DNA from: Nitrospira sp. | GTDB lineage: Bacteria > Nitrospirota > Nitrospiria > Nitrospirales > Nitrospiraceae | Assembly (NCBI GenBank): GCA_024331125.1 | Contig: JANDJI010000001.1 | Location: 94,001 to 158,000, forward strand | Length of the DNA: 64,000 nucleotides | Direction of reading: 5' to 3' | Part shown: piece after piece, positions 1-64,000 of the stretch | How the letters are laid out: each line of letters opens with the position of its first letter | Position numbering within the stretch: the stretch's first letter is position 1 | Translations under genes and position numbers: made by a program | Notes under the pieces: generated by a model | The model's input: only the letters and a program-made list of their open reading frames with translations | Told to the model about the DNA's origin: nothing | The model's database searches: none

Positions 1-663
1 ATATTCCTCTCTCAGCACCTCGGCCGACTCAGCCATCACGCGCGCAATCGGCGATTCACCCGCACATAAATGCATCCGGCTTTCCATGTGCACAAGATCA
101 AATCCGGCTCCTTCAACTTTTTTCGGCAACTTCAGTCCATAAGCAGGGTCCAGACCGGCGTCCGTAAACATCTTACAGATGGCCCCGTTGACCCGCTGTA
201 CCGCAGCGTCACCTTCCGGTTGCAAGAAGGCTGCAGCAGTGAAATCAGGTTCCTCAAGTATCACCATGCCACCGGGCTTCACCGCCGAGCGAATCTTTGC
301 CAACGGTGCTCCGTCGTCCGCATTGTGGATCAGCATGTACCGGGCATGTGCCAGATCGACTGAATGATCGAGTGACACATCCTTTAGATCGCCTTCTATT
401 ACGCGTACCGACCCTCCTTGAAACCGTTGCAAATATGTCGTCTTCTTGTCCACCGCAATCACGAGCCCCGACGACCCAACCCGCGCTGCCATCCATCCCA
501 CGATCGATCCGGCCCCGGCTCCAATCTCAAGACAGCGCCCACCGATGTCGAGACCGGCACGCTCCAGGAGAGTAATCGTCTCCGCATCGACCGCCTCCTC
601 GATCATGCGCAGCCGCTTCCACTCGCGATCGTTCGTGTTCGTCTCGAAGAGATACTTGGTCAT
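1..663 (-). CDS. Class I SAM-dependent methyltransferase (3' part cut by window edge)
   Basis: The minus strand is open from an ATG at 663 to the window edge, so the C-terminus lies outside. The protein starts MTKYLFETNTNDREWKRL. It carries a Rossmann motif I (CLEIGAGAG), an acidic residue ending strand 2 (VIAVD), a GDLKDV segment, and a typical post-motif stretch (LAHARYMLIHNADD, then VKPGGMVILEEPD). This is the layout of a small-molecule methyltransferase. I cannot name the substrate. No strong Shine-Dalgarno is visible before the ATG. A 138-base gap separates it from the upstream ferredoxin-MBL gene on the same strand, so it may have its own promoter. The class is clear; the function is open. 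Confidence 0.8.
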   Translation of the reverse strand, partial: MTKYLFETNTNDREWKRLRMIEEAVDAETITLLERAGLDIGGRCLEIGAGAGSIVGWMAARVGSSGLVIAVDKKTTYLQRFQGGSVRVIEGDLKDVSLDHSVDLAHARYMLIHNADDGAPLAKIRSAVKPGGMVILEEPDFTAAAFLQPEGDAAVQRVNGAICKMFTDAGLDPAYGLKLPKKVEGAGFDLVHMESRMHLCAGESPIARVMAESAEVLREEY

Positions 664-801
664 ATCTGTTCGCCGATGCTTCGAAGAGCCGGCTGTTGTG
701 ACCCATTCCGATGACGGACACCGATTGAGGAGACGACAACTCCCCAGCCGATCGGACCACCAACATGCCTTCTCGACGTTTCGGCGGTTCAGCCGGATTG
801 T

Positions 802-1683
802 CTAGGCGCTGACTGTAGTCGGCGACCGACGTCGGATCAAGTCCCGAAGAGCCGCGTGCATCTCGGACTGCGGCAGATGAATCCGATCTCCATGCCCGGC
901 CAACACCCATTCAAACCGGTAGTCGAGGAGTTTGCGGATGGAGTCGATCAACGTCCATTTTTTCCAGATCAAGCGAGTGGGACACTCCAATGACTTCGTG
1001 TGTGAATTCCACCAGAGATGATCGCCGGTGAACAGAAATTCCTCTCGGTAGAGCAACGCCATGCTGCCGGCGGTATGGCCTGGGACGGGAATGATCTGGA
1101 ATTCTGATCCGACCGGCACCGTCTCTTCCCCGTCCACCACGTGTTCTGCCGCCGGAGCGGCATCCGCATCCGCCCGATGGATGATCCGCTCCGCGCCGAA
1201 ATGCGCGGCATACTTGTCGGCATCGGCCACATCATCCTTGTGAGTAAGGAAAATGCGAGCGACGCCTCCTCGCCGCTCAAAGGACTCGACCAAGTGCTTG
1301 ATATAGCGAGGCGAGTCGATGAGCCAGTTCCCCTCCGGATGCTCGATGAAGAAACTGTTCGCCCCGAACGATTTTTCGGAGTTGAAGCCGCAGTAACTCA
1401 CTCCGTTTTCAAGCCGGAACGGAAAACTGGCCATCGCCGTTCGCATCTGCGACTTGTCGCCGTGCTCCGTCCCGATCGAGCCGACGGGACAGGCGAGCAA
1501 TGCCTGGTAGGCCTGATGAATCTGCGGTTCACTATCCGGCTGGCGGCTCACAGCGGAGTAGTCGCCGATCTCCTCGAAGCTCAATGGAGCCAACTGCCGG
1601 CACGTGTCGCAGTTGATACAGGTGGCATCCACGTAAAAGTTACCCGGAACGTTGGAATCGAGTCGCTTGTTTCGGTCTGCCAT
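802..1683 (-). CDS. Ferredoxin-metallo-beta-lactamase fold fusion protein
   Basis: This is a 293-residue two-domain protein. Residues about 15-72 form a mono-cluster ferredoxin domain with C22, C25, C28 and C65-P, as expected for one [4Fe-4S] cluster. Residues about 85-285 form an MBL-fold hydrolase domain with PGHTAGS, TGDHLWW and a late AGHGDRIH. The usual HxHxDH metal motif appears as THKDDVAD, so the first His pair is changed. The start overlaps the stop of the glycosylase gene upstream (ATGA at 1683), which suggests translational coupling. The fusion implies a redox-linked hydrolase or oxidoreductase in the cytoplasm. The substrate is unknown. Confidence 0.85.
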   Translation of the reverse strand: MADRNKRLDSNVPGNFYVDATCINCDTCRQLAPLSFEEIGDYSAVSRQPDSEPQIHQAYQALLACPVGSIGTEHGDKSQMRTAMASFPFRLENGVSYCGFNSEKSFGANSFFIEHPEGNWLIDSPRYIKHLVESFERRGGVARIFLTHKDDVADADKYAAHFGAERIIHRADADAAPAAEHVVDGEETVPVGSEFQIIPVPGHTAGSMALLYREEFLFTGDHLWWNSHTKSLECPTRLIWKKWTLIDSIRKLLDYRFEWVLAGHGDRIHLPQSEMHAALRDLIRRRSPTTVSA

Positions 1684-2324
1684 CAGAACACCTCCATGGT
1701 TCCCTTTCTTCGATCAGCCGCCCGCCACAGATACCAGGAGGCCGTCGTTCGATAGGGTTTCCATCTTTCGCCGTACCGTAACACCTGTTTCGGAGTCGGC
1801 ATCGATCCGCTCCCGTAGGCGATCCGGAATCCGTTGCGAACACCAAAATCATCGACCGGCAGCACATCCGGACGGCCCAACTGAAAGATCAGCAGCATCT
1901 CCACCGTCCATCGTCCGATTCCCCGGACTTCGATCAGTCTCTCTATAATTTCTTCATCAGTCAATTGCCCTATCATACGGTTTGTCGGTACGGTCCCGTC
2001 GAGGGTCTTGGCGGCCAGATCGCGAAGCGCCACGATCTTCGGTCGCGAGAAGCCGGCCTTCCTGACCGTTCTCATGTTCACGGCAAGCAGATCATCCGGA
2101 CGAGGAAATCTCCGGCCGGGAAAAAGCGCGATGAATCGCTTGAGGATGCTCTCGGCGGCTTTGTCGTGGAGTTGTTGATAGGCGATCGCGCGGGTCAGCG
2201 ATTCAAACGGCGAGCGGCGGATCCTTGGTTTCAGCGTGAACGGACCGATGTCCCGGATCAACCGGCGCATAACCGGATCTACCTTGGAAAGACAGTCGGT
2301 CGATTCAGAATCGAGGTGATCCAT
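1683..2324 (-). CDS. DNA-3-methyladenine glycosylase II family (AlkA-like), copy 1
   Basis: This is a 213-residue HhH-GPD base-excision glycosylase, expected to remove alkylated purines from DNA. The helix-hairpin-helix is VRGIGRWT at 133-140, and the catalytic aspartate is expected at D159 in LPVDDFG. AIAYQQLH at 47-54 is typical of the family. I chose the ATG at 2324 because it overlaps the NmrA stop as TGATG; a TTG one codon upstream is possible. It lacks the N-terminal AlkA domain of E. coli, as many compact bacterial homologues do. It is strongly similar to the gene at 4120-4773, so the two are paralogues separated by an SDR and an NmrA gene. Confidence 0.88.
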   Translation of the reverse strand: MDHLDSESTDCLSKVDPVMRRLIRDIGPFTLKPRIRRSPFESLTRAIAYQQLHDKAAESILKRFIALFPGRRFPRPDDLLAVNMRTVRKAGFSRPKIVALRDLAAKTLDGTVPTNRMIGQLTDEEIIERLIEVRGIGRWTVEMLLIFQLGRPDVLPVDDFGVRNGFRIAYGSGSMPTPKQVLRYGERWKPYRTTASWYLWRAADRRKGTMEVF

Positions 2325-3274
2325 CAAGTCAGCGGAATGCGGCTCTTGTTTTGATTCAGCCAGACCTCGAACGTCTGCAACGTCGGATTCAAAGTCCTCG
2401 CGACTGCAGGGTTGCGTGAGTGACAGTACACGTCGTTGAACTCGCTCTTAAACTGGAACATGTTCCCGAGGTCCTCTGCGCCCTTGAAACCGAACGCTCG
2501 ATACTGTTCCGGTGTGACGGCATTGTAGCGAACCGTTTGGCCGAACGTTCTGCTCATGGCCGCCGCCATTTCTTCACCGGTCAGATGCTCGCCCGCGATC
2601 CCGACCGTTTTTCCGATGCACTCTTGACCTCTCTTGAAAATTCCAAATGCGCATTTTCCAATGTCCTCGGCGGCGATGCCCGGCAACTTTTTGTTTCCCA
2701 TCGGCAATGTGAACAGAAGCGTGCCGTCAGGCCCCTTCTTCGGACCCATGCCGAAGAAGATCAGATTGTCCCAATAAAACGAGGTCAGGAGAAACGTGAC
2801 TGGGAGGCCCAACTTGCTGAACTCCCGATCGGCTTCTCCTTTGGCGTCGAAATGCGGCACCTTATAGTGCCCCATTAATGTCGGCATGCGGTTGTCCGAC
2901 AGCGGTACCCATCTCCGTGTATCTTCCAGCGTCGACCAGATGACATGTTGCACTTCCATGGCCTTTGCCGCCTCGGCTTGCTTCTTGGCCTGCGCATATT
3001 CCTGTTCCGGTGAAAAGTGCTCCCAGAAATTGGTCAGGCAGAAGACGCCATTGGCACCTGCAAAAGCACGCTTCAGACTGCCTACGTCGTCCAGGTCGGC
3101 TTGGACCACTTCGGCGCCGAGCTTGGCGAGAGTCTTGGCCTTCTCAGAGTTTATGTCTCTCGTCAACGCTCGGGCTGTAAATCCGCTACCAGGATCATTG
3201 GCGATAGCCCGCACGAGCCCCCCACCCTGCGCTCCAGTCGCTCCAACAACCGCGATAATTTTCTTTTCAGCCAT
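2324..3274 (-). CDS. NmrA-like NAD(P)-binding protein
   Basis: This is a 316-residue atypical short-chain dehydrogenase-like protein with an N-terminal dinucleotide-binding loop GATGAQGG at about 11-18 (GxxGxxG type). NmrA-family proteins sense or use NAD(P) and are often redox sensors or quinone/azo reductases. The reading frame extends upstream to 3328, but I chose the ATG at 3274 because AGGGAGG lies just before it and the dinucleotide fold begins immediately. It sits between an SDR gene (50-base gap) and AlkA copy 1 (TGATG overlap), so it is probably in the same transcript. Its substrate cannot be read from the sequence. Confidence 0.85.
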   Translation of the reverse strand: MAEKKIIAVVGATGAQGGGLVRAIANDPGSGFTARALTRDINSEKAKTLAKLGAEVVQADLDDVGSLKRAFAGANGVFCLTNFWEHFSPEQEYAQAKKQAEAAKAMEVQHVIWSTLEDTRRWVPLSDNRMPTLMGHYKVPHFDAKGEADREFSKLGLPVTFLLTSFYWDNLIFFGMGPKKGPDGTLLFTLPMGNKKLPGIAAEDIGKCAFGIFKRGQECIGKTVGIAGEHLTGEEMAAAMSRTFGQTVRYNAVTPEQYRAFGFKGAEDLGNMFQFKSEFNDVYCHSRNPAVARTLNPTLQTFEVWLNQNKSRIPLT

Positions 3275-3324
3275 AAATGGAAGTCCCTCCCTGAAAACAA
3301 TGATCCCAACTCGCTCGTCGCAGG

Positions 3325-4056
3325 TCACATGACGACGCCGCCGCCGACTTGGATCGTCTGTCCGGTCAGCCAGCGGGCCTGCTCGCTCACGAGAAACGCC
3401 ACCACGTCGGCGATGTCTTGCGGAAGGCCGAGCCGCTTGAGCGGCGAAAGCTCAATACCCGTCTGTCGGTAGGAATCGGTCATCATGCCGGTTTCGGTAA
3501 AGCCGGGCGAGACGGTGTTGACCGTGATGCCGCGCGGCGCCAGTTCGTGAGCCAGCCCCTTCGTGTATTGCTCCAACGCGGCCTTGCTCCCCAGATACGC
3601 CGTCGCTCCGGGAAAACTCATGCGGGTGGCGCAGGTTGAAACATTGATGATGCGTCCTCCGTCTTTCAGCACCTGGGCCGCCTCCTGCATGGCGAAGTAC
3701 GGCCCCTTGGCATGCAGCGCCATCAGCAGATCGAACTCCTCTTCGGTGGTTTCGGCCATCGGCTTCGGCATGAACTTCCCGGCGTTGTTGACCAGAATGT
3801 CCAACCGGCCGAACTGCGCGACCGTCTCGCGCACCAGCCGCCTCGCCTCGGAGACTCGGCTCATGTCCGCTTGAAACGCCAAGGCCTTGCCGCCTTTGGC
3901 CTGAATGCCGATCACCACCTGCTGCGCCTTCTCCGGACTTTTGGAATGATTGACGACGACAAGGGCCCCGTCTTCGGCGAACCGCTCCGCGATCGCTCGC
4001 CCGATGCCGCTGGAGGCTCCCGTCACGATCGCCACTTTGCCGGTAAGTAACGCCAT
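3325..4056 (-). CDS. Short-chain dehydrogenase/reductase, FabG-like
   Basis: This is a 243-residue classical SDR. It has a TGASSGIG cofactor loop at 12-19, NNAG, a catalytic Ser in the NVSTCA region, and YLGSK carrying the Tyr and Lys. It ends with the usual ...TGQTIQVGGGVVM tail. NHSKS after beta-2 suggests NADPH preference. It is a general cytoplasmic oxidoreductase; despite its FabG-like sequence it is not in a fatty acid operon. It lies in a minus-strand run with an NmrA gene, AlkA copy 1 and the ferredoxin-MBL gene downstream, and AlkA copy 2 63 bases upstream. Confidence 0.88.
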   Translation of the reverse strand: MALLTGKVAIVTGASSGIGRAIAERFAEDGALVVVNHSKSPEKAQQVVIGIQAKGGKALAFQADMSRVSEARRLVRETVAQFGRLDILVNNAGKFMPKPMAETTEEEFDLLMALHAKGPYFAMQEAAQVLKDGGRIINVSTCATRMSFPGATAYLGSKAALEQYTKGLAHELAPRGITVNTVSPGFTETGMMTDSYRQTGIELSPLKRLGLPQDIADVVAFLVSEQARWLTGQTIQVGGGVVM

Positions 4057-4119
4057 CTGCCCGTTCCTTTCTGTGAGACGCCCGCTGAATCCTTCTCTCT
4101 CGAACGACGTCGGGCCTTC

Positions 4120-4773
4120 CTACTTACGCCGATCCGCCGTTGTGTTCCCATCCCGTTTCGCCAGATCAACGGCGCGCCAGAGATACCACGCCGCGACCGT
4201 GCGGTGAGGTTTCCATCGTGCGCCGTGTCGTTCCACGCGCTTCGGCGGCGGCATCGTTCTGAGGCCGTAGGCAATGCGGAACCCATTCCGCACGCCGAAG
4301 TCGGTGACCGGCAAAATATCGGGGCGGCCCAAATGAAAAATCAAGAGCATTTCAACCGTCCATCGGCCGATTCCCCGTACCGTCGTCAGCCGCTCGACGA
4401 TCGCCTCGTCGTCCATGCGCGCGAGAGCCCGTTTCGTGGGCACCGTCCCGTCCAAGGTCTTCTCGGCCAGATCGCGCAACGCCATGATTTTCGCTCTCGA
4501 AAAACCCGCGTCTCTGAGCGGATCCTCCGGCATCGACAACACCTGCTCGGGCCGGGGGAACTCTCGCCCCCGGCAGAGCGCAACGAAGCGCCGGAGGATA
4601 CTCTCCGCCGCCTGCGCATGGAGTTGTTGGTAGGCGATCGCGCGGACCAATGATTCAAAGAGCGGCCGACGGGGTTGGGGCGTCAGCGTGCAAGGACCGA
4701 TGCCGCGGATCAATCGGCCCATCACCGGATCGACACGGGCAAGGTATTCTTCGGCCGAGCGGTGTTCTCCCAT
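4120..4773 (-). CDS. DNA-3-methyladenine glycosylase II family (AlkA-like), copy 2
   Basis: This is a 217-residue HhH-GPD glycosylase and paralogue of the gene at 1683-2324. It has VRGIGRWT at about 132-139 and keeps the catalytic aspartate in LPVTDFG (D158), although the preceding residue is Thr instead of Asp. The frame also allows a start at 4809 inside the nitroreductase gene. I chose the ATG at 4773 because MGEHRSAEEYLARVDPVM aligns from its first residue with copy 1. The start lies 5 bases past the nitroreductase stop. Having two copies in one neighbourhood is unusual. The ribosome-binding site is weak, which fits coupling to the upstream gene. Confidence 0.87.
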   Translation of the reverse strand: MGEHRSAEEYLARVDPVMGRLIRGIGPCTLTPQPRRPLFESLVRAIAYQQLHAQAAESILRRFVALCRGREFPRPEQVLSMPEDPLRDAGFSRAKIMALRDLAEKTLDGTVPTKRALARMDDEAIVERLTTVRGIGRWTVEMLLIFHLGRPDILPVTDFGVRNGFRIAYGLRTMPPPKRVERHGARWKPHRTVAAWYLWRAVDLAKRDGNTTADRRK

Positions 4774-4778
4774 CGCCG

Positions 4779-5381
4779 TCAAACCAGCAACGAGGAGGGC
4801 GTTCCCCATTCTCCCGAAAAGACGAACGATGACACCGGCTGGCGACGGCGGGGAGCGACTTCGCGTTCGTGAAGCGCGCCGGACAAGAGACTCGGATCAC
4901 CGGGATACCCGACGGCGATCATAGCGACCGGTTCATACTCGGATGGAATTTTCAGGTCCTTGCGCGCCTGTTCGACATCAAAGCCCGCCATCTGATGGAC
5001 GATCAGGCCCAATGCCACCGCCTGGATCGCCAGATTCTGGACCGCCATGCCGGTGTCGTGCATCGCATGGCGGTTCGGCGCGCCGGTTTTCCCGAAATAG
5101 AGACTCGCCACGGACAGAGCCAGGACGGGAGCGCGAAACGCCCAAACCCGATTGCCTTCCACCAAGCAGGCAAACAAACGGTTCCATTGTGTTTCATCGG
5201 CCTTGTTCGCCACAATGAACCGCCACGGCTGTTCGTTATTCGACGACGGAGCCCAACGGGCCGCTTCGAACAGGCTTTGGAGTTTTTCCGGTTCAACCGG
5301 CCGCTCCGCAAAGGCACGGGGACTCCAGCGGCGAGCCAGCAATTCATGGATCGGATAGTCCGTCGGCGCAGGTTTTTCCAT
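4779..5381 (-). CDS. Nitroreductase family FMN oxidoreductase
   Basis: This is a 200-residue flavoprotein of the nitroreductase/FMN reductase fold. The N-terminal RRWSPRAF and APSSNNEQPWRF (about 45-55) are the FMN phosphate and isoalloxazine-binding signatures. DTGMAVQNLAIQAVALGLIVHQMAGFD is the central helix region typical of the family, and AVGYPGDP lies near the C-terminus. It would use NAD(P)H to reduce nitro compounds, quinones or flavins in the cytoplasm. It heads a minus-strand run into AlkA copy 2 and follows the RND operon by 8 bases, so read-through from the efflux operon is possible. Confidence 0.88.
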   Translation of the reverse strand: MEKPAPTDYPIHELLARRWSPRAFAERPVEPEKLQSLFEAARWAPSSNNEQPWRFIVANKADETQWNRLFACLVEGNRVWAFRAPVLALSVASLYFGKTGAPNRHAMHDTGMAVQNLAIQAVALGLIVHQMAGFDVEQARKDLKIPSEYEPVAMIAVGYPGDPSLLSGALHEREVAPRRRQPVSSFVFSGEWGTPSSLLV

Positions 5382-5389
5382 CTCAGATC

Positions 5390-6808
5390 CTATCCTTTTT
5401 CGATCTCCTCATCTCCAGCCCCCGCCGACTCCGGCGACCATCCTCCGCCCAATGCCTTGTACAACTGCACGATCGACGCCAGATGCAACCGCTTCGTCGT
5501 GATCAGCCCCAATTCCGCTTCGAAGAGATTACGGCGCGCGACGAGGACGTCGAGATAATTGGCCAACCCGCCCTTATATCGCAATTCGGCCAGCCTCAAC
5601 GAGGATTGCAGCGCCGCCACTTGCTGTTGCTGGGCTTCGTTCTGCGCCCGAGCCGTACCGACCGCCGCGAGCGAGTCCTCCACTTCTCGAAAAGCCGTCA
5701 GCACCGCCTGTTCGTATTGAGCCGCGGCCTGCCTTGCCTGCGCCTCGGCGGCCTCTTGCTGAAACCCCAACACTTGAGCATTCAGCAGCGGACCGGCGAT
5801 CCCCGCTCCGGCCACGCCGAAGAGGGCCGGATCGGTAAACAGAAGCGACAGTTCCGGGTGCGCCACACCCAACAGGCCCGTCAATGTGATCTTGGGAAAC
5901 CGTTCCGCCTGGGCCACGCCGATGCGGGCGGTGGCAGCCGCCAGTTGTTGCTCGGCGGCCAACAGATCGGGGCGCCGCTGCAACAGTTCGGAGGGCAGGC
6001 CGGCGGGAACCGCCGGGGGAATCAGTTGTTCCCGCAATCCCTTTCCACGCGGGATCACGGACGGCTTGCGCCCCACCAACACGCTTATGTGATTTTCCGT
6101 CTGCGCCATCTGCCGTTCCAATTCGGCGATGCGCGCCTCCGCGTTGGCTCGCTCGGATTCGAATTGGTCCAGATCCAATCGGGAGCTCAAGCCCTGATTG
6201 AGGCGAGCCCGCGCGATGCGGACCGACTCTTCCCATGACTGCAGGGTTCGTTTCGCGATGTCGAGTTGGGCGTCGAGCTGAAGGAGCGTAAAATAGGCCT
6301 CGCCCACGGCGCTGACGAGCTGGATCGCCACCGCGCGACGATTTTCTTCCTTGGCGAGCAGGTCGGCCCGAGCCGCCTCGTTGGATCGTTTGACTCGACC
6401 CCACAGATCGACCTCCCACGCCAGATTGCCCAGCAGATAATAATTAAAAGGACTGGCGAACCCCGGGAACAGGAAGTCCGCCTTACGGCCGGCCGGCAGA
6501 CTGGCCGCGACCGTCACGCCCGGCATGAAGTCCGATCGGGCGATCAGCGCCCTGGCTCGAAACTCATCGACGGCGGCGACGGCACGCTGAAGATCCCGGT
6601 TTTCCGCCAGGGCCATTCGAATCAGAGCCTGCAACTGCTCATCCTGCAACAGATCCCACCAGGCCACGTTGGCCAAGGACGGCAGATCCGCCGATCCCTC
6701 AGCCATGCGGAAACGATCGTCTCCCTCCGTTTTAGGACGAGAATAGGTCGGTCCCAGAGAGCAGGAGGCGAGCGCCAACGAGAGCACAATGGTCAGGATC
6801 GTCCGCAC
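5390..6808 (-). CDS. RND efflux outer membrane lipoprotein (NodT/OprM family)
   Basis: This is a 472-residue outer membrane factor. Its lipoprotein signal ends in LASC with the acylated Cys at about 16. Two outer-membrane-efflux repeats follow, with the family hallmarks WWDLLQDEQLQALI, LAWEVDLWGRVKRSNEAA, QRRPDLLAAEQQLAAATARIGVA and FREVEDSLAA. Trimers form the alpha-barrel channel across the periplasm and outer membrane. The gene starts two bases after the pump gene stops, so adaptor, pump and channel are one operon. The order adaptor-pump-channel matches mexAB-oprM. Confidence 0.93.
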   Translation of the reverse strand: MRTILTIVLSLALASCSLGPTYSRPKTEGDDRFRMAEGSADLPSLANVAWWDLLQDEQLQALIRMALAENRDLQRAVAAVDEFRARALIARSDFMPGVTVAASLPAGRKADFLFPGFASPFNYYLLGNLAWEVDLWGRVKRSNEAARADLLAKEENRRAVAIQLVSAVGEAYFTLLQLDAQLDIAKRTLQSWEESVRIARARLNQGLSSRLDLDQFESERANAEARIAELERQMAQTENHISVLVGRKPSVIPRGKGLREQLIPPAVPAGLPSELLQRRPDLLAAEQQLAAATARIGVAQAERFPKITLTGLLGVAHPELSLLFTDPALFGVAGAGIAGPLLNAQVLGFQQEAAEAQARQAAAQYEQAVLTAFREVEDSLAAVGTARAQNEAQQQQVAALQSSLRLAELRYKGGLANYLDVLVARRNLFEAELGLITTKRLHLASIVQLYKALGGGWSPESAGAGDEEIEKG

Positions 6809-6810
6809 GG

Positions 6811-9800
6811 CTACGATGTCCGTTCCGCCGACAGTGACGGCGCCGATCGAGGGCGCCGCCCGCTCAGCTTCTTGAGCAGCACGTAAAACAGCGGCACGAA
6901 GAAGATCGCCAAGAACGTGGCGGACAACATGCCGCCGAGCACGCCGGTGCCGATCGATTGGCGGCTGGCGGCGCCCGCCCCTTTGGCGATCACCAACGGG
7001 AACATGCCGAAGATGAACGCCATCGAGGTCATGATGATCGGCCGGAACCGGAGACGGGCCCCCTCGATCGCCGCTTCGATCAAGGGTCGCCCCGCTTCAT
7101 ATCTCGTGTTGGCGAACTCGACGATCAGAATCGCGTTTTTCGCCGAGAGCCCGATCAGCGTCACCAGACCGATTTGAAAGTAAATGTCGTTCTCGAATCC
7201 CCGCAGCCACACCGCCGTCAGCGCGCCGAAAACGGCGAACGGCACAGCCAAAATGACCGCGAAGGGCACGACCCAGCTCTCGAACTGCGCCGCCAACACC
7301 AGGAAGACCATCAGCAATCCGATCGCGAACACCTGCCCCGACTGCCCGCCGGCCCGCCGCTCTTGGAACGAGATATTGCTCCAATCGATGGCATAACCTT
7401 GCGGGACCAGCACCTCCTTGGCCACCCGATCCAAGGCGTCGAGCGCCTGTCCCGAACTGTAGCCCGGCGCGGCGGCTCCCAGCACCAGCGCGGTATTGTA
7501 CCCGTTAAAGTGGTTGACCGGATCCGGCCCGCTCTGGAATTCGGTCGTGACGACCGTATCGAGCGGAACCATGTAAGTGCCTCGCGCATTGCGCGCCCGC
7601 ACATAGACTTTCGACAAGTCCTGGGGCGTCGACCGGTATTCCTCATCCGCTTCCGTCTGGACGTGATAGACGCGCCCGAATTTGACGAAGTCGTTGATGT
7701 AGAACGTGCCGAAGTACGCTTGCAACGTGTCGAAAATATCGGAAATGGGGATGCCCAGCGCCTTGGCCCGCTCGCGATTCACGTGGGCGAACAGTCGCGG
7801 AGACGACACCCGAAAATTGGTTCCGATTCGTCCGATCGCCGGCTCTTGCTGCGCCCGCTCCACGAACTGTTGCGCCACGGCGGCGAACTGCTTGAAGTCG
7901 CCCCCGGTCGGATCCTGCAATTGGGCCGAGAATCCTCCGACCACGCCCACGCCGCGAATCGGGGGCGGATTGAAGGCCAGGAGCAACGCCTCGGGGATCT
8001 TCGCGAACTCGCCATAGGCCGCCCCCACGAGGGCCTTGGCGTGATACTGGGGCTCGGGCCGTTCATCCCATAGCACCAGCGGCACGAACATGGTCGCCGC
8101 GTTGGGCCCCCTGGTGCCGAACACGAAATTCTGGCCCGACAGCGCGTCCGTCGAATGGACGGCTGGAATCGCTTGGAAGAACCGTTCGACCCGCTCAAGC
8201 ACCGCGTCGGTGCGTTGCCTGGACGCGCCGTCCGGCAATTGCGCCACCACGATGAAGTACCCTTGATCTTCCTCCGGCAGGAAACTTTGCGGGAGGCGCT
8301 GAAACAGCCCGACGGACAGAGCCACAAGCCCGCCGAACGTCAACATCACCAACATCGGCCTCGCCACCAACTTGCCGACCGACCAGGTGTATCCTTGTTG
8401 CGCCCGGCCGAAGACGCGATCGAAGAAACGCCAAAACCAACTCCGCTCTCCGGGATGGTGAGTCAGAACCACCGCGCACAAGGCCGGGCTCAACGTCAAG
8501 GCTACGAACCCCGAGACCGTCACCGAAATGGCGATCGTCGCCGCGAATTCCTTGTACAGCGCCCCGGTCACGCCCCCGATAAAGCCGACGGGCACAAAGA
8601 CGGAAACGAGCACCAGCACGATGGAGATGATCGGCGTGGTCACTTCGGTCATGGCCCGTTTGGCCGCTTCTTTGGGCGACAGCCGATCTTCCCGCATGTG
8701 GCGCTCGACGTTTTCCACGACCACGATCGCGTCGTCGACGACGATCCCGATGGCCAAGACCATGCCGAACAGCGTGATGGTGTTGATGGAAAAGCCCAGG
8801 GCGGCCAATCCGATGAACGTTCCGATCAACGAAACCGGCACGGCCAGGATGGGAATGACCGTGGCTCGCCAACTCTGGAGAAACAGATACACGACGAGGA
8901 CGACGAGCATCATCGCCTCGCCCAGCGTCTTGACTACTTCTTTGATGGAAATTTCGATAAACCTGGTCGTGTCGTAGGGAACGTCGTAGGACATGCCGGG
9001 AGGGAAATGTTTGGCCAGCTCGTCCATCTGCTCGCGCGTGCGACGCACCGTATCGAGGGCGTTCGCCCCCGGCGCAAGGAACGTCAGGATGAACGTGGTG
9101 GGCTTGCTGTTCCAACGACCCTCCAGCGCGTAGGACTGCGCTCCCAACTCGACCCGAGCCACGTCCTTGAGCCGAACGAGCGAGCCGTCCGGCAACGCCC
9201 GCACGATCAGCTCCTCGAATTCTTTGACGTCCGTGAGGCGCCCTTTGGTGATGATCGGAATCGTCAGTTCCGTTCCCTTCGGAGCTGGCTCGCGCCCGAT
9301 CGTTCCCGCCGGATAGTCTCGATTCTGTTCGCGGATCGTGTTGATGATGTCGCTCGGCGTAAGATCGAGCCGCGCCATGAGGATCGGATTCAGGATGATC
9401 CGCATGCTGTACTGCTGCTGGCCGAACACCAGCGCGTCGCCGACGCCCTTGACCCGTTTCAAATCGTCGACGAGCCGCAGCGTCGCATAGTTGGAAAGAT
9501 ACACGGCGTCGTGCGTCGGATCGGTGGACTTGAGGGCGATGACGATGACCAAATCCGGCGACAGTTTTTTGACCGAGATGCCTTGCCGGACCACTTCGGG
9601 CGGAAGCTGCGGCTCGGCCAGCTTCTGCCGATTTTGCGTCTGCACCTGCGCCATGTCCGGATCCGTCCCGATCTCGAACGTGAGCTTGATCGAGACGTGC
9701 CCGTCGTTGCTGCTGGTCGATTCGAAGTACAACAGGTTGTCGACGCCGGGGAGCGTGACTTCGATCGGGCGCGCCACCGCCTCGGCCGCGACTTCGGCGC

Positions 9801-9960
9801 TCGCGCCGGGGTAGTCGGCGTCGATCTGCACCACCGGCGGCGTGATTTCCGGAAACTGCGCGATCGGCAAAAACCGCATGGCCAGGAGCCCCATCACCAC
9901 GATCACGATGGAGACCACCGAGGCCGTAATCGGTCGATCGATGAACGTGTGCGAAATCAC
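6811..9960 (-). CDS. RND multidrug efflux permease, HAE1 family (AcrB/MexB-like)
   Basis: This 1049-residue protein is the full length of the AcrB family, with twelve membrane segments and two large periplasmic loops. The proton-relay aspartates sit in GIVVDDAIVVVENV of TM4, and the partner lysine is in LSAKNAILIVEFA of TM10. The N-terminus (FIDRPITASVVSIVIVVMGLLA) and FLPEEDQGYF are diagnostic of HAE1 pumps. It exchanges protons for hydrophobic or amphiphilic drugs, working with the adaptor upstream and the outer membrane factor downstream. The substrate range cannot be read. A long antisense frame covers it and is a composition shadow. Confidence 0.95.
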   Translation of the reverse strand: MISHTFIDRPITASVVSIVIVVMGLLAMRFLPIAQFPEITPPVVQIDADYPGASAEVAAEAVARPIEVTLPGVDNLLYFESTSSNDGHVSIKLTFEIGTDPDMAQVQTQNRQKLAEPQLPPEVVRQGISVKKLSPDLVIVIALKSTDPTHDAVYLSNYATLRLVDDLKRVKGVGDALVFGQQQYSMRIILNPILMARLDLTPSDIINTIREQNRDYPAGTIGREPAPKGTELTIPIITKGRLTDVKEFEELIVRALPDGSLVRLKDVARVELGAQSYALEGRWNSKPTTFILTFLAPGANALDTVRRTREQMDELAKHFPPGMSYDVPYDTTRFIEISIKEVVKTLGEAMMLVVLVVYLFLQSWRATVIPILAVPVSLIGTFIGLAALGFSINTITLFGMVLAIGIVVDDAIVVVENVERHMREDRLSPKEAAKRAMTEVTTPIISIVLVLVSVFVPVGFIGGVTGALYKEFAATIAISVTVSGFVALTLSPALCAVVLTHHPGERSWFWRFFDRVFGRAQQGYTWSVGKLVARPMLVMLTFGGLVALSVGLFQRLPQSFLPEEDQGYFIVVAQLPDGASRQRTDAVLERVERFFQAIPAVHSTDALSGQNFVFGTRGPNAATMFVPLVLWDERPEPQYHAKALVGAAYGEFAKIPEALLLAFNPPPIRGVGVVGGFSAQLQDPTGGDFKQFAAVAQQFVERAQQEPAIGRIGTNFRVSSPRLFAHVNRERAKALGIPISDIFDTLQAYFGTFYINDFVKFGRVYHVQTEADEEYRSTPQDLSKVYVRARNARGTYMVPLDTVVTTEFQSGPDPVNHFNGYNTALVLGAAAPGYSSGQALDALDRVAKEVLVPQGYAIDWSNISFQERRAGGQSGQVFAIGLLMVFLVLAAQFESWVVPFAVILAVPFAVFGALTAVWLRGFENDIYFQIGLVTLIGLSAKNAILIVEFANTRYEAGRPLIEAAIEGARLRFRPIIMTSMAFIFGMFPLVIAKGAGAASRQSIGTGVLGGMLSATFLAIFFVPLFYVLLKKLSGRRPRSAPSLSAERTS

Positions 9961-9963
9961 GGG

Positions 9964-11181
9964 TTACCCTTGTCCGGAGGCGGGAAGAGGCGCTTCGCCC
10001 GGTTGCGAATCCATGGGTACGGCTGGGGGTACGGCGGGGGGCACGGCAGGAAGCGCGGCGGGCACGGCCTTGACCGGCACGCCCGGCGCGATCCGCATCA
10101 TGCCGTTGACAACCACCCGATCACCGGCCTTCAACCCCTGATCGATCAACCACTGCGTCCCTTTCCAATCCGACGCCATGACCGGACGCATGTCGATTTT
10201 TTCTTCGCCGTTCACGACGAAGACGAATTGGCCCGCCGGACTGTGCAACACCGCCCGTTGCGGAATGAGAATGGCTTCGCTCTTGACGTCCCCCTTGAAA
10301 CGGACCTTGACGAACTGGCCCGGCAACAAGGTTCGATTGGGATTGGGGAACGTCATCCGGACCTCACGGGCCCCCGTTTCCGTCCGCAGGCCCGGCTCCA
10401 ACAGATCCAGCACGCCCTCTTCGGGATAGACGGTGTCGTCCATTAAGGTGAGCACCCCCCGCAATTTGTAGACGCCGGGGTGTTGAATGCGCTTCGCCTC
10501 GATATCGCGTTTTCGCTTCAGAATGAAGGTCTCCGGCACGCTGACGACGACGTACATCGGATCGACCTGATGAATGACGGTCAACAGATCGGTTTGCGCC
10601 GACACCAATCGCCCCTCGTAAAAGCGGCTCCGTTCGATCAGTCCGTTGATCGGCGCCGTAATCGACGTATTGTCCAGATCGAACTGCGCCTTGATGAGCT
10701 CGGCTTGCGCGGCTTGAAGCTGCGCCCTCGCGGCAAGCTCCTGCGCCACCGCGTCATCGACGTCTTTTTGGCTCACGGCCTGCTCCGCCAGCAACGGCCT
10801 GACGCGGGCAAGATCTTGCGTTGCTTGGACCAATCGCGCTTCCGCTTGCGCGATCTTGGCCTTGGCTGCCGCGGCGGCCGCTTGAAACGGCACCGGATCG
10901 ATTTGATACAGGCGGTCACCCTTTTTCACGTCGCGCCCTTCTCGATAGAGGACCGCTTTCAAAATGCCGGTCACCTGCGATCGGATCTCGACCGGTCGCG
11001 ACGCCTCCGCCTGGCCGATAAACTCGGGCTCGTCCGGAACGGGCTGCGTCGAGACCGTGATCACCTCGACCTGCGGAATATCCTGCGCCGGCATCGAGCC
11101 GGCTTCCTGCTTGCAACCGGCCGCAAACGCCAGCACACTCCCGACCAGAACGGCCATAACGGATGCGGACAGTGTGTTCAT
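9964..11181 (-). CDS. RND efflux periplasmic adaptor (MexA/AcrA family)
   Basis: This 405-residue membrane fusion protein has a lipoprotein signal with lipobox FAAGC (Cys about 23). It carries a split lipoyl domain (EIRSQVTGILKAVLYREG, later ITAPINGLIERSRF), a long alpha-hairpin between them, then beta-barrel and membrane-proximal domains (NPNRTLLPGQFVKVRF). The C-terminal 35 residues are low-complexity Ala/Val/Pro repeats. I chose the ATG at 11181; a GTG three codons upstream is possible, and neither has a strong ribosome-binding site. It is the first gene of the efflux operon, 120 bases after the hemerythrin-like gene. Confidence 0.93.
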   Translation of the reverse strand: MNTLSASVMAVLVGSVLAFAAGCKQEAGSMPAQDIPQVEVITVSTQPVPDEPEFIGQAEASRPVEIRSQVTGILKAVLYREGRDVKKGDRLYQIDPVPFQAAAAAAKAKIAQAEARLVQATQDLARVRPLLAEQAVSQKDVDDAVAQELAARAQLQAAQAELIKAQFDLDNTSITAPINGLIERSRFYEGRLVSAQTDLLTVIHQVDPMYVVVSVPETFILKRKRDIEAKRIQHPGVYKLRGVLTLMDDTVYPEEGVLDLLEPGLRTETGAREVRMTFPNPNRTLLPGQFVKVRFKGDVKSEAILIPQRAVLHSPAGQFVFVVNGEEKIDMRPVMASDWKGTQWLIDQGLKAGDRVVVNGMMRIAPGVPVKAVPAALPAVPPAVPPAVPMDSQPGEAPLPASGQG

Positions 11182-11272
11182 GGGTCTCACTCGTTCAATT
11201 TCCCGACAGACGGCGACTGGTCAGTTTACCCCTTTGGGTTCTTCGTTCTCCACTGTGCGACGACCGACGGAG

Positions 11273-11303
11273 GATGATCCCCGCCGATCATCGTTCGATC
11301 ATC
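11273..11303. promoter_or_regulatory. Clustered GATGATC/GATCATC half-sites before the efflux operon
   Basis: GATGATC (11273-11279) and GATCATC (11286-11292) form a 7-base inverted repeat with a 6-base spacer, and a second GATCATC follows at 11297-11303. The cluster straddles the 3' end of the hemerythrin-like gene and lies about 100 bases upstream of the RND adaptor start. It could be an operator for the efflux operon, but no regulator gene is next to it and the match could be chance. Confidence 0.2.
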
Positions 11304-11892
11304 ATTGTTTGAACCGATAACCGGCCTTTTCGACGGCGCGCCGTACGGTATTGATGACCGCTTCCGTATCGGAGTGGGGCATCACGGCGACGTCCGGAGC
11401 CGCCCGCAGTCCGGCCAGAATCTGTTCGGCTTCCGCGCCGGCCAACTCATCGCCCGTTGCGTACAATCCCTCCGGTCCTTCCTCGACCCCGTTATGCTCG
11501 GCCAGGATGTCGCGGAGCGTGCCGATCACCGAAGCCGTGGGCGTCGGCATGAGCAAGGACGCAATGGCGCCGTGATCGAGCCGGAGCTTGGGAGCCATGG
11601 GCCACGGACTTCCGCCCCGCCATCGCTGGATGGCCGGCAGCAGGATCTTTTCTTCCATGCCGATGTGCCGGAGAAGTCCTGCCCGGAATCGATCGTACGA
11701 TTCATGGTCCACCCGATCCGGATCGGCAACGGCCCTCTCAAGCAACCCGTCGAGCCGCCGGTGATCTTCCACGAGGTAGGTGGCAATAGGCCCCTTCTCT
11801 CTTCCGCCTTCCTCTTCCATCGGCCCCCTGCTCTTTTGTTGTCTCGTCTTCGTCTCTTCGTCACGAGCACCGCTGCCAGACAAAATTGACAT
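11302..11892 (-). CDS. Hemerythrin HHE cation-binding domain protein
   Basis: This is a 196-residue soluble protein with the HHE metal-ligand pattern. It shows LVEDHRRLDGLLERA, then FRAGLLRHIGMEEKILLPAI, then RLDHGAIASLL and LAEHNGVEEGPEGLY, giving alternating His and Glu ligands for a di-iron site in a four-helix bundle. Such proteins bind or sense O2, NO or iron. I took the ATG at 11892; the frame extends into the STAS gene only because of high GC content. It starts two bases after the STAS stop, so the two are coupled. The N-terminal 25 residues are charged and probably disordered. Confidence 0.85.
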   Translation of the reverse strand: MSILSGSGARDEETKTRQQKSRGPMEEEGGREKGPIATYLVEDHRRLDGLLERAVADPDRVDHESYDRFRAGLLRHIGMEEKILLPAIQRWRGGSPWPMAPKLRLDHGAIASLLMPTPTASVIGTLRDILAEHNGVEEGPEGLYATGDELAGAEAEQILAGLRAAPDVAVMPHSDTEAVINTVRRAVEKAGYRFKQ

Positions 11893-11894
11893 CC

Positions 11895-12182
11895 TCAATC
11901 CGCGTCGCGCTTTCCCGTGATCTCCTCCACGATGCACCGAGTCATACAACCGGAAGCGCGAAGCGTCGCTCCCTCGCGCCACAGTCGATCCAGCAATGTC
12001 TTTCCGGCGGCGTCGATGAACGTCACCCCCGCTAAATCGATCACGGCCGTCCGCTGCTGACTTGTGCTCAACCGGCGCCAATACATATCAAGTTCCTCCA
12101 CCCAAGGACCGGCCAGGCGTCCTTCAAGGACGAGAGAGATTGAGCTTTCCCCGGCACAATACCGTCCGGTGATCTTCAACAT
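11895..12182 (-). CDS. STAS-domain protein (anti-sigma factor antagonist-like)
   Basis: This is a 95-residue single-domain protein. RTAVIDLAGVTFIDAAGKTLLDRLWREGATLRASG matches the STAS core: a strand, the D-x-T/S-x-I-D loop and the following helix. The usual phosphorylatable Ser/Thr position is occupied by Ala (IDAAG), so phosphorylation control as in SpoIIAA is doubtful. The gene overlaps the end of a small frame upstream and sits two bases before the hemerythrin-like gene. It may act as a partner-switch or scaffold component; no kinase or sigma factor gene lies nearby. Confidence 0.75.
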   Translation of the reverse strand: MLKITGRYCAGESSISLVLEGRLAGPWVEELDMYWRRLSTSQQRTAVIDLAGVTFIDAAGKTLLDRLWREGATLRASGCMTRCIVEEITGKRDAD

Positions 12183-12298
12183 GCTCGCCCCACTTCGTTT
12201 CCATGTGCCAATCCAATCGACGCCGTTTCATCCATCATCATAACCGCCGGTGGAATACGTTTCAGATGCTTATTCAGAAGCGTCGCTGCCTTCGCCAT
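12176..12298 (-). CDS. Possible small protein (about 40 residues), unrecognised
   Basis: This short frame ends 7 bases inside the STAS gene start, an overlap typical of coupled genes. The ATG at 12298 has AGAGG upstream at normal spacing. The frame is open further upstream to a TAA near 12430, but only TTG or GTG starts occur there. The peptide (MAKAATLLNKHLKRIPPAVM, then MMDETASIGLAHG) has no family I recognise. The case for it is the spacing and the lack of an alternative gene; the case against is its length. The remainder of 12183-12575 holds only the inverted repeats at 12471-12497. Confidence 0.35.
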   Translation of the reverse strand: MAKAATLLNKHLKRIPPAVMMMDETASIGLAHGNEVGRAC

Positions 12299-12470
12299 AG
12301 CCGCATCCTCTTTCTCTCCCACACATTGAAGAACGGCAATTTGCGTTCCGGGCGACTTTTGCGGGCCAACGACGACCAAAGGATGTGAAGCACAACGAAA
12401 ATCCGGCGTTCTCGCTGGGAAGTCATAACATTAAGGGGGACACAGGGGGAGAGGACGACCGCCGAAATGA

Positions 12471-12497
12471 CGGCACGGTGCCGATCTATCGGCACCG
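12471..12497. repeat. Overlapping alternative inverted repeats (CGGCAC/GTGCCG/CGGCAC)
   Basis: Two mutually exclusive hairpins share a central arm. CGGCAC (12471-12476) pairs with GTGCCG (12478-12483), or CGGTGCCGAT (12476-12485) pairs perfectly with ATCGGCACCG (12488-12497) across a 2-base gap. No T-run follows on either strand. The site lies 80 bases past the 3' end of the sigma-54 activator gene and about 180 bases before the small frame at 12298. It could be an operator, an attenuator-like RNA switch, or a factor-dependent terminator. Confidence 0.5.
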
Positions 12498-12575
12498 AAA
12501 ACGATGAACGCCAAAGGGAATGCGTTTTCTTGGGCGAGACGCCGGAAACGCGCGAGGCGCAGGAGAGATTCCCTG

Positions 12576-14120
12576 TTAAGAAGGCCGTGAGATGCCGAGC
12601 TTCTTCATCTTGGATTGCAGAGTGGTCCGCTTCATCCCCAATCGCGCGGCGGCCCCGGCAGGCCCGCCGATCACCCAGTCAGCCGCCTCAAGAGCACGCC
12701 GGATGTGGTCCCGCTCGGCATCCTCCAAACTGGCGGGAGGCCGGATGCTCTCCGGCCCGGTCATCGCCAATTCCGCAAGCGGCACATAGAGGTCAGGCCC
12801 CTGGGAGAGAATGACGGCTCGTTCGATCAAATTCTCCAACTCCCGAATGTTGCCCGGCCAACTGTAGGCCGAAAGAGCTGTCATCGTCTCGGCTGGAATC
12901 GTTTCAATCCGTTTGTCCATCCGGCGAGCCAATTTCTGAGCAAAGTAGCGGACGAGCAAAGGAATGTCTCCCCGGCGATCACGCAGGGGCGGGAGCGTTA
13001 CCGGAAAGACGTTGAGGCGGTAATAGAGGTCGCTCCGGAACTGTTTCTCGGCAACCATGGTAGCCAGGTCCCGATTGGTCGCCGCCAAGAGCCGCACATT
13101 GACCTTGGTGGTCCTCGTGCTGCCGAGTCGTTCAAATTCCTGTTCTTGGAGAACCCGCAACAGTTTGGACTGCAAATCCAGGGGAATATCGCCGACCTCA
13201 TCTAAAAACAGCGTGCCGCCGTCGGCCAGCTCGAACCGGCCGATCTTTTGGTTGATCGCCCCGGTGAAGGCGCCCCGTTCATGGCCGAACAATTCACTCT
13301 CCAGCAGTCCTGATGGAATGGCCGCACAGTTCAATTTCACGAACGTCCGCTCCCGCCGTCCACTGAGATTGTGGATGGCACGGGCGATCAGTTCTTTGCC
13401 CGTCCCGGTCTCCCCGAGAATGAGCACGGTCGAGTCGGTCGGCGCGACGATTTCGACCTGTTTCAAGAGCCGTTTCAACACGGGGCTCTCCCCGATGATT
13501 TCTTCGAAGTTGTAATCGAGCCGAATTTCGTCCTCGAGGTACAGTTTCTCTTTCGCCAACTTGTCCTTGAGCTCGGCGATCTCCCGGAACGCCAGCACGT
13601 TCTCCACGGCGACGGCCACTTGTTTGGCGACCAGTAGCAGAAACTCGATGTCCGCTTCACTGTAGGCTTCCTTTTCCAGACTCAGAAACCCTATGGCGCC
13701 CAATCGCCGTCTCACCGTGGTCAGGGGAACGATGCAAAATGATCGGACCCCATCCTCCATCATGCAGTCCATCACGTTCTGCCATCGGCGTTCTTGAGAC
13801 ACATCGGCCACCAGGAGCGCCTGCTGCGTTTGCCACACAAGCCCGGCGGGATTGTCATCAACCGGCCCTTCATGGCCTCCGACAAGGTCGGCCGGTATGT
13901 TCGCCTGAATGGTCTGCAACCGCATGGTATTCTTCGCAGGATCGTGTAGAGAAAGCGCGACAAAATTGACTTGCACGACGCGGGGGAGATAGCGGGCAAG
14001 GTCGCGGCACAGCTCGTCGAGATCCCGCTGCGCCGCGATCGCCTGTGTCACTTCCAACAGGCCTTGGTACCGCTCGGCCAGCCCCTCGCAAGGAGAAGGC
14101 AATGTGCGTTTCATGGGCAT
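12576..14120 (-). CDS. Sigma-54-dependent transcriptional activator with N-terminal GAF domain (FhlA/NorR-like)
   Basis: This is a 514-residue enhancer-binding protein. Residues about 20-190 are a GAF sensor domain. Residues about 210-440 are the AAA+ domain, with Walker A GETGTGKE, the sigma-54 contact loop GAFTGA, Walker B LFLDEVGD and R-finger region LAATNRDL. A Fis-type helix-turn-helix lies at about 475-512 ([25 protein letters not shown]). It would bind upstream activator sites and drive RpoN promoters on a small-molecule or gas signal. There is no receiver domain, so it is not a classical response regulator. I found no clear -24/-12 site nearby, so its target is open. Confidence 0.93.
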
Positions 14121-14195
14121 GCAGTATGACGCACCATGCGGCGATGCCTCAAGGGGCAGATGGGCGATTGCCCGCGTCGCCGACCGCTCTGTCCG

Positions 14196-14432
14196 TCAGA
14201 GCGTCTGATGGGTGCCGTCGCAATAGGGAGGCGTCTTGGTCCGTTTGCACTGGCACAAGGCCACCTCTTTCTGTTCCGTCACCGTGAACTCCACCGGCTC
14301 AAACTCCGTCCCTTGGTGAGAGCCGTCGCAGAAGGGCTGGTCCCTCGACCGCCCGCACGAACACCAGTAGTAGGTTCCCGGCTCCAATGATCGAACGGCC
14401 GGTTCTTTGGCTGCGATGCGTGGTTGGGCCAT
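14196..14432 (-). CDS. CDGSH iron-sulfur domain protein (two domains)
   Basis: This is a 78-residue protein with two CDGSH-type [2Fe-2S] sites in tandem: C24, C26, C35, H39 (CDGSH) and C60, C62, C71, H75 (CDGTH). The 3-Cys-1-His ligation is the mitoNEET signature, and a tandem pair in one short chain is the usual bacterial form. The frame extends upstream, but the ATG at 14432 has a strong AGGAGG, so I chose it. It would be a small cytoplasmic electron or cluster carrier. It lies 17 bases after the VOC gene. Confidence 0.92.
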   Translation of the reverse strand: MAQPRIAAKEPAVRSLEPGTYYWCSCGRSRDQPFCDGSHQGTEFEPVEFTVTEQKEVALCQCKRTKTPPYCDGTHQTL

Positions 14433-14449
14433 ATTCGCTCCCTCCTGGT

Positions 14450-14896
14450 TTATAAGTGCAATGGTTTGATCGGCGACAGGACCGCCGCCGGGTTGTCTTT
14501 CCACAATGACTCGTCCGCGTCCACGTAGAGTTCCACTTCATTCCCATCCGGATCCCGAAGATAGAGGCTCTGGCTGACCGTATGGTCGCTCATTCCATCG
14601 ATGGGGATTCCGGCTGCTTCAAGCGCTCTCTTGGCCGCGCGTAACTCATCCAGACTGTCGCCGATTTTGATGCCGATATGATAGAGTCCGCGCCGGCGGC
14701 CGACCGGAGGACCAGGCGCCTCGCCGACCTGGATCAGCAGCAGTTCATGGTGCGTGCGCCCGGACGTGAGCGCCGCTGCCAGGCCATTGAAGATCCGCCC
14801 CACCTCCTTGAAGCCCAGCAGATCGCGATAGAAGGCCAGCGACCGTTCAAGGTCCTTCACATAGAACACGACATGACCGAGATAGTGGGCTTTCAT
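14450..14896 (-). CDS. VOC family protein (glyoxalase/extradiol dioxygenase fold)
   Basis: This 148-residue protein has two beta-alpha-beta-beta-beta modules. GHVVFYVKDLERSLAFYRDLLGF opens the first, with a metal-ligand His about residue 8. YHIGIKIGDSLDELRAAKRAL opens the second, and RDPDGNEVELYVD carries the terminal Glu ligand. It could be a glyoxalase, a dioxygenase or a resistance protein; the sequence does not decide. It sits in a minus-strand group of redox and stress genes (pirin, DsbA-like, CDGSH). Confidence 0.87.
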   Translation of the reverse strand: MKAHYLGHVVFYVKDLERSLAFYRDLLGFKEVGRIFNGLAAALTSGRTHHELLLIQVGEAPGPPVGRRRGLYHIGIKIGDSLDELRAAKRALEAAGIPIDGMSDHTVSQSLYLRDPDGNEVELYVDADESLWKDNPAAVLSPIKPLHL

Positions 14897-14935
14897 CGCG
14901 CATGCCGCCTCGTCATTGGAGCGGCCCCCCCATCT

Positions 14936-15646
14936 TCAATCATCAAGGCCCGTCCCACCCGACTCGCGCCGCAGGCTCAACGTGCCTGCCTCAACACCAC
15001 CCTTGCCGGCTTGTTTGCCAGCCGCGGCAACGGCGTCCGTCAACACTTCCACCGGCTGCGCTCCGGCCATTATCGACTCCCTGTTGATCACAAAACAGGG
15101 CACGGCCCTGATGCCCAGCCTGCGACCGACCGTTTCTTCTCGCCTCACCTCATCCACGCCTCCGTCACCGGTGAGAAAGGTCTCGACGTCGTTTTGGTCG
15201 AGCCCCGCCCGACCGGCTGCTCCGACCAGTGTCTCTCGGCTGCCGATGTGCCGGCCCTCCACGAAATAACAACGAAACAACTCCTCCACGACGGCATCCT
15301 GCCTGCTGAACCGGTCGGCATACCAAATGAGCCGATGGGCGGCCAGCGTATTCGGCGTGACCGTGATCCTGTCGAAGGCAAACTCAAGGTGCTCCTCGGC
15401 AGTTCGTACCTGTTCTTCCAGCCGGCGATAGGCCTCGCGGCTCCCGAACTTGGCTTCGAGATACGCCGTCCGGTCCATCCCTTCCTGTGTCATTCCCGGA
15501 TTCAACTGAAAAGGACGCCAGACGACCTTGGTCGCTATTGCACCGTCCAGGTGCCGTAACGCCCGCTCCAATCGCCGCTTTCCCACATAGCACCAGGGGC
15601 AGATCACGTCGGAATAGACTTCAATCAGGACCGAATGCTGCGTCAC
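14936..15646 (-). CDS. DsbA family oxidoreductase (FrnE/HCCA isomerase-like)
   Basis: This 236-residue thioredoxin-fold protein has an N-terminal active site CPWC (C16, C19) in VYSDVICPWCYVGKRRLERAL. The long helical insertion and GIRAVPCFVINRE (cis-proline loop) are as in FrnE and 2-hydroxychromene-2-carboxylate isomerase relatives. There is no signal peptide, so it is probably cytoplasmic. Its ATG overlaps the pirin stop (ATGA at 15643-15646). The role is likely thiol-disulfide chemistry in stress defence. Confidence 0.88.
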   Translation of the reverse strand: MTQHSVLIEVYSDVICPWCYVGKRRLERALRHLDGAIATKVVWRPFQLNPGMTQEGMDRTAYLEAKFGSREAYRRLEEQVRTAEEHLEFAFDRITVTPNTLAAHRLIWYADRFSRQDAVVEELFRCYFVEGRHIGSRETLVGAAGRAGLDQNDVETFLTGDGGVDEVRREETVGRRLGIRAVPCFVINRESIMAGAQPVEVLTDAVAAAGKQAGKGGVEAGTLSLRRESGGTGLDD

Positions 15647-16527
15647 AAGAGATGCCCCATTTTCCCACTCTGATAGTCATTCACGGCCTGCGCCAGCTCG
15701 GCTTTCGTGTTCATGACGAAGGGCCCGTAGCGGGCGATGGGCTCTTCGATCGGTTTGCCGCTCATAACCAGGAGCCGGCTGTGGTCACGACTTTCCACGA
15801 GCATCCGAGCACCGTCCCGTCCACAGACCACCAATTCGGCCTCTCCCGCCGCTTCAGCTCCATTGACTGACACGAGACCGGACAGCACAAACAGAGCGGC
15901 AGAATGACCGTCCGGCAACACCAGGTCCCATCGAGAACCGGCGGCAAGCTGAACATCGTACAATTCGATCGGCGTGAAGGTGCGGGCCGGGCCCCGGCGT
16001 CCTTCATAGGACCCGGCAATCACGCGGACGTGCCCGGAGCCCCGATCCAATTCAACAGTCGGAATGTCGTCCTTGAGAATCGTTTGGTAGTTTGGCGCCG
16101 TCATCTTGTGGACTCGCGGCACATTCACCCACAGTTGAATGGCGTGCAAGATCCCACCCTGTTTCGCCCAACTTCGCTCGTGCATTTCTTCATGGACGAC
16201 TCCCGAGCCGGCCGTCATCCACTGCACGTCGCCCGGCCCGATCACACCGGCGTGGCCCGCCGAGTCCCGGTGCGCCACGACTCCTTCGTACAGGATGGTC
16301 ACCGTCTCGAACCCCCGGTGCGGATGTTCGCCGACGCCGCGAGGCTGCTCCGTAGGATCAAAGTACTGCGGGCCGGCATAATCCAGCATCAGGAAGGGAT
16401 CGACAATCCGATCCAGGTCATTGCTCGGGAAAAGATTGCGCACGGGGAATCCATCGCCGACCATGTACGTCGAACCAGGCCGGTACAGACCCACCACGGT
16501 TTTGTACGTTGTCGTTTCGATGGTCAT
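15643..16527 (-). CDS. Pirin family protein
   Basis: This is a 294-residue bicupin. The N-terminal cupin holds the metal-binding pattern HPHRGFETVTILYEG with further His in VAHRDSAGH and a later Glu. MTAGSGVVHEEM is a pirin hallmark, and the C-terminal cupin is degenerate, as usual. Pirins bind iron or another metal and act as quercetinase-like enzymes or redox cofactors of regulators. A strong AGGAGG precedes the ATG at 16527. Its stop overlaps the start of the DsbA-like gene. Confidence 0.92.
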   Translation of the reverse strand: MTIETTTYKTVVGLYRPGSTYMVGDGFPVRNLFPSNDLDRIVDPFLMLDYAGPQYFDPTEQPRGVGEHPHRGFETVTILYEGVVAHRDSAGHAGVIGPGDVQWMTAGSGVVHEEMHERSWAKQGGILHAIQLWVNVPRVHKMTAPNYQTILKDDIPTVELDRGSGHVRVIAGSYEGRRGPARTFTPIELYDVQLAAGSRWDLVLPDGHSAALFVLSGLVSVNGAEAAGEAELVVCGRDGARMLVESRDHSRLLVMSGKPIEEPIARYGPFVMNTKAELAQAVNDYQSGKMGHLL

Positions 16528-16563
16528 GATCGCCTCCTTTCCCGCATCAAGAGTACACGGGGC

Positions 16564-17421
16564 TCACACCATGTTCCGCAACGCCTCCCGCAAGGTCACG
16601 GCACCTCGTACCACCTCGGCCGGCCTTTCGTAGCCGATAGCGCCCTTCGCAAAGGATGTGTACATTTCCTCGAACAGCCGCGCCGCTTCGTTCGAAAACC
16701 CAAACGACGTGAACGCCGGCACTACCGAACTCAAGAGTTCGAGCCTCGCTGTCACAGTCTTGCCCAAAAGTTCACTTAAGAACGCAGCCACCTCATTGGG
16801 ACTATAATCTTCCGGCCCGGCCAGTTCGAGCACCTTTTTGCCTGTCCCCCCGGCCAGCAGTTGTTCCGCCGCGACGCGACCGATGTCTTGAGTCGAAATC
16901 ATGGGGATCTTGATGGCAGGCTCGATAAAAGTGGGCAAGATCCCTTGAGCCTTGGCGAGGCCGATACCAGGCGCCCAGTTGTCCATGAAATAGCAGGGCC
17001 GCAAGATCGTGATGTTCTGCACTACGGCGCTCATTCGCTGTTCTCCATAACGGGCGGCGCGAATGGGGCCGGTCCCCTCGGCGATGTGGGCGCCGACAGA
17101 TGAAAGAAAGACGACGTGAGGCTTGCCGCTCGCGGCCAGAGCTTCCGCCGCCAGATCCATCGTGCGCCGCTGCTCCTCGAGCCACGTTTGCGCCTGGTAA
17201 TTCGGAGGCACCAACAGATACACGCCCCTCGCCCCTTCAAACGCCTTGGCCATGGCCTTGACATCCTGGTAGGCTGCCACCGCCACATCCGCTCCTTTGG
17301 CCTTCCAGACAACGCCCTTGTCAGCCGACCGCACCACCACGCGAACCGACTGTCCACGGCGCAACAACGTCTCCGCAGCCGCCGAACCGGTATGACCCGT
17401 TGCTCCAACAACGACGAACAT
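16564..17421 (-). CDS. NmrA-family NAD(P)-binding oxidoreductase
   Basis: This 285-residue protein begins with a dinucleotide loop GATGHTGS at 6-13 and matches the NmrA/QOR2-like group, whose members reduce quinones or sense NADP. An Arg-containing VRVVVRSADKG segment after beta-2 suggests NADP. It has an AGGGAGGA ribosome-binding site and a long leader of about 115 bases. The promoter at 17545-17572 has an inverted repeat in its spacer, so expression is probably repressed until an inducer appears. It differs clearly from the NmrA gene at 2324. Confidence 0.87.
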   Translation of the reverse strand: MFVVVGATGHTGSAAAETLLRRGQSVRVVVRSADKGVVWKAKGADVAVAAYQDVKAMAKAFEGARGVYLLVPPNYQAQTWLEEQRRTMDLAAEALAASGKPHVVFLSSVGAHIAEGTGPIRAARYGEQRMSAVVQNITILRPCYFMDNWAPGIGLAKAQGILPTFIEPAIKIPMISTQDIGRVAAEQLLAGGTGKKVLELAGPEDYSPNEVAAFLSELLGKTVTARLELLSSVVPAFTSFGFSNEAARLFEEMYTSFAKGAIGYERPAEVVRGAVTLREALRNMV

Positions 17422-17450
17422 CGTGCGTCCTCCCTTCTGTATCGGTGATT

Positions 17451-17471
17451 CGGTCGGCTTCGCGCCGACCG
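17451..17471 (-). promoter_or_regulatory. Hairpin in the 5' leader of the NmrA gene
   Basis: CGGTCGGC (17451-17458) pairs perfectly with GCCGACCG (17464-17471) around a 5-base loop. It sits between the promoter and the Shine-Dalgarno of the gene starting at 17421. It may stabilise the leader or affect translation. It has no T-run, so it is not a simple terminator. Confidence 0.4.
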
Positions 17472-17544
17472 GCCCGCATTAAATGGAACCATGCCGGGTC
17501 ATGCTACACCTTAATAGGCGGCAGACCAACTGGGCGAGGTCAAT

Positions 17545-17572
17545 ATAATAATTCTAACTAGAACTATGTCAA
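17545..17572 (-). promoter_or_regulatory. Sigma-70 promoter with operator-like palindrome in the spacer
   Basis: On the minus strand, a perfect -35 TTGACA (17567-17572) and a near-perfect -10 TATTAT (17545-17550) are 16 bases apart. The spacer contains the inverted repeat TTCTA-N2-TAGAA (17552-17563). The stretch is AT-rich in a GC-rich window. This is the usual layout for MarR- or HxlR-type repression. It would drive the NmrA gene at 16564-17421. No regulator gene lies next to it. Confidence 0.65.
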
Positions 17573-17680
17573 GGGAGAAAGTACCCGAACGGCGATCTGG
17601 GAGCTACATGACGGGAAGGGAAAACCGATGCATGGCCGACAGGATCTCTGGAATGTGAACGGTACGGTCGAAGCCCTTTT

Positions 17681-18115
17681 CTACTGCCACCCTCCGACTT
17701 CGTGACCTTTTTCCTCGAGACAATGCGTCATCGCGTCGGCATACGGAAGGTCCGGCACCAAGGGCTTATAGGCGCCGCCGGCTAGACCGACGGCCAATCC
17801 CAATCCGGCGCCGGACGCCGCGCCGATCGCCACCCCGGCAAGACCGCCGATCACGCCGGCCGACGCTCCCATGGCGCCGCCGAGCGTCACGCCAAGCACG
17901 GCGCCGGTCGCGGCATTGGCGCCTTGATACGCGCCAGGACGAAGTCCTTTCTGCTCGACTTGTTTTCGGCAGGCGGCCACATCTTCCTGCGCCTGTTGTT
18001 TCCCGTAAAACAGCAGTCGCTTGGTCGGGCGCAGCACCGGTTCCGGCGCGGCGCAGGCCGTGAGCCACGACATCAAGAGAAGCATCGCCAAGAAAGTGGA
18101 CGGGTGTTCCCTCAC
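17681..18115 (-). CDS. Glycine-zipper lipoprotein, copy 1
   Basis: This 144-residue protein has a lipoprotein signal ending in LTACA (Cys about 21). A segment with DVAACRKQVEQKG follows, then a 60-residue Gly/Ala-rich stretch with repeated GxxxG (GVTLGGAMGASAGVIGG...), typical of membrane-inserting glycine zippers. It ends CLEEKGHEVGGWQ, a motif shared with the gene at 18270. The three non-lipobox Cys positions are also similar. Function unknown; probably outer membrane attached. Confidence 0.75.
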   Translation of the reverse strand: MREHPSTFLAMLLLMSWLTACAAPEPVLRPTKRLLFYGKQQAQEDVAACRKQVEQKGLRPGAYQGANAATGAVLGVTLGGAMGASAGVIGGLAGVAIGAASGAGLGLAVGLAGGAYKPLVPDLPYADAMTHCLEEKGHEVGGWQ

Positions 18116-18269
18116 CCATTCAGCTTACCCGACGAAGGGACAGAAGCCGAACACATTCCATTTTCCATCCGCCTCTGTTTCCCGTATTTGACGAACGGCC
18201 GTTCCGCCCCGCGTCGTTTTCTCCCGTCGTCGGTGTTCCGCGGCCGATGCGAGACCGGCTGGTTTTTCT

Positions 18270-18707
18270 TCACTGCCATCCGGTCACTTCATATCCCTTC
18301 TCTTGCAGACATCGGTTGACGAAATTCTTGTAGGCGGGCGCCGGCTCCGACGAGCGAGACCCAAGCGAGAACAGCCCGCTCAGAAATCCCCACGTCGCGC
18401 CGCTTGCCGCCCCGATCATCGATCCTCTGCCCGCTGAACCGGAGATGGCCCCTCCCACAGCGCCACTGGCCGCTCCAACGGCGGCTCCCATGGCCGTCCG
18501 TTTGGCCACTTCCCCGCCTTTTCCATTTCCCTCCTCCGCACCGGCAACTTCCGCCTGCTTTCGACAGGCCTCAATATCCTGCTCGGCCGCCTCTCTGCCG
18601 ACCGATTGAAGATGAGGATTGGGATACAGCACCGGTTTTGCCGTAGAGCAGGCCGCAAGAAGAACGACGCCCGTTGCAATGCAGAGCCCCGTGCTCATTC
18701 TTGTCAT
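18270..18707 (-). CDS. Glycine-zipper lipoprotein, copy 2
   Basis: This is a 145-residue paralogue of the gene at 17681. The lipobox is LLAAC (Cys about 20), followed by DIEACRKQAEVAG, a GxxxG-rich segment (AMGAAVGAASGAVGGAISG) and the terminal CLQEKGYEVTGWQ. The frame runs upstream through the DUF167 gene, but the ATG at 18707 has AAGGA upstream and gives a proper signal peptide; the ATG at 18698 is an alternative. It follows the DUF167 gene by 14 bases. Confidence 0.75.
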   Translation of the reverse strand: MTRMSTGLCIATGVVLLAACSTAKPVLYPNPHLQSVGREAAEQDIEACRKQAEVAGAEEGNGKGGEVAKRTAMGAAVGAASGAVGGAISGSAGRGSMIGAASGATWGFLSGLFSLGSRSSEPAPAYKNFVNRCLQEKGYEVTGWQ

Positions 18708-18721
18708 GGCGTAATCATTCC

Positions 18722-19030
18722 TTATCCTTGCGGCGAGGCCAATCGAGCCAGCACCCACTCGGCGGATACCCCGGCGAGGGTGACTCGCTTCTGCCTGCTC
18801 GTCTCCCCGCTCCGAATGGAAACGCGACTCCGCGGAATGTCGCACCGTTCGGCCAAAAATCGGATCAGCTCGGCATTGGCCGAACCATCCACCGGAGGAG
18901 CGGCCACACGAATTTTGACGGCCTCACCGTGCAAGCCGACGAACTCGGTACGGCTCGCCTTGGGTTGGATGTAAACCTGAAGCGTCACCCGGTCTTTGTT
19001 TTCCGAGGCAACGGCGCGACGGATATCCAT
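18722..19030 (-). CDS. DUF167 (YggU family) protein
   Basis: This 102-residue protein carries the DUF167 core: LQVYIQPKASRTEFVGLHGEAVKIRVAAPPVDGSANAELIRFLAERCDI, then a strand-turn-helix with SGETSRQKRVTL. The family is conserved in bacteria and archaea, usually near cell-division or YggT genes, and its biochemical role is unsettled. Here it lies 20 bases downstream of a CbbQ-type ATPase gene and 14 bases before a lipoprotein gene, so co-transcription is likely. Confidence 0.9.
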   Translation of the reverse strand: MDIRRAVASENKDRVTLQVYIQPKASRTEFVGLHGEAVKIRVAAPPVDGSANAELIRFLAERCDIPRSRVSIRSGETSRQKRVTLAGVSAEWVLARLASPQG

Positions 19031-19050
19031 GAGGGACGGCCGTGGGTGCG

Positions 19051-19866
19051 TTAAAAGATCGCTTTCGCCAATTCCAGAATGCTGCGCTGCATGTCCGGAT
19101 CGTCGGTGATCGGACGGGCGATCGCCGCGTCGCAGGCCTGTTCCGCCGGCACGCCCTGTTTCATCAATAGACCGGCGTAGATCAACAGCCTGGTGCTGAC
19201 TCCCTCTTCAAGCCCATGGTTTTTGAGATTGCGGACCTTGCCGCCGAGTTTCACCAGACGCTCGGCAATCTCCCGATCGACTCCCGCCTCCCGCTGGACC
19301 ACCGAGGTTTCAATGTCCGACGGAGGATAATCGAACTCGATCGCCATGAACCGCTGCTTCGTGCTTTGTTTGAGGTCCTTGAGCGCGCTCTGATAACCGG
19401 GATTATACGAGATCACCAGCATGAACTCGTCGGCGGCTTCGACAAGCTGGCCTTTTTTCTCGATCGGCAAGACCCGGCGGTCGTCGCTCAACGGGTGAAT
19501 GATAACAGTGGTGTCCTTGCGGGCCTCCACCACTTCATCCAGATAGACGATCGCACCGTGTTTGACGCCGATCGTCAACGGGCCGTCCATCCACACGGTT
19601 TCTTGTCCTTGGAGCAGATAGCGTCCGACGAGGTCCGAGGCCGTGAGGTCTTCATGGCAAGCGACCGTGATCAGCGGCCGACCCAGCTTGTACGCCATGT
19701 GCTGGACGAATCTGGTCTTGCCGCATCCCGTAGGTCCCTTGAGCATCACGGCCATTTTGTTGCGCGCCGCGATGCCGAAGAGACCGATCTCGCCGCGAAC
19801 CTCGACATAAAAGGGTTCCCGCTCGATCCGGTAACGGCCGATATCGACTTCCCGCCCTGATGACAT
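19051..19866 (-). CDS. CbbQ/NirQ/NorQ-type AAA+ ATPase (MoxR superfamily)
   Basis: This 271-residue ATPase has Walker A GPTGCGKT at 44-51, Walker B IVYLDEV near 112-118, and the CbbQ-specific [16 protein letters not shown] and [29 protein letters not shown] segments. The family remodels metalloenzymes such as Rubisco or nitric oxide reductase, normally with a von Willebrand-A partner (CbbO/NorD). No partner, Rubisco or nor gene is in this window, so the client is unknown. The C-terminal helical part (SPTRLLIYA-like [12 protein letters not shown]) is complete. Confidence 0.9.
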
Positions 19867-19977
19867 ACGTCAAGCTTTTCGGCCTGCGAAGACGGCTTCG
19901 TTCACTTCCTCGATTGATTGCGGGCTCACGATAAACGGAACGACACGGGAAGATCAAGCGCAAGCCGAGCGAGGTCG

Positions 19978-22290
19978 TTACGCAACGTTGGCCCGATCCA
20001 GCACTTCTCTCACCTTTTGAGCCAGATTGACCGGAGTAAACGGCTTTTGGAGGAAATTGGTCTCCAGGTTGACTTCGCCCTTCTTAAAGACCGGATGGTC
20101 GGGATAGCCGGACATATACAGCACCTTGGCTTCCGGTCGCAGCTCCGCCAGTTTGCCGGCCACTTCCGGTCCGCTCATTTGCGGCATCACGACGTCGGTG
20201 ATCAAGAGATGAATCGGTCCCACGTGTTTGGTCCCGACCAACAGCGCCTCGATACCGTGTCGAGCCACCAGCACGTGATAGCCGTTCATCCGCAAGGTCT
20301 CCTGCACGAGGCCGCGGACACCCGGGTCGTCTTCCACCAGCAAAATCGTTTCATGTCCCCGCTCTCCATCGGCTCCCTGCTGCGGCGATTCACTGTCCTG
20401 GGCACCTTCGACCAGGCGCGGGAAAAAGATCGTGCAGGTCGTCCCCCGCCCCGGTTCACTCTCGATTCCGATCAGACCCCCGCTCTGCCTCACGATGCCG
20501 TACACCGTCGAGAGCCCGAGCCCCGTTCCCTTTCCGCTTTCCTTGGTTGTGAAAAACGGCTCGAATAAATGGGCCTGCACTTCCTCGCTCATGCCGTGAC
20601 CGGAGTCTTTGATCGCCAGCATCACGTACGCGCCTTCCTCCAGCGTGACTTTTCCCCGGCGCGTTTCTTTGGCCGCCGTGACGTTTCGAGTCTCGATCGT
20701 CAGCCGGCCGCCGGTCGGCATGGCGTCCCGCGCGTTGACGGCCAGGTTCATGATGACCTGCTCGATCTGTCCCGGATCGGCTTTGATCGGCCAGACTTCT
20801 TCCTGAAGATCCGTCCAAACCTCGATGATATCCTCGCCGACCAGGCGCCGCAGCATGCCGTCCATGTTCTTGATGACGGCGTTCAGATCAACGACCTTGG
20901 CCGACACGATTTGGCGCCGGCTGAACGCCAACAACTGTTTCGTGAGCCCGGCGGCCCGATCTGCCGCCTTCTTCACTTCCTCCATGTCTCGGCGCATGGA
21001 ATCGCCCTGCGGAAGGCGGGTCAAAATCAATTCGCTGTATCCCCGGATGACCGTGAGCAAATTGTTAAAATCATGCGCGACGCCGCCGGCCAGCCGGCCG
21101 ATCGCTTCCATTTTCTGCGATTGCCGCAATTGCGCTTCCGCCTGGCGCAGCGCGTCCTCGGCCCTCGCGCGCTCGCAGAACTGCCCGATTTTGAGACCGA
21201 TGTCCGCCACCATCTTGAGCAGTTCGTCATCGGGCTCCTGGACGTGACGGCTGAAAAATTCGATCACGCCCTCGACTTCGCCGCAAACGCGAATCGGAAA
21301 CCCGACCGCGCCACGGAGCCCGGCCTGAGCCGCCACCGCCGACCGAGGTAAGGCAGTATTGTCGGCCACATCCCTCACCCAAATCGGAAATCCTCGTTCC
21401 CACACCCGACCGGGGATTCCCTCTCCCCGCTGAAAGACCAATTCCTCCGTCGCCTTGACGAATTCCTCGGGATCGCACGACGAGGCTCTCCATTGATGGA
21501 GAGGGCGCAAGACTCCCGACTGCGCGTCCACCTTCCAAAAGAAACCCAGGTCCCATTCCAAGCTGCCGCCGACCGCCTCCATGATCTGGGGAACGGCCTC
21601 TTGAAGGGAGGTAGCCACGCTCAGCACGCGGGTGACGGCATATTGCGCGGCGAGCCGCCGCTCGGCCTTGCGGCGGTCCGTAATATCGCGAACGAACGCG
21701 CTGAAGACATACGATTCGCCGATGCGAGCCGGCGACACCGACAATTCGACCGGAAAATCCCGGCCGCTTTTGTGCCGAGCCATGATCTCGATGCGGCGAT
21801 TCAAGATCGGCCCGACGCCGGTTTGGAGGTAGTGGCGCAACCCCTGTCTATGCGCCTCACGAACGGCCGGGGGAATGACCGTGTCGGCGAGCGGTCGTCC
21901 CACGGCCTCTTCTCTTGTCCAGCCGAAAACGGCCGTCGCTTGGGCGTTCCAATCCGTCACGACGCCGGCGGAGTCGATGATGATCACCGCGTCCAGCGCC
22001 GTCTCGATGATCGCCTGATTCCGTTCCTGACTTTGCAAGAGCGCCGTCTCGGCGGTCCGCGCCCAGGCGATCTCTTGCTGCGCCAGACGGTACTCCGCGC
22101 GCACGCGAACGCCGACCCAGACAAGCAGCGCCAACAACGGAAGCCAGATTGTCGCCCCAAGGCCGCGCACGGCGTAGTCGATGAGAAACGTCCCGACGCC
22201 CAGCGCGACGACGGCGGCCATCATCGGAAACGTCGCCCGCCCCTTCCGTCGGGGCTCCGTCGAAGTTTGTGCGGTCGGATTGCGGCTCAT
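19978..22290 (-). CDS. Hybrid sensor histidine kinase (TM-PAS-GAF-HisKA-HATPase-REC)
   Basis: This is a 770-residue membrane kinase. Two membrane helices lie at about 22-42 and 46-64. A PAS domain follows (NQAIIETALDAVIIIDSAG), then a GAF domain, HisKA with phospho-acceptor in GGVAHDFNNLLT, HATPase_c (NLAVNARDAM, KDSGHGM, GTGLGLSTVYGI) and a C-terminal receiver (LLVEDDPGVR, ITDVVMPQMSG). The start is the ATG at 22290, which overlaps the upstream stop as ATGA. The HDFNN group often works through its own receiver or a phosphorelay. The signal is unknown; the GAF domain may bind a small molecule. Confidence 0.93.
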   Translation of the reverse strand: MSRNPTAQTSTEPRRKGRATFPMMAAVVALGVGTFLIDYAVRGLGATIWLPLLALLVWVGVRVRAEYRLAQQEIAWARTAETALLQSQERNQAIIETALDAVIIIDSAGVVTDWNAQATAVFGWTREEAVGRPLADTVIPPAVREAHRQGLRHYLQTGVGPILNRRIEIMARHKSGRDFPVELSVSPARIGESYVFSAFVRDITDRRKAERRLAAQYAVTRVLSVATSLQEAVPQIMEAVGGSLEWDLGFFWKVDAQSGVLRPLHQWRASSCDPEEFVKATEELVFQRGEGIPGRVWERGFPIWVRDVADNTALPRSAVAAQAGLRGAVGFPIRVCGEVEGVIEFFSRHVQEPDDELLKMVADIGLKIGQFCERARAEDALRQAEAQLRQSQKMEAIGRLAGGVAHDFNNLLTVIRGYSELILTRLPQGDSMRRDMEEVKKAADRAAGLTKQLLAFSRRQIVSAKVVDLNAVIKNMDGMLRRLVGEDIIEVWTDLQEEVWPIKADPGQIEQVIMNLAVNARDAMPTGGRLTIETRNVTAAKETRRGKVTLEEGAYVMLAIKDSGHGMSEEVQAHLFEPFFTTKESGKGTGLGLSTVYGIVRQSGGLIGIESEPGRGTTCTIFFPRLVEGAQDSESPQQGADGERGHETILLVEDDPGVRGLVQETLRMNGYHVLVARHGIEALLVGTKHVGPIHLLITDVVMPQMSGPEVAGKLAELRPEAKVLYMSGYPDHPVFKKGEVNLETNFLQKPFTPVNLAQKVREVLDRANVA

Positions 22291-23789
22291 GGCTCGAATT
22301 CCGTCACGATCCAATTCTCAATGACGGCGACGGGATGATAATGCCGTTTGGCCGCGCGCAATCCCGGCAACCCAGCATCGTCCATGGCATTGATGAATGT
22401 TGCCCCATGGGTGATCGCGGCACGACAGGTTTCGCGAAACAGCCATTGACTTAGGCCAGGAATCGCCCGGTCTGCGACCTCGATCAGAACACACCAGGTT
22501 TGCGGTGTAAGCCAATAGCCGAAGGTATATGCCACGACCTCATTGCCTTGAAGAGCCACGGTCCCCGATAGACCAATCCGTTTATATTCGGCAAACACCA
22601 ACGCATGGACCTCCATCGCATCCTCAAGAAACAGCGCGGCCGCTTCATCAAGAAATCCGGCCCGTTTCTGTTCCATCCACCGCATAAGCAGGGCCAAACA
22701 GCCGTCCCGGTCTTGCTCCCGATACGGCCGCGCGATGACGGTCCGCTCCCGTTCGACGCGATTGCAGAGCGCCCGTTGTGGTTTGTATCGGTCTCCGGCC
22801 AACGTCGCGACGTGCTCGGCTCGGTACAGATAATCCCCTTCTTTGGGCCGACAGCGCAGCCCCAACCGTTCAAAGATCGGTTTCTGAGGGGTCGTCACGT
22901 TTTCAATCCGGCCGACCGGCGACGCCCCGTTCCATCTTCGCATCAGTTCGAACGCGTCTCCCGCCGTTTCCTCCAGCGGCCTCGGTCCCAACGGAGGCAG
23001 CGGCATGAACCAGCCGTCCGGCGATTGCGCGAAAAGAAAGAACGTCCCCCCCGCTTCCATCCATCGGTACGGCAACAGAGTCGTCCAGACATAATGATAT
23101 GGAAAGGCGTATGCGGCCAATGCATCAGGACGCAGGAGGCCGGACGACTCCAGCGCCCGCGCGAACCGCGGCGCATCCGCCGGAGTAAGAGGATGCAACG
23201 AAGAAAGAGCGGACGGTGTCCGCGTGAGACGGGTCGTCAATGTCGGAAGGGACCGCACAATCACCACGTCTTCCTGAAAAGGGCCGACCAATCGGGGATT
23301 GGCCGCGATGATCTCGATCCACGATGCCTTCTCCAGCCAACCGGCGACCCGCTCCGCATAGGCCGTGATCGCGGCAGGAACGGAATCGTGCAGATGCGGA
23401 CACTTGGTATCCCATCCGAGCACGATTTCCTCATGGGACTCGTTCCACATCAGCGCCAAGGGATAGAGCCGGCAGTCCAACGGCCGCGCCTCATAGATAG
23501 TGCATCGACCGGACGACACATCGAACGCCGGGCAGACATAGCCCTCCCCTTGCGGATTTTTGACGAGATCGACCTGCGAGCCGGATCGGTCCGGGAAGTA
23601 GTCGCCGGAGAGGCCGCGCGCTTCGGCCTCCGCGATTTCCTGCCGGGTAAAATAGGGGCGAAGAAAGCTATCGGCTTCCGGGAAACGACAGCAGACGTCG
23701 CACAGACGACAAGCCGAATCAGGCACGAATTGCGGCAACGCCTTCGGCGACACCGTGAGGGAAGAAGGTTCGCTCGTATGCGTGCCCAT
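22287..23789 (-). CDS. YkgJ-type cysteine cluster domain fused to DUF2156 (LPG synthetase C-terminal-like) domain
   Basis: This is a 500-residue fusion. Residues about 25-135 form the YkgJ zinc/iron-chelating cluster (C27, C30, C33, C34, C86, C96, C106, C130), with the hallmark CTIYEARPLDCRLYP. Residues about 205-500 resemble DUF2156, the GNAT-like domain found at the end of lysylphosphatidylglycerol synthases (FPYHYVWTTLLPY, PIFERLGL, FINAMDDAGLPGLRAAKRHYHP). No membrane segments are visible, unlike MprF. It may transfer an acyl group from a charged tRNA or other donor. It overlaps the histidine kinase gene and is divergent from the ATP-grasp-like gene at 23988. Confidence 0.8.
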   Translation of the reverse strand: MGTHTSEPSSLTVSPKALPQFVPDSACRLCDVCCRFPEADSFLRPYFTRQEIAEAEARGLSGDYFPDRSGSQVDLVKNPQGEGYVCPAFDVSSGRCTIYEARPLDCRLYPLALMWNESHEEIVLGWDTKCPHLHDSVPAAITAYAERVAGWLEKASWIEIIAANPRLVGPFQEDVVIVRSLPTLTTRLTRTPSALSSLHPLTPADAPRFARALESSGLLRPDALAAYAFPYHYVWTTLLPYRWMEAGGTFFLFAQSPDGWFMPLPPLGPRPLEETAGDAFELMRRWNGASPVGRIENVTTPQKPIFERLGLRCRPKEGDYLYRAEHVATLAGDRYKPQRALCNRVERERTVIARPYREQDRDGCLALLMRWMEQKRAGFLDEAAALFLEDAMEVHALVFAEYKRIGLSGTVALQGNEVVAYTFGYWLTPQTWCVLIEVADRAIPGLSQWLFRETCRAAITHGATFINAMDDAGLPGLRAAKRHYHPVAVIENWIVTEFEP

Positions 23790-23940
23790 TGGAAGTCATC
23801 ATACGATGCCGGCCTCGACGTAGCAAGCAAGGAGCGGCTTCTAGGCGTCGGCGTAGCGTGCCGGCGGCCGCCGGACGCCACGAGCGACCTCTTAACCCTT
23901 GTCTGCCTCTTACCCATCATCTTGCATCTTGCCAGCCTTA

Positions 23941-23977
23941 CTTGTCGAACCTCGCCGTCCTCGCCCCCTTGTCGAAC
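23941..23977. repeat. Direct repeat CTTGTCGAAC before the ATP-grasp-like gene
   Basis: CTTGTCGAAC occurs at 23941-23950 and again at 23968-23977, a spacing of 27 bases. It sits in the 198-base gap between divergent genes, just ahead of the ATG at 23988. It could bind a regulator. The gap also has the palindrome CCGGCGGCCGCCGG at 23861-23874 and no clear -35/-10 pair. Confidence 0.3.
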
Positions 23978-23987
23978 GTTGAGGCCC

Positions 23988-25628
23988 ATGTTAGCATTCA
24001 ACCGGTTTGCGCCTCCTGCACGTTTCAGACTGACGGTCAAAAGGAACCTCTCGTTGGCTCAGACTGAATCCTCCTGCCTTTCACATCAAGCACGCCAAGC
24101 CGAGACGGCGGTGAACCGTTGCCTTGCCATTCGCCGATATCTGCGCGATGCCGGGCTCTTCACGTCATTCCTCGACCATGATCCACCGGTCTCACCCCGA
24201 ACGGCATCGTGGCGCATCAGCCCCCGCCCCTTGTTGTTGTCCCGCGACCAACTCGCGTTTTTCACGGCGCTGGGGCCGCAGTTGTTTTCGTTCTATCGGG
24301 CGTTGAACCGCTTGTATCACGAAAGCGCCAAGGGAACCCGACCGGCCTGGATCGCCCGGTACCTGGATCAAGGCAAGCCGGAAGGCTTGATCGCGTACAG
24401 CCGCATGAAACGGTTCCGGGAATCGTTGCCGACCGTCATTCGGCCCGACGTCATTCCTACACAGGACGGCATGATCATCACGGAACTCGATTCGGTGCCG
24501 GGCGGGATCGGCCTGACCGCCGCGATGAGCCACGCCTACGCCGATCAAGATCTTGAGCACTCGGCGCTCGACGCGGCGCCCCGCTATGAACTGATCGGAG
24601 ACAGAAACGGAATGGTACGCGGTTTCGCCGCGATGTTGGGGGCGGCCCGACGACCGGACGGTTGTGTCGCCGTTGTCGTGTCCGACGAAGCGAAAGACTA
24701 CCGGCCGGAAATGGCCTGGTTGGCGATCGAGCTGAGAAAGCACGGTACGCCCGTTTGGTGCGTCGAGCCGCGGGAGCTCCGCTTTACGGAGGGAGAACTT
24801 CGTCTTCATACCGACGAGGGCGAGCGACGCGTCGGTCTCATCTACCGATTTTACGAACTGTTCGATCTGCCCAACGTCCCCAAGGCCGAACTGATCCAAT
24901 ACGCCGCCAAGAAAGAATGGGTGGCGGTCACGCCTCCCTACAAACCGGCGCTGGAGGAAAAATCGGCCTTCGCGCTCCTTCATCACCCCGTGCTAAGATC
25001 CTATTGGGACAAGCAGCTCGGTGCCGATTGTTTTCTCCACCTGAGGACTATCATGCCGAGAACCTGGATCCTTGACCCGGCGCCCATTCCTCCAACCGCC
25101 GTCATTCCGAATCTCTACGTGGAGGAGCGCCCCGTTTCCGATTGGACCGATCTCGAAACAGCCACTCAAAAGGAGCGCCACTTTGTGATCAAACCGTCGG
25201 GGTTTTCGGAACTGGCGTGGGGAAGCCGAGGGGTGTCGATCGGACATGACCTCCCCCAGACGGAGTGGGCCGGCGCCCTTCGCCGAGCCCTCGCCTCCTT
25301 TCCGACGACTCCCCATGTTTTGCAGGAATTCCACAAGGGACGTCTGTTTGAAGTGGACTATCTTGACGAACGGACCGGATCAATGGCTCGTATGGCCGGG
25401 CGGGCTCGGCTGTCGCCGTACTATTTCGTGACTGGCGAAGAGGTCCGGTTGGCTGGTATCCTGGCGACGATCTGTCCGGCCGATAAAAAGATCATCCACG
25501 GCATGCAGGATGCGGTGATGACGCCCTGCGCCGTCGTCAATGACGCCGCGTCAGTGAACGGCGAAGGCGCGCGAGACACGACGATGGATGGTCGGCCCGG
25601 CTCCCCGGACAGAGAACGCCGCGCGTAA
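23988..25628 (+). CDS. Large conserved-looking protein with ATP-grasp-like C-terminal half
   Basis: This is a 546-residue protein with no annotation I can name. The middle has IITELDSVPGGIG (about 164-174), reminiscent of the substrate/nucleotide sites of glutathionylspermidine-synthase-like and permuted ATP-grasp enzymes. Later come VIKPSGFSELAWGSRGVSIG (400-419, a glycine-rich grasp loop with its Lys) and HVLQEFHKGRLFEVDY (443-458, a hinge-like Q-E). This supports an ATP-dependent carboxylate ligase. I took the ATG at 23988 (GAGG three bases before it); a GTG at 24111 is possible. The frame is open much further upstream only as antisense to another gene. It is followed 7 bases later by a glutaredoxin-like gene. 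Confidence 0.75.
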   Translation: MLAFNRFAPPARFRLTVKRNLSLAQTESSCLSHQARQAETAVNRCLAIRRYLRDAGLFTSFLDHDPPVSPRTASWRISPRPLLLSRDQLAFFTALGPQLFSFYRALNRLYHESAKGTRPAWIARYLDQGKPEGLIAYSRMKRFRESLPTVIRPDVIPTQDGMIITELDSVPGGIGLTAAMSHAYADQDLEHSALDAAPRYELIGDRNGMVRGFAAMLGAARRPDGCVAVVVSDEAKDYRPEMAWLAIELRKHGTPVWCVEPRELRFTEGELRLHTDEGERRVGLIYRFYELFDLPNVPKAELIQYAAKKEWVAVTPPYKPALEEKSAFALLHHPVLRSYWDKQLGADCFLHLRTIMPRTWILDPAPIPPTAVIPNLYVEERPVSDWTDLETATQKERHFVIKPSGFSELAWGSRGVSIGHDLPQTEWAGALRRALASFPTTPHVLQEFHKGRLFEVDYLDERTGSMARMAGRARLSPYYFVTGEEVRLAGILATICPADKKIIHGMQDAVMTPCAVVNDAASVNGEGARDTTMDGRPGSPDRERRA

Positions 25629-25635
25629 ATTTGGC

Positions 25636-25971
25636 ATGCCTATCACGCTGTACCACGTAGACTGGTGCCCCGACTGTCTCGTCGTCCGCCGCAAACTGGC
25701 CGACTTGGAACTCGACTACCATGCCGTGACCGTCCCGGATGTCAGGCGACTGCGGACGCAAGTCCACCAAGTGTCGGGCCAATACTACGTGCCGGTTCTC
25801 CAAGACGGAGACCTCGTCCTGACGGAGACCACCGACATCCTGGCCTACCTGGATGAGCGATACGGGCCCGCGGAGACGAACGACGAAACAAAGCGATTCC
25901 GATCGCAGACGAGAACGACGCCGGAGTCGCCGGAAACCGGCGACGAGTACCCCTCTTGCCGAATCAACTGA
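25636..25971 (+). CDS. Glutaredoxin/GST N-terminal-like thioredoxin-fold protein
   Basis: This 111-residue protein begins MPITLYHVDWCPDCLVVRRKLADLELDY, a glutaredoxin fold with CPDC in place of CPYC. It continues with QYYVPVLQDGDLVLTETTDILAYLDERYG, which carries the cis-Pro loop and the GST/Grx Glu-Thr segment. The C-terminal 25 residues are polar and probably disordered. No clear ribosome-binding site precedes the ATG, which fits coupling to the ATP-grasp-like gene 7 bases upstream. The likely role is thiol redox or glutathione-type chemistry. Confidence 0.8.
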   Translation: MPITLYHVDWCPDCLVVRRKLADLELDYHAVTVPDVRRLRTQVHQVSGQYYVPVLQDGDLVLTETTDILAYLDERYGPAETNDETKRFRSQTRTTPESPETGDEYPSCRIN

Positions 25972-25991
25972 TTCCAACCAAAGGCCGAGTC

Positions 25992-27185
25992 ATGGAAGAC
26001 TGGAGAACAATCCTGGCACAGAGCATCGTCAAGCCCAAAGAGCTCGCGGACCGTTTCGGTCTGGACACGGAGGAGATCGAAGCCATCGTCGGCCCCTACC
26101 CGATGCGGATCACACCGACCGTCTTGAGCATGATCAAGGCCAAGGACGACCCGATCTGGAAGCAGGTCGTCCCCGACCCCGCCGAGTTGGCGGACCTCGA
26201 CGCGGAAGCCGACCCGCTGGAAGAAGACCTCATGAGCCCGGTGCCGCACCTGGTCCACCGGTACCCCGACCGGGTGTTGCTCATGGTCACGAATCAATGC
26301 CCCATCTACTGCCGGTTCTGCACGAGAAAACGGCTGGTCGGAAAACCTGGCTTTCTCAAGAAGGGGGAATTGGAGCGGGCCGTCGCCTACCTGCGCGAGC
26401 ACACGGAAGTGCGGGACGTGATCCTGTCGGGCGGCGACCCTCTGTTGCTCCCCGATCATTTGCTCGAACGGATCTTGAAAGCCCTCCGGTCGATTCCGCA
26501 TCTCGAATTGATCCGCATCGGCACCAGGGTCCCCGGCACCCTGCCGCAACGGATCACGCACAAACTCTGTGAGACGATCAAAAAATACCACCCGATCTAC
26601 ATGAACCTGCACTTCAACCATCCCGACGAACTGACGCCCGAGGTCAAAGCCGCCTGCGGCATGTTGGCCGACGCGGGCGTTCCGCTCGGCGCGCAAACCG
26701 TCTTATTGAAAGGCGTCAACGACGATCCGGAGGTCATGAAGCGGCTGGTGCATCAACTGCTGCTCGCGCGGGTGAAGCCATATTACCTCTATCAAGCGGA
26801 CCTGACGAAAGGCACCAACCATTTTCGGACGACGGTCGAGACGGGTCTGAACGTCATCAAATCGCTCCAAGGCCATACCAGCGGCATGGCGGTTCCCCAC
26901 TTCGTCATCGACGCACCGGGGGGCGGCGGCAAAATCCCGTTGCTGCCCGGCGAGTATTTGGTTCATCTCGACGAAGACGGAGCCGTCTTGCGCAATTACG
27001 AGAACAAGACCTACCATTATCCCCAACCGAGGACCGACGGCGGTCGGGAATTGCCCATGGTCGGCGCCCTGTCCTCGCGGGAGGGGCCGTCCGGCTCCTT
27101 CTCGCCGTGCGGAGACGGGTTCTCGGATTCCGACGGCTTCGCGGCCTGGGGCAACGGCTGCGCCGGAGACAGGGACGACCTGTGA
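25992..27185 (+). CDS. kamA: Lysine 2,3-aminomutase family radical SAM enzyme
   Basis: This 397-residue enzyme has the radical SAM cluster motif C103-x3-C107-x2-C110 (CPIYCRFC). It has the PLP lysine in PGGGGK (K314) and both aspartates that hold the lysine side-chain amino group in true lysine enzymes (YQAD, D270; VIDAPG, D307). These favour L-lysine over glutamate as substrate, giving beta-lysine. A tail of about 45 residues after TDGGRELP is Gly/Ser-rich and not part of the family core. The start ATG at 25992 is preceded by a weak AAAGG. The stop overlaps the next GTG (GTGA). No ablB acetyltransferase or epmA gene is adjacent, so the fate of beta-lysine is open. Confidence 0.92.
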   Translation: MEDWRTILAQSIVKPKELADRFGLDTEEIEAIVGPYPMRITPTVLSMIKAKDDPIWKQVVPDPAELADLDAEADPLEEDLMSPVPHLVHRYPDRVLLMVTNQCPIYCRFCTRKRLVGKPGFLKKGELERAVAYLREHTEVRDVILSGGDPLLLPDHLLERILKALRSIPHLELIRIGTRVPGTLPQRITHKLCETIKKYHPIYMNLHFNHPDELTPEVKAACGMLADAGVPLGAQTVLLKGVNDDPEVMKRLVHQLLLARVKPYYLYQADLTKGTNHFRTTVETGLNVIKSLQGHTSGMAVPHFVIDAPGGGGKIPLLPGEYLVHLDEDGAVLRNYENKTYHYPQPRTDGGRELPMVGALSSREGPSGSFSPCGDGFSDSDGFAAWGNGCAGDRDDL

Positions 27186-28339
27186 TCACCTCCTTGCCCC
27201 ATGCCGGTATCCTTCCATCCCAGGACATCAGGCGGCTGATCGCCGGGCAGGCCATTGTCGCGTCTCCGGCGATTGAAGACCGCCAGATTCAGCCGGCCAG
27301 TCTCGATCTGCGCTTGGGACCAAAAGCTTATCGGCTCATCAGCAGCTTTCTGCCGGAACTGTCGGCCATCTCGTCACGTCTGGACGTGCTCGATTTTTAT
27401 CAGTCCGACTTGGTGATGTACGAGATGGATTTGACGGAGGGCGCCATCTTGGAAAAGGGCCATGTCTATCTGGTGCCGCTGTTGGAACATTTGAATCTTC
27501 CGAAGACCGTTCACGCCCGGGCCAACCCCAAAAGCACGACCGGCCGGTTGGACGTCTTTACCCGCGTCGTCACGGATCTGACCTCCGGGTTCGACGAAAT
27601 CCGATCGGGCTATCAAGGCCCGCTCTTTTTGGAAGTGGTGCCCCGTTCGTTCGCGATCAAGGTGGCGACGGGCCAGTCGCTGAATCAAATTCGCTTCATT
27701 CGCGGAGACGCGACGGTTTCCGACAGGGCGTTGCGCTCGCTCCATCGACGGACTTCACTCCTCCATCACAACGATGCGTCCCGATCCGTCGTGGAAGCCC
27801 GCGACGTTCGAACCGACCACGGCCTGTTTCTCCGCATCGACCTCAAAGGCGAGGACCGATCCGACGCGCGGATCATCGGATACCGCGCGAAGAAAAACAG
27901 CCACGTCATCGACCTCGCCAAAGTCGGCCATTACGCGGCGACGGATTTTTGGGAGCCGCTCCGCCGGCATCGGCAAGGCAGCTTGCTGCTGGAGCCGGAA
28001 GAGTTTTACATCCTCGCCTCGAAGGAACGGATCCGCGTTCCGGCCGGTTACGCGGCCGAGATGGTCGCCTACGAAGCGGCCTGCGGCGAACTGCGCACCC
28101 ACTACGCGGGATTCTTCGATCCGGGGTTCGGCTACGGGGGAAAGGGAGAGATCAAAGGGACTCAGGTGGTCTTGGAGGTCCGGCCTCACGACGTGCCCTT
28201 CCTGATTCACGACGGGCAAACGTTTTTCAAGGTGGTCTATCACCGCATGGCCGACAAGCCGGATCGCCTGTACGGAGTCGGCCTCGGTTCCTCCTATCAA
28301 CAACAGACGCTCACGCTGAGCAAACATTTCAAGGCCTAG
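27182..28339 (+). CDS. dcd: 2'-deoxycytidine 5'-triphosphate deaminase, long two-repeat form
   Basis: This is a 385-residue protein of the long DCD family with two dUTPase-like beta-barrel repeats. The first holds QPASLDLRLG and ARANPKSTTGRLDVFTRVV. The second holds EEFYILASKERIRVPAGYAAEMVAY and HYAGFFDPGFGYG. It deaminates dCTP to dUTP in pyrimidine nucleotide synthesis. The start is the GTG at 27182, which overlaps the kamA stop as GTGA; no ATG is available near the first conserved residues. The coupling to a lysine aminomutase gene is odd, since the two reactions are unrelated. Confidence 0.88.
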   Translation: MITSLPHAGILPSQDIRRLIAGQAIVASPAIEDRQIQPASLDLRLGPKAYRLISSFLPELSAISSRLDVLDFYQSDLVMYEMDLTEGAILEKGHVYLVPLLEHLNLPKTVHARANPKSTTGRLDVFTRVVTDLTSGFDEIRSGYQGPLFLEVVPRSFAIKVATGQSLNQIRFIRGDATVSDRALRSLHRRTSLLHHNDASRSVVEARDVRTDHGLFLRIDLKGEDRSDARIIGYRAKKNSHVIDLAKVGHYAATDFWEPLRRHRQGSLLLEPEEFYILASKERIRVPAGYAAEMVAYEAACGELRTHYAGFFDPGFGYGGKGEIKGTQVVLEVRPHDVPFLIHDGQTFFKVVYHRMADKPDRLYGVGLGSSYQQQTLTLSKHFKA

Positions 28340-28342
28340 TCC

Positions 28343-28759
28343 ATGACACAGTCCGAACCACAGCCATCGCCTGAGCAAGACGAACGACCGGAACCTTCCA
28401 CCCGGTCGAACGAACCGGACCAGGAAAGCAGTGACCGGCACTGGAGAGTGCTGGGCAAGATGGTCGGCACGGCCTTCATGTTTCTCGGGTTTCTGCAAGT
28501 CTTTCTCTCGATCAGCGGCGGCTTCGAGCTGAGCGGCGTCGTGGCCATGTTGTTGTATTTCTGCGGGCTGGCCATCTGGTCCAACGCGGTCATCGAACAG
28601 CCCTTGCTTCGATGGGTCGTCACGGTCGGCGCGATCGGCGTAGCCGTCGGGTTTCTGCAGTTCGGGGAGATTCTTTTTTGGCACAAACAGATGGTGTTTT
28701 GGGGCACCGCCGTCCTCGTGCTCTACTTCATGTTCAACGAGCCGAAAAAACCGGCCTGA
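28343..28759 (+). CDS. Small integral membrane protein, unrecognised
   Basis: This 138-residue protein has a 35-residue polar, acidic, Pro/Glu-rich N-terminus. Four hydrophobic segments follow at about 41-60, 65-85, 91-108 and 114-132 (GTAFMFLGFLQVFLSI, VVAMLLYFCGLAIW, WVVTVGAIGVAVGFL, FWGTAVLVLYFMF). It begins 3 bases after the dcd stop, so it is co-transcribed. I do not recognise a family. Confidence 0.75.
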   Translation: MTQSEPQPSPEQDERPEPSTRSNEPDQESSDRHWRVLGKMVGTAFMFLGFLQVFLSISGGFELSGVVAMLLYFCGLAIWSNAVIEQPLLRWVVTVGAIGVAVGFLQFGEILFWHKQMVFWGTAVLVLYFMFNEPKKPA

Positions 28760-28846
28760 CCGTCGAACGGGCTTGACTGATTAGTCGGATCATCGTCACA
28801 CTTCATACCGCCGGCACCGGCCAGGCGATCCTTATGCCATGGCGCC

Positions 28847-29539
28847 ATGATCGTTTCCGTCATCATCCCCACGCTGAACGAACAAGCAGTCCTGGCCAAG
28901 ACCCTTGCCCACACGGCGGAGCTGGGTTTTGACGAAATCGTGGTCGTGGATGGAGGCAGCACGGACGGCACCGCTTCTCTCGCCGAAATCTTGTGCGCCG
29001 GTCTCACGGAGGCGCGCGCCATCACAGCCCCCCGAGGGCGGGCTCGTCAAATGAATGAAGGGGCCAAGGCCTGCCGCGGTGAAGGGCTGCTTTTTCTGCA
29101 CGCCGACACGCGCTTGCCGCCGGACGCCAAAGGACTCATTACGTCGGCCTTGGCCGATTCCGGCGTCGCCGGGGGGCGCTTCGACGTCCGGTTCGACAGC
29201 CCTTCGCCGTGGGCGGCAATGATCGGCACCCTGATGAATCTCCGCTCGCGATGGACGGGTATTGCCACCGGCGACCAAGCCATCTTCGTTCGCCGCAAGG
29301 TGTTCGAAGACCTCGGCGGCTTTTCCGACATCCCGCTTATGGAGGACATCGAGTTCAGCACACGACTCAAACGAGCCGGTCGAATCGCCAGGCTACGGCA
29401 GACCGTCACCACGTCCTTTCGACGGTGGGAACGACAGGGCCCGCTCAGAACCATCACATTGATGTGGGCCTTGCGATTGTTGTATTGGCTCGGTGTGAGT
29501 CCCCATCGATTGAAAGACTTTTACGCGGTCGTTCGATGA
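28847..29539 (+). CDS. TIGR04283-type family 2 glycosyltransferase
   Basis: This 230-residue GT-A glycosyltransferase begins VSVIIPTLNEQ, with the nucleotide-sugar loop VVDGGSTDGT and the metal-binding-type motif FLHADTRLP. It continues IPLMEDIEFSTRLKRAGRI (ED acceptor/catalytic motif). The match is to the group labelled arsenosugar-biosynthesis-associated, a name taken from context in other genomes. Its stop overlaps the start of the TIGR04282 gene (ATGA at 29536), the standard pairing of these families. No arsM or other arsenic gene is present. Confidence 0.87.
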   Translation: MIVSVIIPTLNEQAVLAKTLAHTAELGFDEIVVVDGGSTDGTASLAEILCAGLTEARAITAPRGRARQMNEGAKACRGEGLLFLHADTRLPPDAKGLITSALADSGVAGGRFDVRFDSPSPWAAMIGTLMNLRSRWTGIATGDQAIFVRRKVFEDLGGFSDIPLMEDIEFSTRLKRAGRIARLRQTVTTSFRRWERQGPLRTITLMWALRLLYWLGVSPHRLKDFYAVVR

Positions 29540-30309
29540 AACCACCGGCTTCACGCACAACTCCGTCCCGCCACACCGCCGCGTTGGTTGTCTTCGCCAA
29601 AGCGCCGATCCCTGGTCAGGTCAAAACGCGGCTCTGTCCTCCTCTGACGCCTGACGAGGCGGCCACGCTCCACGGGAGCTTCGTGCTCGACACCGTGGAG
29701 CGCACGAAGGCCGCGACGGAGCGTTTCTCCCTGCCGATCGACCGTTTCCTGGCCTGCGCTCCCTCTTCGGCTCATCCTTTTTTCAAGGTCCTGGAGGCTC
29801 GGCACCATGTTCGGCTCATTGATCAAACCGGAGAGGACCTCGGCGAGCGGATGGCACGGACATTCGACGAACTGTTTGCACAAGGGTACCGATCCGCCGT
29901 CCTTGTCGGCACCGATGTCCCGTCATTGCCGCTTGAAGAATATCGACGGGCTTTCGCCTTGTTGGAATCACATGACATCGTACTCGGCCCCGCTTTGGAC
30001 GGGGGATATTATTTGCTCGGCCTCACCCGGCCGGCGCCGGCTCTCTTCACCGACATGCCCTGGTCTACCGGTGACGTGCGAACGATAACGGAGGAGAGGG
30101 CCCGTTCATTAGAATTGACGATCGCCCTGACGGCTCCCTGGCGAGACATTGATACGATCGAGGACCTCACGGCCTTGATCGATGCCAATAAGCTTGACAC
30201 CGCCAAGCCCAAACCGGAGCGGGTCTTTTCGAGCCGGACGGCCGGGGCGTTGCAATTGATCGCCGAACGGCTGCGCGCCAGGGCCGCACGGCAACCGTCA
30301 TCACCTTAG
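29536..30309 (+). CDS. TIGR04282/DUF2064 family glycosyltransferase-like protein
   Basis: This is a 257-residue protein of the DUF2064 group, related to nucleotidyltransferase folds. It has LVVFAKAPIPGQVKTRLCPPLT, QTGEDLGERMARTFDELF, LVGTDVPSLP and GPALDGGYYLLGL, all diagnostic. The start is the ATG at 29536 that overlaps the TIGR04283 stop; the longer open frame upstream is antisense-type noise. It probably acts with the upstream glycosyltransferase on a shared sugar substrate. The last 30 residues are Arg/Ala-rich and variable. Confidence 0.87.
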   Translation: MKPPASRTTPSRHTAALVVFAKAPIPGQVKTRLCPPLTPDEAATLHGSFVLDTVERTKAATERFSLPIDRFLACAPSSAHPFFKVLEARHHVRLIDQTGEDLGERMARTFDELFAQGYRSAVLVGTDVPSLPLEEYRRAFALLESHDIVLGPALDGGYYLLGLTRPAPALFTDMPWSTGDVRTITEERARSLELTIALTAPWRDIDTIEDLTALIDANKLDTAKPKPERVFSSRTAGALQLIAERLRARAARQPSSP

Positions 30310-30322
30310 CGAGAGGATCATC

Positions 30323-31057
30323 ATGAACCAGCACGTTGCACTCATCACGGGCGGGGCCAAAGGCATCGGCCGAGCCATCGCCCTCGACTTGGCCTCCAAA
30401 GGATGGAAGATCGCTTTTTGTTATCGAACCAGCGAAGCCGAGGCCCAGGCCACCGCATCGGGCATTACGGAACGGGGCGGCCTGGCCCTGCCGATCCGAT
30501 GCGACGTGTCGGACCCGGCCTCGGCCAAGCGGCTGGCGGCGCAGGTGGAAGAGACCTGGGGGAGAATCGACGCCCTGATCAACGGCGCCGGCCCGTACCA
30601 TCGGGTCAATCTGTTCGAGGAAACCGTGGAAGGATGGAACGAGATGTTCGACGGCAACCTCCATCCTATTTTTTACCTGGCCCAGGCCGTGGCACCCGGC
30701 ATGAAGGCGAGGAAGAGCGGCCGCATCATCAATTTCAGCATGGCCAACGCGGACCAGATGGTGGCGCAACCGGACGTGACCGCTCATTATATCGCCAAGG
30801 CCGGCGTGCTGATCCTGACTCGTACCCTGGCCAAATTGCTGGCGCCGCACGGAATCACGGTCAACGCCGTTTCGCCCGGCTTCATCGACTCCGGAAGCGC
30901 GCCGCCGTCGGAACTGGCCGCCGTGGTCAAACGTATTCCGGCCGGCTACATCGGCACGGTGGAGGATGTGGCCGCCGTCGTGCGATACCTGTTGAGCGAC
31001 GACGCCCGGTATGTCAACGGGGCGAACATCCAGATCAGCGGAGGATGGGGGATCTAG
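30323..31057 (+). CDS. SDR family oxidoreductase
   Basis: This 244-residue classical SDR has a TGGAKGIGRAIA cofactor loop, RCDVSD, a catalytic Ser in NFSMAN, and HYIAKAG with Tyr and Lys. The expected NNAG appears as INGAG. AGAGGA precedes the ATG. It could reduce a carbonyl in lipid or sugar metabolism. It lies 13 bases after the TIGR04282 gene and so probably ends that transcript. Convergent genes follow after an 84-base gap with no clear terminator hairpin. Confidence 0.88.
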   Translation: MNQHVALITGGAKGIGRAIALDLASKGWKIAFCYRTSEAEAQATASGITERGGLALPIRCDVSDPASAKRLAAQVEETWGRIDALINGAGPYHRVNLFEETVEGWNEMFDGNLHPIFYLAQAVAPGMKARKSGRIINFSMANADQMVAQPDVTAHYIAKAGVLILTRTLAKLLAPHGITVNAVSPGFIDSGSAPPSELAAVVKRIPAGYIGTVEDVAAVVRYLLSDDARYVNGANIQISGGWGI

Positions 31058-31141
31058 CAGAACGCCGGCGGGCGAGAACGATCACGCCGGTCCTGGCGCA
31101 AGGAAACACGCGATGAAGGCGACATGCTTGCCGGCGACTCC

Positions 31142-32041
31142 TCAATGCCCTCCCACTTTCTTTTCGAGCACATGTTGCCACATGAACCCGATTTGAAAGG
31201 CGTAGAGCGCCATCGTGAGCGACAACCCTCCTCCGTCCTGCTGAGCGTACATCGGCCCCCAGAAGGCGGAAAAGGCGATCGGCGAGACCAGAAACGGCCT
31301 GAACAGTTTGTTCCACGTCGGCCATCGGCCTTGCTCTCCTCCGGTCTCGTCCCAGATGGCCTTCGCCACCATGCCGCCCAACATGACGACGAAGAGCACG
31401 ACGGCCGAAATCGTCGAGTAATTCACCGCCCAGCCGACCAGCGGCAGCTCAACGAGATAGTCGAGATCCGCCGCAGCCCGAGGTCTGGGAAGAGGAAGCG
31501 CGACATCGTCAGGACCAGCGTCGGACGGTGGGAGCGAGTCTCCCTGAGCCCACGCCGACGACACAAAGAACGAGGCTAGAAGGGAAGGCCCCTCTCTACC
31601 AGGAGGCCGGAGCATGGATGTTTTTGGCGCCGTGTCGCCGCCGATGTAATTGCCTTCATCCTTGTCTTTGGTTCCCGCCCACACCCAACCGGTGCGTAGT
31701 TGTTTGGCCGAGTCCAGGTACCGAATCCAATACCAGATCTGGATCACACCGACTTCTTCGCGCTTGAGAACGTGGAGACAGGTTCTGGGTGGAAGAATCC
31801 CTTGGACTTCGCCGAGCACCCACTGCCCGCGAACGAAAGAGTACTCCGGCGCCTTGGTCCGCACATAAACCGAGGTGAGGGTATAGGCCCGAGGGACGAA
31901 GTTGGCTTGCGGATTGTCGAGCTTGGCGCAATCCGGCACGGCCGCTTCCGGTCTCGCGGCCCACGCCGAGTCGGCAAGCGACAGGGCCAGGCTCAGGAAC
32001 AGACAGCCCACGAGCCCCCATTGTGTTCCCTTTCGTCCCAT
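31142..32041 (-). CDS. Exported protein with SH3-like region and C-terminal membrane segments, unrecognised
   Basis: This is a 299-residue protein. An AGGAGG before the ATG at 32041 decides the start over a longer open frame. A signal peptide ends near ADSAWA (residue 28). Residues about 45-130 look like an SH3-type binding domain (SVYVRTKAPEYSFVRGQWVLGEV, QIWYWIRYL, TGWVWAG). A Pro-rich linker follows, then hydrophobic stretches (WAVNYSTISAVVLFVVMLGGMVAKAIW, FLVSPIAFSAFWGPMYA). It may anchor in the inner membrane with the SH3 part in the periplasm. I do not recognise a family. Confidence 0.7.
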   Translation of the reverse strand: MGRKGTQWGLVGCLFLSLALSLADSAWAARPEAAVPDCAKLDNPQANFVPRAYTLTSVYVRTKAPEYSFVRGQWVLGEVQGILPPRTCLHVLKREEVGVIQIWYWIRYLDSAKQLRTGWVWAGTKDKDEGNYIGGDTAPKTSMLRPPGREGPSLLASFFVSSAWAQGDSLPPSDAGPDDVALPLPRPRAAADLDYLVELPLVGWAVNYSTISAVVLFVVMLGGMVAKAIWDETGGEQGRWPTWNKLFRPFLVSPIAFSAFWGPMYAQQDGGGLSLTMALYAFQIGFMWQHVLEKKVGGH

Positions 32042-32216
32042 GCGGTCCTCCTTGTTCCGGATCAAGGTCATGGCGCCATGCCGGACCTGTACGGTACGCC
32101 GTGCGAGAAAACCCGTCAATGGGAGCGGGAGGCATGGAAGAGAAACCATCCGGAAGATGGGGGAGGCCGCACAGGACCGCCAAAAGGCGCCGCCGGTCGG
32201 CTCAATCCCCGCGGAG

Positions 32217-32981
32217 TCACATCGCCAGGGCTTTGGCGATGAACTCCCCCAGTCGTCGGAAATAGGTTTCTCCTCCTACCTGATAGGTATCGTTGTGGCC
32301 TGCGCCGGCGATGACATACCAATCCTTGGGTGGTTTGGCCGCCTCGTACACCTGACGCCCAAGCGCCAGAGGAATGATGTCGTCCCGGTCGCCGTGAATG
32401 ATCAACTTGGGGAGCGAGACGTGCGGCAGGCGATCGACCAACCGAAACCTGGCGCCAAGGAACCAATGGACCGGCAGCCCCGCGTAATGGTGCCGCGCGA
32501 CCGCTTCGATCGAGGGAAAGGCCGACTCCAAAATCAGTGAAGAGGCAGGCCGTTGCACGGCCAGTTCTCCGGCGACGGCCGCGCCGAGCGACCGCCCGAA
32601 CAGGCAGATGCGGCCCGGCGGAATCTTCCTGATTCTTGTGAGCCAGTCATACGCTCCCATCGCGTCTTGATACAGGCCGTTTTCGGAGGGATCGTACTTT
32701 TGGCTCTTTCCGTATCCCCGATAATCGAACAGGAACACGGACAATCCCATACGATACAGGTGACCCAAGTTGTCCAGTCGATGGATGATATTGCCCGCGT
32801 TGCCGTGACACCAGAGCATGACCGGCCGATCCGCCCGCGACTCGACATACCACCCGAAGAGCCGCACCCCGTCGCCAGACTGAAACCACACGTCTTCGAG
32901 CGGCAGCCCGCTGATCTTCGCCCAATCGCGATCCTGCCAGGGCTTTGGATAGTACACGAAGAATTGATCGAGGATGCCCAT
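32217..32981 (-). CDS. Alpha/beta hydrolase (BEM46/YqkD-like)
   Basis: This is a 254-residue alpha/beta hydrolase. The oxyanion segment is WCHGNAGN, the nucleophile elbow is FGRSLGAA (Ser), the acid is in IHGDRDDIIP, and the catalytic His is in GAGHND. FLFDYRGYGKS is typical of the BEM46/DUF1749 group. The first residues (LDQFFVYYPKPWQ) suggest a short membrane-facing helix but no signal peptide. Substrate unknown; probably an esterase or thioesterase. A 175-base gap separates it from the next gene downstream. Confidence 0.87.
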   Translation of the reverse strand: MGILDQFFVYYPKPWQDRDWAKISGLPLEDVWFQSGDGVRLFGWYVESRADRPVMLWCHGNAGNIIHRLDNLGHLYRMGLSVFLFDYRGYGKSQKYDPSENGLYQDAMGAYDWLTRIRKIPPGRICLFGRSLGAAVAGELAVQRPASSLILESAFPSIEAVARHHYAGLPVHWFLGARFRLVDRLPHVSLPKLIIHGDRDDIIPLALGRQVYEAAKPPKDWYVIAGAGHNDTYQVGGETYFRRLGEFIAKALAM

Positions 32982-33062
32982 AACACTCCCGGCCCACCGG
33001 TCTTGGGTCGCTTCAGCAGAGTTGGACTTGAGTATGACAGGAATGATGGACGGGGGCGATGA

Positions 33063-33395
33063 TCAGTCGTTCAGCTTTTTATCGATCTTGTCGCCGGCTT
33101 TTTTGAAACCTTGGGCCGTTTTATCGGCGGCTTTTTTTAACTTCCGTTCGACCTTTTCTCCGACCTTCTTTTCTTTCAATTTTCTGCCGGCCTTGGTAAA
33201 GCCCTGTTCGATCTTGTCGCCGACTTTTTTGGCGGTATTGCCGATCCGTTCCAGCACCCCCGGACTCTTGTCCGCCTGGTCTTGGGCCGATGCAGAAGGA
33301 ACCGCGACTGTTCCACCCAGCCAGAAAGAAACCATCAGCCCAAGAATCAAAAACGATCGCGATGATCGCATCATGTTTTGGAGGCGGCTCGCCAT
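33063..33395 (-). CDS. Small exported Lys-rich helical protein
   Basis: This 110-residue protein has a signal peptide ending in ASAQD, followed by a Lys-rich amphipathic region. That region has repeated 10-12 residue units (KKVGDKIEQGFTKAGRKL, KKAADKTAQGFKKAGDKI), likely a coiled or membrane-surface helix. I chose the ATG at 33395 with AAAAGG upstream; internal ATGs at 33374 and 33371 also fit a signal peptide. No family recognised. It is divergent from the halogenase-like gene at 33535. Confidence 0.6.
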   Translation of the reverse strand: MASRLQNMMRSSRSFLILGLMVSFWLGGTVAVPSASAQDQADKSPGVLERIGNTAKKVGDKIEQGFTKAGRKLKEKKVGEKVERKLKKAADKTAQGFKKAGDKIDKKLND

Positions 33396-33486
33396 GGCAA
33401 TCGAAATGCCTTTTGTCAAGCATAGCACGAACCGGCGGAATCTCCTCAAGGAGGAAGGGGAGCCGGACAAAGAATCTCATCGGCAC

Positions 33487-33515
33487 TGGCCATGATCGCG
33501 GCTCTTCGGTATACT
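33487..33515 (+). promoter_or_regulatory. Putative sigma-70 promoter for the halogenase-chorismatase transcript
   Basis: TGGCCA (33487-33492) and TATACT (33510-33515) are 17 bases apart on the plus strand, just before the ATG at 33535. The expected start site near 33522 gives a very short leader without a clear Shine-Dalgarno. The -35 is weak (4 of 6), so an activator may be needed. Confidence 0.4.
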
Positions 33516-33534
33516 GGCCCCGCGTTCACGATGG

Positions 33535-34896
33535 ATGGAATCCATGGCCGCTACAGCCATTCAACAAAATCACGACCGAACCAGATGCGACGTGCTGGTC
33601 GTGGGGGGCGGCCCCGCCGGAGCGGCCGTTTCCACTTTGCTCGCGGGAAAGGGCTGGAACGTCCACGTCCTGGAAAAAGACCGCCATCCGCGCTTCCACA
33701 TCGGCGAATCGTTGCTTCCACATTCGCTCCCGATGCTCGAACGGCTGGGCGTGCTGTCCGAAATCGAAAAAATCGGCATCCTCAAGTACGGAGCCGAGAT
33801 CGTCTCTCCCTACCACGGCCGATCCCGCATTCTGTACTTCTCCAAGGCGCTCGACGGCTCGCAACCGTTTGCTTATCAAGTCAAACGGGCGGAATTCGAC
33901 AAGATCTTGATCGACAACGCCGTGGCCAAAGGAGTCCATCTCCATGAAGGGGTCCGAGCCAAGCACGTGGAGTTTCGTCCCGGCTCGACGCACTTGGTTC
34001 AGGCCGACGATCAAACCGGACGATCGCTGACGTACGAAGCCGATTTCGTGATCGACGCCAGCGGCCGCGACACCTTCCTCTCCGCTCAGCTCGGCGGCAA
34101 ATCTCGCAACCCCCATCACAACAGTGCCGCGATCTTCGGCCATTTTGAAGGGGTCCGACGGCTGCCGGGGCGGGACGAGGGCAACATCAGCATCGTGTGG
34201 TTCGACCACGGCTGGTGGTGGATCATTCCATTTAAGGACGGCACGACCAGCGTCGGCGCCGTGTGCTGGCCTTCCTACATCAGCACGAGAAAGGTCCCGT
34301 TGGAACAATTCCTGTGGGACACGATCGCCCTTTGCCGACCGGTGGCCGAACGGATGGCGAACGCGAAATTACTGGGACAGGCCTATGCCGCCGCCAACTA
34401 TTCCTACCGGCGAACGACCATGAGAGGCGACGGCTATCTGATGGTGGGCGACGCCTTCGCCTTCATCGATCCCGTGTTTTCCAGCGGCGTCCACCTGGCG
34501 CTCAACAGCGCCACGCTGGGAGCCGAGGTCGTGGATGCCTACTTGCGGAAGTCTCCCGACTATCCGCATCGCGTGAAAGAGTTCGAGCGGCTCGTCCGCC
34601 TCGGCGTCAACACGTATTCTTGGTTCATTTATCACTTCACCCAACCGGCCTTCCGCGCTTTGTTCATGTCGGAAGGGTCGGTCTTCAAGATGGAAGAGGC
34701 CGTGCTCTCGATCCTGGCGGGCGATGCCTTCGGAAAGTCGCCGACCCAAATTCCCCTGTTCCTGTTCAAAATGGCCTATTATTTAATTTACCTGTTCAAC
34801 TTCAGGGACAATCAAGCCGCATACCGACGACGAATCCGGGGCGTGCCGGAAACAGTCACCGCGCTGAAGGACTATGCCGTTCCGCCGCCCTCATAA
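33535..34896 (+). CDS. Flavin-dependent halogenase-like FAD oxidoreductase
   Basis: This is a 453-residue FAD protein of the PheA/TetA-type fold. GGGPAG (24-29) binds the ADP moiety, GESLLP (57-62) follows, and DASGRD lies at 174-179. Two halogenase marks are kept: a Lys at the expected active position (K84, ILKYGAEI) and WxWxIP as WWWIIP (227-232). Related proteins occur in xanthomonadin and flexirubin clusters, whose products can be brominated or chlorinated. It could halogenate the aryl head group, or act as a reductase/hydroxylase. No dedicated flavin reductase gene is adjacent. The next gene, 21 bases downstream, is the chorismatase. Confidence 0.82.
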   Translation: MESMAATAIQQNHDRTRCDVLVVGGGPAGAAVSTLLAGKGWNVHVLEKDRHPRFHIGESLLPHSLPMLERLGVLSEIEKIGILKYGAEIVSPYHGRSRILYFSKALDGSQPFAYQVKRAEFDKILIDNAVAKGVHLHEGVRAKHVEFRPGSTHLVQADDQTGRSLTYEADFVIDASGRDTFLSAQLGGKSRNPHHNSAAIFGHFEGVRRLPGRDEGNISIVWFDHGWWWIIPFKDGTTSVGAVCWPSYISTRKVPLEQFLWDTIALCRPVAERMANAKLLGQAYAAANYSYRRTTMRGDGYLMVGDAFAFIDPVFSSGVHLALNSATLGAEVVDAYLRKSPDYPHRVKEFERLVRLGVNTYSWFIYHFTQPAFRALFMSEGSVFKMEEAVLSILAGDAFGKSPTQIPLFLFKMAYYLIYLFNFRDNQAAYRRRIRGVPETVTALKDYAVPPPS

Positions 34897-34917
34897 CGCG
34901 ATCGAGGAACGACGCGC

Positions 34918-35964
34918 ATGACATCGGCATCGACGCGCCGAGCGCCCTCCGTCGCCCGTGGCACGCCGCGGACACCGTCTCATTTACACGTCTCATACAT
35001 CGAACCACGCACATTGCAGACCCTGCTTGATTCGGCGACGCCGGAACTGATGGCGGTCGTTTCTTTCGGGCAACCCCTGCCTTACGACGTCTCCTGCCCC
35101 GTCATGGCTCCCGATCTTCCTCAGATTGCCGGCTCCCCGTTGATTGAAGTTTGGACGTCGGCCCGTCCGGTTCACACCGCGACCGACGGAAGACTCTCCA
35201 CGGCCATGAACGGGGAGTGGCTCATCGGTGCCTTCAGCTTGGATGAGCCGCCGGATCAGCCGTTGGACGCGCTGACCTATGACGCGTATCGAGCCATCCT
35301 GCGCCGTCTCAATGATTCCGGCTATCCGCACCTGTGCCGCATTTGGAACTACTTCCCCCGCATCAATGACGACCAAGACGGACTGGAGCGGTACCGGCGG
35401 TTCTGTGTGGGCCGGCACCAGGCGCTGGCGGAATCGCTGCCCGGCTTCCCCTGCTCCCTGCCTGCCGCCACGGCGGTCGGGACACAATCCGGTCCGCTCC
35501 AGATCATGTTTCTCGCAAGCACCGAACCGGGCGATCATCTCGGCAACCCAAGACAGATGAACGCGTACGAGTACCCCGCGGAGTACGGCCCGCGCAGCCC
35601 CTCGTTCGCGCGGGCGACCTTGTTTCGATCGGATCAAGACAATGTCTTATTCATTGCCGGCACGGCCAGCGTGGTCGGACATGCCAGTCGGCACATCGGC
35701 CGACCGGCCGACCAGACGCGCGAGTCGATTTGCAATATCCTGACCGTTCTCGAACGGGCCGGGGCGATCGGCAACACCGATTTTCTGGATAAAGCAAGCC
35801 TCGCGATGTACAAAGCCTATGTGCGGGACACCGGCTCGCTCTCTGAAATTCGCGGCGCGCTTCAGCGATCGCCCCTGTCCTCACGGCCTCTTTTGTTTCT
35901 GCAGGGCGACCTGTGCCGAAAAGAATTGCTCGTTGAAATCGAGGGCCTGATCTTTTCCGAGTAG
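34918..35964 (+). CDS. xanB2: Chorismatase of the FkbO/Hyg5/XanB2 family
   Basis: This 348-residue protein shows the chorismatase signatures in order: RIWNYFPRIN (141-150), GRHQAL (166-171), NAYEYPAEYGPRSPSFARA (215-233), IAGTASVVGHAS (246-257) and LQGDLCRKELLVEIEG (328-343). The family hydrolyses or eliminates pyruvate from chorismate. XanB2 members give 3- and 4-hydroxybenzoate, the starter for xanthomonadin; FkbO members give a dihydroxycyclohexadiene carboxylate. Context with ACP, AMP ligase and KS genes favours the XanB2 type. GAGG precedes the ATG. The first 20 residues are polar and extra. Confidence 0.87.
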   Translation: MTSASTRRAPSVARGTPRTPSHLHVSYIEPRTLQTLLDSATPELMAVVSFGQPLPYDVSCPVMAPDLPQIAGSPLIEVWTSARPVHTATDGRLSTAMNGEWLIGAFSLDEPPDQPLDALTYDAYRAILRRLNDSGYPHLCRIWNYFPRINDDQDGLERYRRFCVGRHQALAESLPGFPCSLPAATAVGTQSGPLQIMFLASTEPGDHLGNPRQMNAYEYPAEYGPRSPSFARATLFRSDQDNVLFIAGTASVVGHASRHIGRPADQTRESICNILTVLERAGAIGNTDFLDKASLAMYKAYVRDTGSLSEIRGALQRSPLSSRPLLFLQGDLCRKELLVEIEGLIFSE

Positions 35965-35973
35965 TCACGCACC

Positions 35974-36900
35974 ATGGAATCCGGTTCCTTCCGACGCATC
36001 GGGCAAGAAACCCACGAAACCGCCGAACGGCGATTTCACTTCACGATCGACTGTGATTGGGTGCCCGGCTCGCAAGCCGGTCTGGAACGACTGTTAACCC
36101 TTTGCAACAAGCACCGGATCACGGGGACGATCTTTTTTGCCGGCCGCTTCGCCGAAGCATCGCCGGACTTGGTCCGGGATTGTCATCGGCGCGGGCATGA
36201 ACTGGGCACTCACGGCTGGGCCCACGGCAGCTTGGAAGAGGATGAAGATTTCCGGCTGGCGAGCTACGAGCAACAACGGGAGTGGATCCGGCTCGCGACC
36301 GACGCCGTCGAAAGCGCGTCCGGCGTCCGTCCGGTCGTCTTCAGGGCGCCCAATCTCCGCATCGGCGAAGCGACCTTTCGGGCCTTGGCCGACGAAGGGT
36401 ATCGATTCGATTCCTCCGTCCCCGCCAGGCGTTTCGACATGGGATTCGGACGAGTGCACTATACCGACTACTTTTGGGCTCCGCTCTCGCCATATCGCCC
36501 TTCTGATCGAGATCTGGGCAAACGGGGTCAACACGCCATCGTGGAGATTCCTCCCTCGGCCTGCCTGTTCCCCATCAATCTCGCCGCCCTGAGGGTGCTG
36601 GGGCTCCCGACGCTCATGTCCATGATCCATTGGATCTGCCGGCGGTCGCCTCACCTGGTGTTCTACTGTCATCCGTTTGAAGTACTCCACGCCAAGGACC
36701 AGCGATTCCCCCCAAACATGTCTAAATGGAATCAACGGGGCATGAGCCCGGCCAATCTCTCTCTCGTGGACACCTTCATCGAGTCGGTGCTCGACCTCGG
36801 CTATGTCTCGGACACGATCTTCAGCGCTATCCCCCGACAAATCGGCTTCCATTGCCCGATCGTACCGGAAGCCGTCGGCTGTCAATCCGATCATGCTTAA
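35974..36900 (+). CDS. Polysaccharide deacetylase (NodB homology domain)
   Basis: This 308-residue protein has NodB motifs. The first Asp pair is in TIDCDW (D26, D28), the metal His pair is in THGWAHG (H80, H84), FRAPNLRIG is motif 3, and YCHPFEV gives the late His. There is no signal peptide, so it may be cytoplasmic or act on a lipid-linked sugar at the inner face. It is 9 bases after the chorismatase gene. A deacetylase in the starter-supply transcript suggests that a glycan or amino-sugar decoration belongs to the pathway, with the GT2 at 37351 as possible partner. Confidence 0.83.
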   Translation: MESGSFRRIGQETHETAERRFHFTIDCDWVPGSQAGLERLLTLCNKHRITGTIFFAGRFAEASPDLVRDCHRRGHELGTHGWAHGSLEEDEDFRLASYEQQREWIRLATDAVESASGVRPVVFRAPNLRIGEATFRALADEGYRFDSSVPARRFDMGFGRVHYTDYFWAPLSPYRPSDRDLGKRGQHAIVEIPPSACLFPINLAALRVLGLPTLMSMIHWICRRSPHLVFYCHPFEVLHAKDQRFPPNMSKWNQRGMSPANLSLVDTFIESVLDLGYVSDTIFSAIPRQIGFHCPIVPEAVGCQSDHA

Positions 36901-36918
36901 CAAAAGGAGGGGCATGAA

Positions 36919-37329
36919 ATGAAACGGATACGGTCCATCACGGTTTTGCTGTGCGTCATGTGCATCGCGGTCGTCGGTTGCCGCGGCGGAGGGCAAATTT
37001 ATAACGTAAAAGACGCGCCGGTCGCGACCGCCACCGGCAAAGAAGCGACGCTGGATCAGGTCACGAAGGCCATCGTCGAGGCCGGGTCGAGGTTGGGATG
37101 GACCATGGCGGTCGTCAAACCCGGGCAGATCGTCGGCACGCTTCACATCAGAAGTCACACGGCGATCGTCGAAATCCCCTACACGACCAAAACCTACAGC
37201 ATCATCTACAAGGACAGCACGAACTTGAAATACGACGCCGAAAAGCAAACCATTCACGAAAACTATCGCGGATGGATTCAAAACCTCGACAATGCCATCA
37301 AAAGTCGCTTGTCCGGGTTGGGAGTCTGA
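36919..37329 (+). CDS. Small lipoprotein, unrecognised
   Basis: This 136-residue protein has a lipoprotein signal ending VVGC (Cys about 21). The mature part begins Arg/Gly-rich and forms an alpha/beta pattern (LDQVTKAIVEAGSRLGWTMAVVKPGQIVGTLHIRSHTAIVEIPYTTKTYSIIYKDS), resembling a BON/TPM-like surface domain without a clear match. AGGAGG lies before a decoy ATG-AAA-TGA; the true ATG is 5 bases later at 36919. It ends 22 bases before the convergent GT2 gene. Confidence 0.75.
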   Translation: MKRIRSITVLLCVMCIAVVGCRGGGQIYNVKDAPVATATGKEATLDQVTKAIVEAGSRLGWTMAVVKPGQIVGTLHIRSHTAIVEIPYTTKTYSIIYKDSTNLKYDAEKQTIHENYRGWIQNLDNAIKSRLSGLGV

Positions 37330-37350
37330 CCGCCCACTTCGTTCGCCGTT

Positions 37351-38154
37351 CTACTTCCGCAGCAGCGTGACGGCCATCCGGTCGCCGCAACGACGGCCGG
37401 GCATCGCCCGGCCGAGGCGTCGACGCAATAGGCAATACAATCCCACCGGATACATCCCTCGGCTGACCAGTTTCCATGCCACCATTTTGGTGATTCGCAC
37501 AACGTCCAGCAATGGCCGAAAGTGACTGGGGCTCGACCCCGATCGGCGCCCCACGCCGACGGCCACGTTTTTAATTACCGTCCCTTTCCTGGCGGCTTCG
37601 ATCAGAATCTCACTCTCATAGACGAAGCTTCTGTCACACCCGTGCGGAACCTTCAGGTCCTGGAGCAACGTGGACGGATACAAGCGGAATCCGGACTGGC
37701 TGTCTTCGATCGCTTGTCCCGACGCCCAACCGATCCAAAAGTCGGCGATGCAGTTGGCAAGGTAGCGCCAGAACGACACCCGCCGTTGATCCCGCCGCCG
37801 GGCGCCGATGAGAAAGACGCTCGGATCGTCCTGAGACCGCTCGATGAATGCGGGAATCTCTTCCGGCGCATGTTGCCCGTCCGCATCCAGTGTAATAATC
37901 CCGACCGCCCCTCGGGACAACGCATACTCAAAGCCTCTCGCCAAGCTGCCGGCCTTGCCTCGATTCGCCTCGTTGCGCAGCACCGTGACGTCCAAACCGG
38001 CCAGGGCTTGGTCGGTTCCATCGGACGACGCATCATCCACGACAATCACGTTCGGGCAGCGGCGTCGCGCACGCGCGGCCACATCGCGAACCGTCGCCGC
38101 CTCGTTATAAGCCGGGATGACCACCCAATACGCCTCACGTGCCACCTTCGACAT
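37351..38154 (-). CDS. Family 2 glycosyltransferase of the aryl polyene cluster
   Basis: This 267-residue GT-A enzyme has WVVIPAYNEA, VVDDASSDGT and ITLDADGQH (metal-binding DxD), then DSQSGFRLYP. A C-terminal hydrophobic/Arg-rich part follows. In xanthomonadin and many aryl polyene clusters a GT2 is fused or adjacent to a dehydratase, and it may glycosylate the aryl-polyene lipid. It is the last gene of the minus operon, 3 bases after FabG. A perfect 8-base-arm hairpin within its 3' end (37395-37413) is inside the coding region. Confidence 0.87.
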   Translation of the reverse strand: MSKVAREAYWVVIPAYNEAATVRDVAARARRRCPNVIVVDDASSDGTDQALAGLDVTVLRNEANRGKAGSLARGFEYALSRGAVGIITLDADGQHAPEEIPAFIERSQDDPSVFLIGARRRDQRRVSFWRYLANCIADFWIGWASGQAIEDSQSGFRLYPSTLLQDLKVPHGCDRSFVYESEILIEAARKGTVIKNVAVGVGRRSGSSPSHFRPLLDVVRITKMVAWKLVSRGMYPVGLYCLLRRRLGRAMPGRRCGDRMAVTLLRK

Positions 38155-38157
38155 CCT

Positions 38158-38883
38158 CTATGCCATCCCGCCGTTGATCCCGATCACCTGACCGGTGATG
38201 TACCCCGCTTGATCCGAAACGAGGAATGATACCAGCGCGGCGACTTCCTCCGGCGTGCCCGCCCGTTTCATCGGCACCAGCGCTTCGATCTGTGGCCGGG
38301 TGAACGACGCCTTGACTGAAGGAGACTCAATCAGTCCCGGCGCCACGACATTCACGGTGATCCCCCGAGACGCCACTTCCCTCGCCAACGACTTGCTCGC
38401 GCCGTGCAAACCGGCCTTGGCCGCGGCATAGTTGCTCTGGCCCCGGTTTCCGATCACGGCCGCCACGGACGAGACGGAGACGATCCGCCCCCAGCGAGTC
38501 CCGATCATCGGCAACAACAACGGCTGCGTCACATTGAAGAATCCGTTGAGCGAGAGATCGATCACTCTCGTCCATTGTTCGCCGGTCATCCCGGCCATGG
38601 GCGCGTCGTCGTGCAGTCCGGCATTGTTGACGACGATCTGAATCGGCCCGTCGCGCAACAGCGATTCCAGCGCGCTTCTGGTCGCTTGCGCATTGGTCAC
38701 GTCAAAAGACACGCTCGTGGCCTGTCGGCCCATAGCGAGAATCCTTTGCGCCACCGCCTCGGCCGATTCACGGTTTCGGCATCCGTGCACGATAACGGCA
38801 TGCCCGTCCGCGGCCAGCCGTTCGGCAATGGCTGATCCGAGCGTCCCGCTCGCCCCCGTGATTAACGCACGCGCGCCCATCAT
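38158..38883 (-). CDS. 3-ketoacyl-ACP reductase (FabG-like) of the aryl polyene cluster
   Basis: This 241-residue SDR has TGASGTLGSAIA, NNAG, a catalytic Ser in VSVSSVAA, and YAAAKAG with Tyr and Lys. TGQVIGINGGMA is the classic FabG ending. It would reduce the beta-keto group after each condensation. Two in-frame ATGs (38883, 38880) overlap the hotdog stop (ATGATG/TGA), showing tight coupling. It resembles ApeQ of E. coli in role. Confidence 0.9.
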   Translation of the reverse strand: MMGARALITGASGTLGSAIAERLAADGHAVIVHGCRNRESAEAVAQRILAMGRQATSVSFDVTNAQATRSALESLLRDGPIQIVVNNAGLHDDAPMAGMTGEQWTRVIDLSLNGFFNVTQPLLLPMIGTRWGRIVSVSSVAAVIGNRGQSNYAAAKAGLHGASKSLAREVASRGITVNVVAPGLIESPSVKASFTRPQIEALVPMKRAGTPEEVAALVSFLVSDQAGYITGQVIGINGGMA

Positions 38884-39317
38884 GCCGGTTCCGATTCCAA
38901 GAAAATCGAGAGCCGCCCGCTCAGCACCTTCCGCCCGCCTGACGAAAGAGCGAACCGGTAGAGGCCGCTCCGATCATCTCCGAACAGACGCACCGCGTCG
39001 ATCAAAAGATCTTCAAGACAGTCGTCGAGACGATCCGTTTCGAATATCACATCCCGCAATCCGCCGACGACGCCGATCGACTTGCCTGCCAAGGGCCTTC
39101 CGGCAAGGAGGCCCATATGAACGCCGGCCGTCTGGGCCGCGTATTCCACTCCCACGACCGCGTCAAGCCGTTCGCCGTGCCGCAGGGGATTCGCCGGATC
39201 GCGATGCGATTGCGCCCGGCATCGAATCGTCTCGTGATCCCACCGTTCCACGCAATCCAGCAGACGCATCGCCCCCGCGTGCGGCAGCAATTCGCCCAGT
39301 TCGTCTTTGTTCAGCAT
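38880..39317 (-). CDS. Hotdog-fold 3-hydroxyacyl-ACP dehydratase (ApeP-like)
   Basis: This 145-residue hotdog protein begins LLPHAGAMRLLDCVERWD, the mark of the ApeP/XanJ-like dehydratase group. AAQTAGVHMGLLAG is the central helix. It would dehydrate 3-hydroxyacyl-ACP to the trans-enoyl form that stays in the polyene. Its start lies inside the end of the CLF gene, and its stop overlaps the FabG start. A second dehydratase (45157) of different subtype is in the same operon. Confidence 0.82.
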   Translation of the reverse strand: MLNKDELGELLPHAGAMRLLDCVERWDHETIRCRAQSHRDPANPLRHGERLDAVVGVEYAAQTAGVHMGLLAGRPLAGKSIGVVGGLRDVIFETDRLDDCLEDLLIDAVRLFGDDRSGLYRFALSSGGRKVLSGRLSIFLESEPA

Positions 39318-40135
39318 CGGCAGGGCTCGATGGTCAGTTGAAGCCGTTGGTTCTCAAGCCAAGCAAGCTCGACGGTTCGCGGAGCGGCGGCCGCGACGGC
39401 GCAGAGAAGGGGCAGCGATCGAGCCGCGGGGTTATTCAGCCGAAGCCGCTCCAAGGCGTCATCGGCAAGACGCTCGGCAAGATACTCGGGAAAACACGCG
39501 GATTCGCCGGCGGGAGCCTGTTCCAGCCCCAATCGCAGGATGACCGTCGAGTCGCGGACGGGCGGGCTCAACACGAACGCCGCAGCGAATCCCTCGGTGA
39601 TGGGCCTGGCCTCGTCCAATGGAGCCGGCACGGCCAAATCATAGGTCACCAGCAAGACAGGCCGTTGCTCCTCTCGCACCGTCGCGACCGCTTCCACCAA
39701 CCCCGCGGCGAACGAGTCGTCATAGCACGAAAGCGCGGTCGAGGACTGCCGGCCGGTCGTGGCGATTCCCCAATAGCCGGCGGCCGTATTATGCACGGAT
39801 TGATGAAACAGGGTGGGCGAGACCCGCCGCTCCTCCGTCGCCAACACGCGGCACAGTTGATCGAAGACCAACATCTCCCCCCCGGATGACGCGAAGACAG
39901 TCGGGATGTCGCGAGGGTCCAGCCCCGATTGTTCAATCGCCTCCTGCGCGACCTGGACGGCCCATCGGACGGAGTCGCTGCTGCGGCGCCGCTCGTTCGG
40001 AGGAAGGATCGCCGCCTCCGGAGAAGGAACGGCGGTCGGTTGGTAGGGACGATCACCGGCCAACACCGCGCGGCTTTCTCTCCAGCAAGGCAGGCCGGGC
40101 GCGAGCAGGCCGATACCGTCTATTGCAACGTCCAT
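39311..40135 (-). CDS. Beta-ketoacyl synthase chain-length-factor-like protein
   Basis: This 274-residue KS-like protein is about two thirds the length of a normal KS and matches the ketoacyl-synt_2 group (ApeC type). It has DGIGLLAPGLPCW, FASSGGEML and TLFHQSVHNTAAGYWGIATTG. The normal TACSS nucleophile site is not seen; SCYDDSFAAG lies near it. It probably pairs with the full KS as a chain-length factor. The ATG at 40135 overlaps the KS stop (ATGA); the frame further upstream is not real. Confidence 0.85.
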   Translation of the reverse strand: MDVAIDGIGLLAPGLPCWRESRAVLAGDRPYQPTAVPSPEAAILPPNERRRSSDSVRWAVQVAQEAIEQSGLDPRDIPTVFASSGGEMLVFDQLCRVLATEERRVSPTLFHQSVHNTAAGYWGIATTGRQSSTALSCYDDSFAAGLVEAVATVREEQRPVLLVTYDLAVPAPLDEARPITEGFAAAFVLSPPVRDSTVILRLGLEQAPAGESACFPEYLAERLADDALERLRLNNPAARSLPLLCAVAAAAPRTVELAWLENQRLQLTIEPCRC

Positions 40136-41349
40136 CACAGTTTCCCCAACACCAAGCTGCAATTGTTTCCGCCGAATCCGAAAATGTTGCTCACGACGCA
40201 CGACAGCGCGCCGAACTGATGGTCGCGGATGACCCGACATTGCAAGGCGGGGTCCACCCGCCGACAGTTGAGCGTGCCGGGCATCAGCCCCTTCGTCAGG
40301 CACAGCGCCGAAATGACCGCTTCCGTGACGCCGGCCGCGCCCAAGGTGTGGCCGGTCCACCCTTTGGTCGAGCTGCACGCCGGCCGCGCCCCGAAGACAC
40401 TGTACACGGCCTTGTCCTCCACCTCGTCGTTGACCCTCGTGGCCGTCCCGTGCAAGTTGACGTATTCCACCGCCTCCGGTCGGATGCCCGCGCGCGCCAG
40501 CGAATCCCGGATCGCCCGGACGGCGCCGGCTCCTTCCGGATGGGGATGCGACATATGGTAACCGTCCGTGCTCTCGCCGTAGCCGAGCAGCGCCACCGCC
40601 CCTCGCCCGCCCGCCCGCTCGACCCGCTCCAACAACGCATAGCCTGCGGCTTCGCCCAATGACAGGCCGTCTCGATCTTCATCGCAGGGGCGGCACGGAT
40701 CGGACGACAGCAGTTGCAAGGCGGAAAAACCGTAGAGCGTCGTATGGCAAAGACTGTCGGCTCCGCCCACCACGGCGGCGTCACAGAACCCGGCCCGCAT
40801 CAACCGGGCCGCGCTCGCAAAGACCTTGGCGCTGGATGAACAAGCCGTGGAGACGACCATGGCCGGTCCCTCCAACCCGAGACACGTCCTGACGAAGTGC
40901 CCCAGCGAAAACATATTGTGCGTGTACCGGTATCGGGAGACATACCAGGCGGGAAGCGCCCCCGTGCGAGGATCGCGCGCCCGATAGGCGTGTTCCGTTT
41001 CAAGAATACCGGAGGTGCTGGTGCCCATGACCACGGCAACCCGATGCGCGCCATAGCGCTGCTTGGCCTCGGCCACCGCCACCGTGAATCCATCCTGCTG
41101 GAGACCAAGCCAGGCCAGCCGATTGTTGCGGCAATCGAAGGGCCGCAGGTCATGGTCGAGAGAAAAATCCTCAAGCCCCGCCACCCGCCCGATGTGCGTT
41201 TTCAACGCGACGTCTTCGAAGTCGCACGGCTTGAGCGCCGACCGGCGGGCCAGAATCGCGTCCAACACCGCTCCCGTCCCCCTGCCGTTGGCGGTGACCA
41301 GCGTGTAAGCGGACAAGACGAGCGGCGCCATGGGACCGCTAGGCGACAT
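40135..41349 (-). CDS. Beta-ketoacyl-ACP synthase II-like ketosynthase
   Basis: This 404-residue ketosynthase has the full Cys-His-His triad: C170 in STACSSS, H300 in LHGTAT and H334 in WTGHTLGAAG. It would extend the aryl-primed chain with malonyl-ACP. The start ATG at 41349 lies 11 bases inside the exporter gene. There is only one complete KS in the cluster, so it must do all extension cycles, probably with the adjacent CLF. Confidence 0.92.
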   Translation of the reverse strand: MSPSGPMAPLVLSAYTLVTANGRGTGAVLDAILARRSALKPCDFEDVALKTHIGRVAGLEDFSLDHDLRPFDCRNNRLAWLGLQQDGFTVAVAEAKQRYGAHRVAVVMGTSTSGILETEHAYRARDPRTGALPAWYVSRYRYTHNMFSLGHFVRTCLGLEGPAMVVSTACSSSAKVFASAARLMRAGFCDAAVVGGADSLCHTTLYGFSALQLLSSDPCRPCDEDRDGLSLGEAAGYALLERVERAGGRGAVALLGYGESTDGYHMSHPHPEGAGAVRAIRDSLARAGIRPEAVEYVNLHGTATRVNDEVEDKAVYSVFGARPACSSTKGWTGHTLGAAGVTEAVISALCLTKGLMPGTLNCRRVDPALQCRVIRDHQFGALSCVVSNIFGFGGNNCSLVLGKL

Positions 41350-43660
41350 GATCCTCCTTCCTCGCCGTGACGGCCGAAAAGGCAAGGCAACACAGCGACC
41401 CGCAGGCGGCGGTCATACCGATCGCATGGAGGGCCGGCGTCTTCGAGAAGGCCAGCACGCCGAACACCGCAATAGTGGTCCCGCTGCAGACGAGCAGCCC
41501 GAAGCTCGTTCTCAGCCGCTCTTCCCCCGTGCACTCCGGCCGGTTGAGAAACAGCGCGTAATCCAACCCCAATCCGACCACCAGCAGAAAGGTCGCCACA
41601 TGAAAGAAGGACAGCGACTCTCCGATGCCCCGTAACACCGCCGCCACCACGACAATCGCGCAAAGAATCGGAGTCAACACCCGCGCGACCAGAACGGCCG
41701 ATCGCAATCCGATCCCCAACACGAGCGCGATCGCCGCCACCCCCCATCCCAGCAACTGCACCGTTCGATCACGATAGGCCGTCATGATTCTGTTCGACTC
41801 TTCCTTGAGATCGAGGTACTTGACCGACCTGTCGCCCCATCGCTCGACGGACCCGGCCAACAAGGCGCGGTCCTCGACGCCGGTCAGCGGCACAACGGCC
41901 ATCCATCGCCCTCCTTGCGGGAACAACAGCGACTCCAGCTTGACCCCCAGCATCGTTCCCGCGAACACCTCGGGACCGATTGGTTCGTCGCGTCGAGCCG
42001 CCTCGACCGCTTCCACGAACGGCGCGAACAGGCCGGGCGCGAAGGGCAATCCCTCGAGCGCCGCCTTCAGGTTCCGCTCGAGGGTCTGCCGATCAGGCAA
42101 CGCTTGTTGCCGTTCCGCTTGGGTCCGGCGACTGGGGATGTAGCGGGATACGATGTCGTACCCCGCCAACACGCCCTCCGTCCGCAGATATTCGAGCTTC
42201 ACGGCCACGGTTTCCGCCTTTTGAAGCAGATCCTCGGTCGTCGCCTCTTCAATGACCAACAGATCCCGCACGTCCGGAGCGCCCAGCTCTTTCCGCAATT
42301 GCTGATCGAACTGTTTTTTCTCCTCCGGCAACGGGCTGAGGCGTCCCACGTCCTGCTCCCACATGGGCGTATCAGACCATACCAAGACCGCCGCCGCAAG
42401 GATCAGCGCGACCGCCGCCGATATACGTCCTGTCGGCGGCAGATCGACCCTCGACCATAACCCTGCATGAGCGTCACGTGGAGCGAACCGAGCCCCCACG
42501 CAGACCGGGACAACCCACCTCGTCACCAGGGCTCCGGTCACAAGGCCGACCAGGGCCAACAGTCCCAATTGCGCCAAGGCCGGATAGCCGGCCAGCAACA
42601 GCGACGAAAATCCGATCGCGGTCGTCAGCATGCCCAACCGCATGGTCGGCCAGATCGCCTGCATGGTCGATGACGGGGATTCACGGCCCGTCAGATGGCT
42701 GAACAGATGAATCGGATAGTCGTCCACGACTCCCAACAAGATCACCCCGAACCCCAACGTAATCCCGTGGACGAATCCGAACCATTGGTTGACCGCGATG
42801 ACGCCGGCCATGATCGCGGTGGAAATAGGGATCAACGTCAGCAGCACCAGCGTCAGGGATCGATAGCTGACGAAGAGAAGCACGACGACCAGGCCGGTCG
42901 CGACGGCGGACAGCCGCCATGCTTCGGCCTCGATGGCCCGCTGAGCCTCGACCGCAAAGACGCCGGGGCCGCTCATGCGCAATTGCGCCGCGGAGCCGAT
43001 CTTCTTTGCCGCCTCGCCGAACGACGCTCGGATCGCCCGATGAAGCGATTCCTGCTCGTCCACGTCGAACCCGCTCCCGCGGGCCTCGACGAGCAAGAGA
43101 GCTCGCGCGCGGTCCGGGGACATCCACACTCCCCCGTAGGCCGACGGTCCATTCCCCATGGACCACGATCGCAGAAGATTCCAGGTTTCGCCCGTCGGAT
43201 CGACCGGGATCGACTCCTTCACGACGGCCCCCAGCGGAGAGCGAAGATCATCCAGCCTCCGTTCAAGAGCAGCACGAAGCGCCGATTCGGAAAACGTGTC
43301 CGCCGTCACCGTCGGGCTGAGCAGATAGCGGAATTCGTTCAACAACGCCAGTTCCTTCTTCGAGCGGACCTCCGCGCCGTTGGCGACCATGCCGACGCGT
43401 TCGTCGGCTCGAAGGGACTCCGCCAGCGACCTGCTGAGTCCGGCCAATTCGGCCGGCGACGCACCCTCCACCGCCAGCAAGATGAGCCGGCCCGACAACC
43501 CCTTGCGCGCCTGCGACAATAAGATCCGCTGTGTCTCCGTCGCTCCCTCCGGCAGGAGGTCGCTGAGATCGTTGCGGATGGACAGTTTCTCGGCTCCGTA
43601 CCAGATTCCGCAGAACATGAAGATCAACCAGAAAGCCGGAACCAAGCGACGCGCGCTCAT
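41339..43660 (-). CDS. MMPL/RND-superfamily exporter of the aryl polyene cluster
   Basis: This 773-residue membrane protein has two halves. Each has a first membrane helix, a large periplasmic loop and five further helices (VATGLVVVLLFVSYRSLTLVLLTL, GFGVILLGVVDDYPIHLFSHL; VLGIGLRSAVLVARVLTPI, FLLVVGLGLDYALFLNRPE). The DDYPIH and LDYALF segments are where MMPL proteins keep relay residues. Such exporters are standard in aryl polyene and xanthomonadin clusters. The ATG at 43660 overlaps the LolA-like stop. It probably moves the finished lipid with the LolA-like partner. Confidence 0.9.
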   Translation of the reverse strand: MSARRLVPAFWLIFMFCGIWYGAEKLSIRNDLSDLLPEGATETQRILLSQARKGLSGRLILLAVEGASPAELAGLSRSLAESLRADERVGMVANGAEVRSKKELALLNEFRYLLSPTVTADTFSESALRAALERRLDDLRSPLGAVVKESIPVDPTGETWNLLRSWSMGNGPSAYGGVWMSPDRARALLLVEARGSGFDVDEQESLHRAIRASFGEAAKKIGSAAQLRMSGPGVFAVEAQRAIEAEAWRLSAVATGLVVVLLFVSYRSLTLVLLTLIPISTAIMAGVIAVNQWFGFVHGITLGFGVILLGVVDDYPIHLFSHLTGRESPSSTMQAIWPTMRLGMLTTAIGFSSLLLAGYPALAQLGLLALVGLVTGALVTRWVVPVCVGARFAPRDAHAGLWSRVDLPPTGRISAAVALILAAAVLVWSDTPMWEQDVGRLSPLPEEKKQFDQQLRKELGAPDVRDLLVIEEATTEDLLQKAETVAVKLEYLRTEGVLAGYDIVSRYIPSRRTQAERQQALPDRQTLERNLKAALEGLPFAPGLFAPFVEAVEAARRDEPIGPEVFAGTMLGVKLESLLFPQGGRWMAVVPLTGVEDRALLAGSVERWGDRSVKYLDLKEESNRIMTAYRDRTVQLLGWGVAAIALVLGIGLRSAVLVARVLTPILCAIVVVAAVLRGIGESLSFFHVATFLLVVGLGLDYALFLNRPECTGEERLRTSFGLLVCSGTTIAVFGVLAFSKTPALHAIGMTAACGSLCCLAFSAVTARKEDHVA

Positions 43661-44277
43661 GGTCCCGATCCCGGCGACAACGTCATCACCGACCGGTCGC
43701 CATCCGCGGTCCGGACCGTGATCGCGTTGATGCGGCCCTCCGAGCCGGACAGTTCGATGAAGTCGACCGGCGCGCCTCCGGCCCGATCGCGGGGACGTAC
43801 TCGCAAGATCCACCGGCGCTTCGTTCCCTCAAGAGCCGCGTCGTACTCCCGCGTCAGCCTCGCCGCGTCCCCGTCCAGCACGGCCCGAAACGTGTCGACG
43901 AACCACCGCAAACCGGGATACTCGTCCAGCGAAACGGTTTTCGTCACGTTCCGCCGTTCGCTCTCGATCGTCACGAAGTCGCCGTCGATGATGTACCGCT
44001 CCCGATAGGGCTCCCGCACGTCCTTCTCCAACCTCGACGGAGGAGTGAACCGCAAGACTCCCCGCGTGATCAGCGGTTTCGTCAACAGCGATGAATACGT
44101 GGCTTCCTCAAACGACACGCTGGGCTCCCGTCTCTCTTTCACGGAGGCCGCCACCTGCTCGATGGTCCACACGATCTCCGATCGATCGTCGGCAATCCCC
44201 TGAGCGGCGACGCCGATCACGGTCCAGATGAACGACACCGCCCATGCGGACACCGCCCGACTACCGCTCCGCATCAT
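43657..44277 (-). CDS. LolA-like periplasmic carrier
   Basis: This is a 206-residue protein. A signal peptide follows two in-frame ATGs at 44277 and 44274. The mature part has SFEEATYSSLLTKPLITRGVLRFTPPSRLEKDV, YIIDGDFVTIE and AALEGTKRRWILRVRPRD, as in LolA-related proteins of aryl polyene clusters. It would ferry the polyene lipid to the outer membrane. The start overlaps the acyltransferase 3' end, and the stop overlaps the exporter start. Confidence 0.83.
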   Translation of the reverse strand: MMRSGSRAVSAWAVSFIWTVIGVAAQGIADDRSEIVWTIEQVAASVKERREPSVSFEEATYSSLLTKPLITRGVLRFTPPSRLEKDVREPYRERYIIDGDFVTIESERRNVTKTVSLDEYPGLRWFVDTFRAVLDGDAARLTREYDAALEGTKRRWILRVRPRDRAGGAPVDFIELSGSEGRINAITVRTADGDRSVMTLSPGSGP

Positions 44278-45160
44278 CCCAAAATTCATAAAAATTGAAC
44301 CAGTTGTTCGGCGCGAGGCGGCAAGCCTCCTCCAGGCGCCCGGCGTACCGTTGAATGTCCCGATGCAAGAGGGCTTCCTGTTGATCACGAGATGTGCGCA
44401 CCCCGTCGCTGAACGATTCAAAATGCACGTCGTAGCGGTTCCCTCCCCGGTAGAAGCCGAAAAACAACACCGCCGGCGATCCCATAAGATGGGCCAGGCG
44501 CAACGCCCCCGTCGGAAATCGGGCCTCGCGCCCGAAGAACGTACACCCGATCGTCCGATCTCCTTGGGTCGCGCGATCGCCCATGACCCCGACGATTCCA
44601 CCCCGTTCCAAACATTCCTTGACCTGCAACATCGCTTCCACTCCGCCGGCCTGAATGACCGTATCGGCCACCGTCCTGTTCAACGTCCTCGTCAGACCGC
44701 GCATCAACGGCGCATTCTCCTCGTCCATTAAAACTCGAACGTCAAGGCGCCGCCGGAGCACCCCCACCGCGCGAACCACTTCGAAACTGCCGAGATGAGC
44801 TCCCAACAACAGACAGCCGCGCCCCTTGGCCAATTCATGATCCAACGTCTCCAACCCATAAAACCGGATGTCGAAGAGGTCGAACCGGCATCGGAGAAAA
44901 TACACGCGGTCGAGGATCGTCGCCGCGAAGGCGTAATAGTGGTGCAACAGATCCGACCACCCGGTCGAACGGCCGAGCGCCCGCTCGCGAAACCGGGCGA
45001 TCGCCCGGCGAGCGGCCCGGGACGCCACCAGAAAGTAGACGCAAATCGGATAGAGCAGGATGCGCGCAGCCGGACGACCGAGCGTCAGCGCCGCCCACGT
45101 CATGGCACGAACGCCCGCGCGGCTTCCACGCTCCCGCTGTCGACGCCACGCGAGGCTCAC
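44261..45160 (-). CDS. LpxL/HtrB-like acyltransferase
   Basis: This 299-residue lysophospholipid/lauroyl acyltransferase has the catalytic HLGSFE (H-x4-E) in LLLGAHLGSFEVVRA, GDRATQGDRTIGCTFFG and an N-terminal membrane anchor (ILLYPICVYFLVA). The start is the GTG at 45160, which overlaps the hotdog stop as GTGA; the first ATG would be at 45103. It probably moves the aryl-polyenoyl chain from the ACP to a lipid acceptor. No thioesterase is present. Confidence 0.88.
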   Translation of the reverse strand: MSLAWRRQRERGSRAGVRAMTWAALTLGRPAARILLYPICVYFLVASRAARRAIARFRERALGRSTGWSDLLHHYYAFAATILDRVYFLRCRFDLFDIRFYGLETLDHELAKGRGCLLLGAHLGSFEVVRAVGVLRRRLDVRVLMDEENAPLMRGLTRTLNRTVADTVIQAGGVEAMLQVKECLERGGIVGVMGDRATQGDRTIGCTFFGREARFPTGALRLAHLMGSPAVLFFGFYRGGNRYDVHFESFSDGVRTSRDQQEALLHRDIQRYAGRLEEACRLAPNNWFNFYEFWDDAER

Positions 45161-45528
45161 GCGCGTTCCGCCGGCGACGATTCGGTCGAAAACTCGACGG
45201 CGCCCGACGCCACGATCCGATCGCCCACTCGACACACGAACGCGGCGCGCTCGGGAGCCTTTCCGTCCGATTCAGCCGCCGATTCAGCGGCGGCTTCAGC
45301 GGCCGTTTCGACCGTCACTTCGACGGTGAGGAGTTCGTCCGGCTTGAGCGGAGAGGAAAACTTGACCGCCGGTAGCCCCGCCACGGGCTTCACCTTCCCG
45401 ATGCCGCCTCGTACCGTTTCCAACACCTCGTGAAGCACCAGCACCCCCGGCACAACCGGCCGGCCGGGGAAATGGCCGGCGATCGCCGGATGGTCGGCCC
45501 CGATCGAGACGGTCCGCCTACACGTCAT
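45157..45528 (-). CDS. FabZ-like 3-hydroxyacyl-ACP dehydratase (ApeI-like)
   Basis: This 123-residue hotdog protein has HPAIAGHFPGRPVVPGVLVLHEV with the catalytic His in HFPG. The sequence VEVTVETAAEAAAESAAESDGKAPERAAF holds an Ala/Glu-rich insert of about 18 residues between strands, made of short repeated units in the DNA (45265-45310). It overlaps the AMP ligase gene by 12 bases. It works with the ApeP-like enzyme at 38880. Confidence 0.87.
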   Translation of the reverse strand: MTCRRTVSIGADHPAIAGHFPGRPVVPGVLVLHEVLETVRGGIGKVKPVAGLPAVKFSSPLKPDELLTVEVTVETAAEAAAESAAESDGKAPERAAFVCRVGDRIVASGAVEFSTESSPAERA

Positions 45529-46870
45529 GGCCGTTTTGCTCTTTCCATCGCCGAATCATCTCATCGACAGATTCACGCGGCAGCTTCCCCGTTTCGTTTC
45601 GAGGCAGCCTCGGCACACGGACAAGCGGGCGCGGCAGAAAAACGGGATCGACACGCGCGCGCAACCGACGCAGAATCTCCTCGCTGCTCTTCCCCGGCGC
45701 CACCACGAACGCCATCAATCTGGTCACCAGCCCCGTTTCTTCGTCCGGCAGGACGAAGACTCCGTCGTGCACCCCCTCGATCTCCAATAATTTCGCGTTC
45801 AAATCGCCGATCGACACGCGATGTCCCGCCACGTTCACATGGTCGGCCTTTCGCCCGTGGACGACGAAGGTACCGTCGGAACCGACGGAAAGATGGTCCG
45901 GCACCGGAACCGGATCGGGCAGATACGGCGCCCGCACCGTACAGGAAGTCTCTTCTTGGACCACGCGCACGCCGTCCAGCGGTTTCCATCGGTCGCCCGC
46001 GATCGTGCGTCGTTCGGCGATGCTCCCCGCTTCGGCGAAGCCGAAAATTTCATGCACCGCCGACTGAAATTGCCGCTCGACCCGCCGCGCCAGGTCACGA
46101 GTCAGCGGAGCCGTCGCGGACAACACAAGCCCGCCGGGCGGCGCAAGAACGTTTTCGGCGATACAGGCTCGCAGGTGGAGCGGCGTGGTCACGAGCATCC
46201 ACCGCCCCGGCGCTTCGGTCAACACGTTCTGAATATCGGCGGGGAAGAGGGGACGTCCCGCGTGCATCGCCAGTCCGTGCATAATCGGCAACATCACGGA
46301 AGCTTCCAGCCCGAACATGTGCTGATGCGGCACGGTCGCCACCACCGTCACGCGATCCCTCTCCTTGATGCCGAGCCGCGATCCGGTCGCCCGAGCTACG
46401 GCCGTCAAGGCGCCCCACGTTTTTCGATTCGGCACCGGCTTCCCCGTCGTGCCGGACGTGAACGCCACGGCCACGACCTGGTCCAACGGGATTCGTGGAA
46501 CGACCGCCGGCATCGGCACGGAAGACGGAGCCGGCCGAATGTGTATGGGAATCGACAGCATTTCTTCACGTTGCTCGTCCCGATCGGTCAGCGCGTAACT
46601 GCCGGGAAAGTCGTCGGCTATACGACGGAGGGCATGGGGCGCCCGGCTGTGAGGCAGCAACGTGACTTGGCCGCGGAGGATCGCCGCGGCGAATCCCACC
46701 AGAAATTCATAGCGGCTCGCGGCAAGATTGAGGACCGTGGAACGGTCGGGCAAGGATTCGGCCAGGGAACGCGCATCGGCTAAGAATCGGCCGGCCGTGC
46801 GCGACGCTTCTGGGCCCCATGCCACAACGTCGTCGGAATCATAGGGGCCGAACAACACCGTCTCGTGCAT
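45518..46870 (-). CDS. AMP-dependent acyl-ACP/CoA ligase (XanA2/ApeH-like)
   Basis: This 450-residue ANL enzyme has the P-loop TSGTTGKPVP (138-147), the aromatic site motif IFGFAEAGSIAERRT, DGTFVVHGRKADHVNVAG and the C-terminal catalytic Lys in RNETGKLPRE. It would adenylate hydroxybenzoate and load it on the ACP encoded just upstream (15-base gap). The size is short for the family, as in xanthomonadin clusters. Confidence 0.88.
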   Translation of the reverse strand: MHETVLFGPYDSDDVVAWGPEASRTAGRFLADARSLAESLPDRSTVLNLAASRYEFLVGFAAAILRGQVTLLPHSRAPHALRRIADDFPGSYALTDRDEQREEMLSIPIHIRPAPSSVPMPAVVPRIPLDQVVAVAFTSGTTGKPVPNRKTWGALTAVARATGSRLGIKERDRVTVVATVPHQHMFGLEASVMLPIMHGLAMHAGRPLFPADIQNVLTEAPGRWMLVTTPLHLRACIAENVLAPPGGLVLSATAPLTRDLARRVERQFQSAVHEIFGFAEAGSIAERRTIAGDRWKPLDGVRVVQEETSCTVRAPYLPDPVPVPDHLSVGSDGTFVVHGRKADHVNVAGHRVSIGDLNAKLLEIEGVHDGVFVLPDEETGLVTRLMAFVVAPGKSSEEILRRLRARVDPVFLPRPLVRVPRLPRNETGKLPRESVDEMIRRWKEQNGHDV

Positions 46871-46885
46871 GGTCCGCGCAGCCCG

Positions 46886-47158
46886 TCACTTCGTGCGGTT
46901 TTTCTCGATGGCCTTGGCCAACGCCCGCAGAGACGAAAAGATGGCTTTGATCTCCGGGTCGCTCGACTTGAGCTGATACCCGTATGTTTGCGAAATGGCC
47001 AGCGAGAGCTCAAGCGCGTCGATCGAATCAAGTCCCAACCCCTCGCCGAACAGGGGGGCCTCCGGTTGAATGGACGTCGGATCGATCTTGAGCTTGAGCG
47101 TCCGCACGATCAGCTCGGCAAGGTCTCTCTCGATCGGCGACGAACCGGAATGTTCCAT
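46886..47158 (-). CDS. Acyl carrier protein of the aryl polyene cluster
   Basis: This is a 90-residue ACP with the phosphopantetheine serine S45 in LGLDSIDALEL. The helix II/III pattern (LSLAISQTYGYQLKSSDPEIKAIFSSLRALAKAI) is complete. The ATG at 47158 starts just after the methyltransferase stop. It is the only ACP in the cluster, whereas E. coli aryl polyene clusters have two and Xanthomonas has one. Confidence 0.92.
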   Translation of the reverse strand: MEHSGSSPIERDLAELIVRTLKLKIDPTSIQPEAPLFGEGLGLDSIDALELSLAISQTYGYQLKSSDPEIKAIFSSLRALAKAIEKNRTK

Positions 47159-47160
47159 GC

Positions 47161-47961
47161 CTACACCTGCTCCGCTTCTTTCACCGCCCGATAGTCGTGC
47201 AACAACCCGCCGAACCACTCCTTGACACGACAGTCGCCGAAACCCGATTTCCGCAGTGTCTGGACGATCGTGGGAGGCGGCACACAGTGTTCCGTCGTCT
47301 CCCACCAGTACGCCATCAACCGTTTCAGATCTTGATTGCCGGTCCCTGCGGCAAACGCCGTCCCCAGCACGTCCCTGATATACCATCGCAACAGCCGATA
47401 CAAGACCATGGACCGGGGACGAGAAATCTCCAGCAGCAGAACGATCCCTCCCGGTTTCAGCACGCGCCGATATTCGGCAAAGGCCGCTCTGAGATCCGAT
47501 ACGTGCCGGAGCGCGTACCCCATGCTCAGAAAATCGAAAAACCGGTCGGGAAACGGCAGACGCTCTCCGACCCCTCGCACGAGATTGCGGCACGGCCCCT
47601 TCCGAGCTTCGCGCAGCATGCCGATGCTGGGGTCAAGTCCGACGACCAAGCCGTACGGCCCCACCAACCTCAAAGCGCATTGCGTCACCAACCCGGGTCC
47701 GCAGGCGACGTCCAACACCCGCATGCCCGGTTTCAACCCCGCCAGTTGGAGCGCCTTCTTTCGATACCACAGACCGGATCCGAAACCGGTGGCTTTATCG
47801 ATGTTCCGATAATGAGCGGCGGTCCGATTAAACAGCTCGTTGAGAAACCCCTGTCTGTCCTCGACCCTTTCGTAATATCGCCGCAGCGGCGGATGGGGCG
47901 CGACGGGTCGATCGTCCGAACCCATGTCGCGCTGATTTTCCCGGTCGGCGGATCGAGTCAT
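47161..47961 (-). CDS. UbiE-family SAM-dependent methyltransferase
   Basis: This 266-residue class I methyltransferase has RVLDVACGPG (motif I), VVGLDPS, MGYALRHVSD and VLKPGGIVLLLEI. It could methylate the aryl head group. The start is uncertain: the ATG at 47961 has GGCAGGA upstream, and the ATG at 48039 directly follows the DUF4105 stop. It lies just ahead of the ACP. Confidence 0.87.
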   Translation of the reverse strand: MTRSADRENQRDMGSDDRPVAPHPPLRRYYERVEDRQGFLNELFNRTAAHYRNIDKATGFGSGLWYRKKALQLAGLKPGMRVLDVACGPGLVTQCALRLVGPYGLVVGLDPSIGMLREARKGPCRNLVRGVGERLPFPDRFFDFLSMGYALRHVSDLRAAFAEYRRVLKPGGIVLLLEISRPRSMVLYRLLRWYIRDVLGTAFAAGTGNQDLKRLMAYWWETTEHCVPPPTIVQTLRKSGFGDCRVKEWFGGLLHDYRAVKEAEQV

Positions 47962-48040
47962 ATGAGAAATCCTGCCCCCTGCCTTTCCACTCTTGTAGCA
48001 AGACGTTTCATCGCCGGGCAAGAGCTGGTCTTTTTCCATC

Positions 48041-49987
48041 TCAAAAGAACGCGTGGATCGCAAACACCACGTCGTTGTCACGATCACGATGGGTGTACTC
48101 CAGTCGGGCCGCCCAATCGCGGGCCAGCGTATAGCGCGACCCGACATGCCAGCGAATGTCATCGGATCGGTCACCGAGGGGATACCGCAGATAGGAGCCC
48201 GACCCCATGAGCTTCCAGCGATCCGTCACGTCCGCCAACAGGCCCATCGTCATACCTCCTCCCACCCGATGAAGGTCCCGGTAAGCAGGACTGACGTTGG
48301 CTTCGGCTTCGGCAAAGAGATAGAACACTTCTCGTTTGAAGACGGCCGCCGACTCAACGGCCCCGCCGACCCCTCCACCGAACACGCCGTTGCTGCACAA
48401 CCGACAGCCGTCGTGCCTGATCGTCTGCATGCCCACGTTCACCCGCCACGAGGGCGCGCGAAAGAGCTCGTCGATCGGAGAAAGCGACAGGATATTGATC
48501 AATGTGGCCCGTTCGACCCTGGTCTGTTCGGCTCGGTTGTAATGCCGGACCGCCAGGCCGAGCGCCTCGATCTGGGCATCCGGCGTGTACCCCTCTTCAG
48601 GATCGAGAAGATCGTGATAGAGCGCCCGGACGGACGCTTCCTCGAAGGTGTCTTGATTCCGCCAGCCTCCTCCCATCGTCACACGGGTCGTCCGGTGCCC
48701 TGCGTCCGGACGTTTCGTATAGGGGGGAATCTCCACGTCCGGCGAGGGGATCGGCAATCGGCTCCGCTCGGTCAAGATGCGTCTGTTGCGCTCTTTGTAG
48801 ACCGTCACCTCCGGATCGTCGCTTTCGCTCTTGTAGCGCAGATAGTCCGACACCACGTCCAGCGCCAACACGCGCCTGGGCACCGGCAGCTCCTTGAAGG
48901 AGGCGTCGCCGGCGAAGTCCGGATCCTGCGCCAGCCTCTTGACAAGCTTCGATTCATGGGCCGTGAGCAGCGCCCGTTTCCGCTTGATGATCGTACTGCG
49001 GGACGGTCGGTAGATCGCCTCCTTGACCAACCCCGGATAGTCCACGACCGCCCGCACCGTGTCGGCTGGAATCGTCCAGAAATGGAACCGATCCCGCAGG
49101 CGCAACTCAGGATTCGCATATTCCAGGAGCGACAAAATGTGGTACGAGCAATTTTCCTTGAAAAAAAAGTAATCGAAATAGGCGTTGCCCAGCTCCCACG
49201 CGTGCATGAGGAGCCGATCAAGCTGAGCGGGAGAGAGATCGAGACGGTACTCCCACATGTCCCGATTCTCGATGTCTCGGTACTTCTGGACCTTCAGGTA
49301 ATAGGGGGGAGTGGAAAAAAACCCCTTGTAGCCCCCGAAGATCCCCATAAAGGCGAACTCCACCCCCGCGCCATCCGGCACGTCCGCGGCATAGTCGATG
49401 GTATAGGCCAACAGTCGCGTCTGTTCCGTCTGACCCCGCTGATCGATCCGCAAGAAGGTATGGCCGAACATGGAAGCCGGATTGTTCAAGAACGCCGCGG
49501 GGAAGATCAAACTGACGCCCTCGGGATTCAGTTCGGCCCGCCATCGTTCATACCGCTCGCAAACCGGCGGTGGAAGCCGTTGCTCGTCGAACCCCAGTCG
49601 TTCCTTGAGCCAATGGTACCGCGCAATGAACACGCACTGAGCCGGCTGTTTCGACCGCCCGACCGGCTCGGCGGAGAAAAATGCCCGGATCGTCGCCTCC
49701 AATTCGGCCCGCGGATCATATTTGCCGCGGGGCGACAAGAAAAACCCCGGGTCGTCCTCCTCGCTGATCACCCTTTCCCATAGATCCGTCCCGTAGTGAA
49801 GCAAAAGATGCCATTCCCGCTCATCGGCCAGACGAGAGAGAGCCGCCTGCTCGATCAATTCCCGTTGGTAGCTTTCCGAATCAAACGACTCGGCCATCTG
49901 GCGCCAAGACCCCGAGAGCAGCACGACGATGGCGAGTAGAAAGCGAATCACCGCATCAGAGGGGAACCATAACGGGGCTTCCATCAT
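48041..49987 (-). CDS. DUF4105 (Lnb N-terminal-like) periplasmic protein
   Basis: This is a 648-residue protein. An N-terminal hydrophobic segment (IRFLLAIVVLLSG) is a signal or anchor. The DUF4105 core has NNPASMFGHTFLRI, IFGGYKGFFSTPPYY and FKENCSYHILSLLE, with the conserved Cys and His. The C-terminal third ends in a beta-barrel-like stretch (ARDWAARLEYTHRDRDNDVVFAIHAFF). Such proteins sit in the envelope and are suspected hydrolases. It is the head of the aryl polyene operon, though not a core gene elsewhere. Confidence 0.8.
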   Translation of the reverse strand: MMEAPLWFPSDAVIRFLLAIVVLLSGSWRQMAESFDSESYQRELIEQAALSRLADEREWHLLLHYGTDLWERVISEEDDPGFFLSPRGKYDPRAELEATIRAFFSAEPVGRSKQPAQCVFIARYHWLKERLGFDEQRLPPPVCERYERWRAELNPEGVSLIFPAAFLNNPASMFGHTFLRIDQRGQTEQTRLLAYTIDYAADVPDGAGVEFAFMGIFGGYKGFFSTPPYYLKVQKYRDIENRDMWEYRLDLSPAQLDRLLMHAWELGNAYFDYFFFKENCSYHILSLLEYANPELRLRDRFHFWTIPADTVRAVVDYPGLVKEAIYRPSRSTIIKRKRALLTAHESKLVKRLAQDPDFAGDASFKELPVPRRVLALDVVSDYLRYKSESDDPEVTVYKERNRRILTERSRLPIPSPDVEIPPYTKRPDAGHRTTRVTMGGGWRNQDTFEEASVRALYHDLLDPEEGYTPDAQIEALGLAVRHYNRAEQTRVERATLINILSLSPIDELFRAPSWRVNVGMQTIRHDGCRLCSNGVFGGGVGGAVESAAVFKREVFYLFAEAEANVSPAYRDLHRVGGGMTMGLLADVTDRWKLMGSGSYLRYPLGDRSDDIRWHVGSRYTLARDWAARLEYTHRDRDNDVVFAIHAFF

Positions 49988-50015
49988 TCGACGGAAGCCC
50001 CGGGAATCAACGTGG

Positions 50016-50528
50016 CTAGTTCAACAAGGCTTGCGCCAGCGAAGGATCGGCCGCAATGCCTTCGTTCAACGTCTTGACCATGGAAGCCGGAGACAGATCG
50101 CCCGAAGAAACCATCGCGGCATAACGTCCCTGGGCCATGGCAAAGAACGCCTCGTGCTGTTGTTGAGGCACTCCCAGAAGAGCCGCCATGGAAGCCAGAT
50201 GCTCGCCGCGCCCTTGCGCCATCTCTTGAGCCAGCGCGTCGGTGTTCAATTCCGCGAACATCGTGGCCTTCTGCTCCGCCCACCACCGGCCGTCGTCCGT
50301 GCATCCCATGGTTCCGGTGGAAATCCCGAAGGTCTGCGTGCCGAACGACCCGTTCGTCGTCGCCATCAAGATCTGCGCCCCCTTGGTCTTGGCGTGCGGA
50401 TAATTTTGCCAGGCCAGTTTGCCCAACCCGCAGCCAGGTCCCGTATCCGGCGTGCCGGCGGCCAATGCGATCCCGCCTTGCGCCACCATCGCCAGCCCGA
50501 TCACCGCAACCATGCTCAATTTCCTCAT
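50016..50528 (-). CDS. DUF3015 exported protein
   Basis: This 170-residue protein has a signal peptide ending ALAAG. The core begins GPGCGLGKLAWQNY and continues ATTNGSFGTQTFGISTGTMGC, the DUF3015 signature. AGGAGG precedes the ATG at 50528. A good -10 lies at 50581-50586. The function of the family is unknown. It is 28 bases ahead of the DUF4105 gene. Confidence 0.88.
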   Translation of the reverse strand: MRKLSMVAVIGLAMVAQGGIALAAGTPDTGPGCGLGKLAWQNYPHAKTKGAQILMATTNGSFGTQTFGISTGTMGCTDDGRWWAEQKATMFAELNTDALAQEMAQGRGEHLASMAALLGVPQQQHEAFFAMAQGRYAAMVSSGDLSPASMVKTLNEGIAADPSLAQALLN

Positions 50529-50580
50529 TCGAATCCTCCTTGGTGAGAGTGAGAACATCCTGTCGGCCATGCCCTGCGCG

Positions 50581-50586
50581 ATTATA
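50581..50586 (-). promoter_or_regulatory. Consensus -10 box for the DUF3015/aryl polyene transcript
   Basis: A perfect TATAAT lies on the minus strand. The -35 region 17-18 bases upstream is poor (GTGGCT/TGTGGC). Transcription would begin near 50575, giving a leader of about 47 bases. It is the best start I can see for the gene series 50528 to 37351. Confidence 0.5.
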
Positions 50587-50690
50587 GACGAATCACGGCC
50601 AAGAGCCACATTTTTTTTCCTTAGCCAACCATCCTCATGGTCTATAGGTAGAGTCCCGACCGTCATCCCCCGGTTCCGCCTCTGACTTGC

Positions 50691-51830
50691 TTATGGCTCT
50701 GCAGGTAAGGGGACACCCAACGATTCCCGAACCGCCGCCCACTCGAAGGTGAACGGCACAGGGGACAGCTTCGGCATGGCCGCCAGCTCGGCTTTCAATC
50801 GTTCCGCCCGCCCCTGACTCATCGGATGGGTCGAGAGCCACTCCATCCGTCCTTCGTCTTTTTCAGAGAGCCGTTCAAAGAAACTGATCATGCCGGAGGG
50901 ATCGATCTTGGCTCGATAGAGGAGTTGTAAGCCGGTCAGATCGGCCTCGGTTTCCTGTTCCCGACCGAATTTCAGCGTCATCAATTCCACGCCGAACTGT
51001 TTCATCAGACCGGCTAAACCCTGTTGATCTCCAAACACGATGGACGCCGCCGCGACGAGGCCGAGCCGCTTTACGATCCTCTCAAGCCCGTGCCGCTGCA
51101 AGACATGGTTCAGCTCATGACTCAGCACACCGGCCACCTCTTCCGCGGCGGTCGCTTTTTTCATCAAGCCGGTGAACACGACGATGTAGCCGCCCGGCAA
51201 CGCAAACGCGTTCACGACGTCGCTTTTGACGACCGTGACTTCGAACTTGTAGGGATTGTTTGGAATCTGCTCGACGAGGCGCCGCGTCATTTCTTGGACC
51301 GCGGACACGGCCGGTCCTTCCTTGACAATGTCCTGACGCGCCAGAAAATCCCTATAGGCCGACTCGCCCAGTTTTTGTTCCCACTCCGGCGGAATCCGCT
51401 CGACGGCCAGGGCGACCAGCAGGTCGCCTCCCCGCCACAGTCCCGCCGACAGGACTAGGATCGCGCCGGCGACGACGCCCCAGACCATTCGGCGTCTCCG
51501 TCGAACCAGCCTGGCCCGCTCAGCCGCCTGTTCGAAGGGAGCGTGCAACGATTCCGGAGCCGATCGGCGAAACGATCGGATCAGATCCGCATCCTTGAGA
51601 TACAGGGCCCGTTCGCCTCGATCGCCGGTCCACTTGAGCACGAGTTGATCATGGTCCAATCCGCCCACGGACACCGAAAGGGCCGTGAACGGAACCTCTT
51701 CCGACCAACCAACCGGCGACTCTGATACAAACGTGACCGTCAGGCCCTGTCCGCCAAAGCGAACCAAGCACGGAGCGCCGCTTGCAGGCAGTTCATAGCC
51801 GAAACACAGGGCGTTGGGAGACGAAGACAT
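50691..51830 (-). CDS. M48 family metalloprotease with N-terminal domain and one membrane helix
   Basis: This is a 379-residue protein. Residues 1-100 form a beta-rich domain (TVTFVSESPVGWSEEVPFTALSV), with a membrane helix at about 114-132. The peptidase domain has HELNH (238-242, zinc and catalytic Glu) and a third ligand Glu in EADLTGL. The protease faces the periplasm and resembles BepA/LoiP-type quality-control enzymes. The ATG at 51830 is chosen; a GTG at 51845 is possible. Confidence 0.9.
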   Translation of the reverse strand: MSSSPNALCFGYELPASGAPCLVRFGGQGLTVTFVSESPVGWSEEVPFTALSVSVGGLDHDQLVLKWTGDRGERALYLKDADLIRSFRRSAPESLHAPFEQAAERARLVRRRRRMVWGVVAGAILVLSAGLWRGGDLLVALAVERIPPEWEQKLGESAYRDFLARQDIVKEGPAVSAVQEMTRRLVEQIPNNPYKFEVTVVKSDVVNAFALPGGYIVVFTGLMKKATAAEEVAGVLSHELNHVLQRHGLERIVKRLGLVAAASIVFGDQQGLAGLMKQFGVELMTLKFGREQETEADLTGLQLLYRAKIDPSGMISFFERLSEKDEGRMEWLSTHPMSQGRAERLKAELAAMPKLSPVPFTFEWAAVRESLGVPLPAEP

Positions 51831-51917
51831 CGGATGCGCCGTCACTTGCCGTTCGTGCGGGGGGATCGTCTTTCACCCTGTCCGTGACCACGCATGACAT
51901 GCGCCGAATGACCGTCG

Positions 51918-52601
51918 TCACTCGGAGACCGGGATAAACTGCCTGATCCAGGCGCCGAAGCCGCCGGGATTGCGACTCTGAATGTAGACGACACCGGGCC
52001 CGCGGAATCGGCACACGAACCCTTCGCCGGACGTGAAACTCGCCACCCATCCGGACGACGCCCGCTCGATATTGTAGGAAGTGGTGGCGGACCAGGCCAC
52101 CATGTGGCTGTTATCGACGATGTATTCTTGATCCGGTTTCAAATCGATCCGGTGAATCGCTCCGAAACTGTTCAGGATCAAGGTGCCTTTCCCGCCGATC
52201 TTCAGAATAAAAAACCCCTCTCCACCCATGAGCCCGCGGGTGAAGCTTTGCATCTTGCTCTCGATGCTTACCGTGTCGGCGCCGGCGAGAAACCCGTCTT
52301 TCTGCACCATGTACTCGTTGACCCCGTCAAGTTCGAGGACGACGATCTCGCCGGGCACCGTCGGCGCCAACAAGACCTCGCCCGGGCCTCGGCTGGCCCG
52401 CAACGTTTGAAAGAAGAACTTCTCTCCCGTAAGCAATTTTCGGGACAGCGCGCCGAGAAAGCCCCCCTCCATCTTGCTCTCGACGTCGATGGTCGGCGAT
52501 GCCCCCACCATGGCGCCGGACTCGGCCTTGATCTGCTCTCCGGCCGCCAGCTCGACGCGCACCATCGGAAAAGCCCCTGGATATAAGATCTCGCTTCGCA
52601 T
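51918..52601 (-). CDS. AIM24/TIGR00266 family protein
   Basis: This 227-residue beta-rich protein matches TIGR00266: MVRVELAAGEQIKAESGAMVG, GFLGALSRKLLTGEKFFFQTLRA, GPGEVLLAPTVPGEIVVLEL and a repeat of this layout near 110-170. The family forms trimeric prism folds; its role is not settled. It stands alone between the M48 gene and the 1305-residue gene. Confidence 0.87.
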   Translation of the reverse strand: MRSEILYPGAFPMVRVELAAGEQIKAESGAMVGASPTIDVESKMEGGFLGALSRKLLTGEKFFFQTLRASRGPGEVLLAPTVPGEIVVLELDGVNEYMVQKDGFLAGADTVSIESKMQSFTRGLMGGEGFFILKIGGKGTLILNSFGAIHRIDLKPDQEYIVDNSHMVAWSATTSYNIERASSGWVASFTSGEGFVCRFRGPGVVYIQSRNPGGFGAWIRQFIPVSE

Positions 52602-52704
52602 GACCGTTGATACTCCTTTGATGCTCCTTGTTTTACCGGCTCTCGCCGGTCCCGGCGCCGGCGATTGTGTGGAAAGAAACCGGACCCTGTCAAGCCGCGC
52701 GCGA

Positions 52705-55700
52705 TCAGTCCGGCTTGGAGGAGAATGAGGGCTTCGCCGACGCCGATGTCAATGCCGATGCTCTGGTGGCGGGGATCGCCACCACGACGTCATATTCAGG
52801 ATCGCCGTCTTGGTCTTTTCCATCATGGCCGACGCTGTATAGGACCCCTTTGTTCAGATTCACCAACATCGGGAGCCCGGTGTACGGATCATAGAAATTT
52901 TGGCCGGCCTTGGCGATACGGGAAAACAGCTCAGCATCCGCCCCCCCGCGACGGATCCACGCCTGCAAACTGGCGAGACGGAGGTGAGCTTCCGCATCGA
53001 CGGCCATGCCATGGTAGCCGTCCCACGCCGGCAACGGATCGAGCCCGATGATATTTTCAATGGGATTCGCCAACACATCCGCCATCGTCTCGGCCGGAGA
53101 CCGACTAAACTCGCTCCGTTTGGGAAAGCCCCGGTGCCGCCCCTCATTGGCCGTCTTGTACGAAGCGTCGTAATAGGCGGCGTAGCCGTTCAACCGACGT
53201 TGTTTGGGCAAGGGAAACCATGAGACAAGGGTCGCGTAGAATGAGTGCGCTTCTTCGGTCTCGGCTTTCAGTTGAGCGTCGTATGACGCGGCGGCCCGGG
53301 CAAGTTCGCCGTGCATCGGCCAGCGGATCGAGAGTTCCGCCTGGCTCAACGGCCGGAGCAGATGGGACAACCGGCCGACGTGTTTGGCGTCGAAATCGGG
53401 ATCGGCCAAGAGCCCCGACGCCACCGTCGCGTCGTCGCGGACCGCCTGAATCGCCAGCACCTTGATCGGAAGGGTTTTAGCCTGGGCCAACACGATCCGC
53501 CAAGCCTCCATGTCCGCTTCCAGTCTCTCTATGCCGACGTCGGTTTGCTGAAGAAATCCCTCCGCAATATACAGATGATGGGCGAACGTGATCGAGTCGC
53601 ACGGCGGAGCCACGGCCAGTCCGAATCCCCAGTCTTCAAATGGAAGGCGTTGCCACTGTCTATACCGACCGAGCATCGCCTCTCCTTGACCGGCCCATCC
53701 ACTCAAAAGAGCGCGGTTCGCCTTCAACGCTCCGACCGGATCTCTCCCCCTCATCCATCCGCTCAACACTCTCGCCGAGGCATGGGCGTGGTCGATTGGA
53801 GAAGACCCGCCTTGATCTCCGAGACATGCTCGCTCTCGGTTGTTCGCACCTTGTCGCTCTGCATGCAGCCTCAATCCCGCCTGGATCGGGTCCTGCCCGG
53901 CCGGCGCATCGAATCCCAGCAGAAACAGATAGCCGTTCATATGGGGATCCGACAAGGTACGCGGAGGAGCGGCCGTGAGATGTTGATAGAGAGGAGATGG
54001 CGCTTCTTCCATCACGACCCAGGTCAAGCCGACCGCCACGATCCCAGACACAACCACGGCACAGGCCAGAGAAACCGACGCGACCAGGAACAGAACCATC
54101 GCGCTCGTCGTGGAGACACAGGACCGAAGCCATTCGGAGACTCGGGCCCCGATGCGACTCGGGAATCCCGGCCGTTTTGTCTTGAACCGTTTCGTCGGTG
54201 AAGGAGCGTCTGCTTTTCCACTCTGAGACTCGCCGGCCGTCTCAAACAACACGTCGACGGCCGCTGAAGCAGCCGACGTGAAAGTGTTGCACTCTTGATC
54301 ATCAGCCGGAAGCCTCGGCTGAATTTTCCCTGTCGAGGAAATCGTCTCAATCGATGACCGGATCGGCGGTTCATCGGCCGGTCGAATCGGCCTCCAACCG
54401 GCACCCGTTTCTTCGGGGCTTGGCGCCGGCTCACTCGGCGACCCCCGGACCACGTCATTGGGTGGTTCCCAAGCCGCTTCCTCGTCATGGAAGTCCCGGG
54501 TTGCCGGTTCTTCAGTTGCGCCATATAAAGGCGGCTCAGGCGCAGCCTCGCTCTCCGGGGGAGACTCAAGCGCCTCTTCAGATTCCTGCTCTTCGAGTTG
54601 ATCTCTCGACTCCTCGCTTTCAACCGGCGTCTCGACGAGAACCGGTTGATCCGTCTCGCCCGCCATATTAGAGGTCGCCGCTTCCTCCTCCGGCGGCAAC
54701 GGGACTTCGATCATCGCGGCGGCTGTCGACGCCCGTTCATCGCCCATGTCTTCATCGGACACGTCGAGGGCCGGCTCGTTGGCGCCGCTCTCTTCCGCGC
54801 CCGAGTCGGTCACCGGGGCATCGAGGATCGCGCAACGCTGCCCTTCCGTCTCCTCCGTTGTCTCCTCTGATTCTTGAGGCGGAGACGGGAGTGAAAGAAC
54901 GGCAAATGAAGGAGTTTCTCCGGCATCGGCGATCGCTTGTTCGAGAACCGGTTTAGGGTCATCCGCTACCGACGGCGCAGCCACGGAATCGCCGGGCGTT
55001 TCCGATGAGTCGATCCGCTCCGCAACCGCAAGATCGGCGGCCCCTTCGTCACGCTGCGCTTCGGGAATCTCGATCGTGGCATCAGGAACTTGATCCCAAG
55101 GAACCGGCGCCTCCTCCGACACCGCCCGAACCGTTTCATCCTGCCAGGACACCCCATCCGCTTCGTTCGCTTCATTCGGCAGACCGTCTTCTTCCAACGT
55201 TGAAGCGAGGGTGCTGGCCTCGGGCCGAATGGAAAAATCGGACGGCTGCTCGATCGCATAGAACTCATCGGCCGTCGGAGAGGCTGCCTCAGTGGCTGGT
55301 CTTTCTTCTGTCTGGTCGGCAGCGGACGATTCTTGAACCGTATATGGATGCTCACATGGCCGAGTTGGCTCTTCTGTCGTGCGGCTGGACAGGACATCGA
55401 GCGCAGTCTCTTCCGCCGTCGGAGGGGACAGGTCATCTGAAGGGGAGAGGTCGTTATCCGAAAGAGCCGGCGGTGACGTACCAGGATCGACGGTGTGATC
55501 CGCGTCGGCTGGCAAGGCGAACGTCGAATCGGTCGATAGACCGGAGACTTCGGGAACCGGCTCACAAGAGACTTCGCCATGTTCGTTCACGGTCGCGTCC
55601 GGAACACTCACCGCCGTGCCGAACAGTGCCGTGAGCGCATCGCCGCCCGGTTCGTCCGCCAACCGTTGCGCAGCCGTGTCGGTGACCGCCTCTCCATCAA

Positions 55701-56622
55701 GCGAGGACGATCCTGTTGATTCAGAATCGGAAGCGGCTTCTACGACGTAGCTATCCAGTTCAAGCTCTGACTCCGACTCCAGCTCCGGCTCGACAGTCGA
55801 TTGCCTCTCACCAGGCGCCGGCTCCGGCAGCCATTCGGCGCCGTTTGTTTCAGCCGGCGGCTCTTGCGGAAGAATTGCATCGCGGGGACCGTCGTCGATC
55901 GCTCCATCTTCGACGGTTGCATTTCCATCATCGGCGGTTTCATCGGCAACGGCGACGTCATCGAGACCGACGACGTCCCCGGCAAAACCATCGCCGCTCG
56001 GTAACGGATCGTGGACACAAACATCCTCGGGCCTGGCGATGAGTTCCCCCGTTTGCGGATCAAAATAACGATTCAGACGGATGGCGGGGGGAGACGCCGG
56101 AGCAAGGTTCCTGATTTGTTGATACAGCCTGGCCGCGTACTGAGGGTCCTCGGGATCGGGATCTTCCATCAAGATGTCGATCGCCTTGGCGTATTCGGCG
56201 ACCGCATCCAATATCTGCCCTTTATCTTGGTAGATTGAGCCGAGTTTTTCGAGATAGGGAACGCATCGGGGCCCCGCGGCCAAATACTCTCGCAGCAAAG
56301 ATTCCGCAAGCCAATAGTCTTGCCGCGCAAACGCTTCATCGATGAGCGAATCAAACGCTTGTTTGGCGGGAATCAGACTGCCCAGACGGAGATGAAGAGT
56401 CGCAAAAAGCCGGCGCGCCTCCATATTGTGGGGGTCCATCGCCAGCAATTCTTTCAGCGACGCCGACGCCCGCCCATACTTCCCCGCGTTCATCTGCGTG
56501 ATGGCTTCTTCCAGCAGGGCGGTCTTCCTACCGTAGCCGGAACCGGCCTGCTTCAGCCCGCGCACGCGGCCTGTCTCGCTCTTGTCCTTCTCTTTTACTG
56601 TTCTTTTTTTATTCGGTGGCAC
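52705..56622 (-). CDS. 1305-residue TPR/acidic/membrane protein, unrecognised
   Basis: Residues about 30-160 look like TPR helices (YGRASASLKELLAMDPHN, KLGSIYQDKGQILDAVAEYAKAIDIL). Residues about 200-800 are Glu/Ser/Pro/Thr-rich and strongly acidic, without structure. A hydrophobic segment at about 838-868 (SAMVLFLVASVSLACAVVVSG) is followed by an ordered C-terminal part of about 430 residues with YLFLLGFDAPAGQDPIQAG and FYDPYTGLPMLVNL. That part would be periplasmic. The start is the GTG at 56622, overlapping the 105-residue gene. I do not recognise a family; the context with a divergent secretin hints at envelope trafficking. Confidence 0.75.
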   Translation of the reverse strand: MPPNKKRTVKEKDKSETGRVRGLKQAGSGYGRKTALLEEAITQMNAGKYGRASASLKELLAMDPHNMEARRLFATLHLRLGSLIPAKQAFDSLIDEAFARQDYWLAESLLREYLAAGPRCVPYLEKLGSIYQDKGQILDAVAEYAKAIDILMEDPDPEDPQYAARLYQQIRNLAPASPPAIRLNRYFDPQTGELIARPEDVCVHDPLPSGDGFAGDVVGLDDVAVADETADDGNATVEDGAIDDGPRDAILPQEPPAETNGAEWLPEPAPGERQSTVEPELESESELELDSYVVEAASDSESTGSSSLDGEAVTDTAAQRLADEPGGDALTALFGTAVSVPDATVNEHGEVSCEPVPEVSGLSTDSTFALPADADHTVDPGTSPPALSDNDLSPSDDLSPPTAEETALDVLSSRTTEEPTRPCEHPYTVQESSAADQTEERPATEAASPTADEFYAIEQPSDFSIRPEASTLASTLEEDGLPNEANEADGVSWQDETVRAVSEEAPVPWDQVPDATIEIPEAQRDEGAADLAVAERIDSSETPGDSVAAPSVADDPKPVLEQAIADAGETPSFAVLSLPSPPQESEETTEETEGQRCAILDAPVTDSGAEESGANEPALDVSDEDMGDERASTAAAMIEVPLPPEEEAATSNMAGETDQPVLVETPVESEESRDQLEEQESEEALESPPESEAAPEPPLYGATEEPATRDFHDEEAAWEPPNDVVRGSPSEPAPSPEETGAGWRPIRPADEPPIRSSIETISSTGKIQPRLPADDQECNTFTSAASAAVDVLFETAGESQSGKADAPSPTKRFKTKRPGFPSRIGARVSEWLRSCVSTTSAMVLFLVASVSLACAVVVSGIVAVGLTWVVMEEAPSPLYQHLTAAPPRTLSDPHMNGYLFLLGFDAPAGQDPIQAGLRLHAERQGANNRERACLGDQGGSSPIDHAHASARVLSGWMRGRDPVGALKANRALLSGWAGQGEAMLGRYRQWQRLPFEDWGFGLAVAPPCDSITFAHHLYIAEGFLQQTDVGIERLEADMEAWRIVLAQAKTLPIKVLAIQAVRDDATVASGLLADPDFDAKHVGRLSHLLRPLSQAELSIRWPMHGELARAAASYDAQLKAETEEAHSFYATLVSWFPLPKQRRLNGYAAYYDASYKTANEGRHRGFPKRSEFSRSPAETMADVLANPIENIIGLDPLPAWDGYHGMAVDAEAHLRLASLQAWIRRGGADAELFSRIAKAGQNFYDPYTGLPMLVNLNKGVLYSVGHDGKDQDGDPEYDVVVAIPATRASALTSASAKPSFSSKPD

Positions 56623-56926
56623 CGTACAACCTTAGCAGACCGTCTCGGAATTGTTTTGGATCTTGCCGCGCTGTTTGCTCTCGCTGCGCCGAGAGCCATG
56701 TCCGGTAGCGCGGTCGGCCCAAAAGAGTCGGGTGATTTTGCAATAGAAATGCCTGATCTTGAGCCGGATCACTTTCAAAGATGTGCTTGAAAAGTGAGCG
56801 GTTACCGTGCATTCGTTCAACCTGATGAATAATGCCGTTCATTTCTGCCGCGTCCTGTACAAATAGGTACACATAAAGGTCTCGATTGAACGGGCCGACC
56901 GCGGGACAGTGGGTTCGGATCCCCAC
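56609..56926 (-). CDS. Small hypothetical protein (105 residues)
   Basis: The frame starts with a GTG at 56926 and ends 14 bases inside the next gene. The sequence (RDLYVYLFVQDAAEMNGIIHQVERMHGNRSLFKHIF) looks like a folded helical protein. Third-position GC is visibly lower than in the neighbours, which may mean later acquisition. An internal ATG could also serve. No family recognised. Confidence 0.5.
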   Translation of the reverse strand: MGIRTHCPAVGPFNRDLYVYLFVQDAAEMNGIIHQVERMHGNRSLFKHIFESDPAQDQAFLLQNHPTLLGRPRYRTWLSAQREQTARQDPKQFRDGLLRLYGATE

Positions 56927-56950
56927 CAGATCTCTAGATAGGCGGAGGAG

Positions 56951-57463
56951 TTACCGGCACGGATCATAATCTTCCGGCGGTTCCGAGGAGAAATGTAATC
57001 CGATTTCATAGACGTAGCCGGGAGAGAGTGCCTGCCGGCTTTCCTGTGTTGCCGTTTGGAATAAGGTCTTGCCACAGCGCAGACACTGTTGCACCCCCTC
57101 CCAGGAACGATTTCCCGTAAGGTGCTGGACAGGGTGGCCTCTCTGGATTCCAAGTTCCGGCATCAGCTCGTGCCTGACCTCGGCAATGAGTCGTTGCGCA
57201 CGTTCCGCTGATCGCGCCTCGGTTTTTTCAAGAGCAAGAACAAGAAGGCCCAACGCCCTCACTGGGTCCCCATCGGCCTCCCACAGCAACCGCCGGACGA
57301 ATGTCTGAAGGTTCCGTTCCGCCAACTTTTGGACTCGATCGAAGAAAAGCCGGCTTGCCCGGCACCGTTCTCTTATCGGCAGATTGCAGAGAATAAATAA
57401 CAGCAGGAAGAGCCGGTTAGGTCTTCGGTCTCGCCAAGTTCCCATGGCTCCCATAGCTTCCAT
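56951..57463 (-). CDS. Hypothetical protein with N-terminal hydrophobic segment and terminal Cys pair
   Basis: This frame gives 170 residues from the ATG at 57463; ATGs at 57454 and 57445 are alternatives. NRLFLLLFILCNLPI is hydrophobic, followed by charged helices (LLVLALEKTEARSAERAQRLIAEVRHEL). A C-terminal part with QCLRCGKTLF (C-x2-C) and a final DPCR could bind a metal. It ends 24 bases before the 105-residue gene. Divergent from the secretin gene. No family recognised. Confidence 0.5.
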   Translation of the reverse strand: MEAMGAMGTWRDRRPNRLFLLLFILCNLPIRERCRASRLFFDRVQKLAERNLQTFVRRLLWEADGDPVRALGLLVLALEKTEARSAERAQRLIAEVRHELMPELGIQRGHPVQHLTGNRSWEGVQQCLRCGKTLFQTATQESRQALSPGYVYEIGLHFSSEPPEDYDPCR

Positions 57464-57649
57464 GGGTCCCCCAAAAGAGGATCGGCGGACGACGGGCATC
57501 CGTGTTATGCAAACGCGCTTTTGTTGTCTCACCCATGGCCCCTGTGATACGGTCTGCGTTGCACGGGAGCCGGCGCCCGCATTACCATTGAAAGCTCTTG
57601 CCGGTGTAGCGGCAGGGGGGACAGGTTCGTATTCCGGTAGGTGCAAGCC

Positions 57650-59179
57650 ATGAGAAGAATGGCGGTTGTTTGTGTCTGCGCGGGGCTGTATACCCTGACG
57701 CTCTTGTGTCCGCCGGGACTGTGGGCGCAGGGAGCCGGCGCTCAACCGGCCAAGGTCGCGCTGGACTTCAACGAGGTGGAGATCCCCGTTCTCGTTCGTT
57801 TCATCAGCGAGCTGACCGGGAAAAACTTCGTCCTGGATGACACAATCAAAAAGCAAGCAGGCAAAATTTCCGTTTATTCCCCCACCAAGGTCACGAAAGA
57901 GCAAGCCTACCAGATGTTCGTCTCGGCGTTGGAAGTCGCCCGCCTGGCCGTTGTTCCGAAGGGCAACGTCTATCAGATCGTGCAAATGGGCGATCTGCCC
58001 CCCGAGCGCGGCGTCTTCGTCTATCGCCTCAAGCACGCAAACGCCTCGGATCTCGCGGCCGTCTTGACCAATCTCGTGGCACGCTCGCAAACGGTCGCCC
58101 AAATGGCCCCCGGCATGAGGCCTCCCATGAGACCGCTGACGGAATTCGAAGCGCCCGTCCAAGTCTTCGCCGATAAAGCGACGAATTCCATCATCATCAG
58201 CTCCACCAAGACGGCCTATAGCCAACTGCAATCCGTCATCCGTGATCTGGATGTCCGGCGCCACCAGGTGTTCGTGGAGGCCGTCATTCTGGAAGTCCAA
58301 GTCGACCGTCTCCGACAGATCGGGACGGATCCAACCCAAGTTCTTGGCGCATGGAGATCAGGATCCGCCCAAGGTTTGGGAGGGTTCAACCGGGCCCCGG
58401 AAGATCTCGCTTCGGTGGCCCAAGCCATCAGCGGCATCGCCGCCGGAGGCGCGACGGGAGGGGCGTTTACAGTGCTGAATACCGTCAATGTCCGTGCCTT
58501 CATGCAACTGCTCATGAACATGACCGATACCAACATTCTGTCCACGCCTCAGGTGTTGGCGGCGGACAATCAAAAGGCGAAGATCGTCGTCGGAGAAAAT
58601 CGGCCGTTCCCGACCGGACAGGCTCAGGGCATCACCGGAGGCACGTTGGTCACGATCGAGCGGAAAGACGTGGGAGTCACATTGGAAATTACTCCGCAAG
58701 TCCTTGAAGACGATTTGATTCGGCTTGAAATCAAGCAAGAGATCACCGCCATATCGGAAGCCGTGGCTCAAACCATCGGATCCGGAGCTGCCGCCATTCC
58801 TGTCGGTCCCACAACCACCAAACGTTCGATGGAAACCACGACCATCGCCCATGACCAGCAAACCCTCGTCGTCGGCGGGCTGGTCCGCGACAACATCACG
58901 GTTAACGAGCGAAAGGTTCCGTTTTTCGGCGACATCCCTTGGCTCGGCTGGCTGTTCCGGTCCCAAAGCCGGACGATGGAGAAGCTGAATCTTCTGGTCT
59001 TTCTCACTCCCCATTTGGTTCGGGATGACGTGGACATGGTCGAGCTGAACGCAAGAAAGGCAAAAGAAATCAACGTACTGCAACGAGAAAATCGCATCGA
59101 AGAGCCGACCAGACTGAAGCAGGATGTTTTAGAGCGACTTGAGCGTCCTGAGACCGCGCCTCCCGACTCTCAGCGGTGA
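57650..59179 (+). CDS. Short secretin (GspD/PilQ superfamily)
   Basis: This is a 509-residue outer membrane secretin. A signal peptide ends near GLWAQ. Residues about 35-110 are an N0-type domain (LDFNEVEIPVLVRFISELTGKNFVLDD). One further N-domain follows (VFVYRLKHANASDLAAVLTNL ... ADKATNSIIISSTKTAYSQL). The secretin core then runs (VEAVILEV, LSTPQVLAADNQKAKIVVGENRPF, VPFFGDIPWLGWLF, LLVFLTPHLV). Full GspD has N0-N3, so this is a reduced form. No other type II or pilus gene lies in the window. Confidence 0.9.
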   Translation: MRRMAVVCVCAGLYTLTLLCPPGLWAQGAGAQPAKVALDFNEVEIPVLVRFISELTGKNFVLDDTIKKQAGKISVYSPTKVTKEQAYQMFVSALEVARLAVVPKGNVYQIVQMGDLPPERGVFVYRLKHANASDLAAVLTNLVARSQTVAQMAPGMRPPMRPLTEFEAPVQVFADKATNSIIISSTKTAYSQLQSVIRDLDVRRHQVFVEAVILEVQVDRLRQIGTDPTQVLGAWRSGSAQGLGGFNRAPEDLASVAQAISGIAAGGATGGAFTVLNTVNVRAFMQLLMNMTDTNILSTPQVLAADNQKAKIVVGENRPFPTGQAQGITGGTLVTIERKDVGVTLEITPQVLEDDLIRLEIKQEITAISEAVAQTIGSGAAAIPVGPTTTKRSMETTTIAHDQQTLVVGGLVRDNITVNERKVPFFGDIPWLGWLFRSQSRTMEKLNLLVFLTPHLVRDDVDMVELNARKAKEINVLQRENRIEEPTRLKQDVLERLERPETAPPDSQR

Positions 59180-59259
59180 AGGTCCAGTCCCGTTTCCCTG
59201 TACATCCCCCTATCCATTCCACATGTATATTATTGAGAGAATTCTACGTCGCGCCTCAG

Positions 59260-59279
59260 AGAGGTGCGCCCCTCTTTTT
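59260..59279 (+). terminator. Possible intrinsic terminator after the secretin gene
   Basis: AGAGG (59260-59264), a 6-base loop, CCTCT (59271-59275) and then T-residues to 59279. The stem is only 5 bases. It lies 80 bases after the secretin stop and about 90 bases before the PilZ gene. Confidence 0.4.
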
Positions 59280-59367
59280 CGGCTTGCCCCTCCCCTCCTG
59301 AGAGGGATAGCCCCTTCAGGGTTGTCCCGATAGACTCCCTCGCAGATGCTTTTCGAAGGAGGAAGCC

Positions 59368-59766
59368 ATGCGCGATTCGCGGTTATCGCACCGTTATCCT
59401 GTTTCGTATCCGGTCATTTTCAGAGGCGCCCCATTCGTAGGCGAAGGAACGATCACCGATCTTTCCCTCAGAGGCTGTTCCATTGTTTGCGATCGAACGG
59501 TTCTCGCCGACAGTGACGTCAAGCTCAGTGTGATTTTCCCTGACCCGACCCTGTCGCTGTTCATCGAGTTGGGAAAAATCCGGTGGGTAAGAAAGAACGT
59601 CTTCGGCGTCGAATTTCTGCGGATGCCGACGATCACCCGCCACCGTTTGGATCACGTACTGCGACAACAGGGAAACACGTCGGTGAGCCCCCTGTCGGGC
59701 CAGGCTCCAATCAGCAAGGAGATTCCATCTCGCCCAAGCCATTTCCTCTCTGAACGATCAGCTTAG
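59368..59766 (+). CDS. PilZ domain protein
   Basis: This 132-residue protein has the c-di-GMP-binding pattern of PilZ: an early Arg in SHRYPVSYPVIF and D-x-S-x-x-G as DLSLRGCS. It lacks the double Arg (RxxxR) of strong binders, so binding is uncertain. Strands GKIRWVRKNVFGVEFLRM follow. The last 35 residues are polar. AAGGAGG precedes the ATG. It may link a second messenger to the secretin or to surface behaviour. Confidence 0.8.
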   Translation: MRDSRLSHRYPVSYPVIFRGAPFVGEGTITDLSLRGCSIVCDRTVLADSDVKLSVIFPDPTLSLFIELGKIRWVRKNVFGVEFLRMPTITRHRLDHVLRQQGNTSVSPLSGQAPISKEIPSRPSHFLSERSA

Positions 59767-59853
59767 GCATCAATTATTCTCAGAGCTTGCCCGATGGAGA
59801 TAAGGAGAAAGAGGAATCCACAGTGAGGGGAATGGAATTGGACGCAGAAACTC

Positions 59854-59890
59854 GTGTCGCGTCCCCAACCACGGTGAGGGGACGCGACAC
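59854..59890. terminator. Bidirectional terminator hairpin between convergent genes
   Basis: GTGTCGCGTCCCC (59854-59866) pairs perfectly with GGGGACGCGACAC (59878-59890) around an 11-base loop. It sits between the PilZ gene and the convergent beta-barrel gene, which stops 9 bases away. T-runs are weak on both sides. The stem is unusually long. Confidence 0.65.
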
Positions 59891-59898
59891 CTTCTTAC

Positions 59899-60693
59899 CT
59901 ATGGTCTGATATCAAAGTGGAGTGACAATCCCGCATGGACACTGATCGTTCTAATCGTGGATTCGTAATCATCTAAGACGAGCGGGCCATCAAATGGAAG
60001 ACCGGACTGCCCGAACCGATCCGTCCCGAGCGCGTTGTGAAAGGCATGGGTATACTTGGCCTCCGCAAAGGCCGCAACGTACTTGATCAGAAACACTTTG
60101 ACGCCGCCCTTCGCCTGAAAAGCCGGAGCCGTATCCCGCTGGGTGGTAAGGGGTGCCTCAAACGTCGCTCCTCTGGCTCCACCAGGCCGGAACGCGAACT
60201 GGTGCGCTCCTCCTCCTACTCCGATGTAGGGGTGCCACCGCCCGTTGGGATAGGCCTCGGAAATCGCAAATGGTCGCCGAAGCATCACATTCCCCCCGAT
60301 ATAGATACCTTGAATCTCTGTCGTGGTACCCTCAAACCTTCCTGACACAGTCCTTCCATTAACTCCCTCCCGACAGCAAGCGATGTCCGGCCACCAGATA
60401 TACCCCTCGATCTCAAAACCGAGATCAAACCCCGCCAGCTTGTTTCTGGTTGGAAACCACAGCCCCGCGTTGCCGCCGACCGACTGTTTCATCTGATAAT
60501 CGATATCTCTTTCGACATCACCGTTACGAAATGTAGCATCCTGACTGAACGGAATGGCCACGCCCGCTAGAAATGACAGATAGGGCTCGATTGTCCCGGA
60601 TGACATCGTGGGCAGCTCGGCCGCCGCGCGGGCGGATGAAGAAAAACCAACCACACAGAGAAGGACAATCATCGCCGCAATTCTCGTTTTCAT
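59899..60693 (-). CDS. Outer membrane beta-barrel protein
   Basis: This 264-residue protein has a signal peptide ending SARAA. Alternating strands with aromatic girdles follow (SFLAGVAIPFS, GFDLGFEIEGYIWW, GIYIGGNVMLRRPF, HPYIGVGGGAHQFAF, YVAAFAEAKYTHAF). It ends ISVHAGLSLHFDIRP, typical of a barrel C-terminus. It is probably an eight-strand OmpA/OmpW-like barrel. GGGAGGGTGA precedes the ATG. Function unknown. Confidence 0.8.
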   Translation of the reverse strand: MKTRIAAMIVLLCVVGFSSSARAAAELPTMSSGTIEPYLSFLAGVAIPFSQDATFRNGDVERDIDYQMKQSVGGNAGLWFPTRNKLAGFDLGFEIEGYIWWPDIACCREGVNGRTVSGRFEGTTTEIQGIYIGGNVMLRRPFAISEAYPNGRWHPYIGVGGGAHQFAFRPGGARGATFEAPLTTQRDTAPAFQAKGGVKVFLIKYVAAFAEAKYTHAFHNALGTDRFGQSGLPFDGPLVLDDYESTIRTISVHAGLSLHFDIRP

Positions 60694-61171
60694 TCGTCAC
60701 CCTCCCACGGTAAAGACTATTCGACGAGTTGTGATCGCGAAGTCTGATGTGAGTCGGATTTCCACGAGACCTAAGAGAGCGGAACAGGATAGCTGTGTCT
60801 TCATCGCGCTCGACCCGTTCCCCGTTTCTGCCATTGGAAGCATCGACATGCAGGGCCAAATAGCCGTGCCAAATACTCTTTTCCTCTCCTAGCTGAAGAC
60901 GGCGCCAACAGTAGCAACCCCTCCTTCATTTATTAAAATAGATAAAACGGATTAGAGGTATCGGTAAATCCAATATCCCGATATTGTGATCGCAGGAGAA
61001 CGCGGCTGCTTCCGGCCTGAATCAGGCCGCATCCGCCGCCACCCATCCCGCAGCTTGCCAACAACTTGAAAGCCTCGTGACCACGAAGCCCAGCCTGGAG
61101 CGGGACAAGAGATAACAAAAAGAATGATGGAACAGGGACGGTGCGTCAGAGAAGAACCGAACGTGGAAGAT
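60694..61171. other. 478-base intergenic region with two short palindromes
   Basis: No convincing gene is here; a 61-residue minus frame at 60933-61118 lacks any feature I recognise. CAATATC-CC-GATATTG lies at 60971-60986, and CGGCCTGA-A-TCAGGCCG at 61013-61029. The region is AT-richer around 60920-60960. It separates sucD (ending at 61172) from the barrel gene (starting at 60693), so it should hold the sucD 3' end signals and the barrel promoter. Confidence 0.5.
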
Positions 61172-62044
61172 TTATCGCCCCAACGCCTTTTTCACCGCCA
61201 GGCCGATTTCAGCCGGATTTTTCACGACCGTCACACCGGCTGATTCAAGGGCTCTCATTTTTTCGGCTGCGGTCCCTTTTCCGCCGGAGATGATCGCTCC
61301 GGCGTGGCCCATGCGTCGGCCGGGAGGCGCCGTGATTCCGGCGATGAAGCTGATGACCGGTTTCTTGACGTGCTGTTTGATGAACTCGGCCGCCTTTTCT
61401 TCCGCGTCGCCGCCGATCTCGCCGATCATGACGATCGCTTGGGTCTCCGGATCTTTCTCGAACAGCGGCAGGACATCGACAAATCCCGTCCCGTTGACCG
61501 GATCGCCCCCGATACCGACGCAGGTTGTCTCGCCCAGCCCCAGCGTCGAAAGCTGATGCACGGCTTCATAGGTCAGAGTTCCGCTGCGGGAAACGACCCC
61601 GACGACCCCGCGCTTGTGGATAAAGCCCGGCATGATGCCGATCTTGGCTTCGTCCACGGTGATGACGCCGGGACAGTTCGGTCCGATCAATCGGACGTCC
61701 CGGCCACGCAAGGCCCGTTTCACCTTCACCATGTCGTTGACCGGAATGCCTTCGGTGATGCAGATAATGAGTTTGATGCCGGCGTCGGCGGCTTCGAGAA
61801 TCGCATCGGCGCAGAAGGCGGGGGGAACAAAAATCAGCGACGTGTCGCACTCGGTCTTTTTCACCGCTTCGACCACCGTGTTGAACACTGGAATGCCTTC
61901 GACCTCCTGCCCGGCCTTGCCCGGCGTCACGCCCGCGACGACTTTCGTCCCGTAAGCCTTGCATTGCGTCGCATGGAACGAGCCTTCCTTGCCCGTGATC
62001 CCCTGTACCGCCACCCGTGTATTCTTATCGACCAGAATGCTCAC
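61172..62044 (-). CDS. sucD: Succinyl-CoA ligase (ADP-forming) alpha subunit
   Basis: This 290-residue protein has the CoA-binding Rossmann start ([17 protein letters not shown]), [20 protein letters not shown], and the phosphorylated His in [11 protein letters not shown]. It converts succinyl-CoA and succinate with nucleotide phosphorylation, in the TCA cycle or its reductive form. AGAAGG precedes the ATG. It is 12 bases after sucC. Confidence 0.97.
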
Positions 62045-62056
62045 GACCCTTCTCCT

Positions 62057-63235
62057 TTACGCTGCTTTGCCGGTCAGTTTTACGATCTTCTGCGCCGCTT
62101 CCCAGAGATCATTGGCGACGTCCAATTTCAAGCCGGACTCGGCCAACAACTTGCGCCCTTCTTCCGCGTTCGTCCCTTGCAGCCGTACCACCAACGGCAC
62201 GGTCATCTGCACCTCTTTCGCCGCTTCGATGACACCGTGAGCGATCCGCTCGCAGCGGACGATCCCGCCGAAAATGTTGATGAAGATGCCCTTCACGTTC
62301 GGATCTTTGAGCAGAATCCGAAAACCGGCCGCCACGGTTTCTTTCGTCGCCCCGCCCCCCACGTCCAGAAAGTTCGCTGGCTCGCTGCCGGCCAGTTTAA
62401 TCACGTCCATCGTGGCCATGGCCAGCCCCGCGCCGTTGACCATGCAGCCGATGTTGCCGTCGAGCTTCACGTAATTCAAGTTGTTGGCCGTCGCCTCGAT
62501 TTCCAGCGGTTCTTCTTCGTTCAAATCCCGCATCTGTTGAACGTCGGAGTGTTTAAAGAGTCCGTTGTCGTCGAACGACACCTTGCCGTCCAACGCGATC
62601 AGGGTTTTCTCCTTGGTGATGATGAGGGGATTGATCTCCACCAGCGCCGCGTTCTTTTCCATAAACAGCCGATAGAGATTCTCCATCAACTTCACGAACG
62701 GATTGAGCACCGCCGGTTCGATCCGGTGCAGTCCAAGGGCGAACGCGACGTTGCGGCCATTGTGCCCCTGGAAGCCGACCGCGGGATCGATCGCTTCCTT
62801 GATTATTTTCTCAGGCGTGTGGGCCGCGACTTCCTCGATCTCCATTCCCCCTTCGGTGCTGGCGATAAACGTGGGATATCCGCTGTCCCGATCGACCAGG
62901 ATCGAGAGGTAGAGTTCCTTGGCGATGTTCGCCCCTTCTTCGATCAACAGACGGCGGACCAGCCGCCCTTTCGGTCCCGTCTGATGCGTGACGAGGGTCT
63001 TGCCGAGCAATTCCTTGGCGAGACCGGGAACCGCGCCCTTGTCCTTCGTCAGCTTGACTCCTCCGGCCTTCCCACGCCCGCCGGCATGGATCTGCGCCTT
63101 GACGACGAAGACGGGCGTGTCGAGCTCATCGGCCCATGCGGCAGCCGCTTCCGGAGACGTAATTTCCTTTCCCCGCGGCACCGGCACGCCGAACTGAGCG
63201 AAGAGCGACTTGGCTTGGAATTCATGCACGTTCAT
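62057..63235 (-). CDS. sucC: Succinyl-CoA ligase (ADP-forming) beta subunit
   Basis: This 392-residue ATP-grasp subunit starts [22 protein letters not shown]. It has [31 protein letters not shown], and [20 protein letters not shown]. It pairs with SucD. The gap from the flavoprotein gene upstream is 152 bases with no obvious terminator, so these may be one transcript. Confidence 0.97.
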
Positions 63236-63387
63236 TCTTTACCTCACGACTTCTACGGACGGCGGCGAAAGCGTTTCTTCCAGCGACTCGCCCTCACCCC
63301 CTACAAGCGCCGCCCGATTCCTGATATTTTTGGTCGATCGTATGTGCGCGGCAGGCGAGCACAAGAAATGCCTCCGTCGCCGTCCCC

Positions 63388-64000
63388 TCACCCAACTTTT
63401 CTGGTGTACGCCGGCAGGATCATCGGAGAAACGACACCGCTGAGGTCGCCGTGTCTCTTGGCTTCCGCCCGGAATCGCTCCAAATGTTTGAGCGTCAATT
63501 TTCCTTGTTTCATGGAACCGGCTCTGGCGGCGGCGGTCAGCCCGGCCCGTTTTCCGAACACCATCAAATCAAGAAGCGAATTGCCCATCAATCGATTGCG
63601 CCCGTGCAATCCGCCGGAGGCCTCTCCCGCCACGAAGAGATTGTTCACTTCGGTTTCGGAATTGGTGTCGATCTTCACGCCTCCGTTTTGATAGTGCAAG
63701 GTCGGATAGATGAGCACCGGCTCTTTGCTGATGTCGATCCCGAACCGTTCGAATTGCCGAACCATGGCGGGAAAATGTTTCTCGACGGTCCCCGGCCCGT
63801 GCTCCACGTCGAGCAACGGCGTATCCAGCCACACGCCGATGCGACCGGACATCGTTCGAATGCCCCGCCCTTCTTCGCACTCTCGGATGATGGACGACGA
63901 CACGACGTCCCGCGTATCCAATTCGTTGACGAACCGTTCGCCCCTCGCGTTGACCAGATGGCCGCCTTCCGACCGGATGCCCTCCGTCACCAGCGCGCCG
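63388..64000 (-). CDS. Fumarate reductase/succinate dehydrogenase flavoprotein subunit (5' part cut by window edge)
   Basis: The frame runs off the window at 64000, so the FAD N-terminus is missing. The C-terminal part has GGHLVNARGERFVNELDTRDVVSSSI, LHYQNGGVKIDTNSETEVNNLFVAGEASGGLHGRNRLMGNSLLDLMVFGKRAG. These are the FAD/substrate signatures of FrdA/SdhA relatives. The His and Arg of HYQNGG and GGLHGRNRL are kept. With sucCD downstream it fits the fumarate-succinate-succinyl-CoA steps, either in the oxidative or reductive direction. Confidence 0.88.
   Translation of the reverse strand, partial: GALVTEGIRSEGGHLVNARGERFVNELDTRDVVSSSIIRECEEGRGIRTMSGRIGVWLDTPLLDVEHGPGTVEKHFPAMVRQFERFGIDISKEPVLIYPTLHYQNGGVKIDTNSETEVNNLFVAGEASGGLHGRNRLMGNSLLDLMVFGKRAGLTAAARAGSMKQGKLTLKHLERFRAEAKRHGDLSGVVSPMILPAYTRKVG

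Follow-up and report, generated by a model that had tools for sequence, protein, structure and literature searches.

Layout of the locus

The window, a stretch of 64,000 nucleotides from a Nitrospira genome, contains 16 genes at 33535–48039 that are arranged as two convergent transcripts, as revealed by open reading frame (ORF), Pfam, NCBIfam, pairwise, and PDB searches (Table 1). The plus-strand transcript covers 33535–37329, and the minus-strand transcript runs from 48039 down to 37351, leaving a gap of 21 bases. Several likely start codons fall internal to the longest ORFs of the cluster genes. A preceding sequence-only reading had named 14 genes in two facing transcripts, all of which are found in its span; it omitted the polysaccharide deacetylase and the ApeA-like lipoprotein, and its end at 49987 takes in an Lnb/DUF4105 gene that finds no match in either reference set of the pairwise search.

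These reference sets are the ape cluster of Escherichia coli CFT073, whose gene letters are given from gene order, and the xanthomonadin-type plasmid cluster of Azospirillum ramasamyi (NZ_CP029832). Fourteen of the 16 genes match in one or both, with 13 matching the Azospirillum and ten the E. coli cluster. Neither a tRNA nor an Rfam match was found in the window, and promoter and terminator scans yielded about as many sites as shuffled sequence (4 versus 3.6 and 17 versus 16.2, respectively).

Table 1. Genes of the aryl polyene locus and the adjoining Lnb gene (window positions).
Position	Strand	Length (aa)	Assignment	Main match
33535–34896	+	453	FAD-dependent halogenase-like oxidoreductase, arcA-like	Trp_halogenase PF04820, 9.9e-28
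34918–35964	+	348	FkbO/Hyg5-type chorismatase, predicted 3-hydroxybenzoate maker	PF21168, 1.4e-39
35974–36900	+	308	Polysaccharide deacetylase family protein	PF01522, 1.3e-18
36919–37329	+	136	ApeA-like lipoprotein	41% over 106 residues to E. coli CFT073 ApeA (named from gene order)
37351–38154	-	267	Family 2 glycosyltransferase (GT2), ApeJ N-part/arcE-like	PF00535, 5.5e-24
38158–38883	-	241	FabG-type ketoreductase, ApeQ-like	NF004200, 346 bits (cut-off 273)
38880–39317	-	145	Hotdog dehydratase, ApeP-like	Profile match 6qsr_B, 4e-12
39311–40135	-	274	Chain length factor, ApeC-like	PF13723, 2e-31
40135–41349	-	404	ApeO-type ketosynthase	NF006618, 510.9 bits (cut-off 407)
41339–43660	-	773	MMPL exporter, ApeM/arcP-like	PF03176, 2.4e-15
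43657–44274	-	205	LolA-like periplasmic carrier	LolA_3, 2.2e-15
44261–45103	-	280	LpxL-type acyltransferase, arcR/ApeJ C-part	PF03279, 1.2e-8
45157–45528	-	123	FabZ-like hotdog dehydratase, ApeI/arcS-like	FabA PF07977, 9.7e-7
45518–46870	-	450	AMP ligase, ApeH/arcT-like, predicted aryl-starter loading	PF00501, 4.4e-16
46886–47158	-	90	Acyl carrier protein, ApeE-like	NF006617, 106.7 bits (cut-off 70)
47161–48039	-	292	UbiE-type methyltransferase	PF01209, 2.6e-25; 45% to methyltransferase at Azospirillum locus
48041–49987	-	648	Lnb/DUF4105 periplasmic protein	PF13387, 8.7e-58; PF25222; PF25225

Aryl polyene-type enzymes and predicted starter

The pairing of an ApeO-type ketosynthase (KS) with a chain length factor (CLF), as known from aryl polyene (APE) systems, is present in the cluster. 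The KS finds its top PDB match in 6qsp_A (7e-74), followed by weaker FabF-type entries, and is also supported as ApeO type by a tree. The CLF has 6qsp_B as its top PDB match (6.5e-10) and is 48% identical to its Azospirillum counterpart and 30% to E. coli ApeC; 6qsp is presumably the ApeO:C complex. The FabG-type ketoreductase (66% to Azospirillum, 47% to E. coli ApeQ) is accompanied by both an ApeP- and an ApeI-type dehydratase, the latter being the weaker member. The ApeP-like protein has no match in the Pfam search and is linked to E. coli ApeP by profile (probability 95) and to Azospirillum by 45% pairwise identity. 6qsr_B, from an entry with the PDB title ApeI:P complex, heads its PDB profile matches and also its fold matches; as the structure model is poor (pLDDT 57), the fold matches serve as supporting evidence only. 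The ApeI-like protein looks closer to FabZ than to ApeI among PDB entries, with FabZ entries being best (6n3p, 1.5e-8) and 6qsr_A of the ApeI:P complex reaching just 0.013; pairwise, it is 39% identical over 74 residues to Azospirillum and 26% to ApeI.

A dedicated acyl carrier protein (ACP; 55% to Azospirillum, 46% to ApeE, 31% to ApeF) and a putative aryl-activating AMP ligase (46% to Azospirillum, 24% to ApeH) supply the remainder of the core. KS and ACP score above the APE-family cut-offs (NF006618 and NF006617). An ApeR ketosynthase and a second ACP of the E. coli/Xenorhabdus type are absent from the ORF list and the pairwise matches of the window cluster. Both are likewise unannotated in the Azospirillum stretch fetched and, hence, their absence is regarded as a feature of the subtype.

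The in-cluster chorismatase expected of a xanthomonadin-type system is present, with 5ag3, which we take to be Hyg5, as its top PDB match (6e-41) and 201.6 bits against TIGR04444, under the 325-bit cut-off. Its residues Gly248, Cys333, and Glu340 are kept as G240, C327, and E334 of Hyg5, and Ala186 deviates from G173, a number obtained by offset from the numbering in PMC7170507. According to excerpts of that source, CH-II (Hyg5) chorismatases possess three characteristic residues, Gly164, Gly231, and Cys318 of Nat-hyg5; two of the three are kept here, and the first site, Ala186, is alanine in 40 of 41 alignment rows, which were not de-duplicated. Because the cluster contains both a chorismatase and an AMP ligase, the aryl starter is predicted to be 3-hydroxybenzoate (3-HBA). 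Chorismatases of the CH-II subfamily give 3-HBA alone, and those of CH-III give 3-HBA plus 4-HBA. Priming by an aromatic lyase (HAL/TAL) was rejected, as the aromatic ammonia lyase family PF00221 is absent in 12 of 12 genomes, including the host genome, with five of 14 control genomes matching. For Azoarcus sp. BH72, excerpts of PMC3949708 describe that 3-HBA is formed by ArcB, that ArcT acted on 3-HBA, and that the pigment was lost upon insertional mutation of the KS and AMP-ligase genes. In Azoarcus, 4-fluoro-3-hydroxybenzoate feeding gave an M+18 shift. The starter of the E. coli system, in contrast to the predicted 3-HBA, is 4-HBA (excerpts of PMC8253772).

APE-derived enzymes could by now make some other lipid, such as one whose acyl chain is unsaturated or cyclised in an unusual manner, which would suit the accessory genes unlike those of ape and arc. 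However, KS, CLF, both dehydratases, ACP, AMP ligase, and chorismatase stay together, the core genes are under purifying selection, and an aryl-primed polyene route fits best, so such a product is improbable. The cluster is best described as a pathway to a xanthomonadin-type aryl polyene lipid, to which we assign a probability of roughly 0.85. The sequence-only reading had made the same assignment, and it is well supported by the KS and ACP cut-offs, the PDB and pairwise matches, and synteny.

Predicted tailoring, anchor, and export functions

The FAD enzyme is 56% identical to the FAD protein of the Azospirillum cluster. Eight of its ten PDB matches are labelled halogenase or alkylhalidase, and a W-x-W-x-I-P motif together with a lysine, presumably the catalytic one, is conserved in 33 of 33 alignment rows, which were not de-duplicated. 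Set against these features, all NCBIfam matches shown are under cut-off and include monooxygenases and reductases, and one PDB match, 3nix, is a flavoprotein/dehydrogenase; moreover, the Azoarcus pigment is reported as non-brominated in excerpts of PMC3949708 despite the annotation of arcA as a halogenase. The odds are about even that the enzyme acts as an oxidoreductase or hydroxylase instead of a halogenase and that the aryl polyene pigment carries no halogen, which is compatible with the xanthomonadin-type assignment.

The MMPL exporter, the LolA-like carrier, and the acyltransferase that accompany APE systems are all present by Pfam and pairwise search. The exporter is 41% identical to Azospirillum and 24% to E. 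coli ApeM, the carrier 32% to Azospirillum (24.8 bits against the flexirubin LolA2 model, cut-off 125), and the acyltransferase 45% to Azospirillum and 30% to the C-terminal half of ApeJ. The GT2 is equally distant from E. coli ApeJ and the Azospirillum GT2 (31% each), and the ApeA-like lipoprotein contains a lipobox-like VVGC. Deacetylases likewise occur in the Azospirillum and Azoarcus (arcN) clusters; the pairwise search gave no match between the window deacetylase and that of Azospirillum. The methyltransferase possibly O-methylates the aryl ring. The Lnb gene abuts the methyltransferase gene, and in another genome (G189) Lnb lies beside a lone chorismatase at a locus (L073) about 640 kb away from the APE operon; whether it is a pathway gene is uncertain.

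Compared by annotation, not by sequence, with the arc/xanthomonadin system of Azoarcus (excerpts of PMC3949708), the cluster shares halogenase-like, chorismatase, deacetylase, methyltransferase, GT, KS, CLF-like, FabG, two dehydratase, acyltransferase, LolA, exporter, AMP ligase, and ACP genes. It occupies one locus as opposed to two, arcC (MipA), arcD, and arcU have no counterpart found in the window's genome, and resorcinol genes are not expected there. In detail, the 88.9%-complete host genome yielded no MipA gene, no arcU-like gene in a search that was queried with the Azospirillum gene occupying the arcU position and had no positive control, and just three weak paralogs (26–28% identity) of an arcD-like second acyltransferase. 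The Azospirillum cluster resembles that of the window by 13 proteins at 31–66% pairwise identity (FAD enzyme, GT2, FabG, both dehydratases, CLF, KS, MMPL, LolA, acyltransferase, AMP ligase, ACP, and methyltransferase). It differs by a chorismatase that is unannotated in the stretch fetched, whereas the window has one, and by its own extra acyltransferase, MipA gene, and a hypothetical gene that separates ACP from AMP ligase. With E. coli, KS, CLF, KR, ApeI, ACP, AMP ligase, MMPL, GT, AT, and ApeA (pairwise) as well as ApeP (profile) are shared; ApeD, ApeG, ApeK, and ApeN have no pairwise counterpart in the cluster, and neither do ApeR and the second ACP. Excerpts of PMC8253772 state that almost every ape gene is required for the full lipid in E. 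coli and that ApeR is required in vitro for initiation in Xenorhabdus and dispensable in E. coli. Because ApeD, ApeG, ApeK, ApeN, and ApeR are absent, anchor assembly, and perhaps initiation, must differ from E. coli and Xenorhabdus. Calling the cluster complete, as had been done from the letters, is too strong given the weak arcD-like paralogs and the lack of arcU-like, MipA, second ACP, and ApeR genes.

Azoarcus, with very similar polyene genes, produces a flexirubin-/arcuflavin-like hybrid, in which the polyene acid forms an ester with a dialkylresorcinol instead of being placed on a glycolipid-type anchor (excerpts of PMC3949708), and the flexirubin LolA2 and FlxB models match here, both under cut-off. 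The host genome, however, has just one gene for KASIII (ACP_syn_III_C), located some 2.3 kb away from one of FabF type, so that none is left for a DarB cyclase. A resorcinol ester is therefore judged very unlikely, a missing stretch being possible in a genome that is 88.9% complete.

Predicted pathway, host, and distribution

For the xanthomonadin-type pathway, every chemical step as well as the location and protective role of the pigment is deduced from characterised relatives. The chorismatase would convert chorismate to 3-HBA, which the AMP ligase would load onto the ApeE-like ACP. The KS:CLF pair would elongate this starter with malonyl units, and FabG and the two hotdog dehydratases would reduce and dehydrate in each round; enoyl reduction would not take place, and the resulting acid would be a conjugated aryl polyene. 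Capping of the phenol is the probable role of the methyltransferase, and the aryl ring may be halogenated or oxidised by the FAD enzyme. GT2, acyltransferase, and deacetylase would make or attach a lipid/sugar anchor; the MMPL, LolA-like, and ApeA-like proteins would carry the lipid to the outer membrane, where it may quench oxidants and perhaps light. Judged from sequence, the product is very probably a yellow, membrane-bound aryl polyene pigment in comammox Nitrospira.

All eight named relatives are Nitrospira MAGs, from which the genus is assigned since a 16S search of the 88.9%-complete host genome was empty. As an AmoA-family gene is present, the host is probably a comammox Nitrospira that oxidises ammonia and nitrite, in line with the Nitrospira-like, possibly nitrifying organism suspected earlier. 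Such a pigment, provided that it is made, would serve comammox Nitrospira as a defined antioxidant or light filter of the outer membrane and would be relevant to how nitrifiers tolerate light and oxidants. The E. coli aryl polyene protects from peroxide but gives no protection under nitrosative challenge (excerpts of PMC8253772). The extension to nitrifiers, which had been considered notable, is already in print: excerpts of PMC9765116 report antiSMASH aryl polyene clusters in N. inopinata (comammox), N. lenta, N. japonica, and N. sp011405515, which share genus and cluster class with the window and are likened to it by class alone. As a gene-family observation, the window cluster is incremental, being a fresh example of a well-known pigment family.

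An APE-type KS above cut-off occurs in 17 of 40 sampled Nitrospira genomes and in 32 of 295 genomes of the phylum. A chorismatase above cut-off is found in 26 genomes, 23 of which also have an APE KS (P ~6e-24, uncorrected for kinship). From the flavoprotein gene through to that of the AMP ligase, the gene order is repeated in six of eight named Nitrospira loci (the remaining two are truncated) and in nine further type A stretches, with all 16 genes called in L087 and one to four of the 16 uncalled in each other stretch. Every cluster gene is under purifying selection, with dN/dS values of 0.04–0.35 from comparisons with two to five relatives per gene (saturation affected two values; comparisons below 50 codons were dropped). 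With its gene identities and family placement, the cluster is real and conserved, and it is probably working. The xanthomonadin-type route is retained across many Nitrospira species, beyond Proteobacteria.

Sister genera carry a second, compact operon type (type B) without a linked chorismatase, and in seven of eight type B genomes both chorismatase and aromatic lyase are unfound genome-wide. Tentatively, Nitrospiraceae may therefore comprise at least two separate aryl polyene lineages: type A, as in the window and comammox, primed by a chorismatase and equipped with deacetylase and GT2, and type B of the sister genera, with a starter from a source other than an operon chorismatase. Both would lead to a non-resorcinol aryl polyene lipid by means of one acyltransferase, which would shield nitrifiers from oxidants or light. 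Plasmid loci of Variovorax and Caballeronia, entered only as rows of the KS tree or chorismatase alignment, show an isolated KS or chorismatase, or lack annotation. Near the type B operon, genome G149 has a MerR/B12-binding gene; it was rejected as a light regulator, with the host counterpart residing on another contig (C3) and G149 being the only one of 14 KS-positive genomes searched in which it is near the operon.

Gene content and family placement

The aryl polyene (APE) cluster is arranged as two facing transcripts, with four plus-strand genes (33535-37329) and 12 minus-strand genes (48039 to 37351) that lie 21 bases apart. This layout and all genes named in the sequence-only reading were found again by ORF listing and by Pfam, NCBIfam and PDB sequence searches. 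That reading, which placed a xanthomonadin-type cluster at 33535-49987, did not list a polysaccharide deacetylase and a small lipoprotein, and its end takes in an Lnb/DUF4105 protein besides the facing gene set.

Features added to the gene list or lying at the cluster end
Feature	Position	Strand	Remark
Polysaccharide deacetylase	35974-36900	+	new to the list
Small ApeA-like lipoprotein	36919-37329	+	41% identity over 106 residues to E. coli CFT073 ApeA, itself assigned from gene order
Lnb/DUF4105 protein	48041-49987	-	Pfam

The Lnb/DUF4105 and DUF3015 genes (48041-50528) are located ahead of the methyltransferase gene. The same pair adjoins a lone chorismatase in the sampled genome G189 (stretch L073), and in G048 (L077) an Lnb relative is found next to an ape cluster resembling that of E. 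coli. A 13-pair hairpin at 50002-49973 overlaps the listed Lnb gene start; the gene may actually begin further downstream, or the hairpin may set DUF3015 and Lnb apart.

The profile check proposed for Ape proteins supports the assignment: the ketosynthase (KS) scores 510.9 bits (NF006618 cut-off 407) and the ACP 106.7 (NF006617 cut-off 70). In the PDB sequence search, the top matches of KS and chain length factor (CLF) are 6qsp_A and 6qsp_B, from the ApeO:ApeC structure. A 145-residue protein without a Pfam match finds 6qsr_B by profile search at 4e-12 ('The Dehydratase Heterocomplex ApeI:P from Xenorhabdus doucetiae'), whereas a 123-residue protein favors FabZ entries (1.5e-8) over 6qsr_A (0.013) in the PDB search. 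In a midpoint-rooted tree of 39 rows, the KS groups with APE ketosynthases, apart from both housekeeping-type FabF rows and ApeR (support 100/100).

Compared with known clusters, the Azospirillum ramasamyi plasmid cluster matches 13 of the 16 window genes (31-66% identity) and E. coli ape ten, together 14. The chorismatase has no match in either reference, none being annotated in the Azospirillum stretch; neither has the deacetylase, though Azospirillum contains one of the same family. By listing, the Azoarcus arcuflavin clusters hold the same kinds of gene, and insertion into the KS or AMP-ligase gene there abolishes the pigment (excerpt of PMC3949708). Two window proteins resemble E. coli counterparts, the ACP being ApeE-like and the small lipoprotein ApeA-like; by deletion, ApeE is the ACP whose loss abolishes the pigment, and ApeA is required for full lipid assembly (excerpt of PMC8253772). 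Unlike E. coli, the window cluster has no counterparts of ApeR, ApeD, ApeG, ApeK, and ApeN. According to the same excerpt, ApeR is apparently dispensable in E. coli, although in vitro initiation in Xenorhabdus required it; the other four contribute to the full lipid in E. coli. Without these four, attachment must differ from that in E. coli.

Predicted starter unit and tailoring

In the alignment, chorismatase G248, C333, and E340 correspond to Hyg5 Gly240, Cys327, and active-site Glu334. Ala186 replaces Hyg5 Gly173, and alanine occupies this site in 40 of 41 rows, which may include duplicates. Gly173 is equated by offset with Nat-hyg5 Gly164, described as one of three residues characteristic of the 3-hydroxybenzoate (3-HBA) subfamily (excerpt of PMC7170507). 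The predicted product is 3-HBA, alone or together with 4-HBA. In Azoarcus, 3-HBA is formed by ArcB and then acted on by ArcT (excerpt of PMC3949708). A search of 12 genomes, this one included, gave no match to an aromatic ammonia lyase.

The FAD enzyme has eight of ten PDB matches labeled halogenase-type and one labeled flavoprotein/dehydrogenase; W-x-W-x-I-P and a lysine are kept in 33/33 rows (possibly including duplicates). The Azoarcus pigment is reported as non-brominated despite the annotation of arcA as a halogenase (excerpt of PMC3949708). The odds that this enzyme halogenates the pigment are even. Just one KASIII gene occurs in the genome, which makes a resorcinol ester unlikely.

Host and earlier reports

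The chorismatase has eight named relatives, all from Nitrospira MAGs. The genome measures 2.95 Mb, with a completeness of 88.9% and a contamination of 0.24%. A contig other than that of the window carries a gene of the AmoA family, scoring 329.8 bits against a cut-off of 27.5; the search matched two genomes and 0/14 controls, so there is no outside positive control. Given correct binning, this gene points to a host that is probably a comammox Nitrospira. The suggested extension of the family to a nitrifier holds for the host, not for its newness: aryl polyene clusters are reported for N. inopinata, N. lenta, N. japonica, and N. sp011405515 (excerpt of PMC9765116), and the window cluster thus belongs to a known kind of system. 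One is also listed for a Nitrospiraceae MAG (excerpt of PMC13055281), and Nitrospirae are among the phyla with type II KS-CLF matches (excerpt of PMC10132072). In the open-access literature, mostly surveyed at listing level, no description of chorismatase-type gene content in Nitrospira was found.

Two squalene/phytoene synthase family genes occur in the genome, and therefore the polyene need not be the sole protective lipid. Elsewhere in the window, a succinyl-CoA ligase/ATP-citrate-lyase-like pair (61172-63235) and an FAD_binding_2 protein (63388-63990) are possibly reverse TCA genes. A 1007-residue ORF without a Pfam match (22605-25628) is followed downstream by genes for a radical SAM protein resembling lysine-2,3-aminomutase and for a two-domain dCTP deaminase.

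Operon types and possible exchange

The KS exceeds the NF006618 cut-off in 32 of 295 genomes sampled from the phylum (17/40 of the genus, 12/39 of the rest of the family, three elsewhere), and the chorismatase its cut-off in 26, 23 of which also have the KS. The remaining three comprise one 64% complete genome and two with weak chorismatase scores (32.3 and 29.5 bits). KS without a chorismatase match occurs in nine: G224, whose KS contig spans only 9.5 kb, six of sister genus g2, one of sister genus g7, and G048. The six g2/g7 stretches read exhibit a compact operon, type B, in the order ACP-AMP ligase-ApeI-acyltransferase-LolA-MMPL-KS-CLF-ApeP-FabG, with all ten genes called in L079 and L080 and one to four not called in each of the other four; a deacetylase precedes the ACP in all three stretches tested. 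Type B KS form their own clade (eight rows, 100/100), separate from that of the chorismatase-bearing type A of the window (21 rows, 97/90); the tree does not settle how the two join. In G189, ~640 kb separate a type B operon from the lone chorismatase. G048, from a different family, contains an E. coli-type ape set (matches to ApeG/H/J/K/L/M/O/P/Q/R) and so adds a third type of APE cluster for the phylum.

Near the type B operon of G149, a regulator with MerR and B12-binding domains is encoded (L071:18418-19338), by its domains presumably CarH/LitR-like; regulation by light would be in keeping with photoprotection.

All cluster genes show dN/dS of 0.04-0.35 (two to five relatives per gene; two values saturated). 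Against L028, pS is 0.34-0.42 for the four plus-strand genes and 0.54-0.82 for the ten minus-strand genes compared; against L033, it is low in the flavoprotein only (0.36), with 0.51-0.81 in the remaining genes. This patchy divergence, spanning 33535-46870, suggests that parts of the cluster were exchanged among Nitrospira species.

Follow-up and report, generated by a model that had tools for sequence, protein, structure and literature searches.

A flavoprotein gene in the 64,000-nucleotide stretch of Nitrospira sp. DNA that we analysed (the window) is, judged by its sequence, the Nitrospira orthologue of XanB1 and ArcA and encodes a stand-alone enzyme of the flavin-dependent halogenase (FDH) superfamily. 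Counterparts of it are known from the pigment clusters of Xanthomonas and Azoarcus. The function that we favour, and to which we give about an even chance, is that of an FDH acting on 3-hydroxybenzoate or on a carrier-bound aryl-polyene, in a step that would be optional, conditional or cryptic. Few bacterial natural products are as widespread as the aryl polyenes, and many aryl-polyene clusters come with a flavoprotein whose halogenase residues are perfectly conserved; the only characterised pigment from a cluster with the XanB1/ArcA type alone is free of halogen.

The open reading frame at 33535–34896 on the plus strand encodes a real flavoprotein of 453 amino acids, with full-length homologues at 95–64% identity in the nearest loci, which belong to Nitrospira sp. 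All four marks of the superfamily were found on this strand: the FAD-binding GxGxxG as GGGPAG (residues 24–29; 33604–33621), the catalytic lysine as K84 (codon 33784–33786), WxWxIP as WWWIIP (residues 227–232; 34213–34230) and FxxPxxSxG as FIDPVFSSG (residues 310–318; 34462–34488). The reference lysines are K79 of PrnA and K83 of BrvH; the lysine handles HOX and WxWxIP shields the substrate from hydroxylation (PMC5945002, PMC10696468), and mutation of the lysine in BrvH abolished halogenation (PMC5945002). In our alignment, which did not include PrnA, K84 occupied the lysine column common to PltA, Mpy16, ChlB4, CndH, CmlS, FasV (8zop) and SgcC3, and these proteins also kept the WxWxIP and FxxPxxSxG columns. 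The initial annotation had pointed to K84 and WWWIIP as halogenase marks, and both proved to be strictly conserved in 161 distinct relatives (~42–95% identity). In these relatives K84, W227, W229, I231, P232, F310, S316 and G318 were 100% conserved, K84 being the sole invariant lysine, and the set of lysine and WxWxIP was missing from all 12 paralogues of reductase-like or QhpG-like type in the genus and order.

The Pfam profile Trp_halogenase matched the flavoprotein with 97.6 bits. Among NCBIfam profiles the order was CmlS (NF033113; 188.6 bits, short of the cut-off of 900 for this equivalog), QhpG (153 bits), LodB (114 bits) and the TIGR02032 GG-red-SF profile (112.5 bits). A PDB sequence search gave Mpy16, ChlB4 and CndH as the best matches at 1e-51 to 1e-52, and the other solved relatives were FasV (8zop), the uncharacterised 3nix, PltA and CmlS. 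An AlphaFold2 model (pLDDT 88, pTM 0.88) was also compared with known structures. Its predicted fold matched 3nix, Bmp2, FasV, ChlB4, Mpy16, PltA, CndH, RadH and CmlS at Z 46–36, the ten best entries being nine named halogenases or brominases and 3nix, and 4-hydroxybenzoate hydroxylases and other monooxygenases appeared for this model only from Z 35.7 downward. Foldseek agreed with this ranking. The closest solved structures are mostly carrier-protein-dependent (variant B) halogenases, but they also include FasV and RadH. The carrier-protein-dependent enzymes PltA, Mpy16, ChlB4, CndH, CmlS and SgcC3 share the fold and all active-site motifs at 28–38% identity to the window flavoprotein, whereas they fall in other clades and belong to antibiotic pathways; to our knowledge, none of them comes from an aryl-polyene cluster.

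A maximum-likelihood tree built from 62 proteins placed the window protein within the XanB1/ArcA-type clade (support 99/97). Outside this clade stood the main reductase clade (99/95), the gene H proteins described below, a second polyene-cluster clade containing 3nix, and the clades of characterised halogenases. The branching order among these groups lacks resolution, and the window protein was not nested in any proven halogenase clade. Three proteins in the tree labelled as geranylgeranyl reductases (L012, L013 and L016) are QhpG-like, not reductases, and did not group with the others of that label. These results bear on the possibility that the flavoprotein is a geranylgeranyl-reductase-type enzyme that reduces the polyene. 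It does match TIGR02032 and shares the fold superfamily, but its 112.5 bits lie under the cut-off of 158.8, the main reductase clade stands apart, and the set of K84 and WxWxIP is missing in nine reductase-like relatives; we consider this possibility very improbable. A tree had been proposed in the initial annotation as the check on this point, and in ours the flavoprotein fell outside the main reductase clade. Sequence, tree and predicted fold together argue strongly that it belongs with the FDHs and not with the geranylgeranyl reductases. Because the halogenase residues are invariant and the family, tree and fold place the protein consistently, the marks appear functional rather than fossil, and we conclude from these comparisons that the flavoprotein is maintained as a functioning enzyme of the superfamily.

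The window locus is, by its gene content, a complete xanthomonadin/arcuflavin-type aryl-polyene cluster. As had been noted earlier, the flavoprotein gene is next to a chorismatase gene: a gap of 22 bp separates it from a FkbO/Hyg5/XanB2-type chorismatase (34918–35964, +), the presumed source of the hydroxybenzoate starter. A co-directional gene for a polysaccharide-deacetylase-family protein follows (35974–36900, +), and arcN of Azoarcus carries the same annotation (PMC3949708). A convergent minus-strand operon then spans 37351 to ~48100. At its near end lies a family-2 glycosyltransferase (37351–38154), and reading inward we found a FabG-type ketoreductase (38158–38883), a putative dehydratase that had no family match here and whose place is conserved in relatives (38880–39317), a chain-length-factor-like ketosynthase (39311–40135, called inside the frame 39311–40378), a beta-ketoacyl-ACP synthase (40135–41385) and an MMPL-family exporter (41339–43813, with the true start probably within the frame). 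These are followed by a LolA-like carrier in the C-terminal part of the frame 43657–44601, a lipid-A-type acyltransferase (44261–45235), a second putative dehydratase (45157–45528), an ArcT/ApeH-like AMP ligase that may activate the aryl starter (45518–46870), a frame whose last ~85 amino acids are an acyl carrier protein, the putative substrate carrier (46886–47593), and a frame with a UbiE-like methyltransferase in its C-terminal two thirds (47161–48174). About 2.5 kb separates the flavoprotein gene from the glycosyltransferase gene, and the earlier description of it as lying away from the main operon has to be corrected: the cluster is a single continuous one, and the gene occupies its convergent end. 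Two small frames were seen alongside these genes, namely a divergent, lysine-rich frame of 135 amino acids with KKAGDK-like repeats directly upstream of the flavoprotein (33063–33470, −) and a lipoprotein-like frame without family match between the deacetylase and glycosyltransferase genes (36919–37329, +).

Of the 581 relatives that a GTDB scan confirmed for the flavoprotein, the best 80 were analysed for gene neighbourhood. A chorismatase gene lay within 600 bp of the flavoprotein gene in 57 of the 80 loci and farther off in 4; none was seen in 19 loci, some of which are at contig ends. In four Azospirillum loci (L053, L058, L060 and L061), no chorismatase was found within 10 kb on either side. 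In both Nitrospirota and Proteobacteria, the combination of a XanB1-type gene with a XanB2-type chorismatase is a standard part of xanthomonadin-type clusters. Since this XanB1–XanB2 or ArcA–ArcB pair is conserved and the flavoprotein persists elsewhere without a nearby chorismatase, adjacency says little about the substrate. The initial annotation had taken the position of the gene, beside the chorismatase and apart from the operon, to imply action on the starter; the continuous cluster, the generality of the gene pair and the Azospirillum loci rule this argument out.

Two genes resembling halogenases occur in a published pigment cluster of Xanthomonas: H (xanmn_chr15_0075) and XanB1 (xanmn_chr15_0086), the latter being annotated as a 'putative reductase/halogenase' and located beside XanB2 (0087) (PMC3838355). 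According to a second-hand statement in that paper, XanB1 is required for xanthomonadin biosynthesis (PMC3838355). One genome in our set (G552) has the order H, FabG, dehydratase, exporter, acyltransferase, dehydratase, ACP, flavoprotein, chorismatase and AMP ligase, and its flavoprotein is 45% identical to that of the window. We took this genome as Xanthomonas from the published gene order together with a match to the Xanthomonas-family RNA sX13 (141 bits), and a further genome (G694) was likewise taken as Xanthomonas. Because the gene order of G552 equals that of the published Xanthomonas cluster, the window gene corresponds to XanB1: the two belong to an orthologous clade, each directly precedes a chorismatase gene within an aryl-polyene cluster, and both have all halogenase residues. 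Unlike the window genome, Xanthomonadaceae, among them brominated Xanthomonas, have the additional gene H, whose product of 540 amino acids matches the Trp_halogenase Pfam profile and has the lysine, WxWxIP and FxxPxxSxG. The H protein is only 24% identical to the window flavoprotein and sits on a long separate branch, and its gene adjoins the KS, CLF and GT2 genes; membership of the window flavoprotein in the H group was rejected on this identity and on its different clade.

Wang et al. 2013 described a halogenase beside KS/CLF in many clusters and discussed it alongside bromination, found Lysobacter and Xylella to be without it, and saw no bromine pattern in the Lysobacter pigment (PMC3691225). 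From its position we infer that this halogenase is H. In the window genome and in four Azoarcus genomes H was not found, and only the XanB1-type protein answered there. As H occurs in brominated Xanthomonas and is missing in Azoarcus, the pigment of which is not halogenated, H is a better candidate for the Xanthomonas brominase than the XanB1 type. Crediting this bromination to the orthologue of the window gene is therefore doubtful, and the parallel with brominated xanthomonadins drawn in the initial annotation points instead to H. Among 247 genomes that we assigned to Xanthomonadaceae by inference, 95 had both genes, 31 the XanB1 type only and 21 H only, incomplete genomes possibly inflating the latter two counts. 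With the two types told apart, it becomes testable which of them is the xanthomonadin brominase and what role the other has. Two Nitrospirota contigs (L054, 17447–18649; L057, 17402–20362) were seen to carry one or two extra flavoproteins near the XanB1-type gene, and these are 33% identical to Xanthomonas H.

Azoarcus BH72 offers a comparison with a cluster of the XanB1/ArcA type alone. Its arcA ('halogenase') adjoins the XanB2-type arcB, and there is no other halogenase in the cluster; its arcuflavin is a non-brominated methylated aryl-heptaene ester, C41H52O4, and other derivatives were not found (PMC3949708). Likeness of the window protein to BH72 ArcA was read through congeners (strains inferred, except A. 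indigens, L111), in which a XanB1-type protein 50–51% identical to that of the window has all motifs and, as in the window, is paired with ArcB/XanB2 without H. Azoarcus differs from the window in having arcM and arcN at a second locus, whereas the window has one cluster. The presence of an ArcA-type gene in BH72 together with a non-halogenated arcuflavin means that the full set of marks is no guarantee of halogen in the pigment. Halogen on the final pigment through a XanB1/ArcA-type gene is a possibility, and in Azoarcus a doubtful one. When 4-fluoro-3-hydroxybenzoate was fed to Azoarcus, it was incorporated into the pigment (PMC3949708), so such a pathway can accept a halogen on the ring.

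In the simplest reading, the enzyme would put Cl or Br onto the free 3-hydroxybenzoate that the adjacent chorismatase makes, and the halogen would stay on the completed pigment of Nitrospira. The full halogenase marks, the immediate neighbourhood of the chorismatase and the acceptance of fluorinated 3-hydroxybenzoate by the arcuflavin pathway agree with this; however, the chorismatase pair is a general cluster feature that occurs in Azoarcus with its halogen-free pigment, and the Azospirillum-type loci keep the flavoprotein although no chorismatase was found within 10 kb of it. The closest characterised relatives, moreover, mostly act on carrier-bound substrates, which counts against the free acid. 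We regard this reading as unlikely. We know of no halogenated Nitrospira pigment. Head-group halogenation in general, the central proposal of the initial annotation, is plausible for the window flavoprotein from its complete, conserved marks and from halogenases being its nearest structures, but loses the support of the gene position and of the xanthomonadin parallel, and the Azoarcus pigment without halogen speaks against it.

Three readings survive the Azoarcus result: halogenation that is halide-limited or of low flux, cryptic halogenation, and another reaction on a halogenase scaffold. In the last case, a non-halogenating flavoenzyme would contribute a redox reaction or an oxygenation to the assembly of the aryl-polyene, using K84 otherwise and leaving no halogen. 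The halogen-free arcuflavin and the older 'reductase/halogenase' annotation of XanB1 fit this, and a requirement of XanB1 for xanthomonadin, as stated second-hand in PMC3838355, exceeds what would be expected of a tailoring enzyme; QhpG, the second NCBIfam profile, is a dihydroxylase, and the second clade with the same motifs occurs in another polyene-cluster branch. Arcuflavin, however, lacks added oxygen too, the Lysobacter and E. coli clusters yield polyenes without such a gene, and strict conservation of K84 and WxWxIP is to be expected of an enzyme that works through HOX but not of a hydroxylase or reductase, so that we hold a non-halogenating role to be a possible but somewhat unlikely one. 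In the E. coli CFT073 pigment cluster no counterpart of the flavoprotein was found.

For the favoured FDH function, we infer the activity, halide, substrate and timing as follows. FADH2 from a reductase encoded elsewhere would react with O2 to give the C4a-hydroperoxide; WxWxIP would wall off the substrate, so that halide and not the substrate is oxidised, and HOX would meet K84 for directed halogenation of the electron-rich aryl ring. By analogy with the closest characterised relatives, the target would most plausibly be 3-hydroxybenzoate on the acyl carrier protein of the cluster, or the aryl-polyene chain as it grows. Halogenation would probably be optional, halide-dependent or cryptic, and not something that every molecule of the pigment must carry. 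A bolder proposal, which we think rather improbable, is that XanB1/ArcA constitutes a widespread terrestrial and freshwater halogenase family dedicated to cryptic halogenation of a carrier-bound aryl or polyketide intermediate, with the halogen being lost later; if true, it would reconcile the invariant halogenase residues with a non-halogenated pigment. The PF01613 flavin reductase profile had no match in the window's genome, which is 89% complete, whereas 13 of 14 control genomes contained this domain; at that completeness, the missing PF01613 reductase is weak evidence against a halogenase.

Within the genus Nitrospira, 11 of 35 genomes contained the flavoprotein gene. The best 80 of the 581 relatives came from Nitrospirota, Azospirillum, Azoarcus, Acidithiobacillus, Methylococcus, Gallionella, Dechloromonas and others, and in a sample of the class of Azoarcus a copy with at least 43% identity was found in 35 of 369 genomes. 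The second halogenase-like clade (L124, L126, L160, L167 and L171–L177; 29–33% identical, with the lysine and WxWxIP) belongs to another branch of aryl-polyene clusters. Its hosts include Pseudoalteromonas and Acinetobacter, and in annotated records the gene lies between an MMPL exporter and a DUF3261 gene. This clade also includes 3nix, a flavoprotein of Cytophaga hutchinsonii that is the best fold match of the window protein (Z 46.3) and has the lysine, WxWxIP and all motifs, but is 30% identical and groups with the second clade. Some genomes have two XanB1-type genes, either ~8 kb apart, as on a Gallionella contig (L073, at 906 and 9214), or in tandem, as in G588.
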